This document shows, piece after piece, positions 1 to 40,183 of a DNA stretch of 40,183 bases; positions within the stretch are counted from its first letter, which is position 1; every line of letters begins with the position of its first letter. Location of the stretch: positions 1 through 40,183 of the forward strand of contig JAFOBJ010000091.1 of NCBI GenBank assembly GCA_017381865.1, written 5' to 3'. Below the pieces are notes generated by a model, which ran no database searches, was not told where the DNA came from, and saw nothing but the letters and a program-made list of their open reading frames with translations. The translations under genes and the position numbers were made by a program. The DNA comes from Bacteroidales bacterium. Its GTDB lineage: Bacteria; Bacteroidota; Bacteroidia; Bacteroidales; F082.

Positions 1-27
1 GAGACGCCACGGGGGTGACGTCTCTAC
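1..27 (-). repeat. GAGACG/CGTCTC REP-like palindrome, copy 1
   Basis: The unit is an imperfect inverted repeat: GAGACG and CAC on one arm, GTG and CGTCTC on the other, around a 4-base centre and usually flanked by GTA. This copy is in the minus orientation relative to most others. Confidence 0.85.
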
Positions 28-106
28 CAAATTCCTATTATAAAAACACAATATATTTATAACGGAATCGCAATAAAAAAACAATCGCCATTTTATAATC
101 GCCCCT

Positions 107-134
107 GTAGAGACGTCACCCCTGTGGCGTCTCA
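107..134 (+). repeat. GAGACG/CGTCTC REP-like palindrome, copy 2
   Basis: Full 28-bp unit, identical to the copies at 10783-10810 and 39153-39180. Confidence 0.85.
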
Positions 135-228
135 CGGAATCCAAATTCCAACGGAATCCTGGATTTCCATAAATTACAATTCCATGACATCGTTACCAAT
201 CCCGAAACCCGCATAATCCTGATTTCCG

Positions 229-254
229 GAGACGCCACGGGGGGACGTCTTTAC
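229..254 (-). repeat. GAGACG/CGTCTC REP-like palindrome, copy 3 (degraded)
   Basis: Minus-orientation copy that has lost a base in the centre and diverged at its right end, so the hairpin is weaker than in copies 1 and 2. Confidence 0.75.
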
Positions 255-277
255 GGATTCCCCGTAATAAATGCATA

Positions 278-307
278 AAAAAAAGACGCCTTAAAGCGTC
301 TTTTTTT
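278..307. terminator. Bidirectional intrinsic terminator
   Basis: A-tract, GACGC, six-base loop (290-295), GCGTC, T-tract. The flanking A and T runs make it work on either strand. It lies just beyond the stop codon of the minus-strand gene ending at 311, so it most likely terminates that transcript. Confidence 0.85.
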
Positions 308-310
308 GTG

Positions 311-604
311 TTATGAATTTTTTCTCTTTTTGATTGCATATCCGAGTCCCATTCCGGCGAGGAGCAATAATCCTGAACCTATTGGAGCTTGTTCTTCTGG
401 AGCTGCACTGAAGTCTGAGAGGTAGCCGTGTGTGCTTGGTAACAACGGCATATTGCCTTCCCATACATCGTCTTCTCTGTATTCTGTATATCCGCTAGAT
501 GAGAAGAAACCATCTGATTTGTTTGAATTATTTTGTCCTATTTGTGCGCAGAGATTCATACCGAATCCAACTGCAAAAACCATTGATAATATATATTTTT
601 TCAT
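311..604 (-). CDS. Small secreted protein with PID-CTERM-like sorting tail
   Basis: 97 residues. An N-terminal signal peptide (MKKYILSMVFAVGFG, then a small-residue region and CAQ) is followed by a polar Asn/Ser/Glu-rich middle. The C-terminal 24 residues read as a PIGSG motif, a hydrophobic stretch and a basic KKRK end. This tripartite tail matches the layout of PID-CTERM/PEP-CTERM-type sorting signals of Bacteroidetes, in which an anchored precursor is processed by an exosortase-like enzyme. The middle resembles no domain I know. It sits 63 bp downstream of the giant T9SS protein on the same strand with no promoter of its own visible, so co-transcription is likely. The family call rests on the tail only. 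A simple C-terminally anchored exported protein is the alternative. Confidence 0.75.
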   Translation of the reverse strand: MKKYILSMVFAVGFGMNLCAQIGQNNSNKSDGFFSSSGYTEYREDDVWEGNMPLLPSTHGYLSDFSAAPEEQAPIGSGLLLLAGMGLGYAIKKRKNS

Positions 605-626
605 AATGTATTTTTTTAAAGTTTAG

Positions 627-658
627 GTCATGAACCTTGAGCTTGCAAGGCTCATGAC
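627..658. terminator. Hairpin between the giant gene and the small sorting-tail gene
   Basis: Arms GTCATGA-a-CCTTG and CAAGG-c-TCATGAC give a 12-bp stem with one mismatch and a six-base loop. A run of seven T follows on the plus strand. In the direction of the genes (minus) no good T-tract follows, so it may act as a partial terminator, an attenuator or an mRNA 3' stabiliser that lowers expression of the downstream small gene. Confidence 0.6.
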
Positions 659-667
659 ATTTTTTTA

Positions 668-3600
668 TTAATAAATAACTACTTTCTGTGTCTTGATTTC
701 ATTTGTATTTAATACACGAACTATATAAGCTGCATTGTCGAATCTGCTTGTGTTAACTCTGTGGTTTTCGTTAACGATATTGCTGCTATAGACTATGCGG
801 CCCATAATATCAATGATTTCGACAGTTCCTTCTGCGTTGATGATAAGTTCATCGCCTGATTGATATACGAAGTTGTCGTTTGCGATATTATTGCTCATTC
901 TGATTACGAATCTGTCTGGGCGGTCGTTTGTGAGAGCCTTGAATGTGTAAGAATCTGTGAGAAGCTCTGTTTCAACGCCAGTGCTGCGGTCAACCAATAC
1001 CACGCTTTGGAATTTGCCTTCAGCTACAGCTTCGATTGTATATTCACCCATTCTCTTAGCGTCGAAGTAGACTTCAATTTCTTCTACGTCTTTTTCGAAG
1101 TTCATAATACCGTAGCGTCTGCCTTCGCCTTTGACATAGATTTCAGCGATGTCTTTGTTGAAGTTTTCGAGTTTTGCGAAGCCTTCTTCTTCATTGCCAG
1201 CAAAGTTGATGATGACGTTGTCGCTACCAGCTTTGCCTGAAGCGATGAGGTTGATGAAGCTGCTCTTTTCTGTTCTTCTGTTTCTCATTCCCATGCCGTT
1301 ATTTTCGCTGTATGATAATGATGGATTTTCACCTGTGACCTTTACAAAGAAACCGTCACCGACTTTGATTTCGCCGTCTACTGCGTAATCGTAGCTTCCG
1401 TCTAATGCAACGAATGAATAACCGCTAGCTAAGCCTTCTGCTGTTACATTTTCCCAATTCATGTTGAATGCAAATGGGTTGCCGAGCAAGTAGAAGTTTG
1501 CGTAATAGTCATCTTTGTTGAATGTATTTACTTCGTTGAATGTAAAGCCTGTTTCATTGCTGAGAACGCCTGCAAATTCAACTGTGGATGTTGTTTCGTA
1601 TGAAGCGAGGTAACCGCGTCCTTGTTGGAATTCTGTCTCGAAAGCGATGTTTGCTAATTCAACTTTGTCGATTATGACTGCTGTGTTCCATGAATCTTGA
1701 ACATTATGACGAATAGCAACTCTTACATTTTCGCCTGCATATTCTTCAAGAGAGATGATGACTTCTTCCCAAACAGCATTGATTTGTGGAGCAATTCCAA
1801 CTGTTGTGAAGTCGGCTGGGACATATTCTCCAGTAGCTTTATCTTCTAAAGATACCAATACGCTGATTTCTGGAGTTTCTGTCATTGATGAATATCCTTT
1901 CATCTTGAATCTCAATGCTGAGTATTTGCCGATGTTCATCATATAAGGAGCTACTAAATAATCGTCTGGAGAAACGTTTACTTGTGTGTAAGTGTCTAAG
2001 TCGTACCATTGAGCTTCGTTGAATAAGCAGCCTGCGTCATCGTAACCTTCAGGTCTTCCCATCATATATTCGCTATGGAGTTCATCTGTTAAAATGTGTC
2101 CCCAGCTGTAGCCGTCGCCGTTAGCATCGATAACGCCCCAACTGTCGAAGCCTGTAGCGAAGTCGAAGAGATATGTAGCACCGCTTATCACGTCTTCGTT
2201 ATGGCCTTTATAGTTGACCCATTGCATTGCTTTTTCTCCGTCATATTTGAACAAGTCGAAGTCTGTGCCGTCTGTTTCAAATGATGAAGTCTTGACATTC
2301 TTCATTGGAGAAGCGATGAACTGCCAGCCTTCTTCGTTGTTTTCTGAATCCCATGATGTTGGAGCTTCAACGTTCATATTGAATGTAGCCATAACATCAT
2401 TCTTAGATTGTCTTACTTGTGCACCCTCTTCAATTACGAAAGCACTTGCAATGTTGTTTACGATACCCTCTGTTGCTGTGAGTGTACCTTCTTCTACTGT
2501 CAATGAACCGCCTTCGATGATTGTGAGTGTCTTGACTGTGACATCGCCATTGATAACTGCATTGCCTCTGATAGCGACATGGTCTTTTTCACCAGGAACA
2601 ACGCCTGTATTCCAGTTGCCAGCTGTGTTCCAATCACCGCTGCCTGTAAATTCAATGCCTTCTTTTTCTAATATGCTAGACCAATTGATCTTTGATTCTT
2701 TAGCAGGTAATGTCACTGTGATGTCGTCGATAGCGACATATTTACCGCCATTAGAACGTGCGCTGAATCTTACTTCAACTCTCTTGCCTGCATAAGCATT
2801 TAAGTTTAATGTTACTTCTGTCCATGATGAAGTTTGAGTATTTGTTGAAAATTCTTCATTCCAATCGCTTGTGCCGAATTCTCTTGCAGAAACACTTAAA
2901 GTATTTGTCCAGTCACCGCCGTAGCCTTCGTTAACATAATAGAAACTCAATGTTGCATTGTCGGCTTCTGTCATGTCGATAGGATTCATAATGATGTGGT
3001 TCGCAAATTCGCTGTCGTAGCTTTCACCGTATCTGTAAATTGACTGACTGCCTGTTCTTGCATTGTTAGTGTAAATTCTCCAAGGCTTATCTAACAAGTC
3101 GGTGTCTAATTTCCAGCCTGCAGGTATAGTGTCGAGGTTTTCGAAGCTTTCTGTTGAGATGTTCTTCATAAAGGCTGACACACCATATTGGTAATCGCCG
3201 TTAGGTAATGACATCCAGTTATTGTCACTATAGCTTGTCCAAGTGATGTTATATTCGTTGAGTTGTGTTACTTGGGCGTTGCTTAAATCTTTGCGATATA
3301 CATTATATCTTTCAGCATTTGCAACGCTACCCCATGTAATGTCAACATATTCATCTCCGTTATAATCTTCACTTAATGCTGCAGTTACAGTAATGTCAAC
3401 AGATGGTTTTGCTTGTAATACGATTGTGCCAATATTTGTTTCAATGCCGTATTCAACATAAATAGGTGAGTAGTAGTTGTTGAAATAATCAGCTTTAGAA
3501 ACTGTTGCTGAGTATTGATAACTTTCATCCCAATAAGATGGCATGATTTCATTGCTGAAGAATCTACCGTTAGCGTCTGTGTAGAGTATGTATGATTGGT

Positions 3601-6600
3601 CATCGTCGAACTGGTCTTTACCTGTAATCATGACTGTTGCGCCGCTGATAGGATTGCTGCTTTCGTCTGTTACAATACCGCTGATAGAACCGTAGCCTGT
3701 TACTTGTACTTGTGTATAAGCTTTTGGAGATTCGCCTAAGTCGTAAACCGCAGTGAGGCAATATGTTTGATATCCATATTCGAGGTTTTCAACTACAAAT
3801 CTGTGGCTTGTGATATACTCATCGTTTAACTGAACGTATGTTTGTTCATAAGTTTCTTCGTCTCTTTCTTCATAATAGACGTTGTAACCAAGTAAGTTGT
3901 CAGCGTCGATAACATCCCATGTCAATGTTGCAATGCCACCTTCGATGTAATATTCTTTATTAGCTTTGAAGTTTTCTGGAGCTGCCAATGACAATGTGCA
4001 GTCGAATTCATATACGCCGCCGTTTGTTATGAATGCGTCGCCTTCTACTGCATAACCGAAATGACCAAGTGAAGAAGAAGAGTTTTCATATGATGTCTTC
4101 GATGCAGCTACTGTATAATAAATATTATTACCTGGTACATTGTCGAACAATGGCATTGTGAAGCTTGCCTTGCCATCTGCATCTGTTGTGCCTGCAAAAT
4201 TAGTAGGGAGGTAGTTGCCTATAGCATCGAATTCATAACTGTAATCTTCTAATGTTATTGTAACATCAGCATCTGCTAAAGTATTTTCGTTGTTGTCTTT
4301 AACATTGATTACAAGTGTGAATGTGCCACCTACTTTAACGTTAACGACATCGCTGTGGATTGACTCGCCTTCTGGAAGCATTGTAGTGACTGTGACATTG
4401 TAGCCAGTTGGGTTGTATTCCAAGCCTGAAATTGTATGTGTTGTTCCAGAAACTTCAGCATTGAGTACGCCGTCAACATAGACATTATAAGCTGTTGCAC
4501 CAGCTACTTCGTCCCAATTTAAAACAACATCGTCGCCTTCATAAATCTTGTCGTTTTCTGCGCGGAAGTTTGCAGGTGCTGGCAAGTTCATTGTCACTGT
4601 AAGTTGTACGTTGCCGTTTTCTGACATATAATAATCAGGTACTAATGCGAAGTCTGTTATTGTTGTATATGGAGCTTTAACAACATTGACGTAATATGAT
4701 TCGCCTGATTTAAGCAGGTTGACTCTTTGTGAAACCTGACCGTTTTCGTCTGTTGTTAATAGACCGTAGTTGACTGTCTCACCAAATTCATTGATACCAT
4801 ACAAGCTTAATTCTGCACCTTCTAATGCTACGTCTGTTGTATTGACAACAGTGATTGTAAGGTCGCAGTTGCCTGAAACTTTAAGGTCGATAGGTTCTGT
4901 GTGTGATGACTCGCCGAGTGTGTGTACTGCTGTCACTGTTACATCATAAGGGTCTATTCTGCGTGATAAGCCTGACAAGACGTATGATGTTTCTGTGATG
5001 TTTGCGTTATTGTGTTTTTCGTCATTTACATATACATTATAATATAAGGCACCTTCTGCAGCTTCCCATGTGATTGTTGTTTCTTCGTCTGAGAATATTT
5101 CAGTGTCGCTTATAACAACATTTGTAGGCTTGTTCAATGGTGTTGTGAATGAACGAACTTCGCCATCTGTTGTGCCAGAGCTGTTTCTAGCTTTGATTTG
5201 CCAGTAATATTTTTTGTTGTCGTCTAATCCTTCTGTTTGGAATGAGTTGATGTATTCTGATTTTGTTACAGCTGTCCAGTCTTTAACGACTGCAGGAGGA
5301 TTTGTTTCGCCGAACAACACTTGATATTCTGTAGTGTATTTTCCGAGTTCGAAGCTGAGAACAGGGTTTACTTGGTCTTTTGCGTCTTTTTCTGGTGATG
5401 TATATGTTATAGCTTCTGGTGCAGGAAGAGCTTCTTTTGTAATGTTTACTGTGAAAGCATCTTCTGCAGCTGCTACTAAATAATATGTGCCTGCTGGATA
5501 AATGTCTGATTGCGCATCATCGTCTGTGCCGTCTGATAATCTTAAATCATCTATGCGGAGATTGTATTTGTCATCTGTATAGTGATTGATTGCAATGTAC
5601 AATTCTCTGCCAGCGTATGCGCTTAAGTCTATTTCTTGTAATGAGAATTGATCAACAGTTCCTACTATATTAGATGTTACTTCTTCAAAGTTATTTCCAT
5701 TTTCAGATACTAAAATCGTATAACCATCTAAGTATGAATGGCTTTGATGTGAAGTTGCTTGGAATGATAATGTTGAGCTTTCTGTGATATAATATTTCTT
5801 ATCTGTAATGATGTAATTTTCTGGGTAATAAGAAGCATCGTTATAAGAATAAGAAATAGCGCAATAGTTACTGCTATTATATCCGCCACTATAGATTTCC
5901 CAGTTTCTGCCGTCACCGTCAGCGTCTTTTAATGTCAAGCCACTGAAGTCGCCGTTTTCAAAGTCGAAGAAGAATTTTGTTGAAGATAATTGGTAGTTAT
6001 TATCATTTGAAGGACCGTTGCCGTTGAAGTCTCCTTTATAAAGAGCTGTAACAGCATTTGTTCCTGTGATGTTAATATCTAATATTGCGTCTTCTGACAA
6101 TACGAATTGATAAACAGCGTCTGGAGTGTTGCCTTCGTTAACTTCATTTGGAAGGATATAATCATCGTGTAAGTTAGCGAAAGTAGGTGCGTTTGAGTAA
6201 GAACCGCTGCTGAGGTCTGCAGTTTGTGCTTTTTCAAATACGTCTGCTGTTGCAGGTTCGTAAACTGTTGCTGACAATGGAACTGATGTTGTGCCAGTTG
6301 AATGTGTTACGATAAGATTTGCTATCTTGGTGCCAGCTGTAGGATTTGCCTTATGACCGATATTGAATTCAACTGGGTCGGCTGTCAAATCGATGTTTGC
6401 TGGAATTGTGAAGAATGAATTGTCATCTAAGCTGATGTTTGTTATAGCTGTGTTCTTAGCTTTAAGAGAAACCTTTTCAACAGAGCTGTAGATGTCTTTT
6501 CCTGACCAGTAGTTGCCACCTCTGATAGCATTAGCAAATGTTACTTGTTCAGGAGTTGCTGTTACGCCATCAGGAAGAATTGTGTAGATTAATTTAATTT

Positions 6601-9600
6601 GGTTGTTTTGAGATGCTCTAGAACCATTAACATTATTATATAAGTTTGATGCGTCATATGCACTGTTGCCAGATTTATAGATAGCTTGGACTCCTGTAGT
6701 TTGATTTTGAGCAAATTGTATTGATGAACCTGTCCAATTGTCAGTTTTGTCTATAACGCATAACAAGATGTTTCCGCCTTCGTATGAGAAATCTTTATCA
6801 AGGGTAAATTCGCACCAACCTGTTGCGAATGTATATTCGCCATCGAATACCTTATTAGATACACTCATGTTAACCCAATCATAATTGCCATCGAATGATT
6901 CTTTATCGGTATTTACCATGTAGATTTCAAAGTTACGAGTATAATTGTAGCTTGTTTTTTGATAGAAAGCAATCTTGCTGATTTCGCAAGCAACTAATCC
7001 TATTTCAGCTTGGGTGTAGATTTGTTGTGAAACAGAAAAGTTGTTATATGTGTATGTTGGAATTCTTGTAGTGTTGGATGCATATGTACCTTCACCAATA
7101 ATCTTAGTTGGAATTCCGTCGAATGTTTGAGCGCATGTTTCATTTGAAAATGCATTAGATTCGCCAATTTCATTAGCTGCTTTAACTGTGTAGCAGTAGT
7201 TTGTCAACAAATCTAAATTGTCTCTATCGGTGTATGTTAATTCTGTTACGTTTTCTGCAATTAAAACACCGCTTCTATAAACGTTGTAGTATGTTGCTTT
7301 TTCAACTTCGTCCCATGTCAATGTGATGGCAGCTTCGCCTGTTGATGCTACTGAACTTACTGTTGGAGCAGCTGTTGGAGCAGTAGGGCCTGTTGTTGAT
7401 ACTGTTATTGTACCTGAAGCTTCAGATTCATTTGATCCGCGTGTTGCTATTACATAGAAAGTATATTCTGTATTAGCGTCTAAGCCAGTAACTGTGTATG
7501 TTGTTTCTGTTACGTTTGCAACTAATTCGCCATTTTTGTAGACATTATAGCCAGTAGCATTTTCAGCTGCGTTCCATGACAATGTAATTCTGTCGTCTAA
7601 CACTTCAGTTGCAACCAATCCAGCAGGAGTTTCAGGTTCAAGGTCTAAGATTTCTTCGAGAACCCAAGTAACGACATCTGTATTGCTGCTTGGTGCATTA
7701 CAGAAAATATTACCATTTTCAACTTTGAAGTAATTGTCACCCGTCTTATCGGAATCTCTCAAGTAGAAATTACTACCGTCAACGTAATCGAATAAAATAG
7801 GTGTTTTTTCTGTAGTGCTGTATGCATAAACGTTCCATGCTTTGCCGAGATTATTTGTACCGCATTTGATGTAATAACCATCTGCGCCACGGAGGTAATA
7901 TCTTCCACTACCTGCATCTTCTAATGTAAATATCTGGTTGTTAGATTCTGCGTAAGCGCTTACATTTACGTTTGTGTTATTACCGCTATTGCCAGGCAAT
8001 TCGTTTGAATTTATATTGAGGTATTTGCCATAATGTACATGAGTAGATGTGCTTACTTGAATTCTATATTGTCTTATTTTTTCTGGAGTTACACATTCTT
8101 GGTTAGATAACTCAGATTCGCCTATTTCGTTATAAGCTGAAACTGTGTAGCAATATTGTGCGCCTGTTGTTAATTTTGTTATAGTGTAACTAGTGCTTTC
8201 AGTTTCTGCAACAAAAGAGCTGCCGTTATAGATTCTGTAACCCAATGCACCGTTAACGCTATTCCAGCTCAACAAAGCTGATGTCTCGCTTGCTACAGAT
8301 GCTGTCAATACTGGAGCTTTAGGAGCTTTAGGAGCACCTTCTTGATATTCAAGTTTGATAACGCTTCTGTTTCCATTTGTGCTATATTGAGTTCTATCAA
8401 CAAAATTAGCAACATTGTAGGCGTAATTGTCATTATAATTCAATACGGAAAGTAAATCTCCTGATGATGCTATTGAATAATATTTATTGTTGCTAGCGTA
8501 ACTATAACTTCCTTTATTATCTTTAACGCAAACTAAAATGTTATCACCATCATAGACAAATTGATTAGAAAATTCGATTGTAGTCCATTGGTTTGCTACA
8601 AAGTAGACATCTCCTGTATATAAACAATCAGACTCTGATAAAGCAACAAAATCAGTGTTTGAATCGAATTTGCTTTTTGTTGTATTAAATAAATAGACTG
8701 ACCAATTTCTAGCGGATTGGTTTACAGTTTGAGGCATAAATGAAATAGAGCTAATCTTAGAACCATCTGTAATGCCTAATTCGCTAGATGTATATATTTG
8801 TTGTGAAATGCTATAGTTGTAGTAATTATATCCAGGTAAAACAGAAGCGTCGCCACCTGTTGAGCCAATAACTACTTCTGTAGGAGCTTTTTCTACTGTT
8901 ACAGTAACATCAGCTGTTAATGTTTCTGTGCCATCGCTAACTGTACATGTGAAAGTATAAGTTCCAGCAGCAGAAGGAGTGAATGTTGGATTTGCAATTG
9001 TTGCATCATCTAAACCAGTTGCTGGAGACCAACTGTATGTGTAGTTATTTGTTCCACCAGTGGCATTAGCTATAAGTTGAACGGTTTCGTCATCGTAGAT
9101 AGTTTCTGTTGCAGCTGAAGCTGTGAGAGTGAAAGGACGTGTTACAACTTCATACTCAAGTCTGATACAGTTTTTTTGTGGTGTTGTTTGTCCAGAAATG
9201 ACATCAGATCCTGTTGCTGAATAAGGGTAATTGTCGTTTCTTTGATAAAATGAATATTCAGATGAATTATATATAGCAAAATTGAGACTGGAAAGATATG
9301 AGCCTGTTTTATCTACAACGCATAATAATACATTTTTGCCAACCTCATATTCAAAAGGAGTTTGGAGAGTGATAGTTGTCCAGTCGTTTGCGGCAAATGT
9401 AACATTGCCATTCCAGCAAAGCTCGTCGCTGTTCATGATTTCAGCATTAGTTTCGCAACTGCTAGCTGTAGTGTTACGCATGTAGATTTCTATATTACGA
9501 GTTGTTTCAACTCCAGAAATATCTTTAAATGCTATAGAAGTAATATTGATGTCTTTACTTGAACCAATTTCTGTACTTGTATATATTTGTTGTGAAATAC

Positions 9601-10552
9601 TATAGTTATAGTATCTTTGGATAGGAAGGTCTTCATTGCCGCCAGTTTCTGTGCCTATTGCTATATATGAAGGCTTGTTAGCAGCGTCTTCTACTGTTAC
9701 GGTAACGTCAGCGCTTGCTGTTTCTGTGCCATCGCTAACTGTACATGTGAAAGTATAAGTGCCAGCTGCGGAAGGAGTGAATGTTGGGGTAGCACTTGTT
9801 GAGCTGCTTAAGCCAGCTGCAGGAGACCAGCTATATGTGTAATTGCCAGAACCGCCTTCAGCATTAGCTGAAAGTTGAACGTTTTGGTCGCTGTAGATGG
9901 TTTCTTTTGCAGTTGAAACTGTGAGTGAGAGAGGATCTGGCATACCGCCCATGTATGTGAGATAAACGTCGCATGAATAAGAATAAGGGTCAGCAAAAGA
10001 ATACGAACCCTCTGTATATCCTGAAGATATACTACCCATTACAGAAGTTCCAATAGAATTGTGATGCCAAGTTACATCTCCGCCGCCACTACCAGTATTA
10101 TCTGCAATTGTAAGTATCAAATCACCGCCTTCGTAGATGAATTCTGTACTTAAATCAAAAGAAACCATAATGTCATCACCAGCAGGAATGTCAAAGCTAC
10201 CGCTATACACCCTATCTGAAGAAGCTACAGGTTTAGTATTTCCCCCTGCAAAAGAAGTTCCTGCTTCAGAATTCATCATATAGATGGACCAATCTCTTGT
10301 AGGTTGACCGCCATTATGTTTTTTAAAGGCAATCTTGGAAATCACAGAACCTGATGGAATGTTAATGGCGCTAGCTGGAAAAATCTGTTGTGATAGATAA
10401 TAGTTTTCATAAACATCAACAGGAGGATTATAGCCGTTATTGCCACAATTATCATCTCCAATTAGAATTGTTTCTTGTGCCATAATTTGTGACGTGTTAA
10501 AGCCACATAGCAAGCACAATAGAAATGCTAGAAAAGTAAATTTTTTCTTCAT
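668..10552 (-). CDS. Giant multidomain T9SS-secreted surface protein (PKD, Fn3, cleaved-adhesin-like domains)
   Basis: 3294 residues. A signal peptide spans residues 1-26 (ends MAQ). Four copies of a related 150-180-residue module, marked by SQQIF/SQQIY and a later 'R..xIYM' motif, begin near residues 27, 293, 557 and 1150. Two PKD domains (about 203-290 and 470-555) separate the first three. Fibronectin-III domains follow near 746, 972 and 1060 and again between about 1715 and 2450. A repeat resembling a beta-trefoil lectin lies at about 832-968, and a carboxypeptidase-regulatory-like segment near 2287. Cleaved-adhesin/choice-of-anchor-J-like domains lie near 1526-1677, 2464-2617 and 2787-2970. 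The last 75 residues form a type A T9SS sorting domain (IIDIMGRIVY, then YIVRV and a KVVIY end). It is probably exported, moved across the outer membrane by T9SS and anchored on the surface as an adhesin or matrix protein. No catalytic motif was seen. Confidence 0.88.
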   Translation of the reverse strand: MKKKFTFLAFLLCLLCGFNTSQIMAQETILIGDDNCGNNGYNPPVDVYENYYLSQQIFPASAINIPSGSVISKIAFKKHNGGQPTRDWSIYMMNSEAGTSFAGGNTKPVASSDRVYSGSFDIPAGDDIMVSFDLSTEFIYEGGDLILTIADNTGSGGGDVTWHHNSIGTSVMGSISSGYTEGSYSFADPYSYSCDVYLTYMGGMPDPLSLTVSTAKETIYSDQNVQLSANAEGGSGNYTYSWSPAAGLSSSTSATPTFTPSAAGTYTFTCTVSDGTETASADVTVTVEDAANKPSYIAIGTETGGNEDLPIQRYYNYSISQQIYTSTEIGSSKDINITSIAFKDISGVETTRNIEIYMRNTTASSCETNAEIMNSDELCWNGNVTFAANDWTTITLQTPFEYEVGKNVLLCVVDKTGSYLSSLNFAIYNSSEYSFYQRNDNYPYSATGSDVISGQTTPQKNCIRLEYEVVTRPFTLTASAATETIYDDETVQLIANATGGTNNYTYSWSPATGLDDATIANPTFTPSAAGTYTFTCTVSDGTETLTADVTVTVEKAPTEVVIGSTGGDASVLPGYNYYNYSISQQIYTSSELGITDGSKISSISFMPQTVNQSARNWSVYLFNTTKSKFDSNTDFVALSESDCLYTGDVYFVANQWTTIEFSNQFVYDGDNILVCVKDNKGSYSYASNNKYYSIASSGDLLSVLNYNDNYAYNVANFVDRTQYSTNGNRSVIKLEYQEGAPKAPKAPVLTASVASETSALLSWNSVNGALGYRIYNGSSFVAETESTSYTITKLTTGAQYCYTVSAYNEIGESELSNQECVTPEKIRQYRIQVSTSTHVHYGKYLNINSNELPGNSGNNTNVNVSAYAESNNQIFTLEDAGSGRYYLRGADGYYIKCGTNNLGKAWNVYAYSTTEKTPILFDYVDGSNFYLRDSDKTGDNYFKVENGNIFCNAPSSNTDVVTWVLEEILDLEPETPAGLVATEVLDDRITLSWNAAENATGYNVYKNGELVANVTETTYTVTGLDANTEYTFYVIATRGSNESEASGTITVSTTGPTAPTAAPTVSSVASTGEAAITLTWDEVEKATYYNVYRSGVLIAENVTELTYTDRDNLDLLTNYCYTVKAANEIGESNAFSNETCAQTFDGIPTKIIGEGTYASNTTRIPTYTYNNFSVSQQIYTQAEIGLVACEISKIAFYQKTSYNYTRNFEIYMVNTDKESFDGNYDWVNMSVSNKVFDGEYTFATGWCEFTLDKDFSYEGGNILLCVIDKTDNWTGSSIQFAQNQTTGVQAIYKSGNSAYDASNLYNNVNGSRASQNNQIKLIYTILPDGVTATPEQVTFANAIRGGNYWSGKDIYSSVEKVSLKAKNTAITNISLDDNSFFTIPANIDLTADPVEFNIGHKANPTAGTKIANLIVTHSTGTTSVPLSATVYEPATADVFEKAQTADLSSGSYSNAPTFANLHDDYILPNEVNEGNTPDAVYQFVLSEDAILDINITGTNAVTALYKGDFNGNGPSNDNNYQLSSTKFFFDFENGDFSGLTLKDADGDGRNWEIYSGGYNSSNYCAISYSYNDASYYPENYIITDKKYYITESSTLSFQATSHQSHSYLDGYTILVSENGNNFEEVTSNIVGTVDQFSLQEIDLSAYAGRELYIAINHYTDDKYNLRIDDLRLSDGTDDDAQSDIYPAGTYYLVAAAEDAFTVNITKEALPAPEAITYTSPEKDAKDQVNPVLSFELGKYTTEYQVLFGETNPPAVVKDWTAVTKSEYINSFQTEGLDDNKKYYWQIKARNSSGTTDGEVRSFTTPLNKPTNVVISDTEIFSDEETTITWEAAEGALYYNVYVNDEKHNNANITETSYVLSGLSRRIDPYDVTVTAVHTLGESSHTEPIDLKVSGNCDLTITVVNTTDVALEGAELSLYGINEFGETVNYGLLTTDENGQVSQRVNLLKSGESYYVNVVKAPYTTITDFALVPDYYMSENGNVQLTVTMNLPAPANFRAENDKIYEGDDVVLNWDEVAGATAYNVYVDGVLNAEVSGTTHTISGLEYNPTGYNVTVTTMLPEGESIHSDVVNVKVGGTFTLVINVKDNNENTLADADVTITLEDYSYEFDAIGNYLPTNFAGTTDADGKASFTMPLFDNVPGNNIYYTVAASKTSYENSSSSLGHFGYAVEGDAFITNGGVYEFDCTLSLAAPENFKANKEYYIEGGIATLTWDVIDADNLLGYNVYYEERDEETYEQTYVQLNDEYITSHRFVVENLEYGYQTYCLTAVYDLGESPKAYTQVQVTGYGSISGIVTDESSNPISGATVMITGKDQFDDDQSYILYTDANGRFFSNEIMPSYWDESYQYSATVSKADYFNNYYSPIYVEYGIETNIGTIVLQAKPSVDITVTAALSEDYNGDEYVDITWGSVANAERYNVYRKDLSNAQVTQLNEYNITWTSYSDNNWMSLPNGDYQYGVSAFMKNISTESFENLDTIPAGWKLDTDLLDKPWRIYTNNARTGSQSIYRYGESYDSEFANHIIMNPIDMTEADNATLSFYYVNEGYGGDWTNTLSVSAREFGTSDWNEEFSTNTQTSSWTEVTLNLNAYAGKRVEVRFSARSNGGKYVAIDDITVTLPAKESKINWSSILEKEGIEFTGSGDWNTAGNWNTGVVPGEKDHVAIRGNAVINGDVTVKTLTIIEGGSLTVEEGTLTATEGIVNNIASAFVIEEGAQVRQSKNDVMATFNMNVEAPTSWDSENNEEGWQFIASPMKNVKTSSFETDGTDFDLFKYDGEKAMQWVNYKGHNEDVISGATYLFDFATGFDSWGVIDANGDGYSWGHILTDELHSEYMMGRPEGYDDAGCLFNEAQWYDLDTYTQVNVSPDDYLVAPYMMNIGKYSALRFKMKGYSSMTETPEISVLVSLEDKATGEYVPADFTTVGIAPQINAVWEEVIISLEEYAGENVRVAIRHNVQDSWNTAVIIDKVELANIAFETEFQQGRGYLASYETTSTVEFAGVLSNETGFTFNEVNTFNKDDYYANFYLLGNPFAFNMNWENVTAEGLASGYSFVALDGSYDYAVDGEIKVGDGFFVKVTGENPSLSYSENNGMGMRNRRTEKSSFINLIASGKAGSDNVIINFAGNEEEGFAKLENFNKDIAEIYVKGEGRRYGIMNFEKDVEEIEVYFDAKRMGEYTIEAVAEGKFQSVVLVDRSTGVETELLTDSYTFKALTNDRPDRFVIRMSNNIANDNFVYQSGDELIINAEGTVEIIDIMGRIVYSSNIVNENHRVNTSRFDNAAYIVRVLNTNEIKTQKVVIY

Positions 10553-10609
10553 AAGCTGTTTATTTATTAATTATTATTTTTATTATTACCTTATAAAAAA
10601 TGCAAGGTG

Positions 10610-10641
10610 CAAAGATAATGCTTTTATCAATTGAAAAACAA
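10610..10641 (-). promoter_or_regulatory. Promoter of the giant T9SS gene
   Basis: On the minus strand a TATCTTTG -7 element (plus 10610-10617) is preceded by TTG (plus 10639-10641) with 21 bp between. This fits the Bacteroidetes TTG / TAnnTTTG promoter and leaves a leader of about 50 nt. Confidence 0.7.
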
Positions 10642-10759
10642 TATGTTGAAAACTTTTATTAATATTTATTAACAATATTGAAAATGCCATGTATTACACT
10701 GCTTTTAATGCACCATTAACAAATGAAAATTAACAATTGTTTTGTGGGGTTGAGAATAA

Positions 10760-10783
10760 GACACCGAGTCACCGAGACACCGG
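10760..10783 (+). repeat. 8-bp-period tandem array (gacaccga type)
   Basis: Three units: gacaccga, gtcaccga, gacaccgg. The last runs directly into the palindrome copy at 10783. The same arrangement recurs at 11506-11529. Confidence 0.8.
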
Positions 10784-10810
10784 TAGAGACGTCACCCCTG
10801 TGGCGTCTCA
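10783..10810 (+). repeat. GAGACG/CGTCTC REP-like palindrome, copy 4
   Basis: Full 28-bp unit, followed directly by a gtcaaca-type array. That order is repeated inside the acyltransferase gene at 38571-38650 and 39153-39315. Confidence 0.85.
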
Positions 10811-10813
10811 AAA

Positions 10814-10889
10814 GTCAAAAGTCAATGGCCAACAGTCAACAGTCAATGGCCAAAAAAAGCTCACGGCTCATTGCTCGTAGCTCACAGCT
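10814..10889 (+). repeat. Two adjacent 7-bp-period arrays (gtcaaca type and ctcacgg type)
   Basis: 10814-10851 is built from gtcaaaa, gtcaatg, gccaaca and gtcaaca units. 10859-10889 is ctcacgg, ctcattg, ctcgtag, ctcacag, ct. The second array, with its preceding g, is repeated without change at 12783-12813. Confidence 0.85.
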
Positions 10890-10950
10890 AAATGTTAAAA
10901 ATTATTATATATTTTCTTCTTGACAAAAGCATTTTGGCATTGTATCTTTG
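10886..10950 (+). promoter_or_regulatory. Promoter of the RelE-like toxin-antitoxin operon, with duplicated 45-bp module
   Basis: TTG (10920-10922) and TATCTTTG (10943-10950) are separated by 20 bp, a close match to the Bacteroidetes consensus. Bases 10886-10930 are identical to 11963-12007 upstream of the second toxin-antitoxin operon. The antitoxin ATG follows 26 nt after the -7 element. Confidence 0.8.
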
Positions 10951-10975
10951 CATGTGAATTTTAAACCATTTTTTT

Positions 10976-11179
10976 ATGAAAACGTCAGATTTAATTGTGA
11001 TGCCACAAGATGGCATTTGTGAGAACGAATTACGAAGCCTTGTTATGAAAAACGAAAAGGAATACATTGAAAAGCAAGAAATCCTCGATGCAATCCGTGA
11101 AGGTCTTTTGGAGATAAAAAGACGTCATGAAAGTGGCGACGAAGGTTTAACGCTTCAACAACTCATTGATGAACTATAG
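10976..11179 (+). CDS. Antitoxin of a type II RelE/ParE-like module
   Basis: 67 residues, predicted mostly helical and rich in Glu and Lys. The first ATG after a clear promoter is used. Its stop overlaps the start of the toxin gene by 11 bp, the usual antitoxin-first translational coupling of type II modules. The sequence does not show a clear DNA-binding motif. The C-terminal 'LTLQQLIDEL' resembles the toxin-wrapping helices of RelB/Phd-like antitoxins. By analogy with other modules it would neutralise the toxin and may repress the shared promoter. The call rests on position, size and the neighbouring toxin. Confidence 0.75.
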   Translation: MKTSDLIVMPQDGICENELRSLVMKNEKEYIEKQEILDAIREGLLEIKRRHESGDEGLTLQQLIDEL

Positions 11180-11501
11180 AATTATTCCTAGCGATTCTTT
11201 TTCAAAAGAAGCTAAACGATTGTCTAAGAAATATAGTTATTTCAAGAAAGATTTAGAGGAATTACAAAACGAACTCAAATCAAATCCATATTCAGGAGTT
11301 GATTTAGGATGCGGTTTGCGTAAAGTCAGAATGGCGATAAAATCAAAAGGTCGAGGCAAGAGCCATGGCGCTCGTGTCATTACGTATTTGTTGCATGTCT
11401 CCGAGGATGAAGGAGAAATCAACCTCCTGACAATCTACGACAAAGCTGAACGCGAAAACATCAGCCGTAATGAGATAGAAGAGATTTTGAAAGAGATGTG
11501 A
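11169..11501 (+). CDS. RelE/ParE-family toxin
   Basis: 110 residues from the ATG at 11169 (a TTG lies one codon earlier). The sequence has a typical RelE/HigB-like layout: N-terminal helices with many Lys residues, then beta strands with GLRKVRMAI, KGRGKSHGARVITYL and INLLTIYDKAE, and a C-terminal helix. The Lys/Arg-rich GRGKSHGAR segment and the 'IYDKAE' strand are hallmarks of this group in Bacteroides. Members usually cleave mRNA on the ribosome; a ParE-like gyrase activity cannot be excluded from sequence alone. It overlaps the antitoxin gene and is followed directly by repeat DNA. Confidence 0.82.
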   Translation: MNYRIIPSDSFSKEAKRLSKKYSYFKKDLEELQNELKSNPYSGVDLGCGLRKVRMAIKSKGRGKSHGARVITYLLHVSEDEGEINLLTIYDKAERENISRNEIEEILKEM

Positions 11502-11505
11502 TTAA

Positions 11506-11529
11506 GACACCGAGACACCGAGACACCGG
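11506..11529 (+). repeat. 8-bp-period tandem array (gacaccga type), second copy
   Basis: gacaccga, gacaccga, gacaccgg, again running straight into a GAGACG palindrome. Confidence 0.8.
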
Positions 11530-11623
11530 TAGAGACGTCACCCCTGTGGAGTCTCAATGGTCAATGGTAGAGACGTCACCCCTGTGGAGTCTCAATGGTA
11601 GAGACGTCACCTCTGTGGCGTCT
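11529..11623 (+). repeat. Three GAGACG/CGTCTC palindromes in direct array (copies 5-7)
   Basis: Copies at 11529-11556, 11567-11594 and 11598-11623, all in the same orientation and linked by short 'aatggt' segments of the 7-bp array type. The first two share a G-to-A change (GGAGTC instead of GGCGTC), which suggests local duplication. Confidence 0.85.
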
Positions 11624-11666
11624 TTTGGGATTCTGGATGTCAACGAATTTTGGTATACTCAAATCA

Positions 11667-11726
11667 GCTCCGAAGGAGCGGCAGTTCCCAGGCAGGTGAT
11701 GAAGCGCAATGCGCGAAATCCCTGCA
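11667..11726 (+). repeat. Structured two-hairpin element, copy A
   Basis: Hairpin 1 is GCTCC-gaa-GGAGC followed by ggcag. The second part has outer arms GCAGG and CCTGC enclosing GCGC-aat-GCGC. Copies B and C keep the pairing with different bases. Confidence 0.8.
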
Positions 11727-11750
11727 AATGAGGTTTTAAAAAAATCAAAG

Positions 11751-11803
11751 CGCCGAAGGTGCGACAGAATTGAGTTTGATGTTTCTGTCGTACCTTCGGC
11801 ACT
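11751..11803. repeat. Long inverted repeat made of two head-to-head hairpin-1 modules
   Basis: Arms 11752-11769 and 11783-11800 pair over 18 positions, one of them G-T, with a 13-base loop. Each arm also contains a hairpin-1 module of the structured element: GCGCC-gaa-GGTGC-gacag on plus and GTGCC-gaa-GGTAC-gacag on minus. Confidence 0.8.
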
Positions 11804-11825
11804 CTTATCAAATTCGGTCTTTATT

Positions 11826-11884
11826 GCAGGCATTCCGAGCTACGCTCTTCATACCTGCCTGGAAACTATCGTCCCTAACGGGAC
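11826..11884 (-). repeat. Structured two-hairpin element, copy B (inverted)
   Basis: Read on the minus strand: GTCCC-gtta-GGGAC, spacer, then GCAGG ... CCTGC enclosing GAGC-gta-GCTC. It is the inverted partner of copy A, with compensatory changes in both stems. Confidence 0.8.
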
Positions 11885-11912
11885 TTATTTTTGTTGTAAA
11901 TTTTAAAATGAG

Positions 11913-11953
11913 GCCAACAGTCAAAAGTCAACGGTCAAAAGTCAAAGGTCAAA
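11913..11953 (+). repeat. 7-bp-period array (gtcaaaa/gtcaaca type)
   Basis: Units gccaaca, gtcaaaa, gtcaacg, gtcaaaa, gtcaaag, gtcaaaa, immediately upstream of the duplicated promoter module. Confidence 0.85.
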
Positions 11954-11962
11954 AAAGCCCAT

Positions 11963-12027
11963 AGCTAAATGTTAAAAATTATTATATATTTTCTTCTTGA
12001 CAAAAGCGTTGTAAACTTGTATTTTTG
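11963..12027 (+). promoter_or_regulatory. Promoter of the GNAT-type module, second copy of the 45-bp module
   Basis: TTG (11997-11999), 20 bp, TATTTTTG (12020-12027). 11963-12007 is identical to 10886-10930, after which the two promoters diverge. Confidence 0.8.
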
Positions 12028-12053
12028 CAGACATAAAACAAAATAGTGAAACC

Positions 12054-12206
12054 ATGGCAAGAAAAATTCAAGAAACACCAATTTTAACAGGTAAAGATGC
12101 GGAACGCTTCATCAAGCGTATGCAAGAAACACGCACTGTATCAGACGAAGAAATAGAAAGAGTTAAGAAAAACTACGAATATATCATGAGCATAGCAAAA
12201 TTTTGA
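12054..12206 (+). CDS. Small putative antitoxin upstream of a GNAT protein
   Basis: 50 residues, starting MARKIQETPILTGKDAERF and ending YIMSIAKF. It is the first ATG (26 nt) after a strong Bacteroidetes-type promoter, and its stop codon lies 3 bp before the GNAT start codon. The 'ETPILTGKDAERFIKRM' block is one I associate with short proteins encoded before toxin-like partners in Bacteroides. It has no ribbon-helix-helix (DUF1778) pattern, although that is the usual antitoxin partner of GNAT toxins. Antitoxin function is inferred from size, order and the shared promoter. Confidence 0.7.
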   Translation: MARKIQETPILTGKDAERFIKRMQETRTVSDEEIERVKKNYEYIMSIAKF

Positions 12207-12209
12207 GGT

Positions 12210-12743
12210 ATGATAGTTCGTCGTTTGTGTGAAGATGAAACAATAAACTCGTTTTATTGTGGTGATAGTGATTTGGATGACTTTATCTTAAATGAAGCAT
12301 CGCTGTATCGTAATTCTCTATTGTCCGTAAACTACGTTATGGAAGAAGAGGATAATTCTGTCGCTTTTTTTAGTTTGTCCAATGACAAGATTTCAATACA
12401 TGACTTTGAGGATAAAACGAAATTCAATCGTTTCAGAAGTCGTAAGTTTGTCAATAAGAAAAGAATAAAGAGTTATCCTGCGGTAAAAATAGGTCGATTT
12501 GCAATAGATTCCAAATTTCAAGGCAATGGCATTGGGTCAATTTTGTTAGATTTTATAAAAGGATATTTCTTAGTCGACAATAAGACCGGATGCAGATTTA
12601 TTACTGTTGATGCTTATAAGTCTGCGATTCCCTTTTATGAAAAGAATGGTTTTGTCGCACTGCAAAATCGTAATGATGCTTTTACTCAACTAATGTATTT
12701 CGATTTAGCAGACTATAAAAACAAATTGAAAGTTGGTTGTTGA
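12210..12743 (+). CDS. GNAT-family N-acetyltransferase, possible TacT-like toxin
   Basis: 177 residues. An acetyl-CoA binding signature, QGNGIGS, lies at about residues 104-110 after the strand KIGRFAID. The C-terminal block SAIPFYEKNGF contains the conserved Tyr expected to act as general acid. TacT/AtaT-type toxins have the same size and fold and acetylate aminoacyl-tRNA. It follows a 50-residue gene by 3 bp and shares a promoter module with the adjacent RelE-like module, both of which favour a toxin role. A housekeeping acetyltransferase is the alternative. The stop codon lies in a 'ttgttgaac' stretch resembling the local 7-bp repeats. Confidence 0.78.
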   Translation: MIVRRLCEDETINSFYCGDSDLDDFILNEASLYRNSLLSVNYVMEEEDNSVAFFSLSNDKISIHDFEDKTKFNRFRSRKFVNKKRIKSYPAVKIGRFAIDSKFQGNGIGSILLDFIKGYFLVDNKTGCRFITVDAYKSAIPFYEKNGFVALQNRNDAFTQLMYFDLADYKNKLKVGC

Positions 12744-12757
12744 ACTTTTTGCTATAA

Positions 12758-12813
12758 GTCAATGGTCAATGGTCAAAAAAAAGCTCACGGCTCATTGCTC
12801 GTAGCTCACAGCT
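12758..12813 (+). repeat. 7-bp-period arrays upstream of the carboxylase operon
   Basis: gtcaatg, gtcaatg, gtcaaaa units (12758-12778) are followed by ctcacgg, ctcattg, ctcgtag, ctcacag units. 12783-12813 is identical over 31 bp to 10859-10889. Confidence 0.85.
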
Positions 12814-12827
12814 TTTTATTATATTTG
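12795..12827 (+). promoter_or_regulatory. Promoter of the carboxylase/Ptb-Buk operon
   Basis: TATATTTG (12820-12827) with TTG at 12795-12797, 22 bp upstream. The TTG lies inside the 7-bp array, so the array supplies the -33 element. The leader to the start codon is about 20 nt. Confidence 0.6.
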
Positions 12828-12849
12828 CCGAAATTAAAAAAATAAGGTT

Positions 12850-14457
12850 TTGCAAGTATTAAAATCACAGATAAATCCTAACAGCAAGGAGTTTCAGGAT
12901 AATAAGAAAGCCTACATGGAGTTGATGGCTCGTTATCGTGAAGGCATGGCTATGAGTATGCAAGGCGGCGGTGCTGTCGCTGTCGAGAAGCATAAGAAAC
13001 GTAACAAACTTCTCGCTCGCGAGCGCATCGACCAGCTCATCGACAAGAACACTCCGTTTCTGGAACTCTCGCCGATGGCTGCTTACGACACTTATAACAA
13101 CGACTTCCCATCTGCAGGTATAATCACGGGAATAGGAATAATACAAGGCAGAGAGGCGATGATCGTTGCCAATGACGCCACGGTGAAAGGCGGCACTTAT
13201 ATGCAATACACCGTGAAGAAGCATCTTCGTGCTCAAGAGATTGCGATGGAGAACAAACTGCCATGTGTCTATATGGTCGACAGCGGCGGCGCGTTCCTTC
13301 CTGAACAAGATACAGTCTTTCCGGACAGAGACCACTTCGGTCGTTTCTTCTACAACCAGGCTCGTATGTCGGCGATGGGCATTCCGCAGATTGCCATAGT
13401 GATGGGTATGTGTACAGCAGGCGGAGCTTACGTTCCAGCGATGAGCGACGAGACCATCATAGTGAGAAACCAAGGCACGATTTATCTGGCGGGACCTCCT
13501 TTGGTGAAAGCCGCTACAGGCGAGATCGTCACAGCTGAAGAACTCGGCGGAGCCGATATGCACACTTCTGTCTCTGGCGTCGCTGACCATCTCGCAGAAA
13601 ACGACAGCCACGCCATGCAGATATGTCGTAATATTTTTAAAACTTTAGAAAAGAAAGAGAAACAACGCCTCGACATACTTCCTATCGAGGCTCCATTATA
13701 CGACCCAGAAGACTTGTACGGCATCGCGCCCGTCGACCTTCGTCAGCTCGTTGACCCGAGGGAAGTCATCGCTCGCCTCGTCGACGGCAGCCGTTTCCAG
13801 GAGTTCAAGGCTCGCTACGCCATCACGATAGTATGCGGATTCGCTCATATCATGGGGTTCCCTGTCGGCATCATCGCCAACTACGGAGTGTTGTTCTCCG
13901 AGTCGGCACTTAAAGCAACACACTTCATCGAGTTGTGCTGTCAAAGAAATATACCACTCGTATTCTTGCAGAACGTCACAGGATTTATGGTCGGAAAGCA
14001 ATATGAATGCGGCGGTATCGCTAAAGACGGTGCCAAGATGGTACACGCTGTAAGTAACGCCAACGTGCCTAAGTTCACCGTCATCTTCGGCGGCTCATTC
14101 GGCGCAGGCAACTACGGCATGGCAGGACGCGCCTATAGTCCAAGGCTGTTGTTTATGTGGCCTAATGCCAAGATTTCCGTCATGGGCGGCGAACAGGCAG
14201 CCGGTGTGCTAACCACGGTGAAGGCTGACCAATACAAGGCAAGAGGCTTGGAAGTTTCACAAGAAGAACTGGCTAAGATAAAATCAGAGATACTCGCCAA
14301 ATACGACTACGAAGGCTCGGCGTTCTACAGCACCGCACGTCTCTGGGACGACGGCATCATCGACCCTGTCGACACTCGTAAGATATTAGCAATGGGAATT
14401 GCGTCATCGTTGAACCAGCCATTCCCACCGTTGCAATTTGGCGTATTTAGAATGTAA
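12850..14457 (+). CDS. Methylcrotonyl-CoA-carboxylase-type carboxyltransferase (beta) subunit
   Basis: 535 residues, the usual length for this family. The beta subunit moves the carboxyl group from biotin to an acyl-CoA. The segments [52 protein letters not shown] and [12 protein letters not shown] follow the methylcrotonyl/geranyl-CoA carboxylase pattern more closely than propionyl-CoA carboxylase. The start is TTG at 12850: no in-frame ATG lies upstream, a -7 element ends 23 nt before, and starting at the next ATG would lose conserved N-terminal sequence. It is the first gene of a plus-strand operon with a hydratase, the biotin-carrying alpha subunit, an acyl-CoA dehydrogenase, ptb and buk. 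The likely substrate is 3-methylcrotonyl-CoA from leucine. Confidence 0.88.
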
Positions 14458-14464
14458 AAAAAAC

Positions 14465-14541
14465 AATGCATAATTCATAATGCATAATTCATAATTGTCT
14501 GTAATTATGCATTGTGAATTATGAATTATGAATTGAATAAA
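14465..14541. repeat. Imperfect inverted repeat built from cataatt/gaattat 7-mers
   Basis: The left arm is a chain of cataatt and cataatg units. The right arm is a chain of the complementary gaattat units. The two are separated by 'gtctgt'. The right arm runs into the first codons of the hydratase gene. A shorter cousin lies at 22675-22697. Confidence 0.75.
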
Positions 14542-15309
14542 ATGGATTTCACGACATTACAAATAGGAATAGAAAAGAATGTGGCTCGCATCGCCTTGAA
14601 TCGTCCGGAGGTGCGTAACGCCATGAATGCGTTGATGATAAAAGAACTGACAGAAGCTGTCGACTGGCTCGATGCTCGTGATGACATCAGAGTCATTGAG
14701 ATATGCGGCAACGGAAAGTCGTTCTGTTCGGGAGCTGACATCAATTATATGAAAGACATCGCATCGTTCGGTTACGAGCAAAACTTTGAAGATGCGAGAC
14801 GACTTTCTAAGTTATTCCAAAAGATATATTTCTGTAACAAACCCGTCATCACATTGGTGCATGGCGCAGTGATAGGCGGAGCCAACGGCATTACTGCGGC
14901 GTCTGACGTGGTGCTCGCCGAGAAAGACACCGTTTTCGCTTTCAGCGAAGTGAAACTGGGACTTACGCCAGCCACGATATCGCCTTTCGTCATAGCGAGA
15001 TGCGGTGAGATGCCTGCACGCGACCTGATGCTTTCGGGAAGAAAATTTACAGCACAAGAAGCGATGGATTATAAGCTCGTCAATTACGTTGGAAATATCG
15101 ACGAATTAAACCAAAGACTAGACTTTTATATCGACAATTATTTGAAAGCTTCGCCAAATGCCATCAGAGACTGCAAACATCTCATTAGAAATGTCGTTGG
15201 AAGAGCAAATCCTTACGATGGAATTTTTGATGCCACGGCCATGATGATAGCACAAGAAAGAATGTCGGACGACGCTCAGGAGAGGATGAAGGAGTTTTTG
15301 GGATGTTGA
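14521..15309 (+). CDS. Enoyl-CoA hydratase/isomerase, probable methylglutaconyl-CoA hydratase
   Basis: 262 residues from 14521. The crotonase core is clear: ALNRPEVRNAMN, GNGKSFCSGADI (oxyanion-hole strand), HGAVIGGANGI and FSEVKLGLTPATISPFV. The last motif, with Glu and a following Gly-Leu, is typical of LiuC/AtuE-type 3-methylglutaconyl-CoA hydratases. The gene lies between the two carboxylase subunit genes, as liuC does in liu operons, which supports hydration of 3-methylglutaconyl-CoA to HMG-CoA. The first seven codons come from the gaattat repeat, so the ATG at 14542 (MDFTTLQ) may be the true start. The stop codon TGA is part of the first unit of the following ttgacca array. Confidence 0.82.
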   Translation: MNYELNKMDFTTLQIGIEKNVARIALNRPEVRNAMNALMIKELTEAVDWLDARDDIRVIEICGNGKSFCSGADINYMKDIASFGYEQNFEDARRLSKLFQKIYFCNKPVITLVHGAVIGGANGITAASDVVLAEKDTVFAFSEVKLGLTPATISPFVIARCGEMPARDLMLSGRKFTAQEAMDYKLVNYVGNIDELNQRLDFYIDNYLKASPNAIRDCKHLIRNVVGRANPYDGIFDATAMMIAQERMSDDAQERMKEFLGC

Positions 15310-15350
15310 CCATTGACCATTGACTGTTGACCATTGACCTTTGAACTATT
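15306..15350 (-). repeat. 7-bp-period array, reverse (ttgacca) orientation
   Basis: Six units: ttgacca, ttgacca, ttgactg, ttgacca, ttgacct, ttgaact. The first supplies the stop codon of the hydratase gene. It is inverted relative to the array on the other side of the four-helix-bundle gene. Confidence 0.88.
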
Positions 15351-15373
15351 TATAAACCAAAAATTATTAAACC

Positions 15374-15723
15374 ATGAGAAATTTTAGAAATTACGACATT
15401 TGGAAAGATTCTATGCTTTTGGCAAAGAATATTTGTCACACACCAAGAACTTTCCTCAATATAGTGCTATTGCAAATCAGATTCAACGTTCCGCTATATC
15501 AATACCATCAAATATAGCAGAAGGTGCTTCTCGGTCATCATCTGTAGAATTCGCCAGATATTTAGAAATAGCTATTGGTTCTGCGTTTGAGTTAGAGACT
15601 CAAATTGAATTGTCATACTATTTTCAGTATATAGATGAGGACAATTATAAAAAACTAATATCAGATGTGGTTAGTGTAGAAAAAAGAATATCAAGCGTTA
15701 TCTCAAAGATACGAACTAGATAA
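15374..15723 (+). pseudogene. Four-helix-bundle (S23/IVP-like) protein, frameshifted
   Basis: The typical N-terminus MRNFRNYDIWKDSMLLAKN is read from the ATG at 15374. The rest of the family sequence (YLSHTKNFP, QIQRSAISIPSNIAEGASR, FELETQIELS) continues in the frame one base earlier, starting within about 15416-15435. One missing base, for example in the TTTT or GAA run, explains this. The intact product would be about 117 residues, normal for the family, which is known from 23S rRNA intervening sequences and also occurs as dispersed genes of unknown function. It interrupts a metabolic operon and is bordered by 7-bp arrays in opposite orientations, which suggests insertion as a cassette. A sequencing error or programmed frameshifting remain possible. 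Confidence 0.75.
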
Positions 15724-15729
15724 CTTTTG

Positions 15730-15817
15730 TTCAACAGTCAAAAGTCAATAGTTAATGGCCAAAAGTCAATAGTTAAAAAAAATAATTACAAATTGTAAAT
15801 CGTAAATTGTAAATTAT
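15730..15817 (+). repeat. 7-bp-period arrays (gtcaaaa type, then gtaaatt type)
   Basis: 15730-15774 has caacagt, caaaagt, caatagt, taatggc, caaaagt and caatagt units. 15790-15817 has gtaaatc and gtaaatt units and leads straight into the -7 element of the next promoter. Confidence 0.8.
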
Positions 15818-15825
15818 TAACTTTG
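15793..15825 (+). promoter_or_regulatory. Internal promoter before the alpha-subunit gene
   Basis: TAACTTTG (15818-15825) preceded by TTG (15793-15795), 22 bp apart. The ATG at 15835 follows 9 nt after the element, so the transcript would be leaderless or nearly so. Confidence 0.5.
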
Positions 15826-15834
15826 TGTCCTATT

Positions 15835-17862
15835 ATGCCTTCAAAGAAAATACATAAGATATTAGTTGCGAACAGAGGCGAGATTGCGGTTCGTATTATC
15901 AGCACATTAAAGAAGCTGAGCATTAGCTCTGTCGCTGTGTATGCTGATAATGACGTTGATTCTATGCATTGTCGTCTTGCTGACGAAGCGCGTCCACTTG
16001 GTGGCGGCGGCTTGAAGGACACATATCTTAACATTCAGAAGATTATAGACGTAGCTTTAGATGCTGGCGTCGACGCTATTCATCCTGGATATGGATTTTT
16101 GTCGGAAGACGCCGACTTTGTCGAGGCATGTGAAGCGAATAATTTGATATTTGTCGGTCCTGATGCCGAGTCGATGCGACTTATGGGCGACAAAATCAGG
16201 GCGCGTCAGTTTGCTATCGAGAATGATATTCCCGTCGTTTGGGGATTGGTAGGCAGCGTTGAGGAAATAGAGGCTCAAGCCGCCGCCCTGCCGTATCCTG
16301 TATTGATAAAAGCCTCTGCGGGCGGCGGCGGTAAAGGCATGCACATCGTAGAAGACGCCTCTCAACTACGCCTCTCGTTAGAACAAGCCTCCCGAGAAGC
16401 TGAACGTTACTTCGGCAACGGACAGATTTTTATCGAACAATATATCAGAAATCCTCGCCATATCGAGGTGCAAATCCTCGCCGACCATCACGGCAATGTC
16501 ATTCATCTCTACGAACGCGAATGCTCGGTGCAACGCAGATACCAAAAGATAATAGAAGAATCACCATCACCATCGTTATCAGAAGAAAGACGTCAAGCGA
16601 TATGTCAAACCGCTGTCGACATCTGTAAGAAAATGAATTATAACAACGCTGGCACGGTGGAATTCATCGTGGATGAGAACCAGAACTTCTATTTCCTCGA
16701 GATGAATACCAGAATCCAGGTGGAACATCCAGTCACGGAACAAAGAACCGGAATTGATATCGTGGAGGAGCAGATTCGTATCGCACGCGGCAAGGTGATG
16801 GGTTACACCCAGGATTCTATCGTGGCTAACGGCCACGCCATAGAATGCAGAATCTATGCGGAAGACCCAGAAAATAATTTCATGCCAGCACCAGCTCAAC
16901 TCACATTATACCACGAACCAAAGATGCGCGGCGTGAGAATCGATAGTAGCATCAACAGACCAACTGTCATATCCGACAGCTACGACCCGATGATAAGTAA
17001 ACTCATCTGCCACGGCAAGACAAGAGAATCAGCTATCGAAATTACAAGAAACGCACTTAAAGATTATATCGTACAGACATATAAAACCAATATACCTTAT
17101 CTTCAAAGCATTATCAATAACGAAGATTTTATCAATAACAAAATCGACACTTCTTATTGCGAAAAACATCAGCAAGAACTGATAGAATCGATGCATTCTA
17201 TGCGCAACGAAATAAAGAAGGAAGATGTCGTTGCTTTGTTCTTGTTTTATGATTTTAATAAGTTATATCTTGAGAATAAAGACATTAGCAATGTTTGGGA
17301 GAGAATAGGATATTGGCGTTATAATATGAATATCACTGTTAGTGTTGAAGGACAACAGTCAACGGTCAATAGTCAACAGTCAACAGTTTTCAATGTTAAT
17401 ATTGAAAAGATAAGTCCTAAGTCGTTGAAATGCAATATCAATGGACATGATTATGAGGTCTTGTTGACGCAGAACGGCGGTGGTATTAATAAAGTTATGA
17501 TAAATGGAATGACGGAATCTATTTTCGTTTCGGAGACATCAGACAATAAATATTGCGTTCATCTTATGGGCCTCGACTTTATTTGTCGTCGTAATGATGA
17601 GTTGAACGATTCGAGAGATTATTCTTGTAATGATGTGAAAAACAATGATATGGAATATCATTCTCCGATGCCAGGCAAGGTCATCAAAGTCAATGTTAAA
17701 GAAGGCGATGATGTTAAAGAAGGCGATGTGTTGTGCGTTGTCGAGGCAATGAAAATGGAAAATAATATCAAGGCAATGACTTCGGCAAAAGTAGCTAAAG
17801 TCTTTGTCAATGAAGGTGATAAAGTAGATGTTAAAAATATTTTGATAGAATTATCGATATGA
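15835..17862 (+). CDS. Acyl-CoA carboxylase alpha subunit (biotin carboxylase + BCCP)
   Basis: 675 residues from the ATG at 15835. A TTG at 15823 lies inside the promoter element and is rejected. Residues 1-450 are a biotin carboxylase domain: KILVANRGEIAVRII, ATP-grasp KASAGGGGKGM, YERECSVQRRYQK and EMNTRIQVEHPVTE. The C-terminus is a biotinyl domain with EAMKM, whose Lys carries biotin. The BC-BT-BCCP order matches methylcrotonyl/propionyl-CoA carboxylase alpha subunits. The linking biotin-transfer region contains about 12 residues (GQQSTVNSQQSTV, near 505-518) encoded by a gtcaaca 7-bp array at 17353-17388, absent from ordinary homologues as far as I know. The gene overlaps the next by 4 bp. 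Confidence 0.9.
   Translation: MPSKKIHKILVANRGEIAVRIISTLKKLSISSVAVYADNDVDSMHCRLADEARPLGGGGLKDTYLNIQKIIDVALDAGVDAIHPGYGFLSEDADFVEACEANNLIFVGPDAESMRLMGDKIRARQFAIENDIPVVWGLVGSVEEIEAQAAALPYPVLIKASAGGGGKGMHIVEDASQLRLSLEQASREAERYFGNGQIFIEQYIRNPRHIEVQILADHHGNVIHLYERECSVQRRYQKIIEESPSPSLSEERRQAICQTAVDICKKMNYNNAGTVEFIVDENQNFYFLEMNTRIQVEHPVTEQRTGIDIVEEQIRIARGKVMGYTQDSIVANGHAIECRIYAEDPENNFMPAPAQLTLYHEPKMRGVRIDSSINRPTVISDSYDPMISKLICHGKTRESAIEITRNALKDYIVQTYKTNIPYLQSIINNEDFINNKIDTSYCEKHQQELIESMHSMRNEIKKEDVVALFLFYDFNKLYLENKDISNVWERIGYWRYNMNITVSVEGQQSTVNSQQSTVFNVNIEKISPKSLKCNINGHDYEVLLTQNGGGINKVMINGMTESIFVSETSDNKYCVHLMGLDFICRRNDELNDSRDYSCNDVKNNDMEYHSPMPGKVIKVNVKEGDDVKEGDVLCVVEAMKMENNIKAMTSAKVAKVFVNEGDKVDVKNILIELSI
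17353..17388 (+). repeat. gtcaaca-type 7-bp array inside the alpha-subunit gene
   Basis: Five 7-bp units read in frame as QQST-VNSQQST. The coding strand carries the stop-free orientation. Confidence 0.85.
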
Positions 17863-19001
17863 ATTTTGATTTGACAAAAGAACAAATAGAGTTTCGTGAG
17901 AAAGTACGCGATTTCGCTGAGCGTGAAGTGAAACCTGTTGCTTCTTACAATGACGAACATGAGATTTTTGATGTTGAGTTAACAAGAAAAATGGCCGACC
18001 TCGGTCTTTTAGGCATGTGTGTTCCAAAAGAATATGGCGGACAACAACTTGACACCTTATCATATATTATAGCTGTTGAAGAACTTGCAAGAATAGACGG
18101 CTCAACAGCAGCGACTATTGCGGCTGACAACTCATTAGGTATCAGTCCAATAAAAGAATATGGAACCAAGGAACAGAAAGAGAAATATTTGCCACGTCTT
18201 TGCAAGACGCATCTCTGGGGCTTCGGTTTGACAGAAGAAAACGCAGGTTGCGACTCAAGAGGCACGCAGTCGACAGCACGATTAGAAGGCAATGAATGGA
18301 TTGTCAACGGTTCTAAAATCTTCATTACCAATAGTGCAACACCGATGACATTGGGAAGCACTATACAAGTAATCACTGGCGAAAATAACGGAAAACCAGA
18401 ATTTACAACGTTTTTGATTGAAAACGACACTCCGGGTTTCACACAAGAAGCTATGGATCGCAAAATGATGTGGCGTGCTTCTAATACAGGAAGACTGACT
18501 TTTGATAAAGTAAGACTTCCAAAAGAAAATATGCTAGGCACACCAGGTCAAGGCTCTCATATCATGCTTGCAACATTAGATGGCGGCCGACTCTCCATCG
18601 CTGCCATGGGATTAGGTTGCGCACAAGGTGCTTACGAAATGGCCTTGGAATATTCACAAAAAAGAGAACAATTCGGAAAACAAATATGTAAGTTCCAGGC
18701 TGTCAGCTTCAAACTCGCCGACATGGCAATGAAAATAGAAGCAGCACGCTGTCTCCTTTATAAAGCTTGTAGAATAAAAGACGCAGGAATGCCTTACGGC
18801 AAAGAAGCAGCAATGGCAAAATTATACTGCTCAGAAGTCGCTGCTGAAGTATGCGACAACGCAGTACAAGTGATGGGCGGTCACGGATTGTTAAAAGATT
18901 TTAACATGGAAAGATTCTACCGCGACCAAAGAATATTACAAATAGGAGAGGGAACATCAGAAATTTTACGTCTCGTAATCTCAAGATATATAGGTTGTTA
19001 A
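17859..19001 (+). CDS. Acyl-CoA dehydrogenase (short/branched chain)
   Basis: 380 residues, normal length. FAD-dependent alpha,beta-dehydrogenation of an acyl-CoA, with electrons passed to ETF. Motifs include GFGLTEENAGCDS, FITNSA, KREQFGKQICKFQ and VMGGHGLLKDF. The catalytic Glu is in QIGEGTSEI (E364), the position used by butyryl/short-chain and isobutyryl enzymes. Isovaleryl-CoA dehydrogenases have Ala/Gly there and use a Glu near residue 250, where this protein has LDGGRL. So although the operon looks like leucine degradation, this is not a typical isovaleryl-CoA dehydrogenase. It overlaps the alpha-subunit gene by 4 bp, implying coupled translation. Confidence 0.9.
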   Translation: MNFDLTKEQIEFREKVRDFAEREVKPVASYNDEHEIFDVELTRKMADLGLLGMCVPKEYGGQQLDTLSYIIAVEELARIDGSTAATIAADNSLGISPIKEYGTKEQKEKYLPRLCKTHLWGFGLTEENAGCDSRGTQSTARLEGNEWIVNGSKIFITNSATPMTLGSTIQVITGENNGKPEFTTFLIENDTPGFTQEAMDRKMMWRASNTGRLTFDKVRLPKENMLGTPGQGSHIMLATLDGGRLSIAAMGLGCAQGAYEMALEYSQKREQFGKQICKFQAVSFKLADMAMKIEAARCLLYKACRIKDAGMPYGKEAAMAKLYCSEVAAEVCDNAVQVMGGHGLLKDFNMERFYRDQRILQIGEGTSEILRLVISRYIGC

Positions 19002-19038
19002 TAAGATAATGAGTTTAATATAATTAAAAAGCAGAGTT

Positions 19039-19938
19039 ATGAATAAATTAGAACAAATGTTTGAAGTTTTGCGTAGCCGTCCAAAAAAACGTTTGGCAGC
19101 AGCTTACGCTAATGATGACCACACAATCTGCGCTGTCAGTGCAGCTATCGACAATGGTTTAATCGAAGGTATCTTATGCGGCGACAAAGATGTTATCGCA
19201 AAAGTTTGTGAAGCAGAAGGCATCGACATCAACAAATTCACTATCGTTCACGAACCAGACGAAGTAAAGGCAGCTACAAAAGCTTGCGACCTCATCAATG
19301 CTGGCGAAGCTGACATCATGATGAAAGGCCTTCTTTCAACAGACAAATACATGCGCGCTATCTTGAATAAAGAACGCGGTTTGTGTCCTCCAAACGCAAC
19401 ATTGGCTCACGTCTGTGCAATCGAAAATCCAAACTACCACAAGTTATTGATTGCTAGTGACTGTGCTATCATCCCAGCTCCAGATTTCAAACAAAAACAA
19501 ACATTGTTAAAATACTTAGTTGCAACAGCTAACGCTTTGGATATCAAGAATCCTAAGTTGGCAGTAATCACAGCTACAGAACAAATGCTTGCTGGTATGC
19601 CAGCATGTGTTGACGCAGCTCTCATCGCTAAGATGGCAGAACGCGGTCAAATCAAAGGTTGTGTCGTTGACGGTCCTATCTCATTAGACCTTGCTATCGA
19701 CGCTGAAGCAGTAGCTATCAAAGGTTTTAAGAGCCCAGTCGCTGGCGACGCTGACTGTCTCCTCTTCCCATGTATCGAAGCTGCTAACGTATTCTACAAA
19801 TGTAACAGCAAATTCAACCATGCTGAAGTTGCAGCTGTTGTTATGGGTGCTAAAGTCCCTTGCGTATTGTCATCACGCGGCGACACATCACAAACAAAGT
19901 TGTACTCAATCGCATTGGCAGCATTGTTAGCAAAATAA
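19039..19938 (+). CDS. ptb: Phosphate butyryltransferase
   Basis: 299 residues. It interconverts butyryl-CoA (or branched acyl-CoA) and phosphate with acyl phosphate and CoA. The sequence is a phosphotransacetylase-fold protein throughout, with MMKGLLSTDKYMR, VITATEQM, VDGPISLDLAI and ADCLLFPCIEAANVFYK as in Ptb proteins. It lies 37 bp after the acyl-CoA dehydrogenase and 27 bp before buk. Codon use is noticeably more selected than in its neighbours (many GCT, AAC, ATC, GAC), suggesting high expression. Ptb enzymes often accept isobutyryl- and isovaleryl-CoA, which would suit the upstream genes. Confidence 0.93.
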   Translation: MNKLEQMFEVLRSRPKKRLAAAYANDDHTICAVSAAIDNGLIEGILCGDKDVIAKVCEAEGIDINKFTIVHEPDEVKAATKACDLINAGEADIMMKGLLSTDKYMRAILNKERGLCPPNATLAHVCAIENPNYHKLLIASDCAIIPAPDFKQKQTLLKYLVATANALDIKNPKLAVITATEQMLAGMPACVDAALIAKMAERGQIKGCVVDGPISLDLAIDAEAVAIKGFKSPVAGDADCLLFPCIEAANVFYKCNSKFNHAEVAAVVMGAKVPCVLSSRGDTSQTKLYSIALAALLAK

Positions 19939-19965
19939 TAATATAAACATAAAAAAATTAAGACT

Positions 19966-21039
19966 ATGAGTTACAAATTATTAATTATAAACCCAGGTTC
20001 AACATCAACAAAGATCGCTGTCTTCCAAGACAAAGAATGCGTTTTCAAGACAAATATCAAACATTCAGCAGAAGATATTGCTTCATTCGAACACATCGCT
20101 GACCAATATCACTTCCGTAAAGACGTTATTCTTAGCACTTTGAAAGAAGCTGGTATCGAACTCAACGACCTCGCAATGGTTGTAGGTCGCGGTGGTTTGT
20201 TAAAACCACTCACATCAGGTATTTACGAAGTTAACGAAGCAATGAAACGCGACTTAGTTAACAGCCCAGTTGGTGAACACGCTTGTAACCTCGGCGGTTT
20301 AATCGCTGACGATATCGCTAAGTCAGTTGGCGTTAAAGCTTATATCGCTGACCCAGTTATCGTTGACGAAATGGAAGACGTAGCACGTTTCTCAGGACAT
20401 CCTGCATTCCCTCGTATGTCAGTTTTCCACGCTTTAAACCAAAAAATGATTGCTCGTCAACATGCAGCAACAGTTGGCAAGAAATATGAAGAATTGAACC
20501 TCATCGGTATTCACCTCGGCGGTGGTATCTCAGTGGCAGCACATAAAAAAGGTCGCGTCGTTGACGTCAACAACGCATTGAACGGCGACGGTCCTTTCAC
20601 ACCAGAACGCTCAGGCGCATTGCCATCAGGTCCTCTCATGAACGCTTGCTTCAGCGGTAAATATACAAAGAAAGAAATCGACCTCATGCTTAAAGGTCAA
20701 GGCGGTTTCGTAGCTTACCTCGGCACTAACGACGCTATGGAAGTTGAAAACCAAGTTAAAGCTGGCAACAAAGAATGGGAACTCGTATATCGCGCAATGG
20801 CTTACCAAGTTGCTAAGGAAGTCGGCGGCCTCGCAGCATCAGCATTCAGCATGGATGTCGACGCTATCTTCGTAACAGGCGGTATGGCATACGACAAGAA
20901 TTTCTGCAAGATTTTAGACAGCCACCTCGGTAAAATCGCTCCAGTATGCGTTTATCCAGGTGAAGACGAAATGATGGCTCTTACATTAAACGGCCTCATG
21001 GTCCTCAACGGCGAAGTCGAAGCAAAAATTTACGAATAA
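19966..21039 (+). CDS. buk: Butyrate kinase (possibly branched-chain fatty-acid kinase)
   Basis: 357 residues. It transfers the phosphate of butyryl phosphate to ADP, giving ATP and acid, or the reverse. Acetokinase-family motifs are present: INPGSTSTKIAVF at the N-terminus (phosphate-1 loop), GIHLGGGISVAAHKKGR (phosphate-2/adenosine region) and FVTGGMAYDKN. It pairs with ptb as the last gene of the operon and shares its biased codon use. Branched-chain specificity cannot be told from sequence. Transcription probably ends at the palindrome pair and terminator just downstream. Confidence 0.93.
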   Translation: MSYKLLIINPGSTSTKIAVFQDKECVFKTNIKHSAEDIASFEHIADQYHFRKDVILSTLKEAGIELNDLAMVVGRGGLLKPLTSGIYEVNEAMKRDLVNSPVGEHACNLGGLIADDIAKSVGVKAYIADPVIVDEMEDVARFSGHPAFPRMSVFHALNQKMIARQHAATVGKKYEELNLIGIHLGGGISVAAHKKGRVVDVNNALNGDGPFTPERSGALPSGPLMNACFSGKYTKKEIDLMLKGQGGFVAYLGTNDAMEVENQVKAGNKEWELVYRAMAYQVAKEVGGLAASAFSMDVDAIFVTGGMAYDKNFCKILDSHLGKIAPVCVYPGEDEMMALTLNGLMVLNGEVEAKIYE

Positions 21040-21043
21040 TAAT

Positions 21044-21104
21044 GTAGAGACGTCACTCCCGTGGCGTCTAAAAAAAGAAAGAGACGCCACGGAGTGACGT
21101 CTCT
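21044..21104. repeat. Inverted pair of GAGACG/CGTCTC palindromes (copies 8 and 9)
   Basis: Copy 8 (21044-21069, plus) and copy 9 (21081-21104, minus) face each other across an 11-base A-rich spacer and can form one long stem. Bases at matching positions correspond (ACTCCCGTGG against CCACGGAGT), so the pair may have arisen as a unit. Confidence 0.85.
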
Positions 21105-21111
21105 TTAAAAC

Positions 21112-21147
21112 AAAAAAGGCGCACAATTGCAATTGTACGCCTTTTTT
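21112..21147. terminator. Bidirectional intrinsic terminator between buk and nhaA
   Basis: A6-GGCG-c-ACAATT, 2-base loop, AATTGT-a-CGCC-T6. The A and T flanks serve both the plus-strand buk and the convergent minus-strand nhaA transcripts. Confidence 0.9.
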
Positions 21148-21163
21148 GTTGTATGTGATATTA

Positions 21164-22549
21164 TTATTTTTTCTTAGAGAAAATTGAAATCAATATACTT
21201 CCTAAAATGCCGGCGGATAATGATGCCGCCAAGATTGAAATCTTACCTAAGTTGCGCAAGTGATTCATCATTTCAGGAGCGAGTTCACCGAATGAAAGAG
21301 TGTCAACGAAGATTGACATTGTGAAGCCGATACCGCCGAGACATGCCACAGCGAAGAGTGTTTTCCATGTGCCGCCGTTTGGCATTTCACCGACTTTCAA
21401 TTTAATAGCAATCCAGCTTGCGAGGGTGATACCGATAGGCTTACCTAATAATAATCCGAAGTAGATACCAAGACCTACAGAACCGATTTCTGGTGAATAT
21501 TGGAAGAAGTTAAGGTAACTCAAATCTGGAATTACAACGCCAGCGTTAGCGATAGCGAAGATAGGCATAATCACGAAGTTAACCCATGGTGTCAAAGCGT
21601 GTTCCAAACGATAGCTCATACCGATAGTGCCTCTTGCAACATTGCTGATGCCGCCAAGGCAAATCTGTTGTTCGTGGTTTGGATGTTCGCCGCCATCGTG
21701 GAGTTCGTCTATCATATTTTGATAACGAGCTGTCTTTTTGTCGAAATATGAACGAGAATAACGAGCTTTCATAGGAATCATCATAGCCATAACAACGCCA
21801 GACATTGTTGCGTGAATGCCAGCGTAATAGAATAAAATCCATACTGCGATAGCTGGGATGAGATAATATATCATTCGTTTAACGCCTGCTTTGTTAAGTA
21901 AGAATACGAGGAATAAAATGCCGAATGATATTAACAATAATGTTAAGTTGATAGCACCGCCATAGAAGAATGCAACAACCAAGATAGCGCCTAAGTCGTC
22001 AGCAATAGCAAGTGCTGTCAAGAATATTTTCAATGAAACAGGAACTCTGTCGCCGAGCATCGACATGATACCGATAGCGAAGGCGATGTCTGTAGCTGTT
22101 GGAATACCCCAACCGCTGTTAGCTGCTGTTCCAGCGTTGAAACATGTGTAAATGAGAGCTGGAGCCAACATACCGCCCATAGCTGCGATAACAGGCAACA
22201 TGGCTTTCTTGACTGTCGATAATTCGCCGCAAACGATTTCACGCTTGATTTCAAGACCGACACAGAAGAAAAATACAACCATCAAAATGTCGTTGATGAA
22301 TTTTTCAACTGACATGTCTTTTGGGAAAAACCACACATGATCTCCTGATTGTACAGAAATAGATAATTTTGTGTGTAAGAAATGATGATAAGCTTCTTTG
22401 GTGAATGGAAGGTTTGCCAACAACATGGCAACGACAACACAAAGCATCAGAAGAGCTCCTGAAAACCAAGGCATTGCCATAAGACGGCTACTGCCTACAC
22501 CAAACGCATGCTGGTACTTTACACGGGTGTAATGCTGGAAAATTCTCAT
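21164..22549 (-). CDS. nhaA: Na+/H+ antiporter NhaA
   Basis: 461 residues, about 70 more than E. coli NhaA. It exchanges internal sodium for external protons at the inner membrane, for pH and salt balance. Eleven or more hydrophobic segments are visible. The paired Asp of the ion site is in ALAIADDLGAI (about residues 184-185), with FFFCVGLEIKRE and GWGIPTATDIAFAIG before it. Extra sequence lies in an insertion between helices (YFDKKTARYQNMIDELHDGG region), as in other Bacteroidetes members. It stands alone, with a convergent terminator behind and its own promoter. Confidence 0.95.
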   Translation of the reverse strand: MRIFQHYTRVKYQHAFGVGSSRLMAMPWFSGALLMLCVVVAMLLANLPFTKEAYHHFLHTKLSISVQSGDHVWFFPKDMSVEKFINDILMVVFFFCVGLEIKREIVCGELSTVKKAMLPVIAAMGGMLAPALIYTCFNAGTAANSGWGIPTATDIAFAIGIMSMLGDRVPVSLKIFLTALAIADDLGAILVVAFFYGGAINLTLLLISFGILFLVFLLNKAGVKRMIYYLIPAIAVWILFYYAGIHATMSGVVMAMMIPMKARYSRSYFDKKTARYQNMIDELHDGGEHPNHEQQICLGGISNVARGTIGMSYRLEHALTPWVNFVIMPIFAIANAGVVIPDLSYLNFFQYSPEIGSVGLGIYFGLLLGKPIGITLASWIAIKLKVGEMPNGGTWKTLFAVACLGGIGFTMSIFVDTLSFGELAPEMMNHLRNLGKISILAASLSAGILGSILISIFSKKK

Positions 22550-22649
22550 AATCTTTAATTTTTTTAACTATTTTTTATGATAAAATTTGATTGTCTTCCT
22601 ATTAAATAAATATTATTAAATAAATAATATCATTTCTTAAATCAAGCCG

Positions 22650-22681
22650 CAAAAGTAGTAAATATTTCATTCAATTCACAA
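22650..22681 (-). promoter_or_regulatory. nhaA promoter
   Basis: On the minus strand TACTTTTG (plus 22650-22657) and TTG (plus 22679-22681), 21 bp apart. The TTG lies in a cataatt-type 7-bp repeat. The leader is about 95 nt and AT-rich, with no riboswitch recognised. Confidence 0.6.
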
Positions 22682-22697
22682 TGCATAATTCATAATT
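22675..22697. repeat. Short cataatt-type 7-bp repeat
   Basis: Shares the string acaatgcataattcataat with the left arm of the inverted repeat at 14465-14541. Confidence 0.7.
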
Positions 22698-22777
22698 ATT
22701 TTATTTCTGCCCAAAACAACTATTAAAATCAATGTAAAAAAAGTTTTTTTTAACATAATTTTATTTGAAAAATATTG

Positions 22778-22785
22778 TATCTTTG
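22778..22785 (+). promoter_or_regulatory. tRNA-Ala promoter -7 element
   Basis: TATCTTTG ending 14 bp before the tRNA. The upstream box is less clear; a TTTAACA lies about 22 bp before it. Confidence 0.55.
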
Positions 22786-22799
22786 CAACTCGAAATGAT

Positions 22800-22873
22800 G
22801 GGGCATTAGCTCAGTTGGCTAGAGCGTTTGACTGGCAGTCAAGAGGTCATGAGTTCGATTCTCATATGCTCCA
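22800..22873 (+). tRNA. tRNA-Ala (anticodon GGC)
   Basis: The acceptor arms GGGGCAT and ATGCTCC pair over 7 bp and include the G3-U70 wobble that identifies alanine tRNAs. The anticodon stem TTTGA/TCAAG encloses the loop CTGGCAG, anticodon GGC. The T-arm is TGAG-TTCGATT-CTCA. No CCA is encoded; it must be added enzymatically. Confidence 0.95.
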
Positions 22874-22884
22874 CAAAATTGGCT

Positions 22885-22922
22885 AAAGCTAATGACTTAA
22901 ACCAAGGTCGTTAGCTTTTTTT
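22885..22922 (+). terminator. Terminator after tRNA-Ala
   Basis: Arms 22885-22896 and 22907-22918 pair over 12 positions including one T-G, with a 10-base loop and a run of T into 22922. Confidence 0.85.
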
Positions 22923-22956
22923 GTGATTAAAAAATAACAAATATTGTAAAATTGTC

Positions 22957-24174
22957 ATGGATTCAACATTAAAGTTTTCCGACATCGTTGCAGCGCGTAA
23001 CACATTGAAAGGCGTTGCTAAACAAACATCTATCATCCATTCCAAGTCATTTTCTCAAATGTCTGACGCCAATATCTTCTTGAAGTTGGAAAACATGCAG
23101 ACAACAGGTGCCTTCAAGTTAAGAGGCGCATATAACAAATTAGCTAACTTATCAGAAGAGGAAAAAGCAAGAGGCGTTGTAGCGGCTTCCGCTGGTAACC
23201 ACGCTCAAGGCGTCGCTTTCTCAGCAACGAAACTCGGCATGCAAAGCACTATCTTCATGCCTATCTTCACACCTCCTTTAAAAGTATTGGCAACAAAAGG
23301 ATACGGCGCAAATGTAGTGCTAGCTGGTAACTCATTCGACGACGCAGCAATAGCTTCTCAAGAATATATCAAAGAACATAACGCAACATATATCCATCCT
23401 TTCAACGACCCTTTGATTATCGCAGGTCAAGGTACAATAGGTTTGGAAATTATTGAACAACAACCAGATGTAGACGCTGTTATCGTTCCTATCGGCGGCG
23501 GCGGTCTCGTGGCAGGTATCGCAATGGCGATAAAAGAAATGAACCCTAAAATCAAAGTCATCGGCGTTAATGCCGCTGGCGCTGCTTCTATGGTGGCATC
23601 ACGCGAAGCTAACAAAGTCGTTTCTTTGCCAACTGTTTCTACAATCGCTGACGGTATCGCTGTGAAAACTCCAGGTTCTCTCACATTCGACATCATACAA
23701 AAATACGTCGACGATGTAGTAAGCGTAACCGATACAGAAATAGCTCACACAGCTTATCTCTTGTTACAAAGAGCTAAGATTTTGGCTGAGCCTGCAGGCG
23801 TCACTTCAATGGCTGCTGCTTTGTATAACAAGGCTAACCTTAAAGGCATGAACGTCGTTCCAGTTATCAGCGGCGGTAACATCAATATGCAAATCCTTTC
23901 TCAAATCATCGAAAAAGGTATGGTGGAAGAAGGTCTCAGAGCTACTATCAGAGTCATCGTTCCTGACCAATCAGGTGAGTTGAAGAAAATCCTCGCTATT
24001 TTCGAAGGCCTTAAAGTTAATATCAACGAAATCAACCACGAACGTTCATCAAATAAGGTTGAAGTCGGTAAGACAATGGTCACAATAAGCGTAAATCTCC
24101 AAGATAAAAATCAACTTAATACTATCGTAAATATGATCCGCGAACACGGACTCAATTGCGAAGTGGTTTCTTAA
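22957..24174 (+). CDS. ilvA: Threonine ammonia-lyase (catabolic/ACT-domain type)
   Basis: 405 residues. PLP enzyme that turns threonine into 2-oxobutyrate and ammonia. The PLP lysine is K54 in TTGAFKLRGA. Other motifs are SAGNHAQGVAF, PIGGGGLVAG and PVISGGN (about residue 304). An ACT domain fills about 325-405, as in the ~400-residue enzymes rather than the 500-residue biosynthetic IlvA with a double ACT-like tail. It probably supplies 2-oxobutyrate for isoleucine or propionate. RidA, encoded 4 kb away, removes the enamine/imine this enzyme releases. No clear TAnnTTTG promoter was found in the 34 bp between the tRNA terminator and the start. Confidence 0.92.
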   Translation: MDSTLKFSDIVAARNTLKGVAKQTSIIHSKSFSQMSDANIFLKLENMQTTGAFKLRGAYNKLANLSEEEKARGVVAASAGNHAQGVAFSATKLGMQSTIFMPIFTPPLKVLATKGYGANVVLAGNSFDDAAIASQEYIKEHNATYIHPFNDPLIIAGQGTIGLEIIEQQPDVDAVIVPIGGGGLVAGIAMAIKEMNPKIKVIGVNAAGAASMVASREANKVVSLPTVSTIADGIAVKTPGSLTFDIIQKYVDDVVSVTDTEIAHTAYLLLQRAKILAEPAGVTSMAAALYNKANLKGMNVVPVISGGNINMQILSQIIEKGMVEEGLRATIRVIVPDQSGELKKILAIFEGLKVNINEINHERSSNKVEVGKTMVTISVNLQDKNQLNTIVNMIREHGLNCEVVS

Positions 24175-24178
24175 ATAT

Positions 24179-24208
24179 AACTGTTAACTTAACAGTTGAC
24201 TGTTGACT
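24179..24208 (-). repeat. ttgactg-type 7-bp repeat with small hairpin
   Basis: AACTGTT-aactt-AACAGTT (24179-24197) forms a 7-bp stem, continued by ttgactg and ttgacta units that reach the stop codon of the convergent gene. It may act as the shared 3' end of both transcripts. Confidence 0.65.
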
Positions 24209-25145
24209 ATTTAAAAAAGGCATCATCAAGATCGCGAAAATCTCCGACTTTGATGATGTCTTTTTCTTTTATCCAAATGAAAATTGGAAATCTTCCGTAG
24301 GTAATATCAATGGCTTTGTTCGGCATGATGTGCCAATAATTGTAATCTTCTGTCATCGTTTCTTTACGAAAATTAACAATTCCATCAGGACTTCCCCAAA
24401 TAAAAATGTCAATATTTTCTGCTGAGAGTTCTTCTTTTTTCATCATCAATGATAGCTTCTTCATTCCTAATTTGCAATATTTACAACCTGAACTCACAAT
24501 CACAATCAGTTGATTTTCTTTCGTGTTAAAATCAGAAATGCTGTCAAATATCACTTCATCTTCCTTGAAATCAATCTTTGTAACTTCATCAAAAGATTCG
24601 TATAAATCAATGCTGCTCACTTCTTTTTCAGTGGAATAAAGCATTTTATAAATGGAATCTGGAGGGGAGATTATGAAGACTAAAAGAACAAAGAACGAAG
24701 AACAAAGAACGAAGAACTTTGAACTTTGAACCTCTGATAATGCCTTTTGTCTTTTGTCTTTTGACTTTTGACTTAATAAAAGGAGTAATATCAGTATGAC
24801 ATTTTTGATTATTGATTCCAACGGACTTAATTCAATCAATTCTCCGAAGCAATGGCAATTACTGTCTTGACGGAAAATTGCGGTATATGTTAAAAATAAT
24901 GTGAATAATGTTAATGTTAATAAAGAAATTCGCCAGGTGAATTTATAATTTATTTTAAGAATTAAGAATAATCCTAAAATAAACTCGCCTATTATTATTA
25001 TCCTCGAAACGAATGTCGTAAGGAGAAAACTAAATATGTTAAAACTATAAATGTAAATTTCAAATTCGTCGATGGAAATCAGTTTCAAAATGGCAGCTAT
25101 GATGAATACGCCGCCGACGAGTTTTGAACTAAGAATTTTGACCAT
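24207..25145 (-). CDS. MauE/DoxX-like membrane protein fused to a thioredoxin-like domain
   Basis: 312 residues. Residues 1-120 contain four likely membrane helices with the DSNCHCFGE motif found in MauE/DoxX-type proteins. A last helix (about 147-165) leads to a C-terminal thioredoxin-like domain with SSGCKYCKLG as CxxC-type site. Such fusions are thought to move reducing power across the inner membrane, with DUF-type lipid or redox partners. Residues about 124-154 (SQKSKDKRQK to FFVLCSSFFVL) are encoded by two 7-bp arrays, cttttgt and agaacaa types, so part of a loop and the start of a membrane helix come from repeat DNA. It is the last gene of a minus-strand cluster behind the AsmA-like gene. 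Confidence 0.72.
   Translation of the reverse strand: MVKILSSKLVGGVFIIAAILKLISIDEFEIYIYSFNIFSFLLTTFVSRIIIIGEFILGLFLILKINYKFTWRISLLTLTLFTLFLTYTAIFRQDSNCHCFGELIELSPLESIIKNVILILLLLLSQKSKDKRQKALSEVQSSKFFVLCSSFFVLLVFIISPPDSIYKMLYSTEKEVSSIDLYESFDEVTKIDFKEDEVIFDSISDFNTKENQLIVIVSSGCKYCKLGMKKLSLMMKKEELSAENIDIFIWGSPDGIVNFRKETMTEDYNYWHIMPNKAIDITYGRFPIFIWIKEKDIIKVGDFRDLDDAFFK
24685..24775 (-). repeat. Two 7-bp arrays inside the MauE-thioredoxin gene
   Basis: 24685-24732: agaacaa, agaacga, agaacaa, agaacga, agaactt, tgaactt. 24743-24775: cttttgt, cttttgt, cttttga, cttttga. All are stop-free in the coding direction. Confidence 0.85.
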
Positions 25146-25147
25146 TT

Positions 25148-25166
25148 ACTGTTGACTGTTGAACTA
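25148..25166 (-). repeat. ttgactg-type repeat between the AsmA-like and MauE-like genes
   Basis: Two and a half 7-bp units (ctgttga, ctgttga, act) fill the 18-bp gap and reach the AsmA-like stop codon. Confidence 0.7.
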
Positions 25167-28100
25167 TTTTAAGGATTCGTAAATCATATTCTTGAGTCTC
25201 AATGTTTGCTCAATCAAATGTTTATCTTCTTGATTGCCTTTAGGTTCTTCAAGTCCAGCGTTTTTCTTTCCTCTGAATCTGAATTTCATGTCGTCTAAAT
25301 CACCTTTTATTATGATTCCCAATCTTCTGAAAGGCCATGGATTTGATATTCCTAATCTGTAATCGAAAGTCATGTCAAGGTTATGGCGTCCGCCGACGAC
25401 AGCATGATATTTATCGACAGCGATAAGTGTCGGATAAACATCGATTTCGTTTTTGAATGCTGTAATTTCTACATTAAGATTATCGATTACGTTATGTTCT
25501 TTGTTCTTAAATCCTAGGATTCGTCCCAACTTCTTATATGTCTCGTTATCAAGTATTACCAAGTCTTTGCCATGGATTGCCATCGCACCTTTCAATGTTG
25601 AGAGTTTCATTTCATAATTTGATTTAAGATATGTCTCTACTGCGAAATGGAATTCTGCTTTTCCTGCAAAAGAGCTGAGCATTGGGACGAGAGTGTCGAG
25701 TTCTGGAACAAGGTTTATCATCTCAGCGATGTCAATTTCAAGGAGATGCAAGTCTAAACCGAGATAGAGATGGTTTTTGCGTGGTGACTTATACATCGCA
25801 GTGACTTTCATGCTTGCGGCGTCGGAAGTGAAGCCCATTTCTTGCAGCACCATCACGCCGTCTTTAACAGCAAGACCGCCACCGATATTCGTCAAATTCA
25901 TTTCTCCGACTGTGGCTTTTTCGATATTTGTGTTTAATGCAATGTCAACGCCAAGCGGCACAATAAATGGATTGTCTTCAACTGCATTTGTGTCGGCAAC
26001 TACTTCATCTTCAACGACTAATGTTGTATCACCCATGCCACTGAAAAGTTCCATAATCTGATTTGCGTCAGTGTAATAAGAAGTGAAATCGAGCGTTCCT
26101 TTTAAAAGAGCTTCATTTCTTAAAAACTCATCGACATTTTCAAATTTTCCTTTTAATTCAAAATCGGAATTGCCTAATAAAATACTGCTGTTATTTATCT
26201 CTATTCCTGTTGTATCATATTGAAAATCAATAGATGGAATGAATACTGGCAAAGATATGTCGCTCATTGTGAAGACGGCTTTGTTCAATTGTATTCCAGC
26301 ATGAGGATTCCATTGTAAAAGCAAGTCTTCTTGATCATCGTCATAGTCGGCAGACACATTGAAATCGAGTTTTTCTGTTGCGAAACTCATTTCTTCTCCC
26401 ATGTTAAACGACAGACTATCACCATTATACACTGCGATATACGATGCGTCTTTGCCGTTTTCTTTCATAAACATCGCAACGCTTCCTTTAGGATTATTGG
26501 TAAAGACTGTCATGTCGTCCATCGATGCGTCGATTCTTGAAAAGTTATAATCTGCATAAACCGACATCGGAATGTTTTCGTCTAAGATATTCGACAATTG
26601 AACATCGAAGTTGTAGTCTTTAAGATTTGCCTTTATTGTTTCTGCGACTTTCGCATCTAATTCATTTCCACTTATTTCTAAAGCGATAAAGCTGTTTGTA
26701 AGAGTTTCGGAAGTTGGATTTGGCAAAGTTAAATTAACATTAAGTTGATTGGCATTAACATTAATTGTATCGCAATAAACCACATTCATATCGTTCCATT
26801 GCAAATTTCCATTAACTTTTGCCTTTGCAAAATCCATGTTTGTAAGCTGATAATTATTGACATTAGCTTTAACATCTAATTTCACATTGCCGTTGGCTTT
26901 GATGTCTTCAGGAATGAAAGATTTGAGTTCGTCGAGTTCGGCATCGGCTTTAAGATTCAAGTCGCAATACATCTTATCCATCACGTCTTTTATGGTTCCT
27001 GATAAATAAAATGAGGAGTTTGACATGTTGGCGTTCAGATGATTAACATAAATATCAGATTTGTTGTTAAGGTCTAAATCAGCTTTTATAGAAGTGTTAA
27101 AATTTGTTATAGGGTAAGGCAGCATCTCAGGCATTGAGATCATACCTTTATTATATTCAATTTCAGCGTTCACGACAGGCATTGAAGTTTCGTTATAAAC
27201 GCCTTCGACATTAGCTGCGAGTTGAAGTTCGCCTTTAACATCTATGCCGTCGAGCAGTTCTTTGCGCATCGAAGCTGGGATAAGTTCGATGAGTTCTTCT
27301 GCAATTAAAGTATTGGTTTTTAAGTTCATATCGATGTTGATGTCGTCGGCTGGCATTGAGACCTTGCCAATCAAATCGATGAAAATATTGTTGAGAGCCA
27401 ATTGTGATGCGCCGAGTTCAACGTCCATTGTGCTTAATGTAGCGTTAAGAGGCATTATCATTCTGATGTCGGCTTTGTTCACAAGTTGCTCGTTATCCAT
27501 AATAAAAGACAAGTCACTGACAGTCAGTTCTGTATTACCTTTTATTATATCATAATTGTTAATTTCGCCTTTATATTTAAAGTTAAAAGAATTTAACTCA
27601 GCCAATTGTCCGGCGCTTTCATAAAATAAAACAGAAGAAGATGCTTTGATGTCGGCATTGATGTCATCGCCACACATTTCAGCATCTCCTTCTAATTTTA
27701 ATTCGTTAAGTTTCACAGCCATTGACAACGAGTCTGTCGTTTGTTGATATGCGATATCGCGAAGCGACATATTAACATTGCCAGCGATGTTTTCTCCATT
27801 CATTTTGCCTTTTGCTGACATATTCAACCCATTAATGTCGGCAAACATACCTTGAGTCAAGTCGGTGTATTTTACGGAGACGTCATTGAGTTTGAAGCAA
27901 ACCAAGTCGATTCCGTATGTTACTTCCGAGTTTTCCTCCACAGTTAATGTATCGGCCTGTGAAGTCGGAAAAATATCGATGTTTGTATTTCCCTGACTGT
28001 CAGTAAAAAGATTTACATAACCGCCATTCAATCTACATTCATCGATTATGATTTGATTTTCCTTAAAGAACTTTTTGACGTCCACTGAAACAACACATTC

Positions 28101-28379
28101 ATTAATATAAGCGAGCGTGTCGGATGGATTCCCGTCCATCGGATTGACAAGTACGACTTCATTGATTTTCAGTCCGACTTTAGGGAAGGACTTGAATATT
28201 GTGAGGTCGGCTCGTTTTATATCGAAGTCGCAGTTGATAAAATTAGGTGCTTGATTTTTCACTATTGATGTTAAGCGTGCCGGAGTCACCACAAACCAGC
28301 AAGCAACCATCACGGCCACCAATATGAATCCAAGTAATGATCCTAAGCTTATCAGTGTTATCTTCAGTGGTTTTTTCAT
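25164..28379 (-). CDS. AsmA-like inner-membrane/periplasmic protein
   Basis: 1071 residues. One N-terminal membrane helix (about 6-28) is followed by a very long beta-rich region with AsmA features: TPARLTSIVKNQAPNFI near the N-terminus, then DFDIKRADLTIFKSFPKVGLKI, and many repeated short 'D/N-x-x-L-x-V' strands. The C-terminal AsmA_2-like part includes GDLDDMKFRFRGK. AsmA-family proteins are thought to form bridges for phospholipid transport or outer membrane assembly. It starts 1 bp after the lipoprotein gene and is followed after 18 bp by the MauE-thioredoxin gene, so all are probably one transcript from the ridA promoter. Confidence 0.82.
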   Translation of the reverse strand: MKKPLKITLISLGSLLGFILVAVMVACWFVVTPARLTSIVKNQAPNFINCDFDIKRADLTIFKSFPKVGLKINEVVLVNPMDGNPSDTLAYINECVVSVDVKKFFKENQIIIDECRLNGGYVNLFTDSQGNTNIDIFPTSQADTLTVEENSEVTYGIDLVCFKLNDVSVKYTDLTQGMFADINGLNMSAKGKMNGENIAGNVNMSLRDIAYQQTTDSLSMAVKLNELKLEGDAEMCGDDINADIKASSSVLFYESAGQLAELNSFNFKYKGEINNYDIIKGNTELTVSDLSFIMDNEQLVNKADIRMIMPLNATLSTMDVELGASQLALNNIFIDLIGKVSMPADDINIDMNLKTNTLIAEELIELIPASMRKELLDGIDVKGELQLAANVEGVYNETSMPVVNAEIEYNKGMISMPEMLPYPITNFNTSIKADLDLNNKSDIYVNHLNANMSNSSFYLSGTIKDVMDKMYCDLNLKADAELDELKSFIPEDIKANGNVKLDVKANVNNYQLTNMDFAKAKVNGNLQWNDMNVVYCDTINVNANQLNVNLTLPNPTSETLTNSFIALEISGNELDAKVAETIKANLKDYNFDVQLSNILDENIPMSVYADYNFSRIDASMDDMTVFTNNPKGSVAMFMKENGKDASYIAVYNGDSLSFNMGEEMSFATEKLDFNVSADYDDDQEDLLLQWNPHAGIQLNKAVFTMSDISLPVFIPSIDFQYDTTGIEINNSSILLGNSDFELKGKFENVDEFLRNEALLKGTLDFTSYYTDANQIMELFSGMGDTTLVVEDEVVADTNAVEDNPFIVPLGVDIALNTNIEKATVGEMNLTNIGGGLAVKDGVMVLQEMGFTSDAASMKVTAMYKSPRKNHLYLGLDLHLLEIDIAEMINLVPELDTLVPMLSSFAGKAEFHFAVETYLKSNYEMKLSTLKGAMAIHGKDLVILDNETYKKLGRILGFKNKEHNVIDNLNVEITAFKNEIDVYPTLIAVDKYHAVVGGRHNLDMTFDYRLGISNPWPFRRLGIIIKGDLDDMKFRFRGKKNAGLEEPKGNQEDKHLIEQTLRLKNMIYESLK

Positions 28380-28380
28380 G

Positions 28381-28770
28381 TCAATTAGCCCTTATCAAAT
28401 CATATGTCGCTCTGAAGCCTTCATTGTTATACTTGAATTTCATCGAAGTAAGCTCCAAAATGTTACAATACTGAGGTAAAACAGCATCGTTAATTTCCAT
28501 TTTGTAATATTTTAAGAATTTATCTTCAGCACCTTCGTCGAATTCCCAAGTAAACTTTGAAGCCTCATCTTCTGTGACATCATCTCTGAGGTCCCATTCT
28601 TTACCTGTGCCATCGCTATAGTAGACTTCGTAATACATTCCGTCGGCAGTCATCCATTTTCCCACAATTTGAGACTTGTCGATGTTGGAAGTAGTTCCTC
28701 CGCCCAGACCGTTGCATGATGTCATGAAAACGGTCAATAGCAATAATGCCACAAAACTTAACTTTTTCAT
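28381..28770 (-). CDS. Small lipoprotein of unknown function
   Basis: 129 residues. A lipoprotein signal peptide ends in FMTSC (Cys19), followed by an NGLGGGTTS linker. The mature part contains IVGKWMTADGMYYEVYYSDG and a TFKWEF-like strand, in the style of lipocalin-like or 'DUF' domains that open with a G.W motif. I do not recognise a specific family. It lies 17 bp after ridA and immediately before the AsmA-like gene, so a role in the envelope is reasonable but unproven. Confidence 0.7.
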   Translation of the reverse strand: MKKLSFVALLLLTVFMTSCNGLGGGTTSNIDKSQIVGKWMTADGMYYEVYYSDGTGKEWDLRDDVTEDEASKFTWEFDEGAEDKFLKYYKMEINDAVLPQYCNILELTSMKFKYNNEGFRATYDLIRAN

Positions 28771-28787
28771 ATTATTGGTTTTATAGA

Positions 28788-29165
28788 TTACTTAGCTGCA
28801 ATCATTTCGATTTCAACGAGAACTTCTTTTGGAAGTGTTCTTACTGCGAAAGCTGCTCTTGCAGGAGGATTTTGTGTAAAACGTTTGCCGTATACTTCGT
28901 TCATTGCTGCGAAGTTAGCCATGTCGCTGAGTAAGCATGTTGATTTAACAACGTTGTCGAAAGTATAACCTGCTTCTGTCAAGATACCTTCGAGGTTTTT
29001 CATAACTTGTTCTGTTTGTTCGTAGATGCCGCCTTCAACGATGTTGCCTGTTGCAGGATTGATTGGAATCTGACCTGAGATGAACAACATGCCATTAACT
29101 TCGATGGCTTGGCTGTAAGGGCCGATTGCACCTGGTGCATTTTTTGTTGCGATAACTTTTTTCAT
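28788..29165 (-). CDS. ridA: RidA-family enamine/imine deaminase
   Basis: 125 residues, complete. RidA hydrolyses the reactive 2-aminoacrylate or 2-aminocrotonate released by PLP serine/threonine dehydratases. GAIGPYSQA, FISGQIPI, the catalytic Arg103 (PPARAAFAV) and Glu near 119-120 (VLVEIEMIA) are all in place, so this is an active RidA-type member. Its partner enzymes ilvA and sdaA are both in this window. It is first in a four-gene minus-strand cluster; a clear promoter lies 66 bp upstream. Confidence 0.93.
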   Translation of the reverse strand: MKKVIATKNAPGAIGPYSQAIEVNGMLFISGQIPINPATGNIVEGGIYEQTEQVMKNLEGILTEAGYTFDNVVKSTCLLSDMANFAAMNEVYGKRFTQNPPARAAFAVRTLPKEVLVEIEMIAAK

Positions 29166-29230
29166 TTTAGGTTTAATTTAGTTGTTTAACAATATTTTTA
29201 TTCTATTTACAATAATCCAAATTATATCCG

Positions 29231-29260
29231 CAAATTTAGAATAAAAATTTAAAAAAACAA
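29231..29260 (-). promoter_or_regulatory. ridA operon promoter
   Basis: On the minus strand TAAATTTG (plus 29231-29238) and TTG (plus 29258-29260), 19 bp apart. Confidence 0.65.
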
Positions 29261-29332
29261 ATAATGCAAGAAGTTAGTTATTAACAGATGATTGTTAATA
29301 AAATTAGGGGAAATTGAAAATGCTAAAAGTTT

Positions 29333-30826
29333 TTAAAAATCAAATTCTTCTCTTCTTGGCCTGGTTTCTTCCTGCCAAGAGAATCCGTCAAGAAATTCTT
29401 GATTATCATTGAGTTGTTCTAAAGGATATAAGGTTTCTTTGATGTTTTTATAATATTTGATATTGGAAATCTGTCGGTTTTTGATTATAATGTCCATTTG
29501 CGACGACTGCGAGAAGTTGATTCCTATCAGGCTGCCGTCGTCGTCGCGTAGCCAATAAATCGTTTCTGCATTGCCTTCGTTGAACATATTGTTCAGTTCG
29601 TTTTCCTTGAAAAATGCCGTGATTTGTTTTCCTTTTACCTGATTAAATCCGCTGATGCTATCTTCTTGTATCACAAAGGCATTAGGATACATCAGGAGGT
29701 TTTCGATAGCTTCTTTCTTGATTTTTACATTGATAGAATCGCCGCTCAGCTGTGAGTTGTCGGCCCAGATGACGGGTTTTTCTCTCATATAAATCATTGA
29801 GTCGCTCACCACATAATGCATCGAGTCGCATTTGCCTTGGATGTCGTTTCGGAAAAATCGCACGTTATAGAACGCTTTGATGCGTTTTACTTCGTTGTTA
29901 AGCGTGTCGAAAAAGACATACATCGTATCGGCTTTGGCAAATAAAGTGTCGGTTTCTTCGTAATAGATGGCTCGTAAGTTGTCGGTCATCATGCATTTGC
30001 CTAGATTGCGCCACATCTCGCCATATTCGCCTTTCAAAATTGCTTTGTAGCTGGTGTCTTCAACGATTACGTTGCTTAGTGCTTTTGCGTAGCCTGTGCT
30101 TTTGTTGTAATACATGGTGTCTGCCGTCATCGACTGTTCCTTGTTTTTCAAAGTTGCTCGTCGGTCGAGGTAAACGAATTCAGTTTCAGTATTATACCAG
30201 CCGTAATTTCCGATTAGGGTGTTTTCTTTGTTGTAGATATTTGTCGGGCCGTAGAAATACATCATCTCATTTTCTGTGTCGTAAACCAATGTGTCTGAGA
30301 CGATTTTATAGTCAGGCGCGGTTCCTACTACATCTTTTCTGAAATAAAGCACTTTGATGTCGTCGCGGTAATAGCCTTTTTTGCTTACGAGTTTCTTGTC
30401 GTTACGCGTTATGGTTCCTTTGTCGGGATATGTGGCAAGATGACCGACTCTGTCGTAAGTCATATATTGCGTTTTCAGAACAGTAGAATCATCTTTAAGA
30501 ACGACATCGTGGAAAAGCTCGGCGAATTTGGTTTTACCATTATATTTCAATAACTTACTATAAATATTTATGCTGTCGTTAACGATGATATGAACGTTGC
30601 CGAAGCCGTCGAAAAATTTCGTTTTTTCGTTTAAATATGCGCTGTCGCTGTAGAAATAAGTCGAATCTTGACGCATGACGACGTTGCCGATAAGACGCTG
30701 CACATCTTTGCCAAGACGCTCGTCGTAATCAGCTTTGTCGGCGTTCAGAATATGAATCGTGGTTTTCTTCTGAGCCGAAACAACACATGATAATAGCAGT
30801 AATATTATTAAAAGATAATGCTTCAT
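29333..30826 (-). CDS. OstA-like periplasmic protein
   Basis: 497 residues with signal peptide (ends VVSAQ). The body consists of repeating beta-hairpin units of the OstA/LptA type: 'GNVVMRQDSTYFYSDSA', 'DGFGNVHIIVNDSINIYS', 'FHDVVLKDDSTVLKT'. This is the N-terminal fold of LPS transport bridge proteins, so it may carry lipopolysaccharide across the periplasm or help insert LptD. Bacteroidetes have such OstA-like proteins in place of, or beside, LptA. It follows mlaD by 88 bp of repeat DNA in an envelope cluster with amidase, and lies near the lptD-like gene. Confidence 0.8.
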   Translation of the reverse strand: MKHYLLIILLLLSCVVSAQKKTTIHILNADKADYDERLGKDVQRLIGNVVMRQDSTYFYSDSAYLNEKTKFFDGFGNVHIIVNDSINIYSKLLKYNGKTKFAELFHDVVLKDDSTVLKTQYMTYDRVGHLATYPDKGTITRNDKKLVSKKGYYRDDIKVLYFRKDVVGTAPDYKIVSDTLVYDTENEMMYFYGPTNIYNKENTLIGNYGWYNTETEFVYLDRRATLKNKEQSMTADTMYYNKSTGYAKALSNVIVEDTSYKAILKGEYGEMWRNLGKCMMTDNLRAIYYEETDTLFAKADTMYVFFDTLNNEVKRIKAFYNVRFFRNDIQGKCDSMHYVVSDSMIYMREKPVIWADNSQLSGDSINVKIKKEAIENLLMYPNAFVIQEDSISGFNQVKGKQITAFFKENELNNMFNEGNAETIYWLRDDDGSLIGINFSQSSQMDIIIKNRQISNIKYYKNIKETLYPLEQLNDNQEFLDGFSWQEETRPRREEFDF

Positions 30827-30860
30827 TTTTTAGTCAACAGACACACGTTTTTGAGATGCT

Positions 30861-30916
30861 GAGTTCCTCAACTCCTAACTCCTAATTCCTAACTCCTAAC
30901 TCCTAACTCCTAACTC
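30861..30916. repeat. aactcct-type 7-bp array between mlaD and the OstA-like gene
   Basis: About seven units (aactcct, with aattcct variants) fill most of the 88-bp gap and reach the mlaD stop codon. Both orientations contain stops, and this unit type is not found in any gene here. Confidence 0.85.
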
Positions 30917-31817
30917 AAAATACGCTGAGTTTTATTTTCTTAGGATTTGCTTTTATTTCTTCCAAAATATAATTGAGTGTTGTAATGCTTTCATTTACAT
31001 TGTAATACAATGAGTCATCTTTTACTAAAAGACCTGCGGTGCCTTCGCCGTTGTTGATGCCTTTTATAAGTGTGTTAAATTCTGTTAAGCAATTTTCTAA
31101 AGATAAAACCAAATGATTGTAATCGATATTTTTCAAAGAATCGCTGACGGTGCCGAAGTTGTCGGTTATTGTTTCTAAATTATTTACGACAGTTGTAAGT
31201 TTACCGTCTTCGCTATCAACGAGTTGTTGTAAGTCGGAAGAAATAGTTTCGATATTGTTCATTGAAGAAGCCAAACTGCTTACGCTACTGTTGATGTTGT
31301 TTTTAAGTTCTTGATTTAACAAATCGTTAAGATTTGATGTTAAGTCATTAAGAGAAAGCAATAATGTTTCTAAATTATTTTTAAGAGGGAGGATGGTTTC
31401 TGTCACCATGTCCATTGCGCCATTATCGATTGTCGCCATGAGAGTGTCGCCGTTTTGCGCCATCTTTTCCGAATTTCCCAACACGAGGTTAATGCTTACG
31501 GAGCCCATGAGGCTTGAAGAAAGTTTTGCGATGCTGTTTTCAGGAATGTTCAAGTCGTTGTTAGTTGTGAATTCTACGATGATAGAGCCGTCTTGTTTTG
31601 GGTGGAAATTCAATGAACTTACGGTTCCGACTTGCATTCCGTTGATTGTGACGAGGTCGCCAGGGAGCAATCCTTTTGAGTTGTCGTATACGGCGTAGAA
31701 TTCAAATTGGTTGTTGAGTAATGATTTGCCTTTCAAGAAGTTAAATCCCCATACAAATAAAGCCATTGCCACGATGAATGATATCGCGATCAAGATGGAT
31801 TTTGTTCTGTCTTTCAT
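30915..31817 (-). CDS. MlaD/MCE-family lipid transport protein
   Basis: 300 residues. One N-terminal membrane helix (about 8-28) is followed by an MCE domain (about 36-115: YDNSKGLLPGDLVTINGMQVGTV). Then comes a long helical region with regular Leu/Asn/Ser heptads (about 130-250) that would form the MCE tunnel or a coiled coil. MCE proteins shuttle phospholipids between the membranes as periplasmic rings, working with MlaE/MlaF permease-ATPase, not seen here. It is 17 bp after the amidase gene in the same transcript. Confidence 0.88.
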   Translation of the reverse strand: MKDRTKSILIAISFIVAMALFVWGFNFLKGKSLLNNQFEFYAVYDNSKGLLPGDLVTINGMQVGTVSSLNFHPKQDGSIIVEFTTNNDLNIPENSIAKLSSSLMGSVSINLVLGNSEKMAQNGDTLMATIDNGAMDMVTETILPLKNNLETLLLSLNDLTSNLNDLLNQELKNNINSSVSSLASSMNNIETISSDLQQLVDSEDGKLTTVVNNLETITDNFGTVSDSLKNIDYNHLVLSLENCLTEFNTLIKGINNGEGTAGLLVKDDSLYYNVNESITTLNYILEEIKANPKKIKLSVF

Positions 31818-31834
31818 TTTATTTTTGTTTAAAA

Positions 31835-32929
31835 TTATAACCTTTTTCCATTTTTAAAACTAACGACGAAAGCGCTGCTGTAACCAGAAGTCTTCACTTT
31901 CTTGCAATATTCGTCGGCTTCGCTTTTTGAGTAGAATTTGCCGGCAGTATATTTGTATTGTCCGTTATGTTCATAATAATCAATGTTTTTCAATCCTTTA
32001 TAATGTTGTGAAGGCACATCTACTTTTCTGCTTCTGCTTTCGATTTGCACTTTATAAATGACCTTGTCCTTGTCCGAGTCGATAAGTTTATCAGTGTCAG
32101 AGTCAGCGTTAGCGTCTGAGCTAGCGTTTTCTTTTTCATAAGCCACTTTATAGTCGCGGAAAGCTCTGAAAATAGCAGATGCTATGTAAGTCTGACCTTC
32201 TTCAGAGCGCAGGAATTTTTCTTCATTTGGGTTAGAAATAAATCCAATTTCGATCAATACAGAAGGCATTGCTGTTTTGTAAAGCACGAGAAAACCAGCT
32301 TGTTGCACGCCTCTATCTTTTCTTCCGACTCTTTTGACGAGTTGATTTTGTATATGTTCTGCGAATTCGAGAGAAGCGTTTTTATATTCGCTTTGGAAGA
32401 AGTTGAGCATGATATACGCTTCTGGGCTGTTAGGGTTGAAGCTGCCGTAGTCTTCATCTGCGTTGTCTTCGTAAAGTATAGAAGCGTTTTCGAGTTTAGC
32501 GACTTCGAGGTTTGCGGCGTTACGGTGTTCACCCATCACGAAAGTCTCAACGCCGCAAGGTTGTGTCGATGCGTTGGCGTTACAGTGAATGGAAATAAAC
32601 AAGTCGGCGTTTTTTTCGTTGGCGATTTGCGCTCTTCTGAGAAGCGACACCGACACATCGCCGTTGCGAGTATATATCACATTGACGTCGGGACAATTCT
32701 GCTTGATGTAGTCGCCTGTTTTTTTTGCGACACTCAAAGTGATATCCTTTTCTTTCGATTTCATGCCTATCGCACCTGGGTCTTTGCCGCCATGACCAGC
32801 GTCAATGACAACTGTTTTTATCTTTCCTTCTTTTTGAGCTTGAACATCATTGACGATAGACATGTTCAATGCCAAAAAAAGAAAAAATAAAATGAATAGT
32901 TTTTCGTTATTTGCTCGCAACTTAAACAT
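31835..32929 (-). CDS. N-acetylmuramoyl-L-alanine amidase (Amidase_3) with SPOR-like tail
   Basis: 364 residues. A signal peptide ends near VQAQ (residue 32). The zinc amidase domain (about 38-265) has VVIDAGHGGKDPGA, with zinc-binding His, a Glu in ETFVMGEH, ISIHCNANA and IEIGFISNPNEE, whose Glu is the catalytic residue. A low-complexity SSDANADSDTDK linker leads to a SPOR-like module (KYTAGKFYSKSEADEYC, about 310-360) that would bind denuded septal peptidoglycan. It is therefore probably a cell-division or separation amidase of the AmiC type. It is the first gene of the amidase-mlaD-ostA transcript, divergent from lptD. Confidence 0.9.
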   Translation of the reverse strand: MFKLRANNEKLFILFFLFLALNMSIVNDVQAQKEGKIKTVVIDAGHGGKDPGAIGMKSKEKDITLSVAKKTGDYIKQNCPDVNVIYTRNGDVSVSLLRRAQIANEKNADLFISIHCNANASTQPCGVETFVMGEHRNAANLEVAKLENASILYEDNADEDYGSFNPNSPEAYIMLNFFQSEYKNASLEFAEHIQNQLVKRVGRKDRGVQQAGFLVLYKTAMPSVLIEIGFISNPNEEKFLRSEEGQTYIASAIFRAFRDYKVAYEKENASSDANADSDTDKLIDSDKDKVIYKVQIESRSRKVDVPSQHYKGLKNIDYYEHNGQYKYTAGKFYSKSEADEYCKKVKTSGYSSAFVVSFKNGKRL

Positions 32930-32937
32930 AAGAAACG

Positions 32938-32967
32938 TATATTTGCAGATAATTTTTTACAAAAATA
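32938..32967. promoter_or_regulatory. Divergent promoter pair, amidase (-) and lptD-like (+)
   Basis: TATATTTG on plus (32938-32945) points to the lptD-like gene. TATTTTTG on minus (plus 32960-32967) points to the amidase gene. The two -7 elements sit within 30 bp in a 47-bp gap, so the transcripts may compete. Confidence 0.55.
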
Positions 32968-32976
32968 AAAAATAAA

Positions 32977-35727
32977 TTGTTGAGGAGCAGAATATATACA
33001 TATTTTATTGTTTTTTTCTTTTTCTTCGCTTTGTTTCTATCGGGTTGCAGAACCTTGAAAGCAACAGGTGAAGTGAATGAAATTCAAGATACTATAAAAT
33101 CTGTAGATACTGTTTTCGACGAGGCTTCAGATTCGACAGAGAAAGTTCTTGACACTCTGAAATATGACACTGTTCTGACGCAAAAAAATGATGTCGCAGT
33201 TCGTGACACATTGTCGAAAGGCGACACAATTGCACCTAAAGAAACAAAAACGGCGCAAAAACAAGCTTCATTCATCAATGATAAAATTGAACGCTCATGC
33301 AGCGACTCCACTGTTCAGGATTTTAAAAACAATAAAATTTACTATTACGGCGAAGCTAAAGTCGTTTATGAAGACATTACGATAGAGGCTGCGTTTATAG
33401 AATTCGATTTCGAGAAACGTACCGTTTTTGCCCAAGGACTTCGCGATTCGACGGGCAAATTATACGGTGCGCCAGTTTTCATCGAAGGCGACCAACGATA
33501 TAATTCCGAGACGATGACATTTAATTTTGATACGAAAAAAGGTATCATCACAAAGGTCTTTACCGAAGACGCGATGGGTTATATCCACGGAGCCAAAATT
33601 AAAAAGTTGGAAGACAACACTATCAATATCAAATCGGGTTCTTTTACGACATGCAGCAATCCGGAACATCCACATTTCGAGTTTCATTTCGGCAAGGCTA
33701 AAGTCATTCCTGATGATAAAATCGTGACAGGACCTGCGTATTTCAAGTTGGAAGAGACGCCGCTTCCTATCGGTGTTCCTTTCGGCATTTTCCCGAATTC
33801 CAAGGGACAACGCAACGGTATTTTGGTTCCATCGTGGGGCGAATCGGCAAACAGAGGTTTTTATTTGGAAAACGGAGGTTTCTACTGGGGAATCAACGAA
33901 AATCTTGACCTTCAACTTGTTGGCGACATTTACACTCGAGGCAGCTGGGCTTTGAAACCTACGTTGCGTTATAATAAACGTTATGCGTTTAATGGTTCAT
34001 TTTCAGGAAGTTATGCGGTGAATAAAATCGGCTCTAAAGGCTCCGCCGACTATAACGAAAGCACAGACTTCAAAGTGCGATGGGTTCATAAGCAAGACCC
34101 GAAAGCAAGACCGAAATCTTCGTTCTCTGCCGACGTTTACATCGTGAGTTCTAACTATAACAAATACAATGCGATATCGTCGAACGAATATCTGAGCAAC
34201 ACTTTCCAGTCGAGTGTCGCGTATCAGACGAGCATAGGCAGTCTGTTTAACTTTACAGCCAATGCGAGCCATAGTCAAAATACGCTCACTCGTGTAATGA
34301 CAGTCACTTTGCCAGAAGTCACGCTTACCATGAATCGTGTTTATCCTTTTAAAAATGTTGGCAAGACAGGAAAGAAAAGATGGTACAAAGACATGTATGT
34401 CAGCTATACAGCCAATGCGAAGAATTATGTCAGCATGGCCGACAGTCTTTTTTTCAAACCAGGTTGGCTCGATAATTTGCAAAACGGTATCCAGCACAGG
34501 ATTCCGATTAGTATGCCAGTGAAATTGTTTAAATATGTCACATGGACTACATCGGTGAATGTTTTGGATAGAATGTATTTTCGATATTTTGAGAAACAAT
34601 GGGTTAGCGACCCAACAATGTCTAGTGGAGGCTATCTTAAAACAGATACGATAAATCAGTTTAGAAATGTGTTCAGTTTTGATGTGTCGAGTAGTATGAC
34701 AACGAAGATTTACGGACAAGTCAACTTCAAGAAAGGCCCGATTCGAGCTATACGTCATGTCTTTACGCCTTCGATAGGATTTTCCTACAATCCTGATTTC
34801 TCCAAAGATTTCTGGAATTATTACAACACATATTACGATGCCAATGGCATTGAACAGCTTTATTCGATGTTTCAGGGGAACGTTTATGGAACGCCGCCGT
34901 CGGGTCAGTCGGGTCGTATAAATTATAGCTTTGGCAATAATCTTGAGATAAAAGTGCCGTCGAGAAAAGACACCATTACTGGAGTTAAAAAAGTTAAAGT
35001 TATTGAAGATATTACATTTAGCGGTAGTTATGACATTGCTAAAGACTCGCTTAATTTTTCGTATCTCTCCGTTAATGGCAGAACTACATTGTTTAAAAAC
35101 TTATCAGTAAGATATTCAAGTATTTGGGATCCTTATATTTTGGATTCAACAGGACGTAAACAGCTCAATCAGTTTGAATGGGATGTTAACAAACGTTTGT
35201 TCAGAAAGAACAGCGTGTCGTGGAATTTCAGTTTGAGTTATTCGTTGAATAACGACACTTTCAAGAAAAACAAGGGCAAAGGAGCGAGCAACACTAAGCG
35301 GCATCTCGACTCGCCGTTGGCGTCGGAAGAAGAGATGAACGACATTCGCATGAATCCTGATAGTTACGTCGATTGGTCGACGCAATGGTCATTGTCGCTG
35401 AGTTATAACCTTACTTTGTCGAATAGTCTCTCGTATATAAATTATCTGTTGCAAGACAATAGGAAAGTCATTCAGACTCTTGGTATTAACGGTAATATCA
35501 ATCTTACTCCTAAATGGAAAGTCTCTGTTCAAACAGGTTGGGACTTCGAGTTGAACAAATTGTCGTACACCTCGTTGACGATATATCGCGACTTGCATTG
35601 TTGGGAGATGCGTTTCAACTGGATTCCGCTTGGAACATATAAGAGTTGGAACTTCCAGATTAACGTGAAGGCGGCTGCACTTCAAGACCTTAAACTTACG
35701 AAGAAAAAAGACTATAGAGATAATTGA
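32977..35727 (+). CDS. lptD: LptD-like LPS-assembly outer-membrane protein
   Basis: 916 residues, usual for Bacteroidetes LptD. The N-terminal OstA-like part (about 105-260) has YYYGEAKVVYEDITIEA, then a long beta-barrel region (about 300-916) of alternating strands such as YAFNGSFSGSYAVNK. LptD inserts lipopolysaccharide into the outer leaflet, normally with LptE. TTG at 32977 or 32980 is the start; no in-frame ATG precedes. The signal sequence ends LFLSGC (Cys24), which looks like a lipobox, an oddity for a barrel protein. The OstA-like gene and an MCE gene lie divergently nearby. Confidence 0.85.
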   Translation: MLRSRIYTYFIVFFFFFALFLSGCRTLKATGEVNEIQDTIKSVDTVFDEASDSTEKVLDTLKYDTVLTQKNDVAVRDTLSKGDTIAPKETKTAQKQASFINDKIERSCSDSTVQDFKNNKIYYYGEAKVVYEDITIEAAFIEFDFEKRTVFAQGLRDSTGKLYGAPVFIEGDQRYNSETMTFNFDTKKGIITKVFTEDAMGYIHGAKIKKLEDNTINIKSGSFTTCSNPEHPHFEFHFGKAKVIPDDKIVTGPAYFKLEETPLPIGVPFGIFPNSKGQRNGILVPSWGESANRGFYLENGGFYWGINENLDLQLVGDIYTRGSWALKPTLRYNKRYAFNGSFSGSYAVNKIGSKGSADYNESTDFKVRWVHKQDPKARPKSSFSADVYIVSSNYNKYNAISSNEYLSNTFQSSVAYQTSIGSLFNFTANASHSQNTLTRVMTVTLPEVTLTMNRVYPFKNVGKTGKKRWYKDMYVSYTANAKNYVSMADSLFFKPGWLDNLQNGIQHRIPISMPVKLFKYVTWTTSVNVLDRMYFRYFEKQWVSDPTMSSGGYLKTDTINQFRNVFSFDVSSSMTTKIYGQVNFKKGPIRAIRHVFTPSIGFSYNPDFSKDFWNYYNTYYDANGIEQLYSMFQGNVYGTPPSGQSGRINYSFGNNLEIKVPSRKDTITGVKKVKVIEDITFSGSYDIAKDSLNFSYLSVNGRTTLFKNLSVRYSSIWDPYILDSTGRKQLNQFEWDVNKRLFRKNSVSWNFSLSYSLNNDTFKKNKGKGASNTKRHLDSPLASEEEMNDIRMNPDSYVDWSTQWSLSLSYNLTLSNSLSYINYLLQDNRKVIQTLGINGNINLTPKWKVSVQTGWDFELNKLSYTSLTIYRDLHCWEMRFNWIPLGTYKSWNFQINVKAAALQDLKLTKKKDYRDN

Positions 35728-35756
35728 TTTTTAATTGATTAAAAAGATATTACAAG

Positions 35757-36968
35757 ATGAAGACAATAAAAGAAATATATCGTATAGGCCATGGCCCTTC
35801 TAGCAGTCACACCATGGCTCCACGTTTTGCATCGGAGCAGTTTCTTGCACGACATCCAGAAGCTGCACGCTTTGAAGTGACATTATATGGCAGTCTCGCC
35901 CTCACAGGAAAAGGTCACTTGACAGATGTCTCTATTTTAGATGTTCTTGAGAAAAAAGCTCCAGTCACGATAAATTGGCAGCCAGACATTTTTCTTCCGT
36001 ATCATCCTAATGGAATGACATTCAAGTCTTTTGATTCTGAAGGCGTCATGACGGAAGAATGGACGGTTTATAGTGTTGGCGGCGGTGCTCTTGAAGAAGA
36101 AAATAAGCCAGCAGTTTTGCCAGATATTTATCCAATTACCAGAATGACAGACATTTTGAATTGGTGTGAAGAAAAAGGCAAGGCGTATTGGGAATATGTC
36201 AAAGATGTGGAAAATGATCCGTATTTGATGGATTATCTTGAAGAAGTGTGGCAGACTATGCGAGATGCTGTTGAGCGCGGGCTTCAGACTGAAGGACGTT
36301 TGCCAGGACCGCTGAATTTACCTCGTAAGGCTGCTAACTATCATGTCAAGGCGATGGGTTATCAGCATACGTTGAAAAGCAGAGGCTTGGTGTTTTCATA
36401 TGCTCTTGCCGTCAGTGAGGAAAATGCCTCTGGAGGCTTGATTGTCACGGCTCCTACATGCGGTTCGTGTGGAGTATTGCCTGCAGTGTTGTATCACTCG
36501 GCCAAGGCATACGATATCGCTAAGCCGAGGATTCTCAATGCCTTGGCCACAGCGGCTCTCGTAGGTAACCTCGCCAAGACCAACGCCTCCATTTCTGGAG
36601 CAGAAGTGGGATGTCAGGGCGAAGTCGGCGTCGCATGCGCTATGGCAGCAGCGGCGGTATGCCAGCTCTTCGGCGGCAGCTGCGCTCAGATAGAATACGC
36701 AGCAGAGATGGCTCTCGAACATCACCTCGGAATGACATGCGACCCCGTGTGCGGTCTCGTCCAGATACCTTGCATCGAACGTAACGCCTTCGCAGCAGCA
36801 CGCGCCATGGACGCTAACATATACGCTACTTACACCGACGGAACTCACAGAGTGTCGTACGATAAAGTAGTCGAGACAATGAAAAAAACTGGACACGATA
36901 TGCCGCTTCTCTACAGAGAAACATCAACAGGCGGACTCGCCAGCGGCTACGAACAAATGGATTATTGA
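35757..36968 (+). CDS. sdaA: L-serine ammonia-lyase, iron-sulfur type, single chain
   Basis: 403 residues. It converts L-serine to pyruvate and ammonia using a [4Fe-4S] cluster. The beta-domain motif GHGPSSSHTMAPRFA is at the N-terminus. The alpha domain has TAPTCGSCGVLPAV and GMTCDPVCGLVQIPCIERNA, whose Cys residues bind the cluster. It is a one-piece enzyme of the Bacteroides kind, in contrast to the two-chain SdaAA/SdaAB. It follows lptD by 29 bp without a visible promoter, so it may be read from that transcript. Confidence 0.93.
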   Translation: MKTIKEIYRIGHGPSSSHTMAPRFASEQFLARHPEAARFEVTLYGSLALTGKGHLTDVSILDVLEKKAPVTINWQPDIFLPYHPNGMTFKSFDSEGVMTEEWTVYSVGGGALEEENKPAVLPDIYPITRMTDILNWCEEKGKAYWEYVKDVENDPYLMDYLEEVWQTMRDAVERGLQTEGRLPGPLNLPRKAANYHVKAMGYQHTLKSRGLVFSYALAVSEENASGGLIVTAPTCGSCGVLPAVLYHSAKAYDIAKPRILNALATAALVGNLAKTNASISGAEVGCQGEVGVACAMAAAAVCQLFGGSCAQIEYAAEMALEHHLGMTCDPVCGLVQIPCIERNAFAAARAMDANIYATYTDGTHRVSYDKVVETMKKTGHDMPLLYRETSTGGLASGYEQMDY

Positions 36969-37058
36969 TAAGTCAATAAGCCTATAAGTCTATAAGTCAA
37001 TAAGCACTCATAGACTCATAGACTTATAGACTTATAGACTCATAGACTCATAGACTTA
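36969..37058. repeat. 8-bp-period array (atagactt type) between sdaA and thpR
   Basis: About 90 bp of aagtcaat, aagcctat, aagtctat, atagactc and atagactt units. Both directions contain stop codons. The array reaches within 6 bp of the thpR start. Confidence 0.88.
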
Positions 37059-37063
37059 AAATC

Positions 37064-37639
37064 ATGAAAAGACTTTTCCTCGCAATACCTATAAAGACTA
37101 ATGACAATGGTTTCATTCCGCTTTTAGATGGATTGAGACGTCAGCTGGCTCATGAGAAACGTATCAACTGGGTCAAGCCGGAACATATTCATCTGACGCT
37201 GAAATTCATCGGCAACACTCCAAACGAAGACATCCCGAAAATAATCGATGGAGTGGGAGAGATGCTGCAAAATCATAAGAGCTTCACCATGGATTTCAAC
37301 AGAACTGGTATCTTCGGCAGCCGTTACGCTCCTCGTGTACTCTGGCTCGGAATGCAAAACACGCCTCAGGAATTATATGATTTGGAAGAAGATACATTGT
37401 CGACATTCGATAAACTGGGTTATCTCCGCGACAGACAGAATTTCGTGCCTCATATCACATTGGGACGCATCAAAGAGTTATGCGAGAAACAATATTTCCA
37501 GAAAATAGTCGCTGCTACGGAACAGAAATCTTACATCAGACAAGAAGTCAATGAGATAATATTGTTCCAAAGCATCCTCCGACCTGAAGGTGCGTTTTAT
37601 AAAGAGATAAAGAGGTTTGAACTAAGAGCTAAGAACTAA
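37064..37639 (+). CDS. thpR: RNA 2',3'-cyclic phosphodiesterase (2H family)
   Basis: 191 residues. Both 2H signature motifs are present: HLTL (His43) in KPEHIHLTLKFIG and HITL (His130) in FVPHITLGRIK. ThpR/LigT enzymes open 2',3'-cyclic phosphates on RNA and may ligate tRNA halves in vitro. The last residues, RAKN, and the stop codon are encoded by the following aagaact-type array (37619-37657), so the C-terminus has been replaced or extended by repeat sequence. Confidence 0.92.
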   Translation: MKRLFLAIPIKTNDNGFIPLLDGLRRQLAHEKRINWVKPEHIHLTLKFIGNTPNEDIPKIIDGVGEMLQNHKSFTMDFNRTGIFGSRYAPRVLWLGMQNTPQELYDLEEDTLSTFDKLGYLRDRQNFVPHITLGRIKELCEKQYFQKIVAATEQKSYIRQEVNEIILFQSILRPEGAFYKEIKRFELRAKN

Positions 37640-37657
37640 GGCTTTTGAGCTAAGAAC
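37619..37657 (+). repeat. agctaag/gaactaa-type repeat at the thpR 3' end
   Basis: Units aactaag, agctaag, aactaag, gcttttg, agctaag, aac. It contains the thpR stop codon and is followed by a ggctgctgagcttgtcgaag string, a sequence I recall as common in other bacterial genomes (recollection, unchecked). Confidence 0.7.
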
Positions 37658-37722
37658 TTTTTGGGGCTGCTGAGCTTGTCGAAGTGATGATAGATAATGT
37701 ACATTGAAGCATTGTATTATAT

Positions 37723-38286
37723 ATGAATAATATTATTAGTAAAATAAAATCATATTATCCTATTTCTGATGAGGCTTTATGTGCTCTGAAAAATGAGATG
37801 CATCTTGTACGTTATCCTAAAAATACAATTCTAGTATCTTCTGGTTCAACTGATAAAAATGTTTATTTCGTTGAAAATGGTCTTACTCGTTCTATCTTTC
37901 ATAAAGATGGCATAGATACAACGACCTGGTTTAGCATGGAAGGTGACATAACATTCGGAATGTATTCTTTATATCACAATATGCCTTCGGTGGAGAGTGT
38001 TCAGACTCTAACAGATTGTGATATTTATGTTATCTCTATTGACGCACTTAATGATTTGTATGAAAGGTATATAGATATAGCCAATTGGGGACGCATAGTT
38101 CATCAAGACGTAAATCGCTTGTTGAGCCATATCTTTGTTGAAAGACTTCAGCTTTCTCCTAAGGAGCGTTACGAGTGTTTTCTTAAACATTTTCCAGGAC
38201 TTCTTAATAGAGTAAAGCTTAAATATGTCGCTGAATTTTTAGGGATTTCTATATACACTTTAAGTAGAATTCGTTCAGAAAAATGA
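37723..38286 (+). CDS. Crp/Fnr-family transcriptional regulator
   Basis: 187 residues. Residues about 15-125 form a cyclic-nucleotide-binding-like beta roll (VRYPKNTILVSSG, VYFVENGLTRSIFH). The C-terminal helix-turn-helix is RVKLKYVAEFLGISIYTLSRIRSEK, where TLSRIR is the recognition helix. Bacteroidetes have many such ~190-residue regulators whose ligands are unknown. No Cys cluster for an Fe-S centre as in Fnr is present. The next gene is an acyltransferase, and a perfect palindrome lies just after this gene. Confidence 0.85.
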   Translation: MNNIISKIKSYYPISDEALCALKNEMHLVRYPKNTILVSSGSTDKNVYFVENGLTRSIFHKDGIDTTTWFSMEGDITFGMYSLYHNMPSVESVQTLTDCDIYVISIDALNDLYERYIDIANWGRIVHQDVNRLLSHIFVERLQLSPKERYECFLKHFPGLLNRVKLKYVAEFLGISIYTLSRIRSEK

Positions 38287-38288
38287 TT

Positions 38289-38306
38289 TTTTGCTTTAAA
38301 GCAAAA
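38289..38306. promoter_or_regulatory. Perfect 18-bp palindrome, candidate operator
   Basis: TTTTGCTTTAAAGCAAAA lies 3 bp after the crp/fnr stop and about 20 bp upstream of a TAATTTTG -7 element (38327-38334) for the acyltransferase gene. It is symmetric like Crp/Fnr sites and lacks a following T-tract, so an operator is more likely than a terminator. Confidence 0.5.
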
Positions 38307-38362
38307 GATTATCTCTGCTCTTACCTTAATTTTGCATTGAAATTGTTAAATGTCAAAATCAA

Positions 38363-39706
38363 ATGAACATCAAACCTCATTACCTCCTTCTCGACGGTCT
38401 TCGTGGCGCAGCGGCTCTCATGGTGCTGTGGTATCACGTCTTTGAAGGTTTCGCCTTCGCTGGCGGAACTGCTATAGAAACTTTTAACCACGGTCACCTC
38501 GGCGTGGATTTTTTCTTCATGCTCTCTGGTTTCGTCATCAGCTACGCGTATGATGACCGATGGAAAAAAAGTAAAGACGTCACCCCTGTGGCGTCTAATG
38601 TCAACAGCCAATGGTCAACAGCTAATGGTCAACAGTCAATGGTCAACAGCCTTAGTATAGGTTCTTTCTTCAAGCGTCGTCTCATCCGCTTGCATCCTAT
38701 GGTGGTGATGGGCGCGGTCATCGGTCTCATAACATATCTCATTCAAGGAGGAGTGCAGTGGGACGGAACGCAAGTCTCTTTCCATTGGGTTATGATAGCG
38801 TTTTTCCTCGGCATGTGTCTCATTCCAATTCATCCCGGCGCGCCATACGACGTCCGCGGCAATGGCGAGATGTTTCCGCTCAACGGCCCAAGCTGGTCGC
38901 TGTTCTTTGAATATGTAGGTAATATTTTATATGCTTTATTCATAAGAAAACTGTCAAATAAAAAATTAGCTTTCTTATGCGGAGCGATAGGAATCTTATG
39001 GGTCGCATTCGTCACTTTCGATGTCTCAACTTACGATATGATTGGCATCGGCTGGACTTTAGATGTCGTCAATTTCTTCGGAGGATTATTGAGAATGCTG
39101 TTTCCATTTACATTAGGAATGCTGATGGCGAGGAATTTTAATAAGACTACAAGTAGAGACGTCACCCCTGTGGCGTCTCAAAATGTCACCCCTGTGGCGT
39201 CTCAGAATGTCACCCCTGTGGCGTCTCAGAATGTCACCCCTGTGGCGTCAGCAGTCAATGGTCAATGGTCAATGGTCAACAGTCAACAGTCAACAGTCAA
39301 CAGTCAACGGTCAATTTTCTGGATTTCTGTCGTTGTGTTATTCGCTCTTTTCTCAGTGCCTTATATCCCAAAGACTGGAAATATCAGCATAAATGGAATT
39401 TACGAATTGTTCTGTATAATATGCGTATTTCCTCTCATCGTATGGTTTGGCGCAAAAGGCAGCACAACAAGTGCCTTTTCAACGAAAGTATGCGAGTTCC
39501 TCGGCGATATTTCTTATCCTTTATATATCGTCCACTATCCGATAATGTATCTCTTCTATTCTTGGCTCATCAAAAATGAGTTGTACACGCTCGGCGAGAC
39601 ATGGCCTGTGGTGCTGCTCGTAATGGCAACAAGCATCGTATTAGCGTATGCCTGCTTGAAATTATACGACGAACCAATAAGAAAACGTCTAAGCTCTGAC
39701 CGTTGA
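38363..39706 (+). CDS. Acyltransferase family 3 membrane protein with two repeat-derived insertions
   Basis: 447 residues; homologues are nearer 360-380. About ten membrane helices and the family start LLLDGLRGAAALMVLWYHVFEG with its His are present, then DFFFMLSGFVISYAY, SFFKRRLIRLHPM and SYPLYIVHYPIMYLF. These enzymes move acyl groups onto sugars of LPS, capsule or other envelope polymers. Residues about 70-96 and 263-318 are not family sequence: they read KDVTPVAS, QNVTPVAS and VNSQQST-like repeats and are encoded by palindrome copies and gtcaaca arrays. Both fall in loops between helices. The stop codon TGA is in a ttgacta repeat. Confidence 0.85.
   Translation: MNIKPHYLLLDGLRGAAALMVLWYHVFEGFAFAGGTAIETFNHGHLGVDFFFMLSGFVISYAYDDRWKKSKDVTPVASNVNSQWSTANGQQSMVNSLSIGSFFKRRLIRLHPMVVMGAVIGLITYLIQGGVQWDGTQVSFHWVMIAFFLGMCLIPIHPGAPYDVRGNGEMFPLNGPSWSLFFEYVGNILYALFIRKLSNKKLAFLCGAIGILWVAFVTFDVSTYDMIGIGWTLDVVNFFGGLLRMLFPFTLGMLMARNFNKTTSRDVTPVASQNVTPVASQNVTPVASQNVTPVASAVNGQWSMVNSQQSTVNSQRSIFWISVVVLFALFSVPYIPKTGNISINGIYELFCIICVFPLIVWFGAKGSTTSAFSTKVCEFLGDISYPLYIVHYPIMYLFYSWLIKNELYTLGETWPVVLLVMATSIVLAYACLKLYDEPIRKRLSSDR
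38571..38650 (+). repeat. In-gene palindrome (copy 10) plus gtcaaca array
   Basis: Palindrome 38571-38596, then seven 7-bp units 38600-38650 (gtcaaca alternating with gccaatg, gctaatg and gtcaatg). The whole insert stays in frame. Confidence 0.88.
39153..39315 (+). repeat. In-gene palindrome, 24-bp tandem repeat and gtcaaca array
   Basis: Copy 11 (39153-39180), then three 24-bp units (39182-39205, 39206-39229, 39230-39249) carrying the core of the palindrome but with its first six bases lost, then nine 7-bp units (39253-39315). Periods of 24 and 21 keep the frame. Confidence 0.9.
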
Positions 39707-39765
39707 CTATTGAACTCAGACACAGACTTTGACTTATAGACTCATAGACTTATAGACTTGTAGTC
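39703..39765. repeat. ttgacta units and atagactt-type 8-bp array after the acyltransferase
   Basis: ttgacta and ttgaact (39703-39716) hold the stop codon. 39721-39760 is an 8-bp array of the same type as 36969-37058. Confidence 0.8.
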
Positions 39766-39773
39766 TTTTTTTT
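39754..39773 (+). terminator. Probable terminator of the acyltransferase gene
   Basis: AGACT-tgt-AGTCT followed by eight T. The stem is short (5 bp) and is made from the end of the 8-bp array. Confidence 0.55.
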
Positions 39774-39856
39774 GGGCGTTCCGGCAAAGCCGTCGGGCTT
39801 TCCGCTATATCTTTGCTCGCTACGCTCGCAAAGGATGCCGCTCCAATCCCTAACGC
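39774..39856. repeat. Dispersed structured element (gggcgttcc ... ccctaacgc)
   Basis: Contains CGGC-aaa-GCCG and CTTTGC ... GCAAAG hairpins. I recall closely similar sequences scattered in Bacteroidetes intergenic DNA. The recollection is unchecked and there is only one copy here. Confidence 0.5.
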
Positions 39857-39923
39857 ATTGGCAGCGATTAAAACCAAGCAAACCTCAGAAAACCATAATC
39901 CCGTTAAAATCCAGGAATCCGTT

Positions 39924-39948
39924 GAGACGCCACAGGAGTGACGTCTCA
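39924..39948 (-). repeat. GAGACG/CGTCTC REP-like palindrome, last copy
   Basis: Minus-orientation copy with a variant centre (acagga), next to the aactcctc array at 39950-39988. Confidence 0.8.
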
Positions 39949-39949
39949 A

Positions 39950-39988
39950 TAACTCCTCAACTCCTCAACTCCTCAGTTCCTCAGTTCG
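39950..39988. repeat. aactcctc 8-bp array
   Basis: aactcctc three times, then agttcctc and agttcggt. Confidence 0.8.
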
Positions 39989-40021
39989 GTAATGTTGCCA
40001 AAAATGGTTGGCAGTTGAGCG

Positions 40022-40078
40022 AAAAAAAGACAGGTAATGGGCATACAAAACAGCCCAACAAATTACCTGTCTTTTTTT
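40022..40078. terminator. Intrinsic terminator near the right edge
   Basis: A7-GACAGGTAAT pairs with ATTACCTGTC-T7 (17 bp). The apical region contains an inner GGGC/GCCC stem. The A and T flanks make it bidirectional; the gene it serves on the right lies outside the window. Confidence 0.85.
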
Positions 40079-40122
40079 CTATCCTAAATTTAAAATATTT
40101 ACCAATATATTCTAATATTGAA

Positions 40123-40183
40123 GTTCCGGAGGAACGGCAGACAATAGGCAGGTGATGGAGTGCAATAGCACGAAATCCCTGCA
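40123..40183 (+). repeat. Structured two-hairpin element, copy C
   Basis: GTTCC-gga-GGAAC hairpin, spacer, then GCAGG ... CCTGC enclosing GTGC-aata-GCAC. It ends at the window edge. Base changes relative to copy A are paired (C-G to T-A). Confidence 0.8.

Follow-up and report, generated by a model that had tools for sequence, protein, structure and literature searches.

The structured repeat of the window, by which we mean the whole 40,183-nt stretch of Bacteroidales DNA analyzed here, was confirmed as a real element that goes beyond chance. It very probably (roughly 85%) represents the ends, in folded form, of transposases that make up a small IS200-like (Y1, HUH) family of TnpA subclass 1.2. 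The analysis showed how the element folds by calculation, that compensatory changes conserve this fold, that units are dispersed as blocks, that they frame tnpA genes and that distant relatives repeat the plan. Since a folded DNA element that is scattered through the genome of a gut-type bacterium also frames a transposase gene, it is better regarded as a miniature mobile element than as a regulatory RNA. The sequence-only reading had left open whether the repeat is a structured RNA or a REP-like element of a RAYT/TnpA-type transposase. The second option is favored here, whereas a canonical RAYT does not fit the Y motif or the lack of a GTAG foot.

Architecture of the inverted unit

The three full copies predicted from the sequence alone were all found at their positions, with the common two-hairpin layout and the described fold (Table 1). 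The layout needed one refinement, since the GCAGG/CCTGC stem runs on by GAT/ATC (or UAU/AUG). A symmetric GAA/GRA internal loop (GAA/GAA in the left half, where the inner hairpin is GCGC/GCGC) separates this extended stem from the 4-bp hairpin inside it. The modules read from the sequence as two further hairpins 1 are present as well and represent HP3, the inner hairpin in each half of a single inverted unit. Two other units of the genome (L004 and L005) bear TnpA, and the window unit corresponds to them without the transposase; in both, the TnpA open frame occupies, as judged by eye, the place of its center. The unit of the third copy (40123–40183) is cut off by the contig end at 40183.

Table 1. 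Hairpins of the inverted unit and of the third copy in the window.
Feature	Position	Strand	Basis
Whole inverted unit, 222 nt (HP1-HP2-HP3, HP3'-HP2'-HP1')	11665..11886	none	
HP1, left half, GCTCC/GGAGC	11667..11679	+	sequence and computed fold
HP2, left half, GCAGG-(T)-GAT / ATC-CCTGC stem	11692..11725	+	sequence, computed fold, pairing counts
HP3, left half, GCGCC/GGTGC then GACAGA	11750..11762	+	
Unit center	11769..11783	none	position read by eye
HP3', right half, GTGCC/GGTAC	11790..11802	-	
HP2', right half, inner stem GAGC/GCTC	11826..11858	-	sequence and computed fold
HP1', right half, GTCCC/GGGAC	11871..11884	-	sequence and computed fold
HP1, third copy, GTTCC/GGAAC	40123..40135	+	sequence and computed fold
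HP2, third copy, inner stem GTGC/GCAC	40148..40182	+	sequence and computed fold

Folding and covariation

The unconstrained minimum-energy fold of the single-stranded DNA returned exactly the named helices in each of the three window copies, with z-scores of −2.4, −4.0 and −4.0 against shuffled sequences. For the whole 222-nt unit the z-score was −7.6.

For the analysis of covariation, copies were gathered with a structure-bearing model built from the three copies. A total of 82 out of 88 matches was used, six truncated or weak ones being dropped before the count, and these represent 76 distinct copies. The test was a purpose-written, R-scape-like procedure with a null of 60 tree-preserving simulations on one parsimony reconstruction. 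In the distinct copies, 11 of the 17 pairs were never broken. The strongest seven of 1,891 column pairs were all pairs of the proposed helices; four of them exceeded every value of the null simulations, and the other three were not significant singly (E = 0.07, 0.2 and 1.2). The selection on structure suggested from the sequence is thus supported by covariation over a larger set of copies.

HP1 had been realigned with a fixed rule that handles 4-nt loops. As this rule leans to the structure, the unmodified MAFFT alignment was counted too. Here 94.5% of the cells pair, compared to 31–47% with the partners slid. Changes on both sides were counted in 174 cells, where shuffling gave a mean of 51. 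The number of further pair types was less distinctive, its observed value being reached by 25 of 500 shuffles. In a control anchored on sequence, 58 of 79 distinct GGCAGG contexts were preceded by a complete 5-bp hairpin at a distance of exactly 12 nt; none of the 13 contexts inspected among the 21 without such a hairpin was element-like.

Copies in the genome and in related genomes

The search with the model in the whole genome and in related genomes, which had been proposed as a check, identified 45 full-length copies in the genome itself (E < 1e-6) and 40 matches in the related genome G009 (E ≤ 0.01). The 45 copies comprise 16 convergent gene-less pairs, two pairs around tnpA and nine copies that are single or at contig ends. 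The start-to-start distance was 153–161 bp in each of the gene-less pairs, and all 18 pairs have one orientation.

G009 has one Y1 gene, with another repeat on its two sides, and tblastn found no cognate TnpA in the fetched element loci. Genome G022 has 23 matches, and its sole Y1 gene shows another Y motif. An assembly can therefore contain copies but no cognate gene. Across the genus, at least six matches co-occurred modestly with any Y1 gene (p = 0.04, at a threshold chosen after the table was seen).

The transposase

The search for a RAYT/Y1 transposase yielded two Y1_Tnp genes in the 79%-complete assembly. Both are open frames at the center of an inverted pair of elements, and their products are 93% identical. 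A 74%-identical TnpA in a Bacteroidales MAG from roe-deer colon has the same elements on both sides.

The Y motif YIRNQNEHH fits the signature Y---Q--HH of TnpA subclass 1.2. The subclass motif DH[IV]H reads NHIH in the two proteins, SHVH in L112 and DHIH or DHVH in many relatives. A conserved tail, a candidate for the conserved C-terminal domain (about 30 aa) of the subclass, is present in A6. A phmmer comparison of TnpA with the PDB sequences gave nothing at E ≤ 0.001. The protein also agrees with the description of subclass 1.2 in the available text of Quentin (2018; PMC6006769) in its WQ motif, its length of 150 aa, its occurrence in Bacteroidota and its low copy number.

In the same text, the subclass 1.2 proteins are set apart as IS200-like but lacking IS properties; IS200 terminal structures are generally missing, and no REPs were listed as of 2018. 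Here such structures were found and are repeated in the genome: elements frame these TnpA genes, at odds with the published trait "no REPs", which is read here as a gap in the description and not as an exclusion. The elements are a concrete candidate substrate for the subclass 1.2 TnpA.

The same plan around other subclass 1.2 genes

A hairpin, about 12 nt, a second and often a third hairpin, inverted around the gene: this plan recurs at part of the subclass 1.2 genes tested, across families and with other sequences. Left and right flanks were compared in 28 of 35 fetched Y1 loci (L083–L085 and L108–L111 were omitted because they are not subclass 1.2 or the motif is missing). Inverted similarity above 100 of 100 shuffles was detected in 16 of the 28 loci; among the control window pairs, one of 29 lay above 60 of 60 shuffles, the number used for these first controls. 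For loci ranked by the subclass 1.2 profile, the similarity was found in 14 of 29 compared to 1 of 56 control pairs (Fisher, 2.5e-7). It was absent at that level in 12 of 28 and 15 of 29 loci, respectively. These counts include near-identical loci twice (L092/L093, L178/L183, L004/L005) and one locus with only 49 bases downstream (L097). In L088 and L099, two of the 16 loci with inverted similarity, visual inspection of the aligned stretches revealed no obvious hairpin element.

Subclass 1.2 is common in Bacteroidota, its profile matching in 93 of 198 sampled genomes (E ≤ 1e-20); at least one TnpA of the subclass (L114) lies in an Acidobacteria MAG. A generic GTAGAA-type repeat pattern was found in 15 of the 198 genomes, 11 of these with TnpA, a co-occurrence that was not significant (p = 0.057). 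Of its 38 matches, 12 are within 1 kb of a TnpA gene.

Were subclass 1.2 a further kind of REPtron, the letters of its ends would turn over while the plan stays, and its gene-less pairs would supply these genomes with structured intergenic repeats.

Spread of the unit

The window unit is 94% identical to the unit of L037, with flanks no better than background, and several unit pairs of 86–94% identity likewise have both flanks near background. We infer that the gene-less units were spread by TnpA. Alternatively, gene conversion or transport with other repeats could have dispersed the units, with TnpA a later guest that entered the center of a pre-existing palindromic repeat. There are units that have only one of their flanks in common, some lie inside a larger repeat, and the halves are combined differently among units; the window and L037 units nevertheless have about a dozen bases in common just outside the left end. 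These observations would suit such a history, and the unit pairs of 86–94% identity with flanks near background would not. Moreover, relatives of TnpA with unrelated end sequences have the same layout, for which a chance guest can hardly be the cause. This explanation is considered unlikely.

The priA side of the L004 unit has matches in all 24 of 24 genomes of the genus. The search for an empty site on this side was made in G009, where no element was present behind priA; the intergenic stretch could not be aligned and was thus not counted as an empty site. No target site duplication was noticed by eye around the units. L044 and L126 represent a shared site, with one half-unit common to both species.

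Rfam matches and Acido-Lenti-1

No Rfam family was found at gathering level at the window element; MIR8562 and other mir matches were far below gathering and look like artefacts of long palindromes. RF01687 (Acido-Lenti-1), filed in Rfam as an sRNA (PMC2864571, available text), also has a pair of hairpins with 12 nt between them, which come in the order seen in the element when the other strand is read, whereas HP2 of the window element is longer and has an internal loop. With a gathering score of 37 bits, RF01687 scored 13.7–15.4 bits on the 11665–11886 unit and 21.2 bits on L041/L043, whose HP1 and spacer are those of the third copy; both are at chance level in the scans. Above gathering, it was found in the flanks of the TnpA loci L190, L094, L182 and L175, within a scan of 48 loci of which the first 13 were selected for visible structures. 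Of 134 typed matches, 16 are no more than 1 kb away from a TnpA gene, compared to 0.20 expected; these represent nine TnpA genes in eight genomes, and the Poisson value for this proximity treats clustered matches as independent.

The elements might instead be transcribed as sRNAs or 3'-UTR hairpins, with the transposase a bystander. The strong covariation and the Rfam listing of a related plan as an sRNA would agree with this, and transcription from neighboring genes is conceivable. An RNA would hardly account for the arrangement of most copies, which form inverted pairs of almost constant length around tnpA or a short stretch, nor for a plan that accompanies tnpA genes in different families despite changed letters. 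Furthermore, the complement of one copy, which was folded on both strands, forms the same helices. A structured RNA is therefore judged very improbable.

Taken jointly, the results somewhat favor subclass 1.2 as a further, undescribed kind of REPtron with multi-hairpin single-stranded DNA ends, and at least one Rfam "sRNA", Acido-Lenti-1, as the end of such a transposase instead of a regulatory RNA. Matches to RF01687 receive an ncRNA label, and a pangenome paper of 2026 suggests, in its available text, that Acido-Lenti-1 ncRNAs may regulate Tannerella proteases (PMC13298647). If the matches are transposase ends, that interpretation needs revision.

Proposed mechanism and comparison with known systems

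Each end is a composite of HP1, HP2 and the inner third hairpin HP3. Two inverted ends form a unit of about 220 bp; two of the pairs hold tnpA mid-unit, and sixteen are gene-less and of the MITE/REPIN kind. The end may fold upon exposure of the strand, for example in the lagging-strand template at the replication fork. Recognition by TnpA would then depend on the shape of the hairpins and on a few bases, putatively in HP2, at its bulge or internal loop, and around HP1, at the conserved spacer and foot. Beside the foot, the catalytic tyrosine presumably cuts and rejoins the DNA, which would copy or move the units. The ends supply many natural compensatory variants of a structured single-stranded DNA substrate, which are useful for the study of recognition by HUH enzymes.

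The element appears to resemble the REP/RAYT systems in its working without being a canonical member. A REPtron is described, in the available texts, as a TnpA_REP/RAYT gene with REP and BIME/REPIN copies (PMC6006769; PMC8266576). Both have a Y1 HUH gene between folded palindromes in inverted orientation, along with many dispersed gene-less inverted pairs. In contrast, the transposase of a REPtron is class 2 and its ends have one hairpin each, whereas here the transposase is subclass 1.2, the ends have two or three hairpins and the gene sits inside the same type of unit that is dispersed. A canonical class 2 system with GTAG-tagged REPs and a Y..NP transposase would explain the flanking inverted palindromes and the dispersed copies, but is hardly credible given the Y motif, an NCBIfam REP_Tyr_transpos score of 27 (cut-off 80) and the absence of GTAG or GTGG at the HP1 foot on either strand in all 82 copies (AAAA and TGTC being commonest).

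Class 2 RAYT and plain IS200 were set aside in view of Y motif, foot and copy pattern. For IS200/IS605 subclass 1.1, several near-identical tnpA copies are expected; here the 79%-complete assembly has two, with proteins of 93% identity. TIRtrons/TIRYTs are likewise Y1 genes with non-GTAG inverted repeats, able to form moderate families (Di Nocera, 2013, PMC3733652); the available text names Bacteroidetes CGTC repeats, but no Bacteroidota TIRtron and no covarying two-hairpin structure. Like MITEs, the units are about 220 bp long, non-coding and dispersed, with inverted halves; unlike in MITEs, their ends belong to the type of hairpin that is read in folded single-stranded DNA.

Structure and covariation of the element

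The two-hairpin element is real, covarying, repeated DNA that frames an IS200-like subclass-1.2 transposase (TnpA), and it sorts with the REP/MITE kind, in a new form. The three window copies proposed by the sequence-only reading were confirmed in position (see table), and unconstrained folding as single-stranded DNA (ssDNA) gave an identical structure from each, matching the common layout described for them. In these copies HP1 has 5 bp and a loop of 3-4 nt and is followed by 12 unpaired bases and HP2. The HP2 stem is GCAGG-x-GAT/ATC-CCTGC, or an 8-bp version with UAU/AUG, and encloses a symmetric GAA/GRA internal loop and then an inner 4-bp hairpin. The complement of c1, the sole copy folded on both strands, folded alike. 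Two further hairpins described as HP1 modules do exist, and are instead a third hairpin (HP3), one on each side of the unit centre.

For the analysis of covariation, 82 of 88 model matches were aligned with MAFFT (45 from the window's own assembly, 35 from the element-rich relative G009 and 2 from L112, a TnpA locus of a roe-deer colon Bacteroidales MAG); six truncated or weak matches were excluded. In the 76 distinct rows, 11 of the 17 pairs show standard pairing wherever both sides have letters, five break in one or two rows each and one inner-hairpin pair breaks in 6 of 75 rows; 20 gapped rows were set aside at one pair. At one HP1 position, C-G, T-A, A-T, G-T and G-C are among the pairs observed. 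Under a null in which substitutions were redistributed along the branches of a FastTree tree (60 simulations), only structural pairs occupy the top seven places among the 1891 column pairs. Four of them exceeded every simulated value, and the other three had E values of 0.07, 0.2 and 1.2; the remaining ten structural pairs, mostly invariant, gave no covariation signal against this null. Single-branch changes of both partners amount to 34 events, summed over pairs.

In the unmodified alignment, where rows with a 4-nt loop have HP1 out of register, which weighs against structure, 94.5% of the cells are paired vs. 31-47% with slid partners. Cells altered on both sides numbered 174 (51 in shuffles) and further pair types 24 (21.6; reached by 25 of 500 shuffles). 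Entropy is lower in paired (0.57) than in unpaired columns (0.75), meaning that the differences are not shared equally between the two, contrary to what would have spoken against selection on structure.

Copies and dispersal

A covariance model built from the three window copies found 45 full-length matches (E<1e-6) in the window's own assembly (2.12 Mb, 79% complete). They comprise 16 convergent pairs with a start-to-start distance of 153-161 bp, 2 gene-enclosing pairs and 9 single or contig-end-cut copies. The orientation is identical in all 18 pairs, with HP1 outside, and the gene-less units measured (n=23) are 213-226 bp long. Matches at E<=0.01 were found in 17 of 40 sampled relatives (own assembly counted), namely in 16 of 24 genus members vs. 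1 of 16 others. Outside G009, the nearest scorer, many of the weaker matches among those listed cover only ~50 nt.

Comparison of flanks revealed that gene-less units have spread out as blocks. The window unit is 94% alike to the gene-less unit L037, while their 70-base flanks score 0.60/0.59 (background median 0.59); for the gene-less units L045 and L050 the values are 92% and 0.56/0.51. Roughly a dozen similar bases lie directly outside the left end of the window unit and L037, and other unit pairs have one entire flank in common, which implies that exchange has also involved halves together with their flank. One half-unit occupies an identical place in the own assembly and G009. Some copies, including the third window copy, are embedded in a longer repeat. 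The stretch ahead of the third copy recurs beside two further copies (C86, C91) and the G009 locus L120, which places this copy inside a larger repeat whose ends resemble GTTGCCAAAA.

Transposase genes framed by the element

A transposase of the suspected Y1 type was found: the assembly holds two Y1_Tnp (PF01797) genes, 93% identical to each other, with open frames and the HUH and tyrosine motifs. Each is placed between HP3 and HP3' of one inverted unit (L004, L005); 15 bases take up the corresponding place in the window unit. In L112, a TnpA 74% identical is framed by elements in the same way. The sequence of the Y motif (YIRNQNEHH) agrees with subclass 1.2 as defined by Quentin 2018, described in the available part of that paper as IS200/IS605 TnpA relatives, mostly from Cyanobacteria and Bacteroidetes, without IS properties and with 'no' in the REP column (PMC6006769). 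TnpA scored below the cut-off of two NCBIfam models, IS200 (45.9; cut-off 55) and REP_Tyr_transpos (27; cut-off 80). Ten such TnpA proteins have H55, H57, Y115, Q119, H122 and H123 in common. GTAG or GTGG was found at the HP1 foot in none of 82 copies on either strand; the foot tetranucleotide seen most often is AAAA when the element strand is read, and TGTC for the opposite one.

G009 (L103 and other loci) has 40 element matches, yet the array in front of its sole Y1 gene is built from another hairpin module; the cognate gene is therefore lost, unassembled or not needed.

The plan around other subclass-1.2 genes

The left flank of each gene was aligned to the reverse-complemented right flank and compared with 100 shuffles. 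In a first set (28 of 35 fetched Y1 loci, the motif-bearing ones plus L113), 16 loci exceeded all shuffles and 3 more exceeded 99, with 12 of the 28 not passing; of 29 control pairs of stretches away from the gene, 1 exceeded all of 60 shuffles. The second set was ranked by profile score over 198 Bacteroidota genomes (29 loci, with a single locus from each genome and none from the window's own). Here 14 loci exceeded all shuffles, 2 more exceeded 99 and 15 of the 29 did not pass, compared to 1 of 56 control pairs (Fisher p=2.5e-7). This sole passing control belongs to L171 and was taken from a contig stretch with GTAGAA-type repeats beside TnpA.

The plan HP1-HP2-(HP3)-tnpA-(HP3')-HP2'-HP1' was recognized by eye, in unrelated letters, at L094 (another family), L105, L102, L145 (a Persicobacter plasmid locus) and L190; the L094 half-element has 24 matches in its genome. 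In a midpoint-rooted tree of 36 chosen TnpA proteins, without support values, the two-hairpin loci identified by eye (L004, L005, L112, L104, L100, L102, L106, L105, L107, L094, L145, L190, L187, L175, L191, L185) fall in one main group, which also holds L101, L182, L099, L097, L095 and L103. At L104, the locus closest to the trio L004/L005/L112, the HP2 recognized by eye lacks the inner hairpin. Single-hairpin loci with a GTAGA-type tail (L172, L192, L193 and others) lie elsewhere in the tree.

In another TnpA group (L172, L178, L183, L192, L193, L144), short single hairpins with a tail like AATATTNGTAGAA are inverted around the gene. Such repeats cluster near TnpA in some genomes.

Relation to Acido-Lenti-1

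The Rfam family Acido-Lenti-1 (RF01687) is filed as an sRNA (Weinberg 2010, available part; PMC2864571). Its consensus, HP2, 12 nt and HP1, is the plan of the element read on the opposite strand. In scans of 48 TnpA loci, 13 of them chosen for visible structures, 11 had a match at E<=0.05, including L102, which reached this value in one scan only (0.052 in another); four loci were above gathering (L190, L094, L182, L175), and the Acidobacteria locus L114 (34.1) was under it. Scores at chance level were obtained for the window unit (13.7-15.4 bits) and for L041/L043 (21.2), whose HP1 and spacer are those of the third copy, and all of these were rejected as members. The link goes via intermediates such as L102, a locus of the same genus framed by a short form of the window-type element (26.2).

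RF01687 is present in 41 of 198 genomes. Subclass-1.2 TnpA occurs in 30 of these 41 vs. 63 of the 157 others (p=1.9e-4). Among the matches listed, 16 of 134 in TnpA-bearing genomes lie <=1 kb from a listed TnpA gene (expected 0.20), belonging to 9 genes in 8 genomes; 16 listed matches in TnpA-free genomes were excluded.

For Tannerella, a regulatory role of Acido-Lenti-1 'ncRNAs' is suggested in the available part of a 2026 paper (PMC13298647). The GUCCY-hairpin motif of Bacteroidetes and Proteobacteria, without Rfam accession in its Table 1 row (PMC2864571, available part), may be the HP1 module. Flavo-1 (RF01705), matched in the window, is possibly a further case of a dispersed repeat classified as an sRNA; sub-gathering matches occur in L040, L038 and L126 and adjoining the TnpA of L171.

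Possible mechanism and earlier work

Transposases of the TnpA_REP/IS608 type use strand-specific ssDNA hairpins and cleave at a dinucleotide beside the structure, and E. coli REPs require a bulge (PMC8266576, available part). By analogy with IS608 and TnpA_REP, TnpA would recognise the element in its folded, single-stranded form. Its likely contacts would be the T bulge, the GAA/GRA loop inside HP2 and GACAG, with which the spacer recurrently begins. A structured RNA may exist as a secondary effect of the element, since its hairpins may be transcribed.

The closest conceptual precedent for the transposase-framing element is Di Nocera 2013, the available part of which deals with Y1 genes whose inverted repeats are of a non-GTAG type (PMC3733652). 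A Chryseobacterium paper names 'RayT' transposases in Bacteroidota, and palindromes or hairpins are unmentioned in its available part (PMC11194056). A literature search covering few subscription papers found none joining subclass 1.2 to REPs or RF01687 to a transposase.

Other repeats and genes in the window

Two other kinds of repeat, a palindromic one different from the element and intergenic arrays of short units, also occur in frame within ORFs.

Element copies, repeats and neighbouring features of the window
Feature	Position	Strand	Remark
Element copy	11667-11726	+	
Element copy	11826-11884	-	
Element copy (third)	40123-40183	+	
Inverted unit	11665-11886		222 nt; fold z -7.6
Stretch ahead of third copy	~39990-40120		
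Palindromic repeat GAGACGTCACCCCTGTGGCGTCTC and variants	1-24, 110-133, 10786-10809, 11532-11624, 21047-21070, 38565-38596, 39156-39249, 39924-39947		
Arrays of 7-bp (GTCAACA/GTCAATG) and 8-bp (ACTCATAG) repeats	10809-10855, 11915-11954, 15304-15344, 17353-17387, 36968-37056, 38600-38651, 39247-39314, 39731-39767		
Acyltransferase-like ORF (named by eye)	38363-39706		GAGACGTCACCCCTGTGGCGTCTC repeat in frame, tandem 24-bp copies (VTPVASQN/DVTPVAS); 7-bp/8-bp arrays in frame
ORF	15823-17862		7-bp/8-bp arrays in frame
Promoter-like stretches	10879-10952, 11956-12029		88% identical, 1077 bp apart
GNAT-like acetyltransferase ORF	12210-12743		
Flavo-1 (RF01705)	39787-39873	-	barely over gathering

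The second promoter-like stretch precedes a short ORF and the GNAT-like ORF, which by eye look like a toxin-antitoxin pair.
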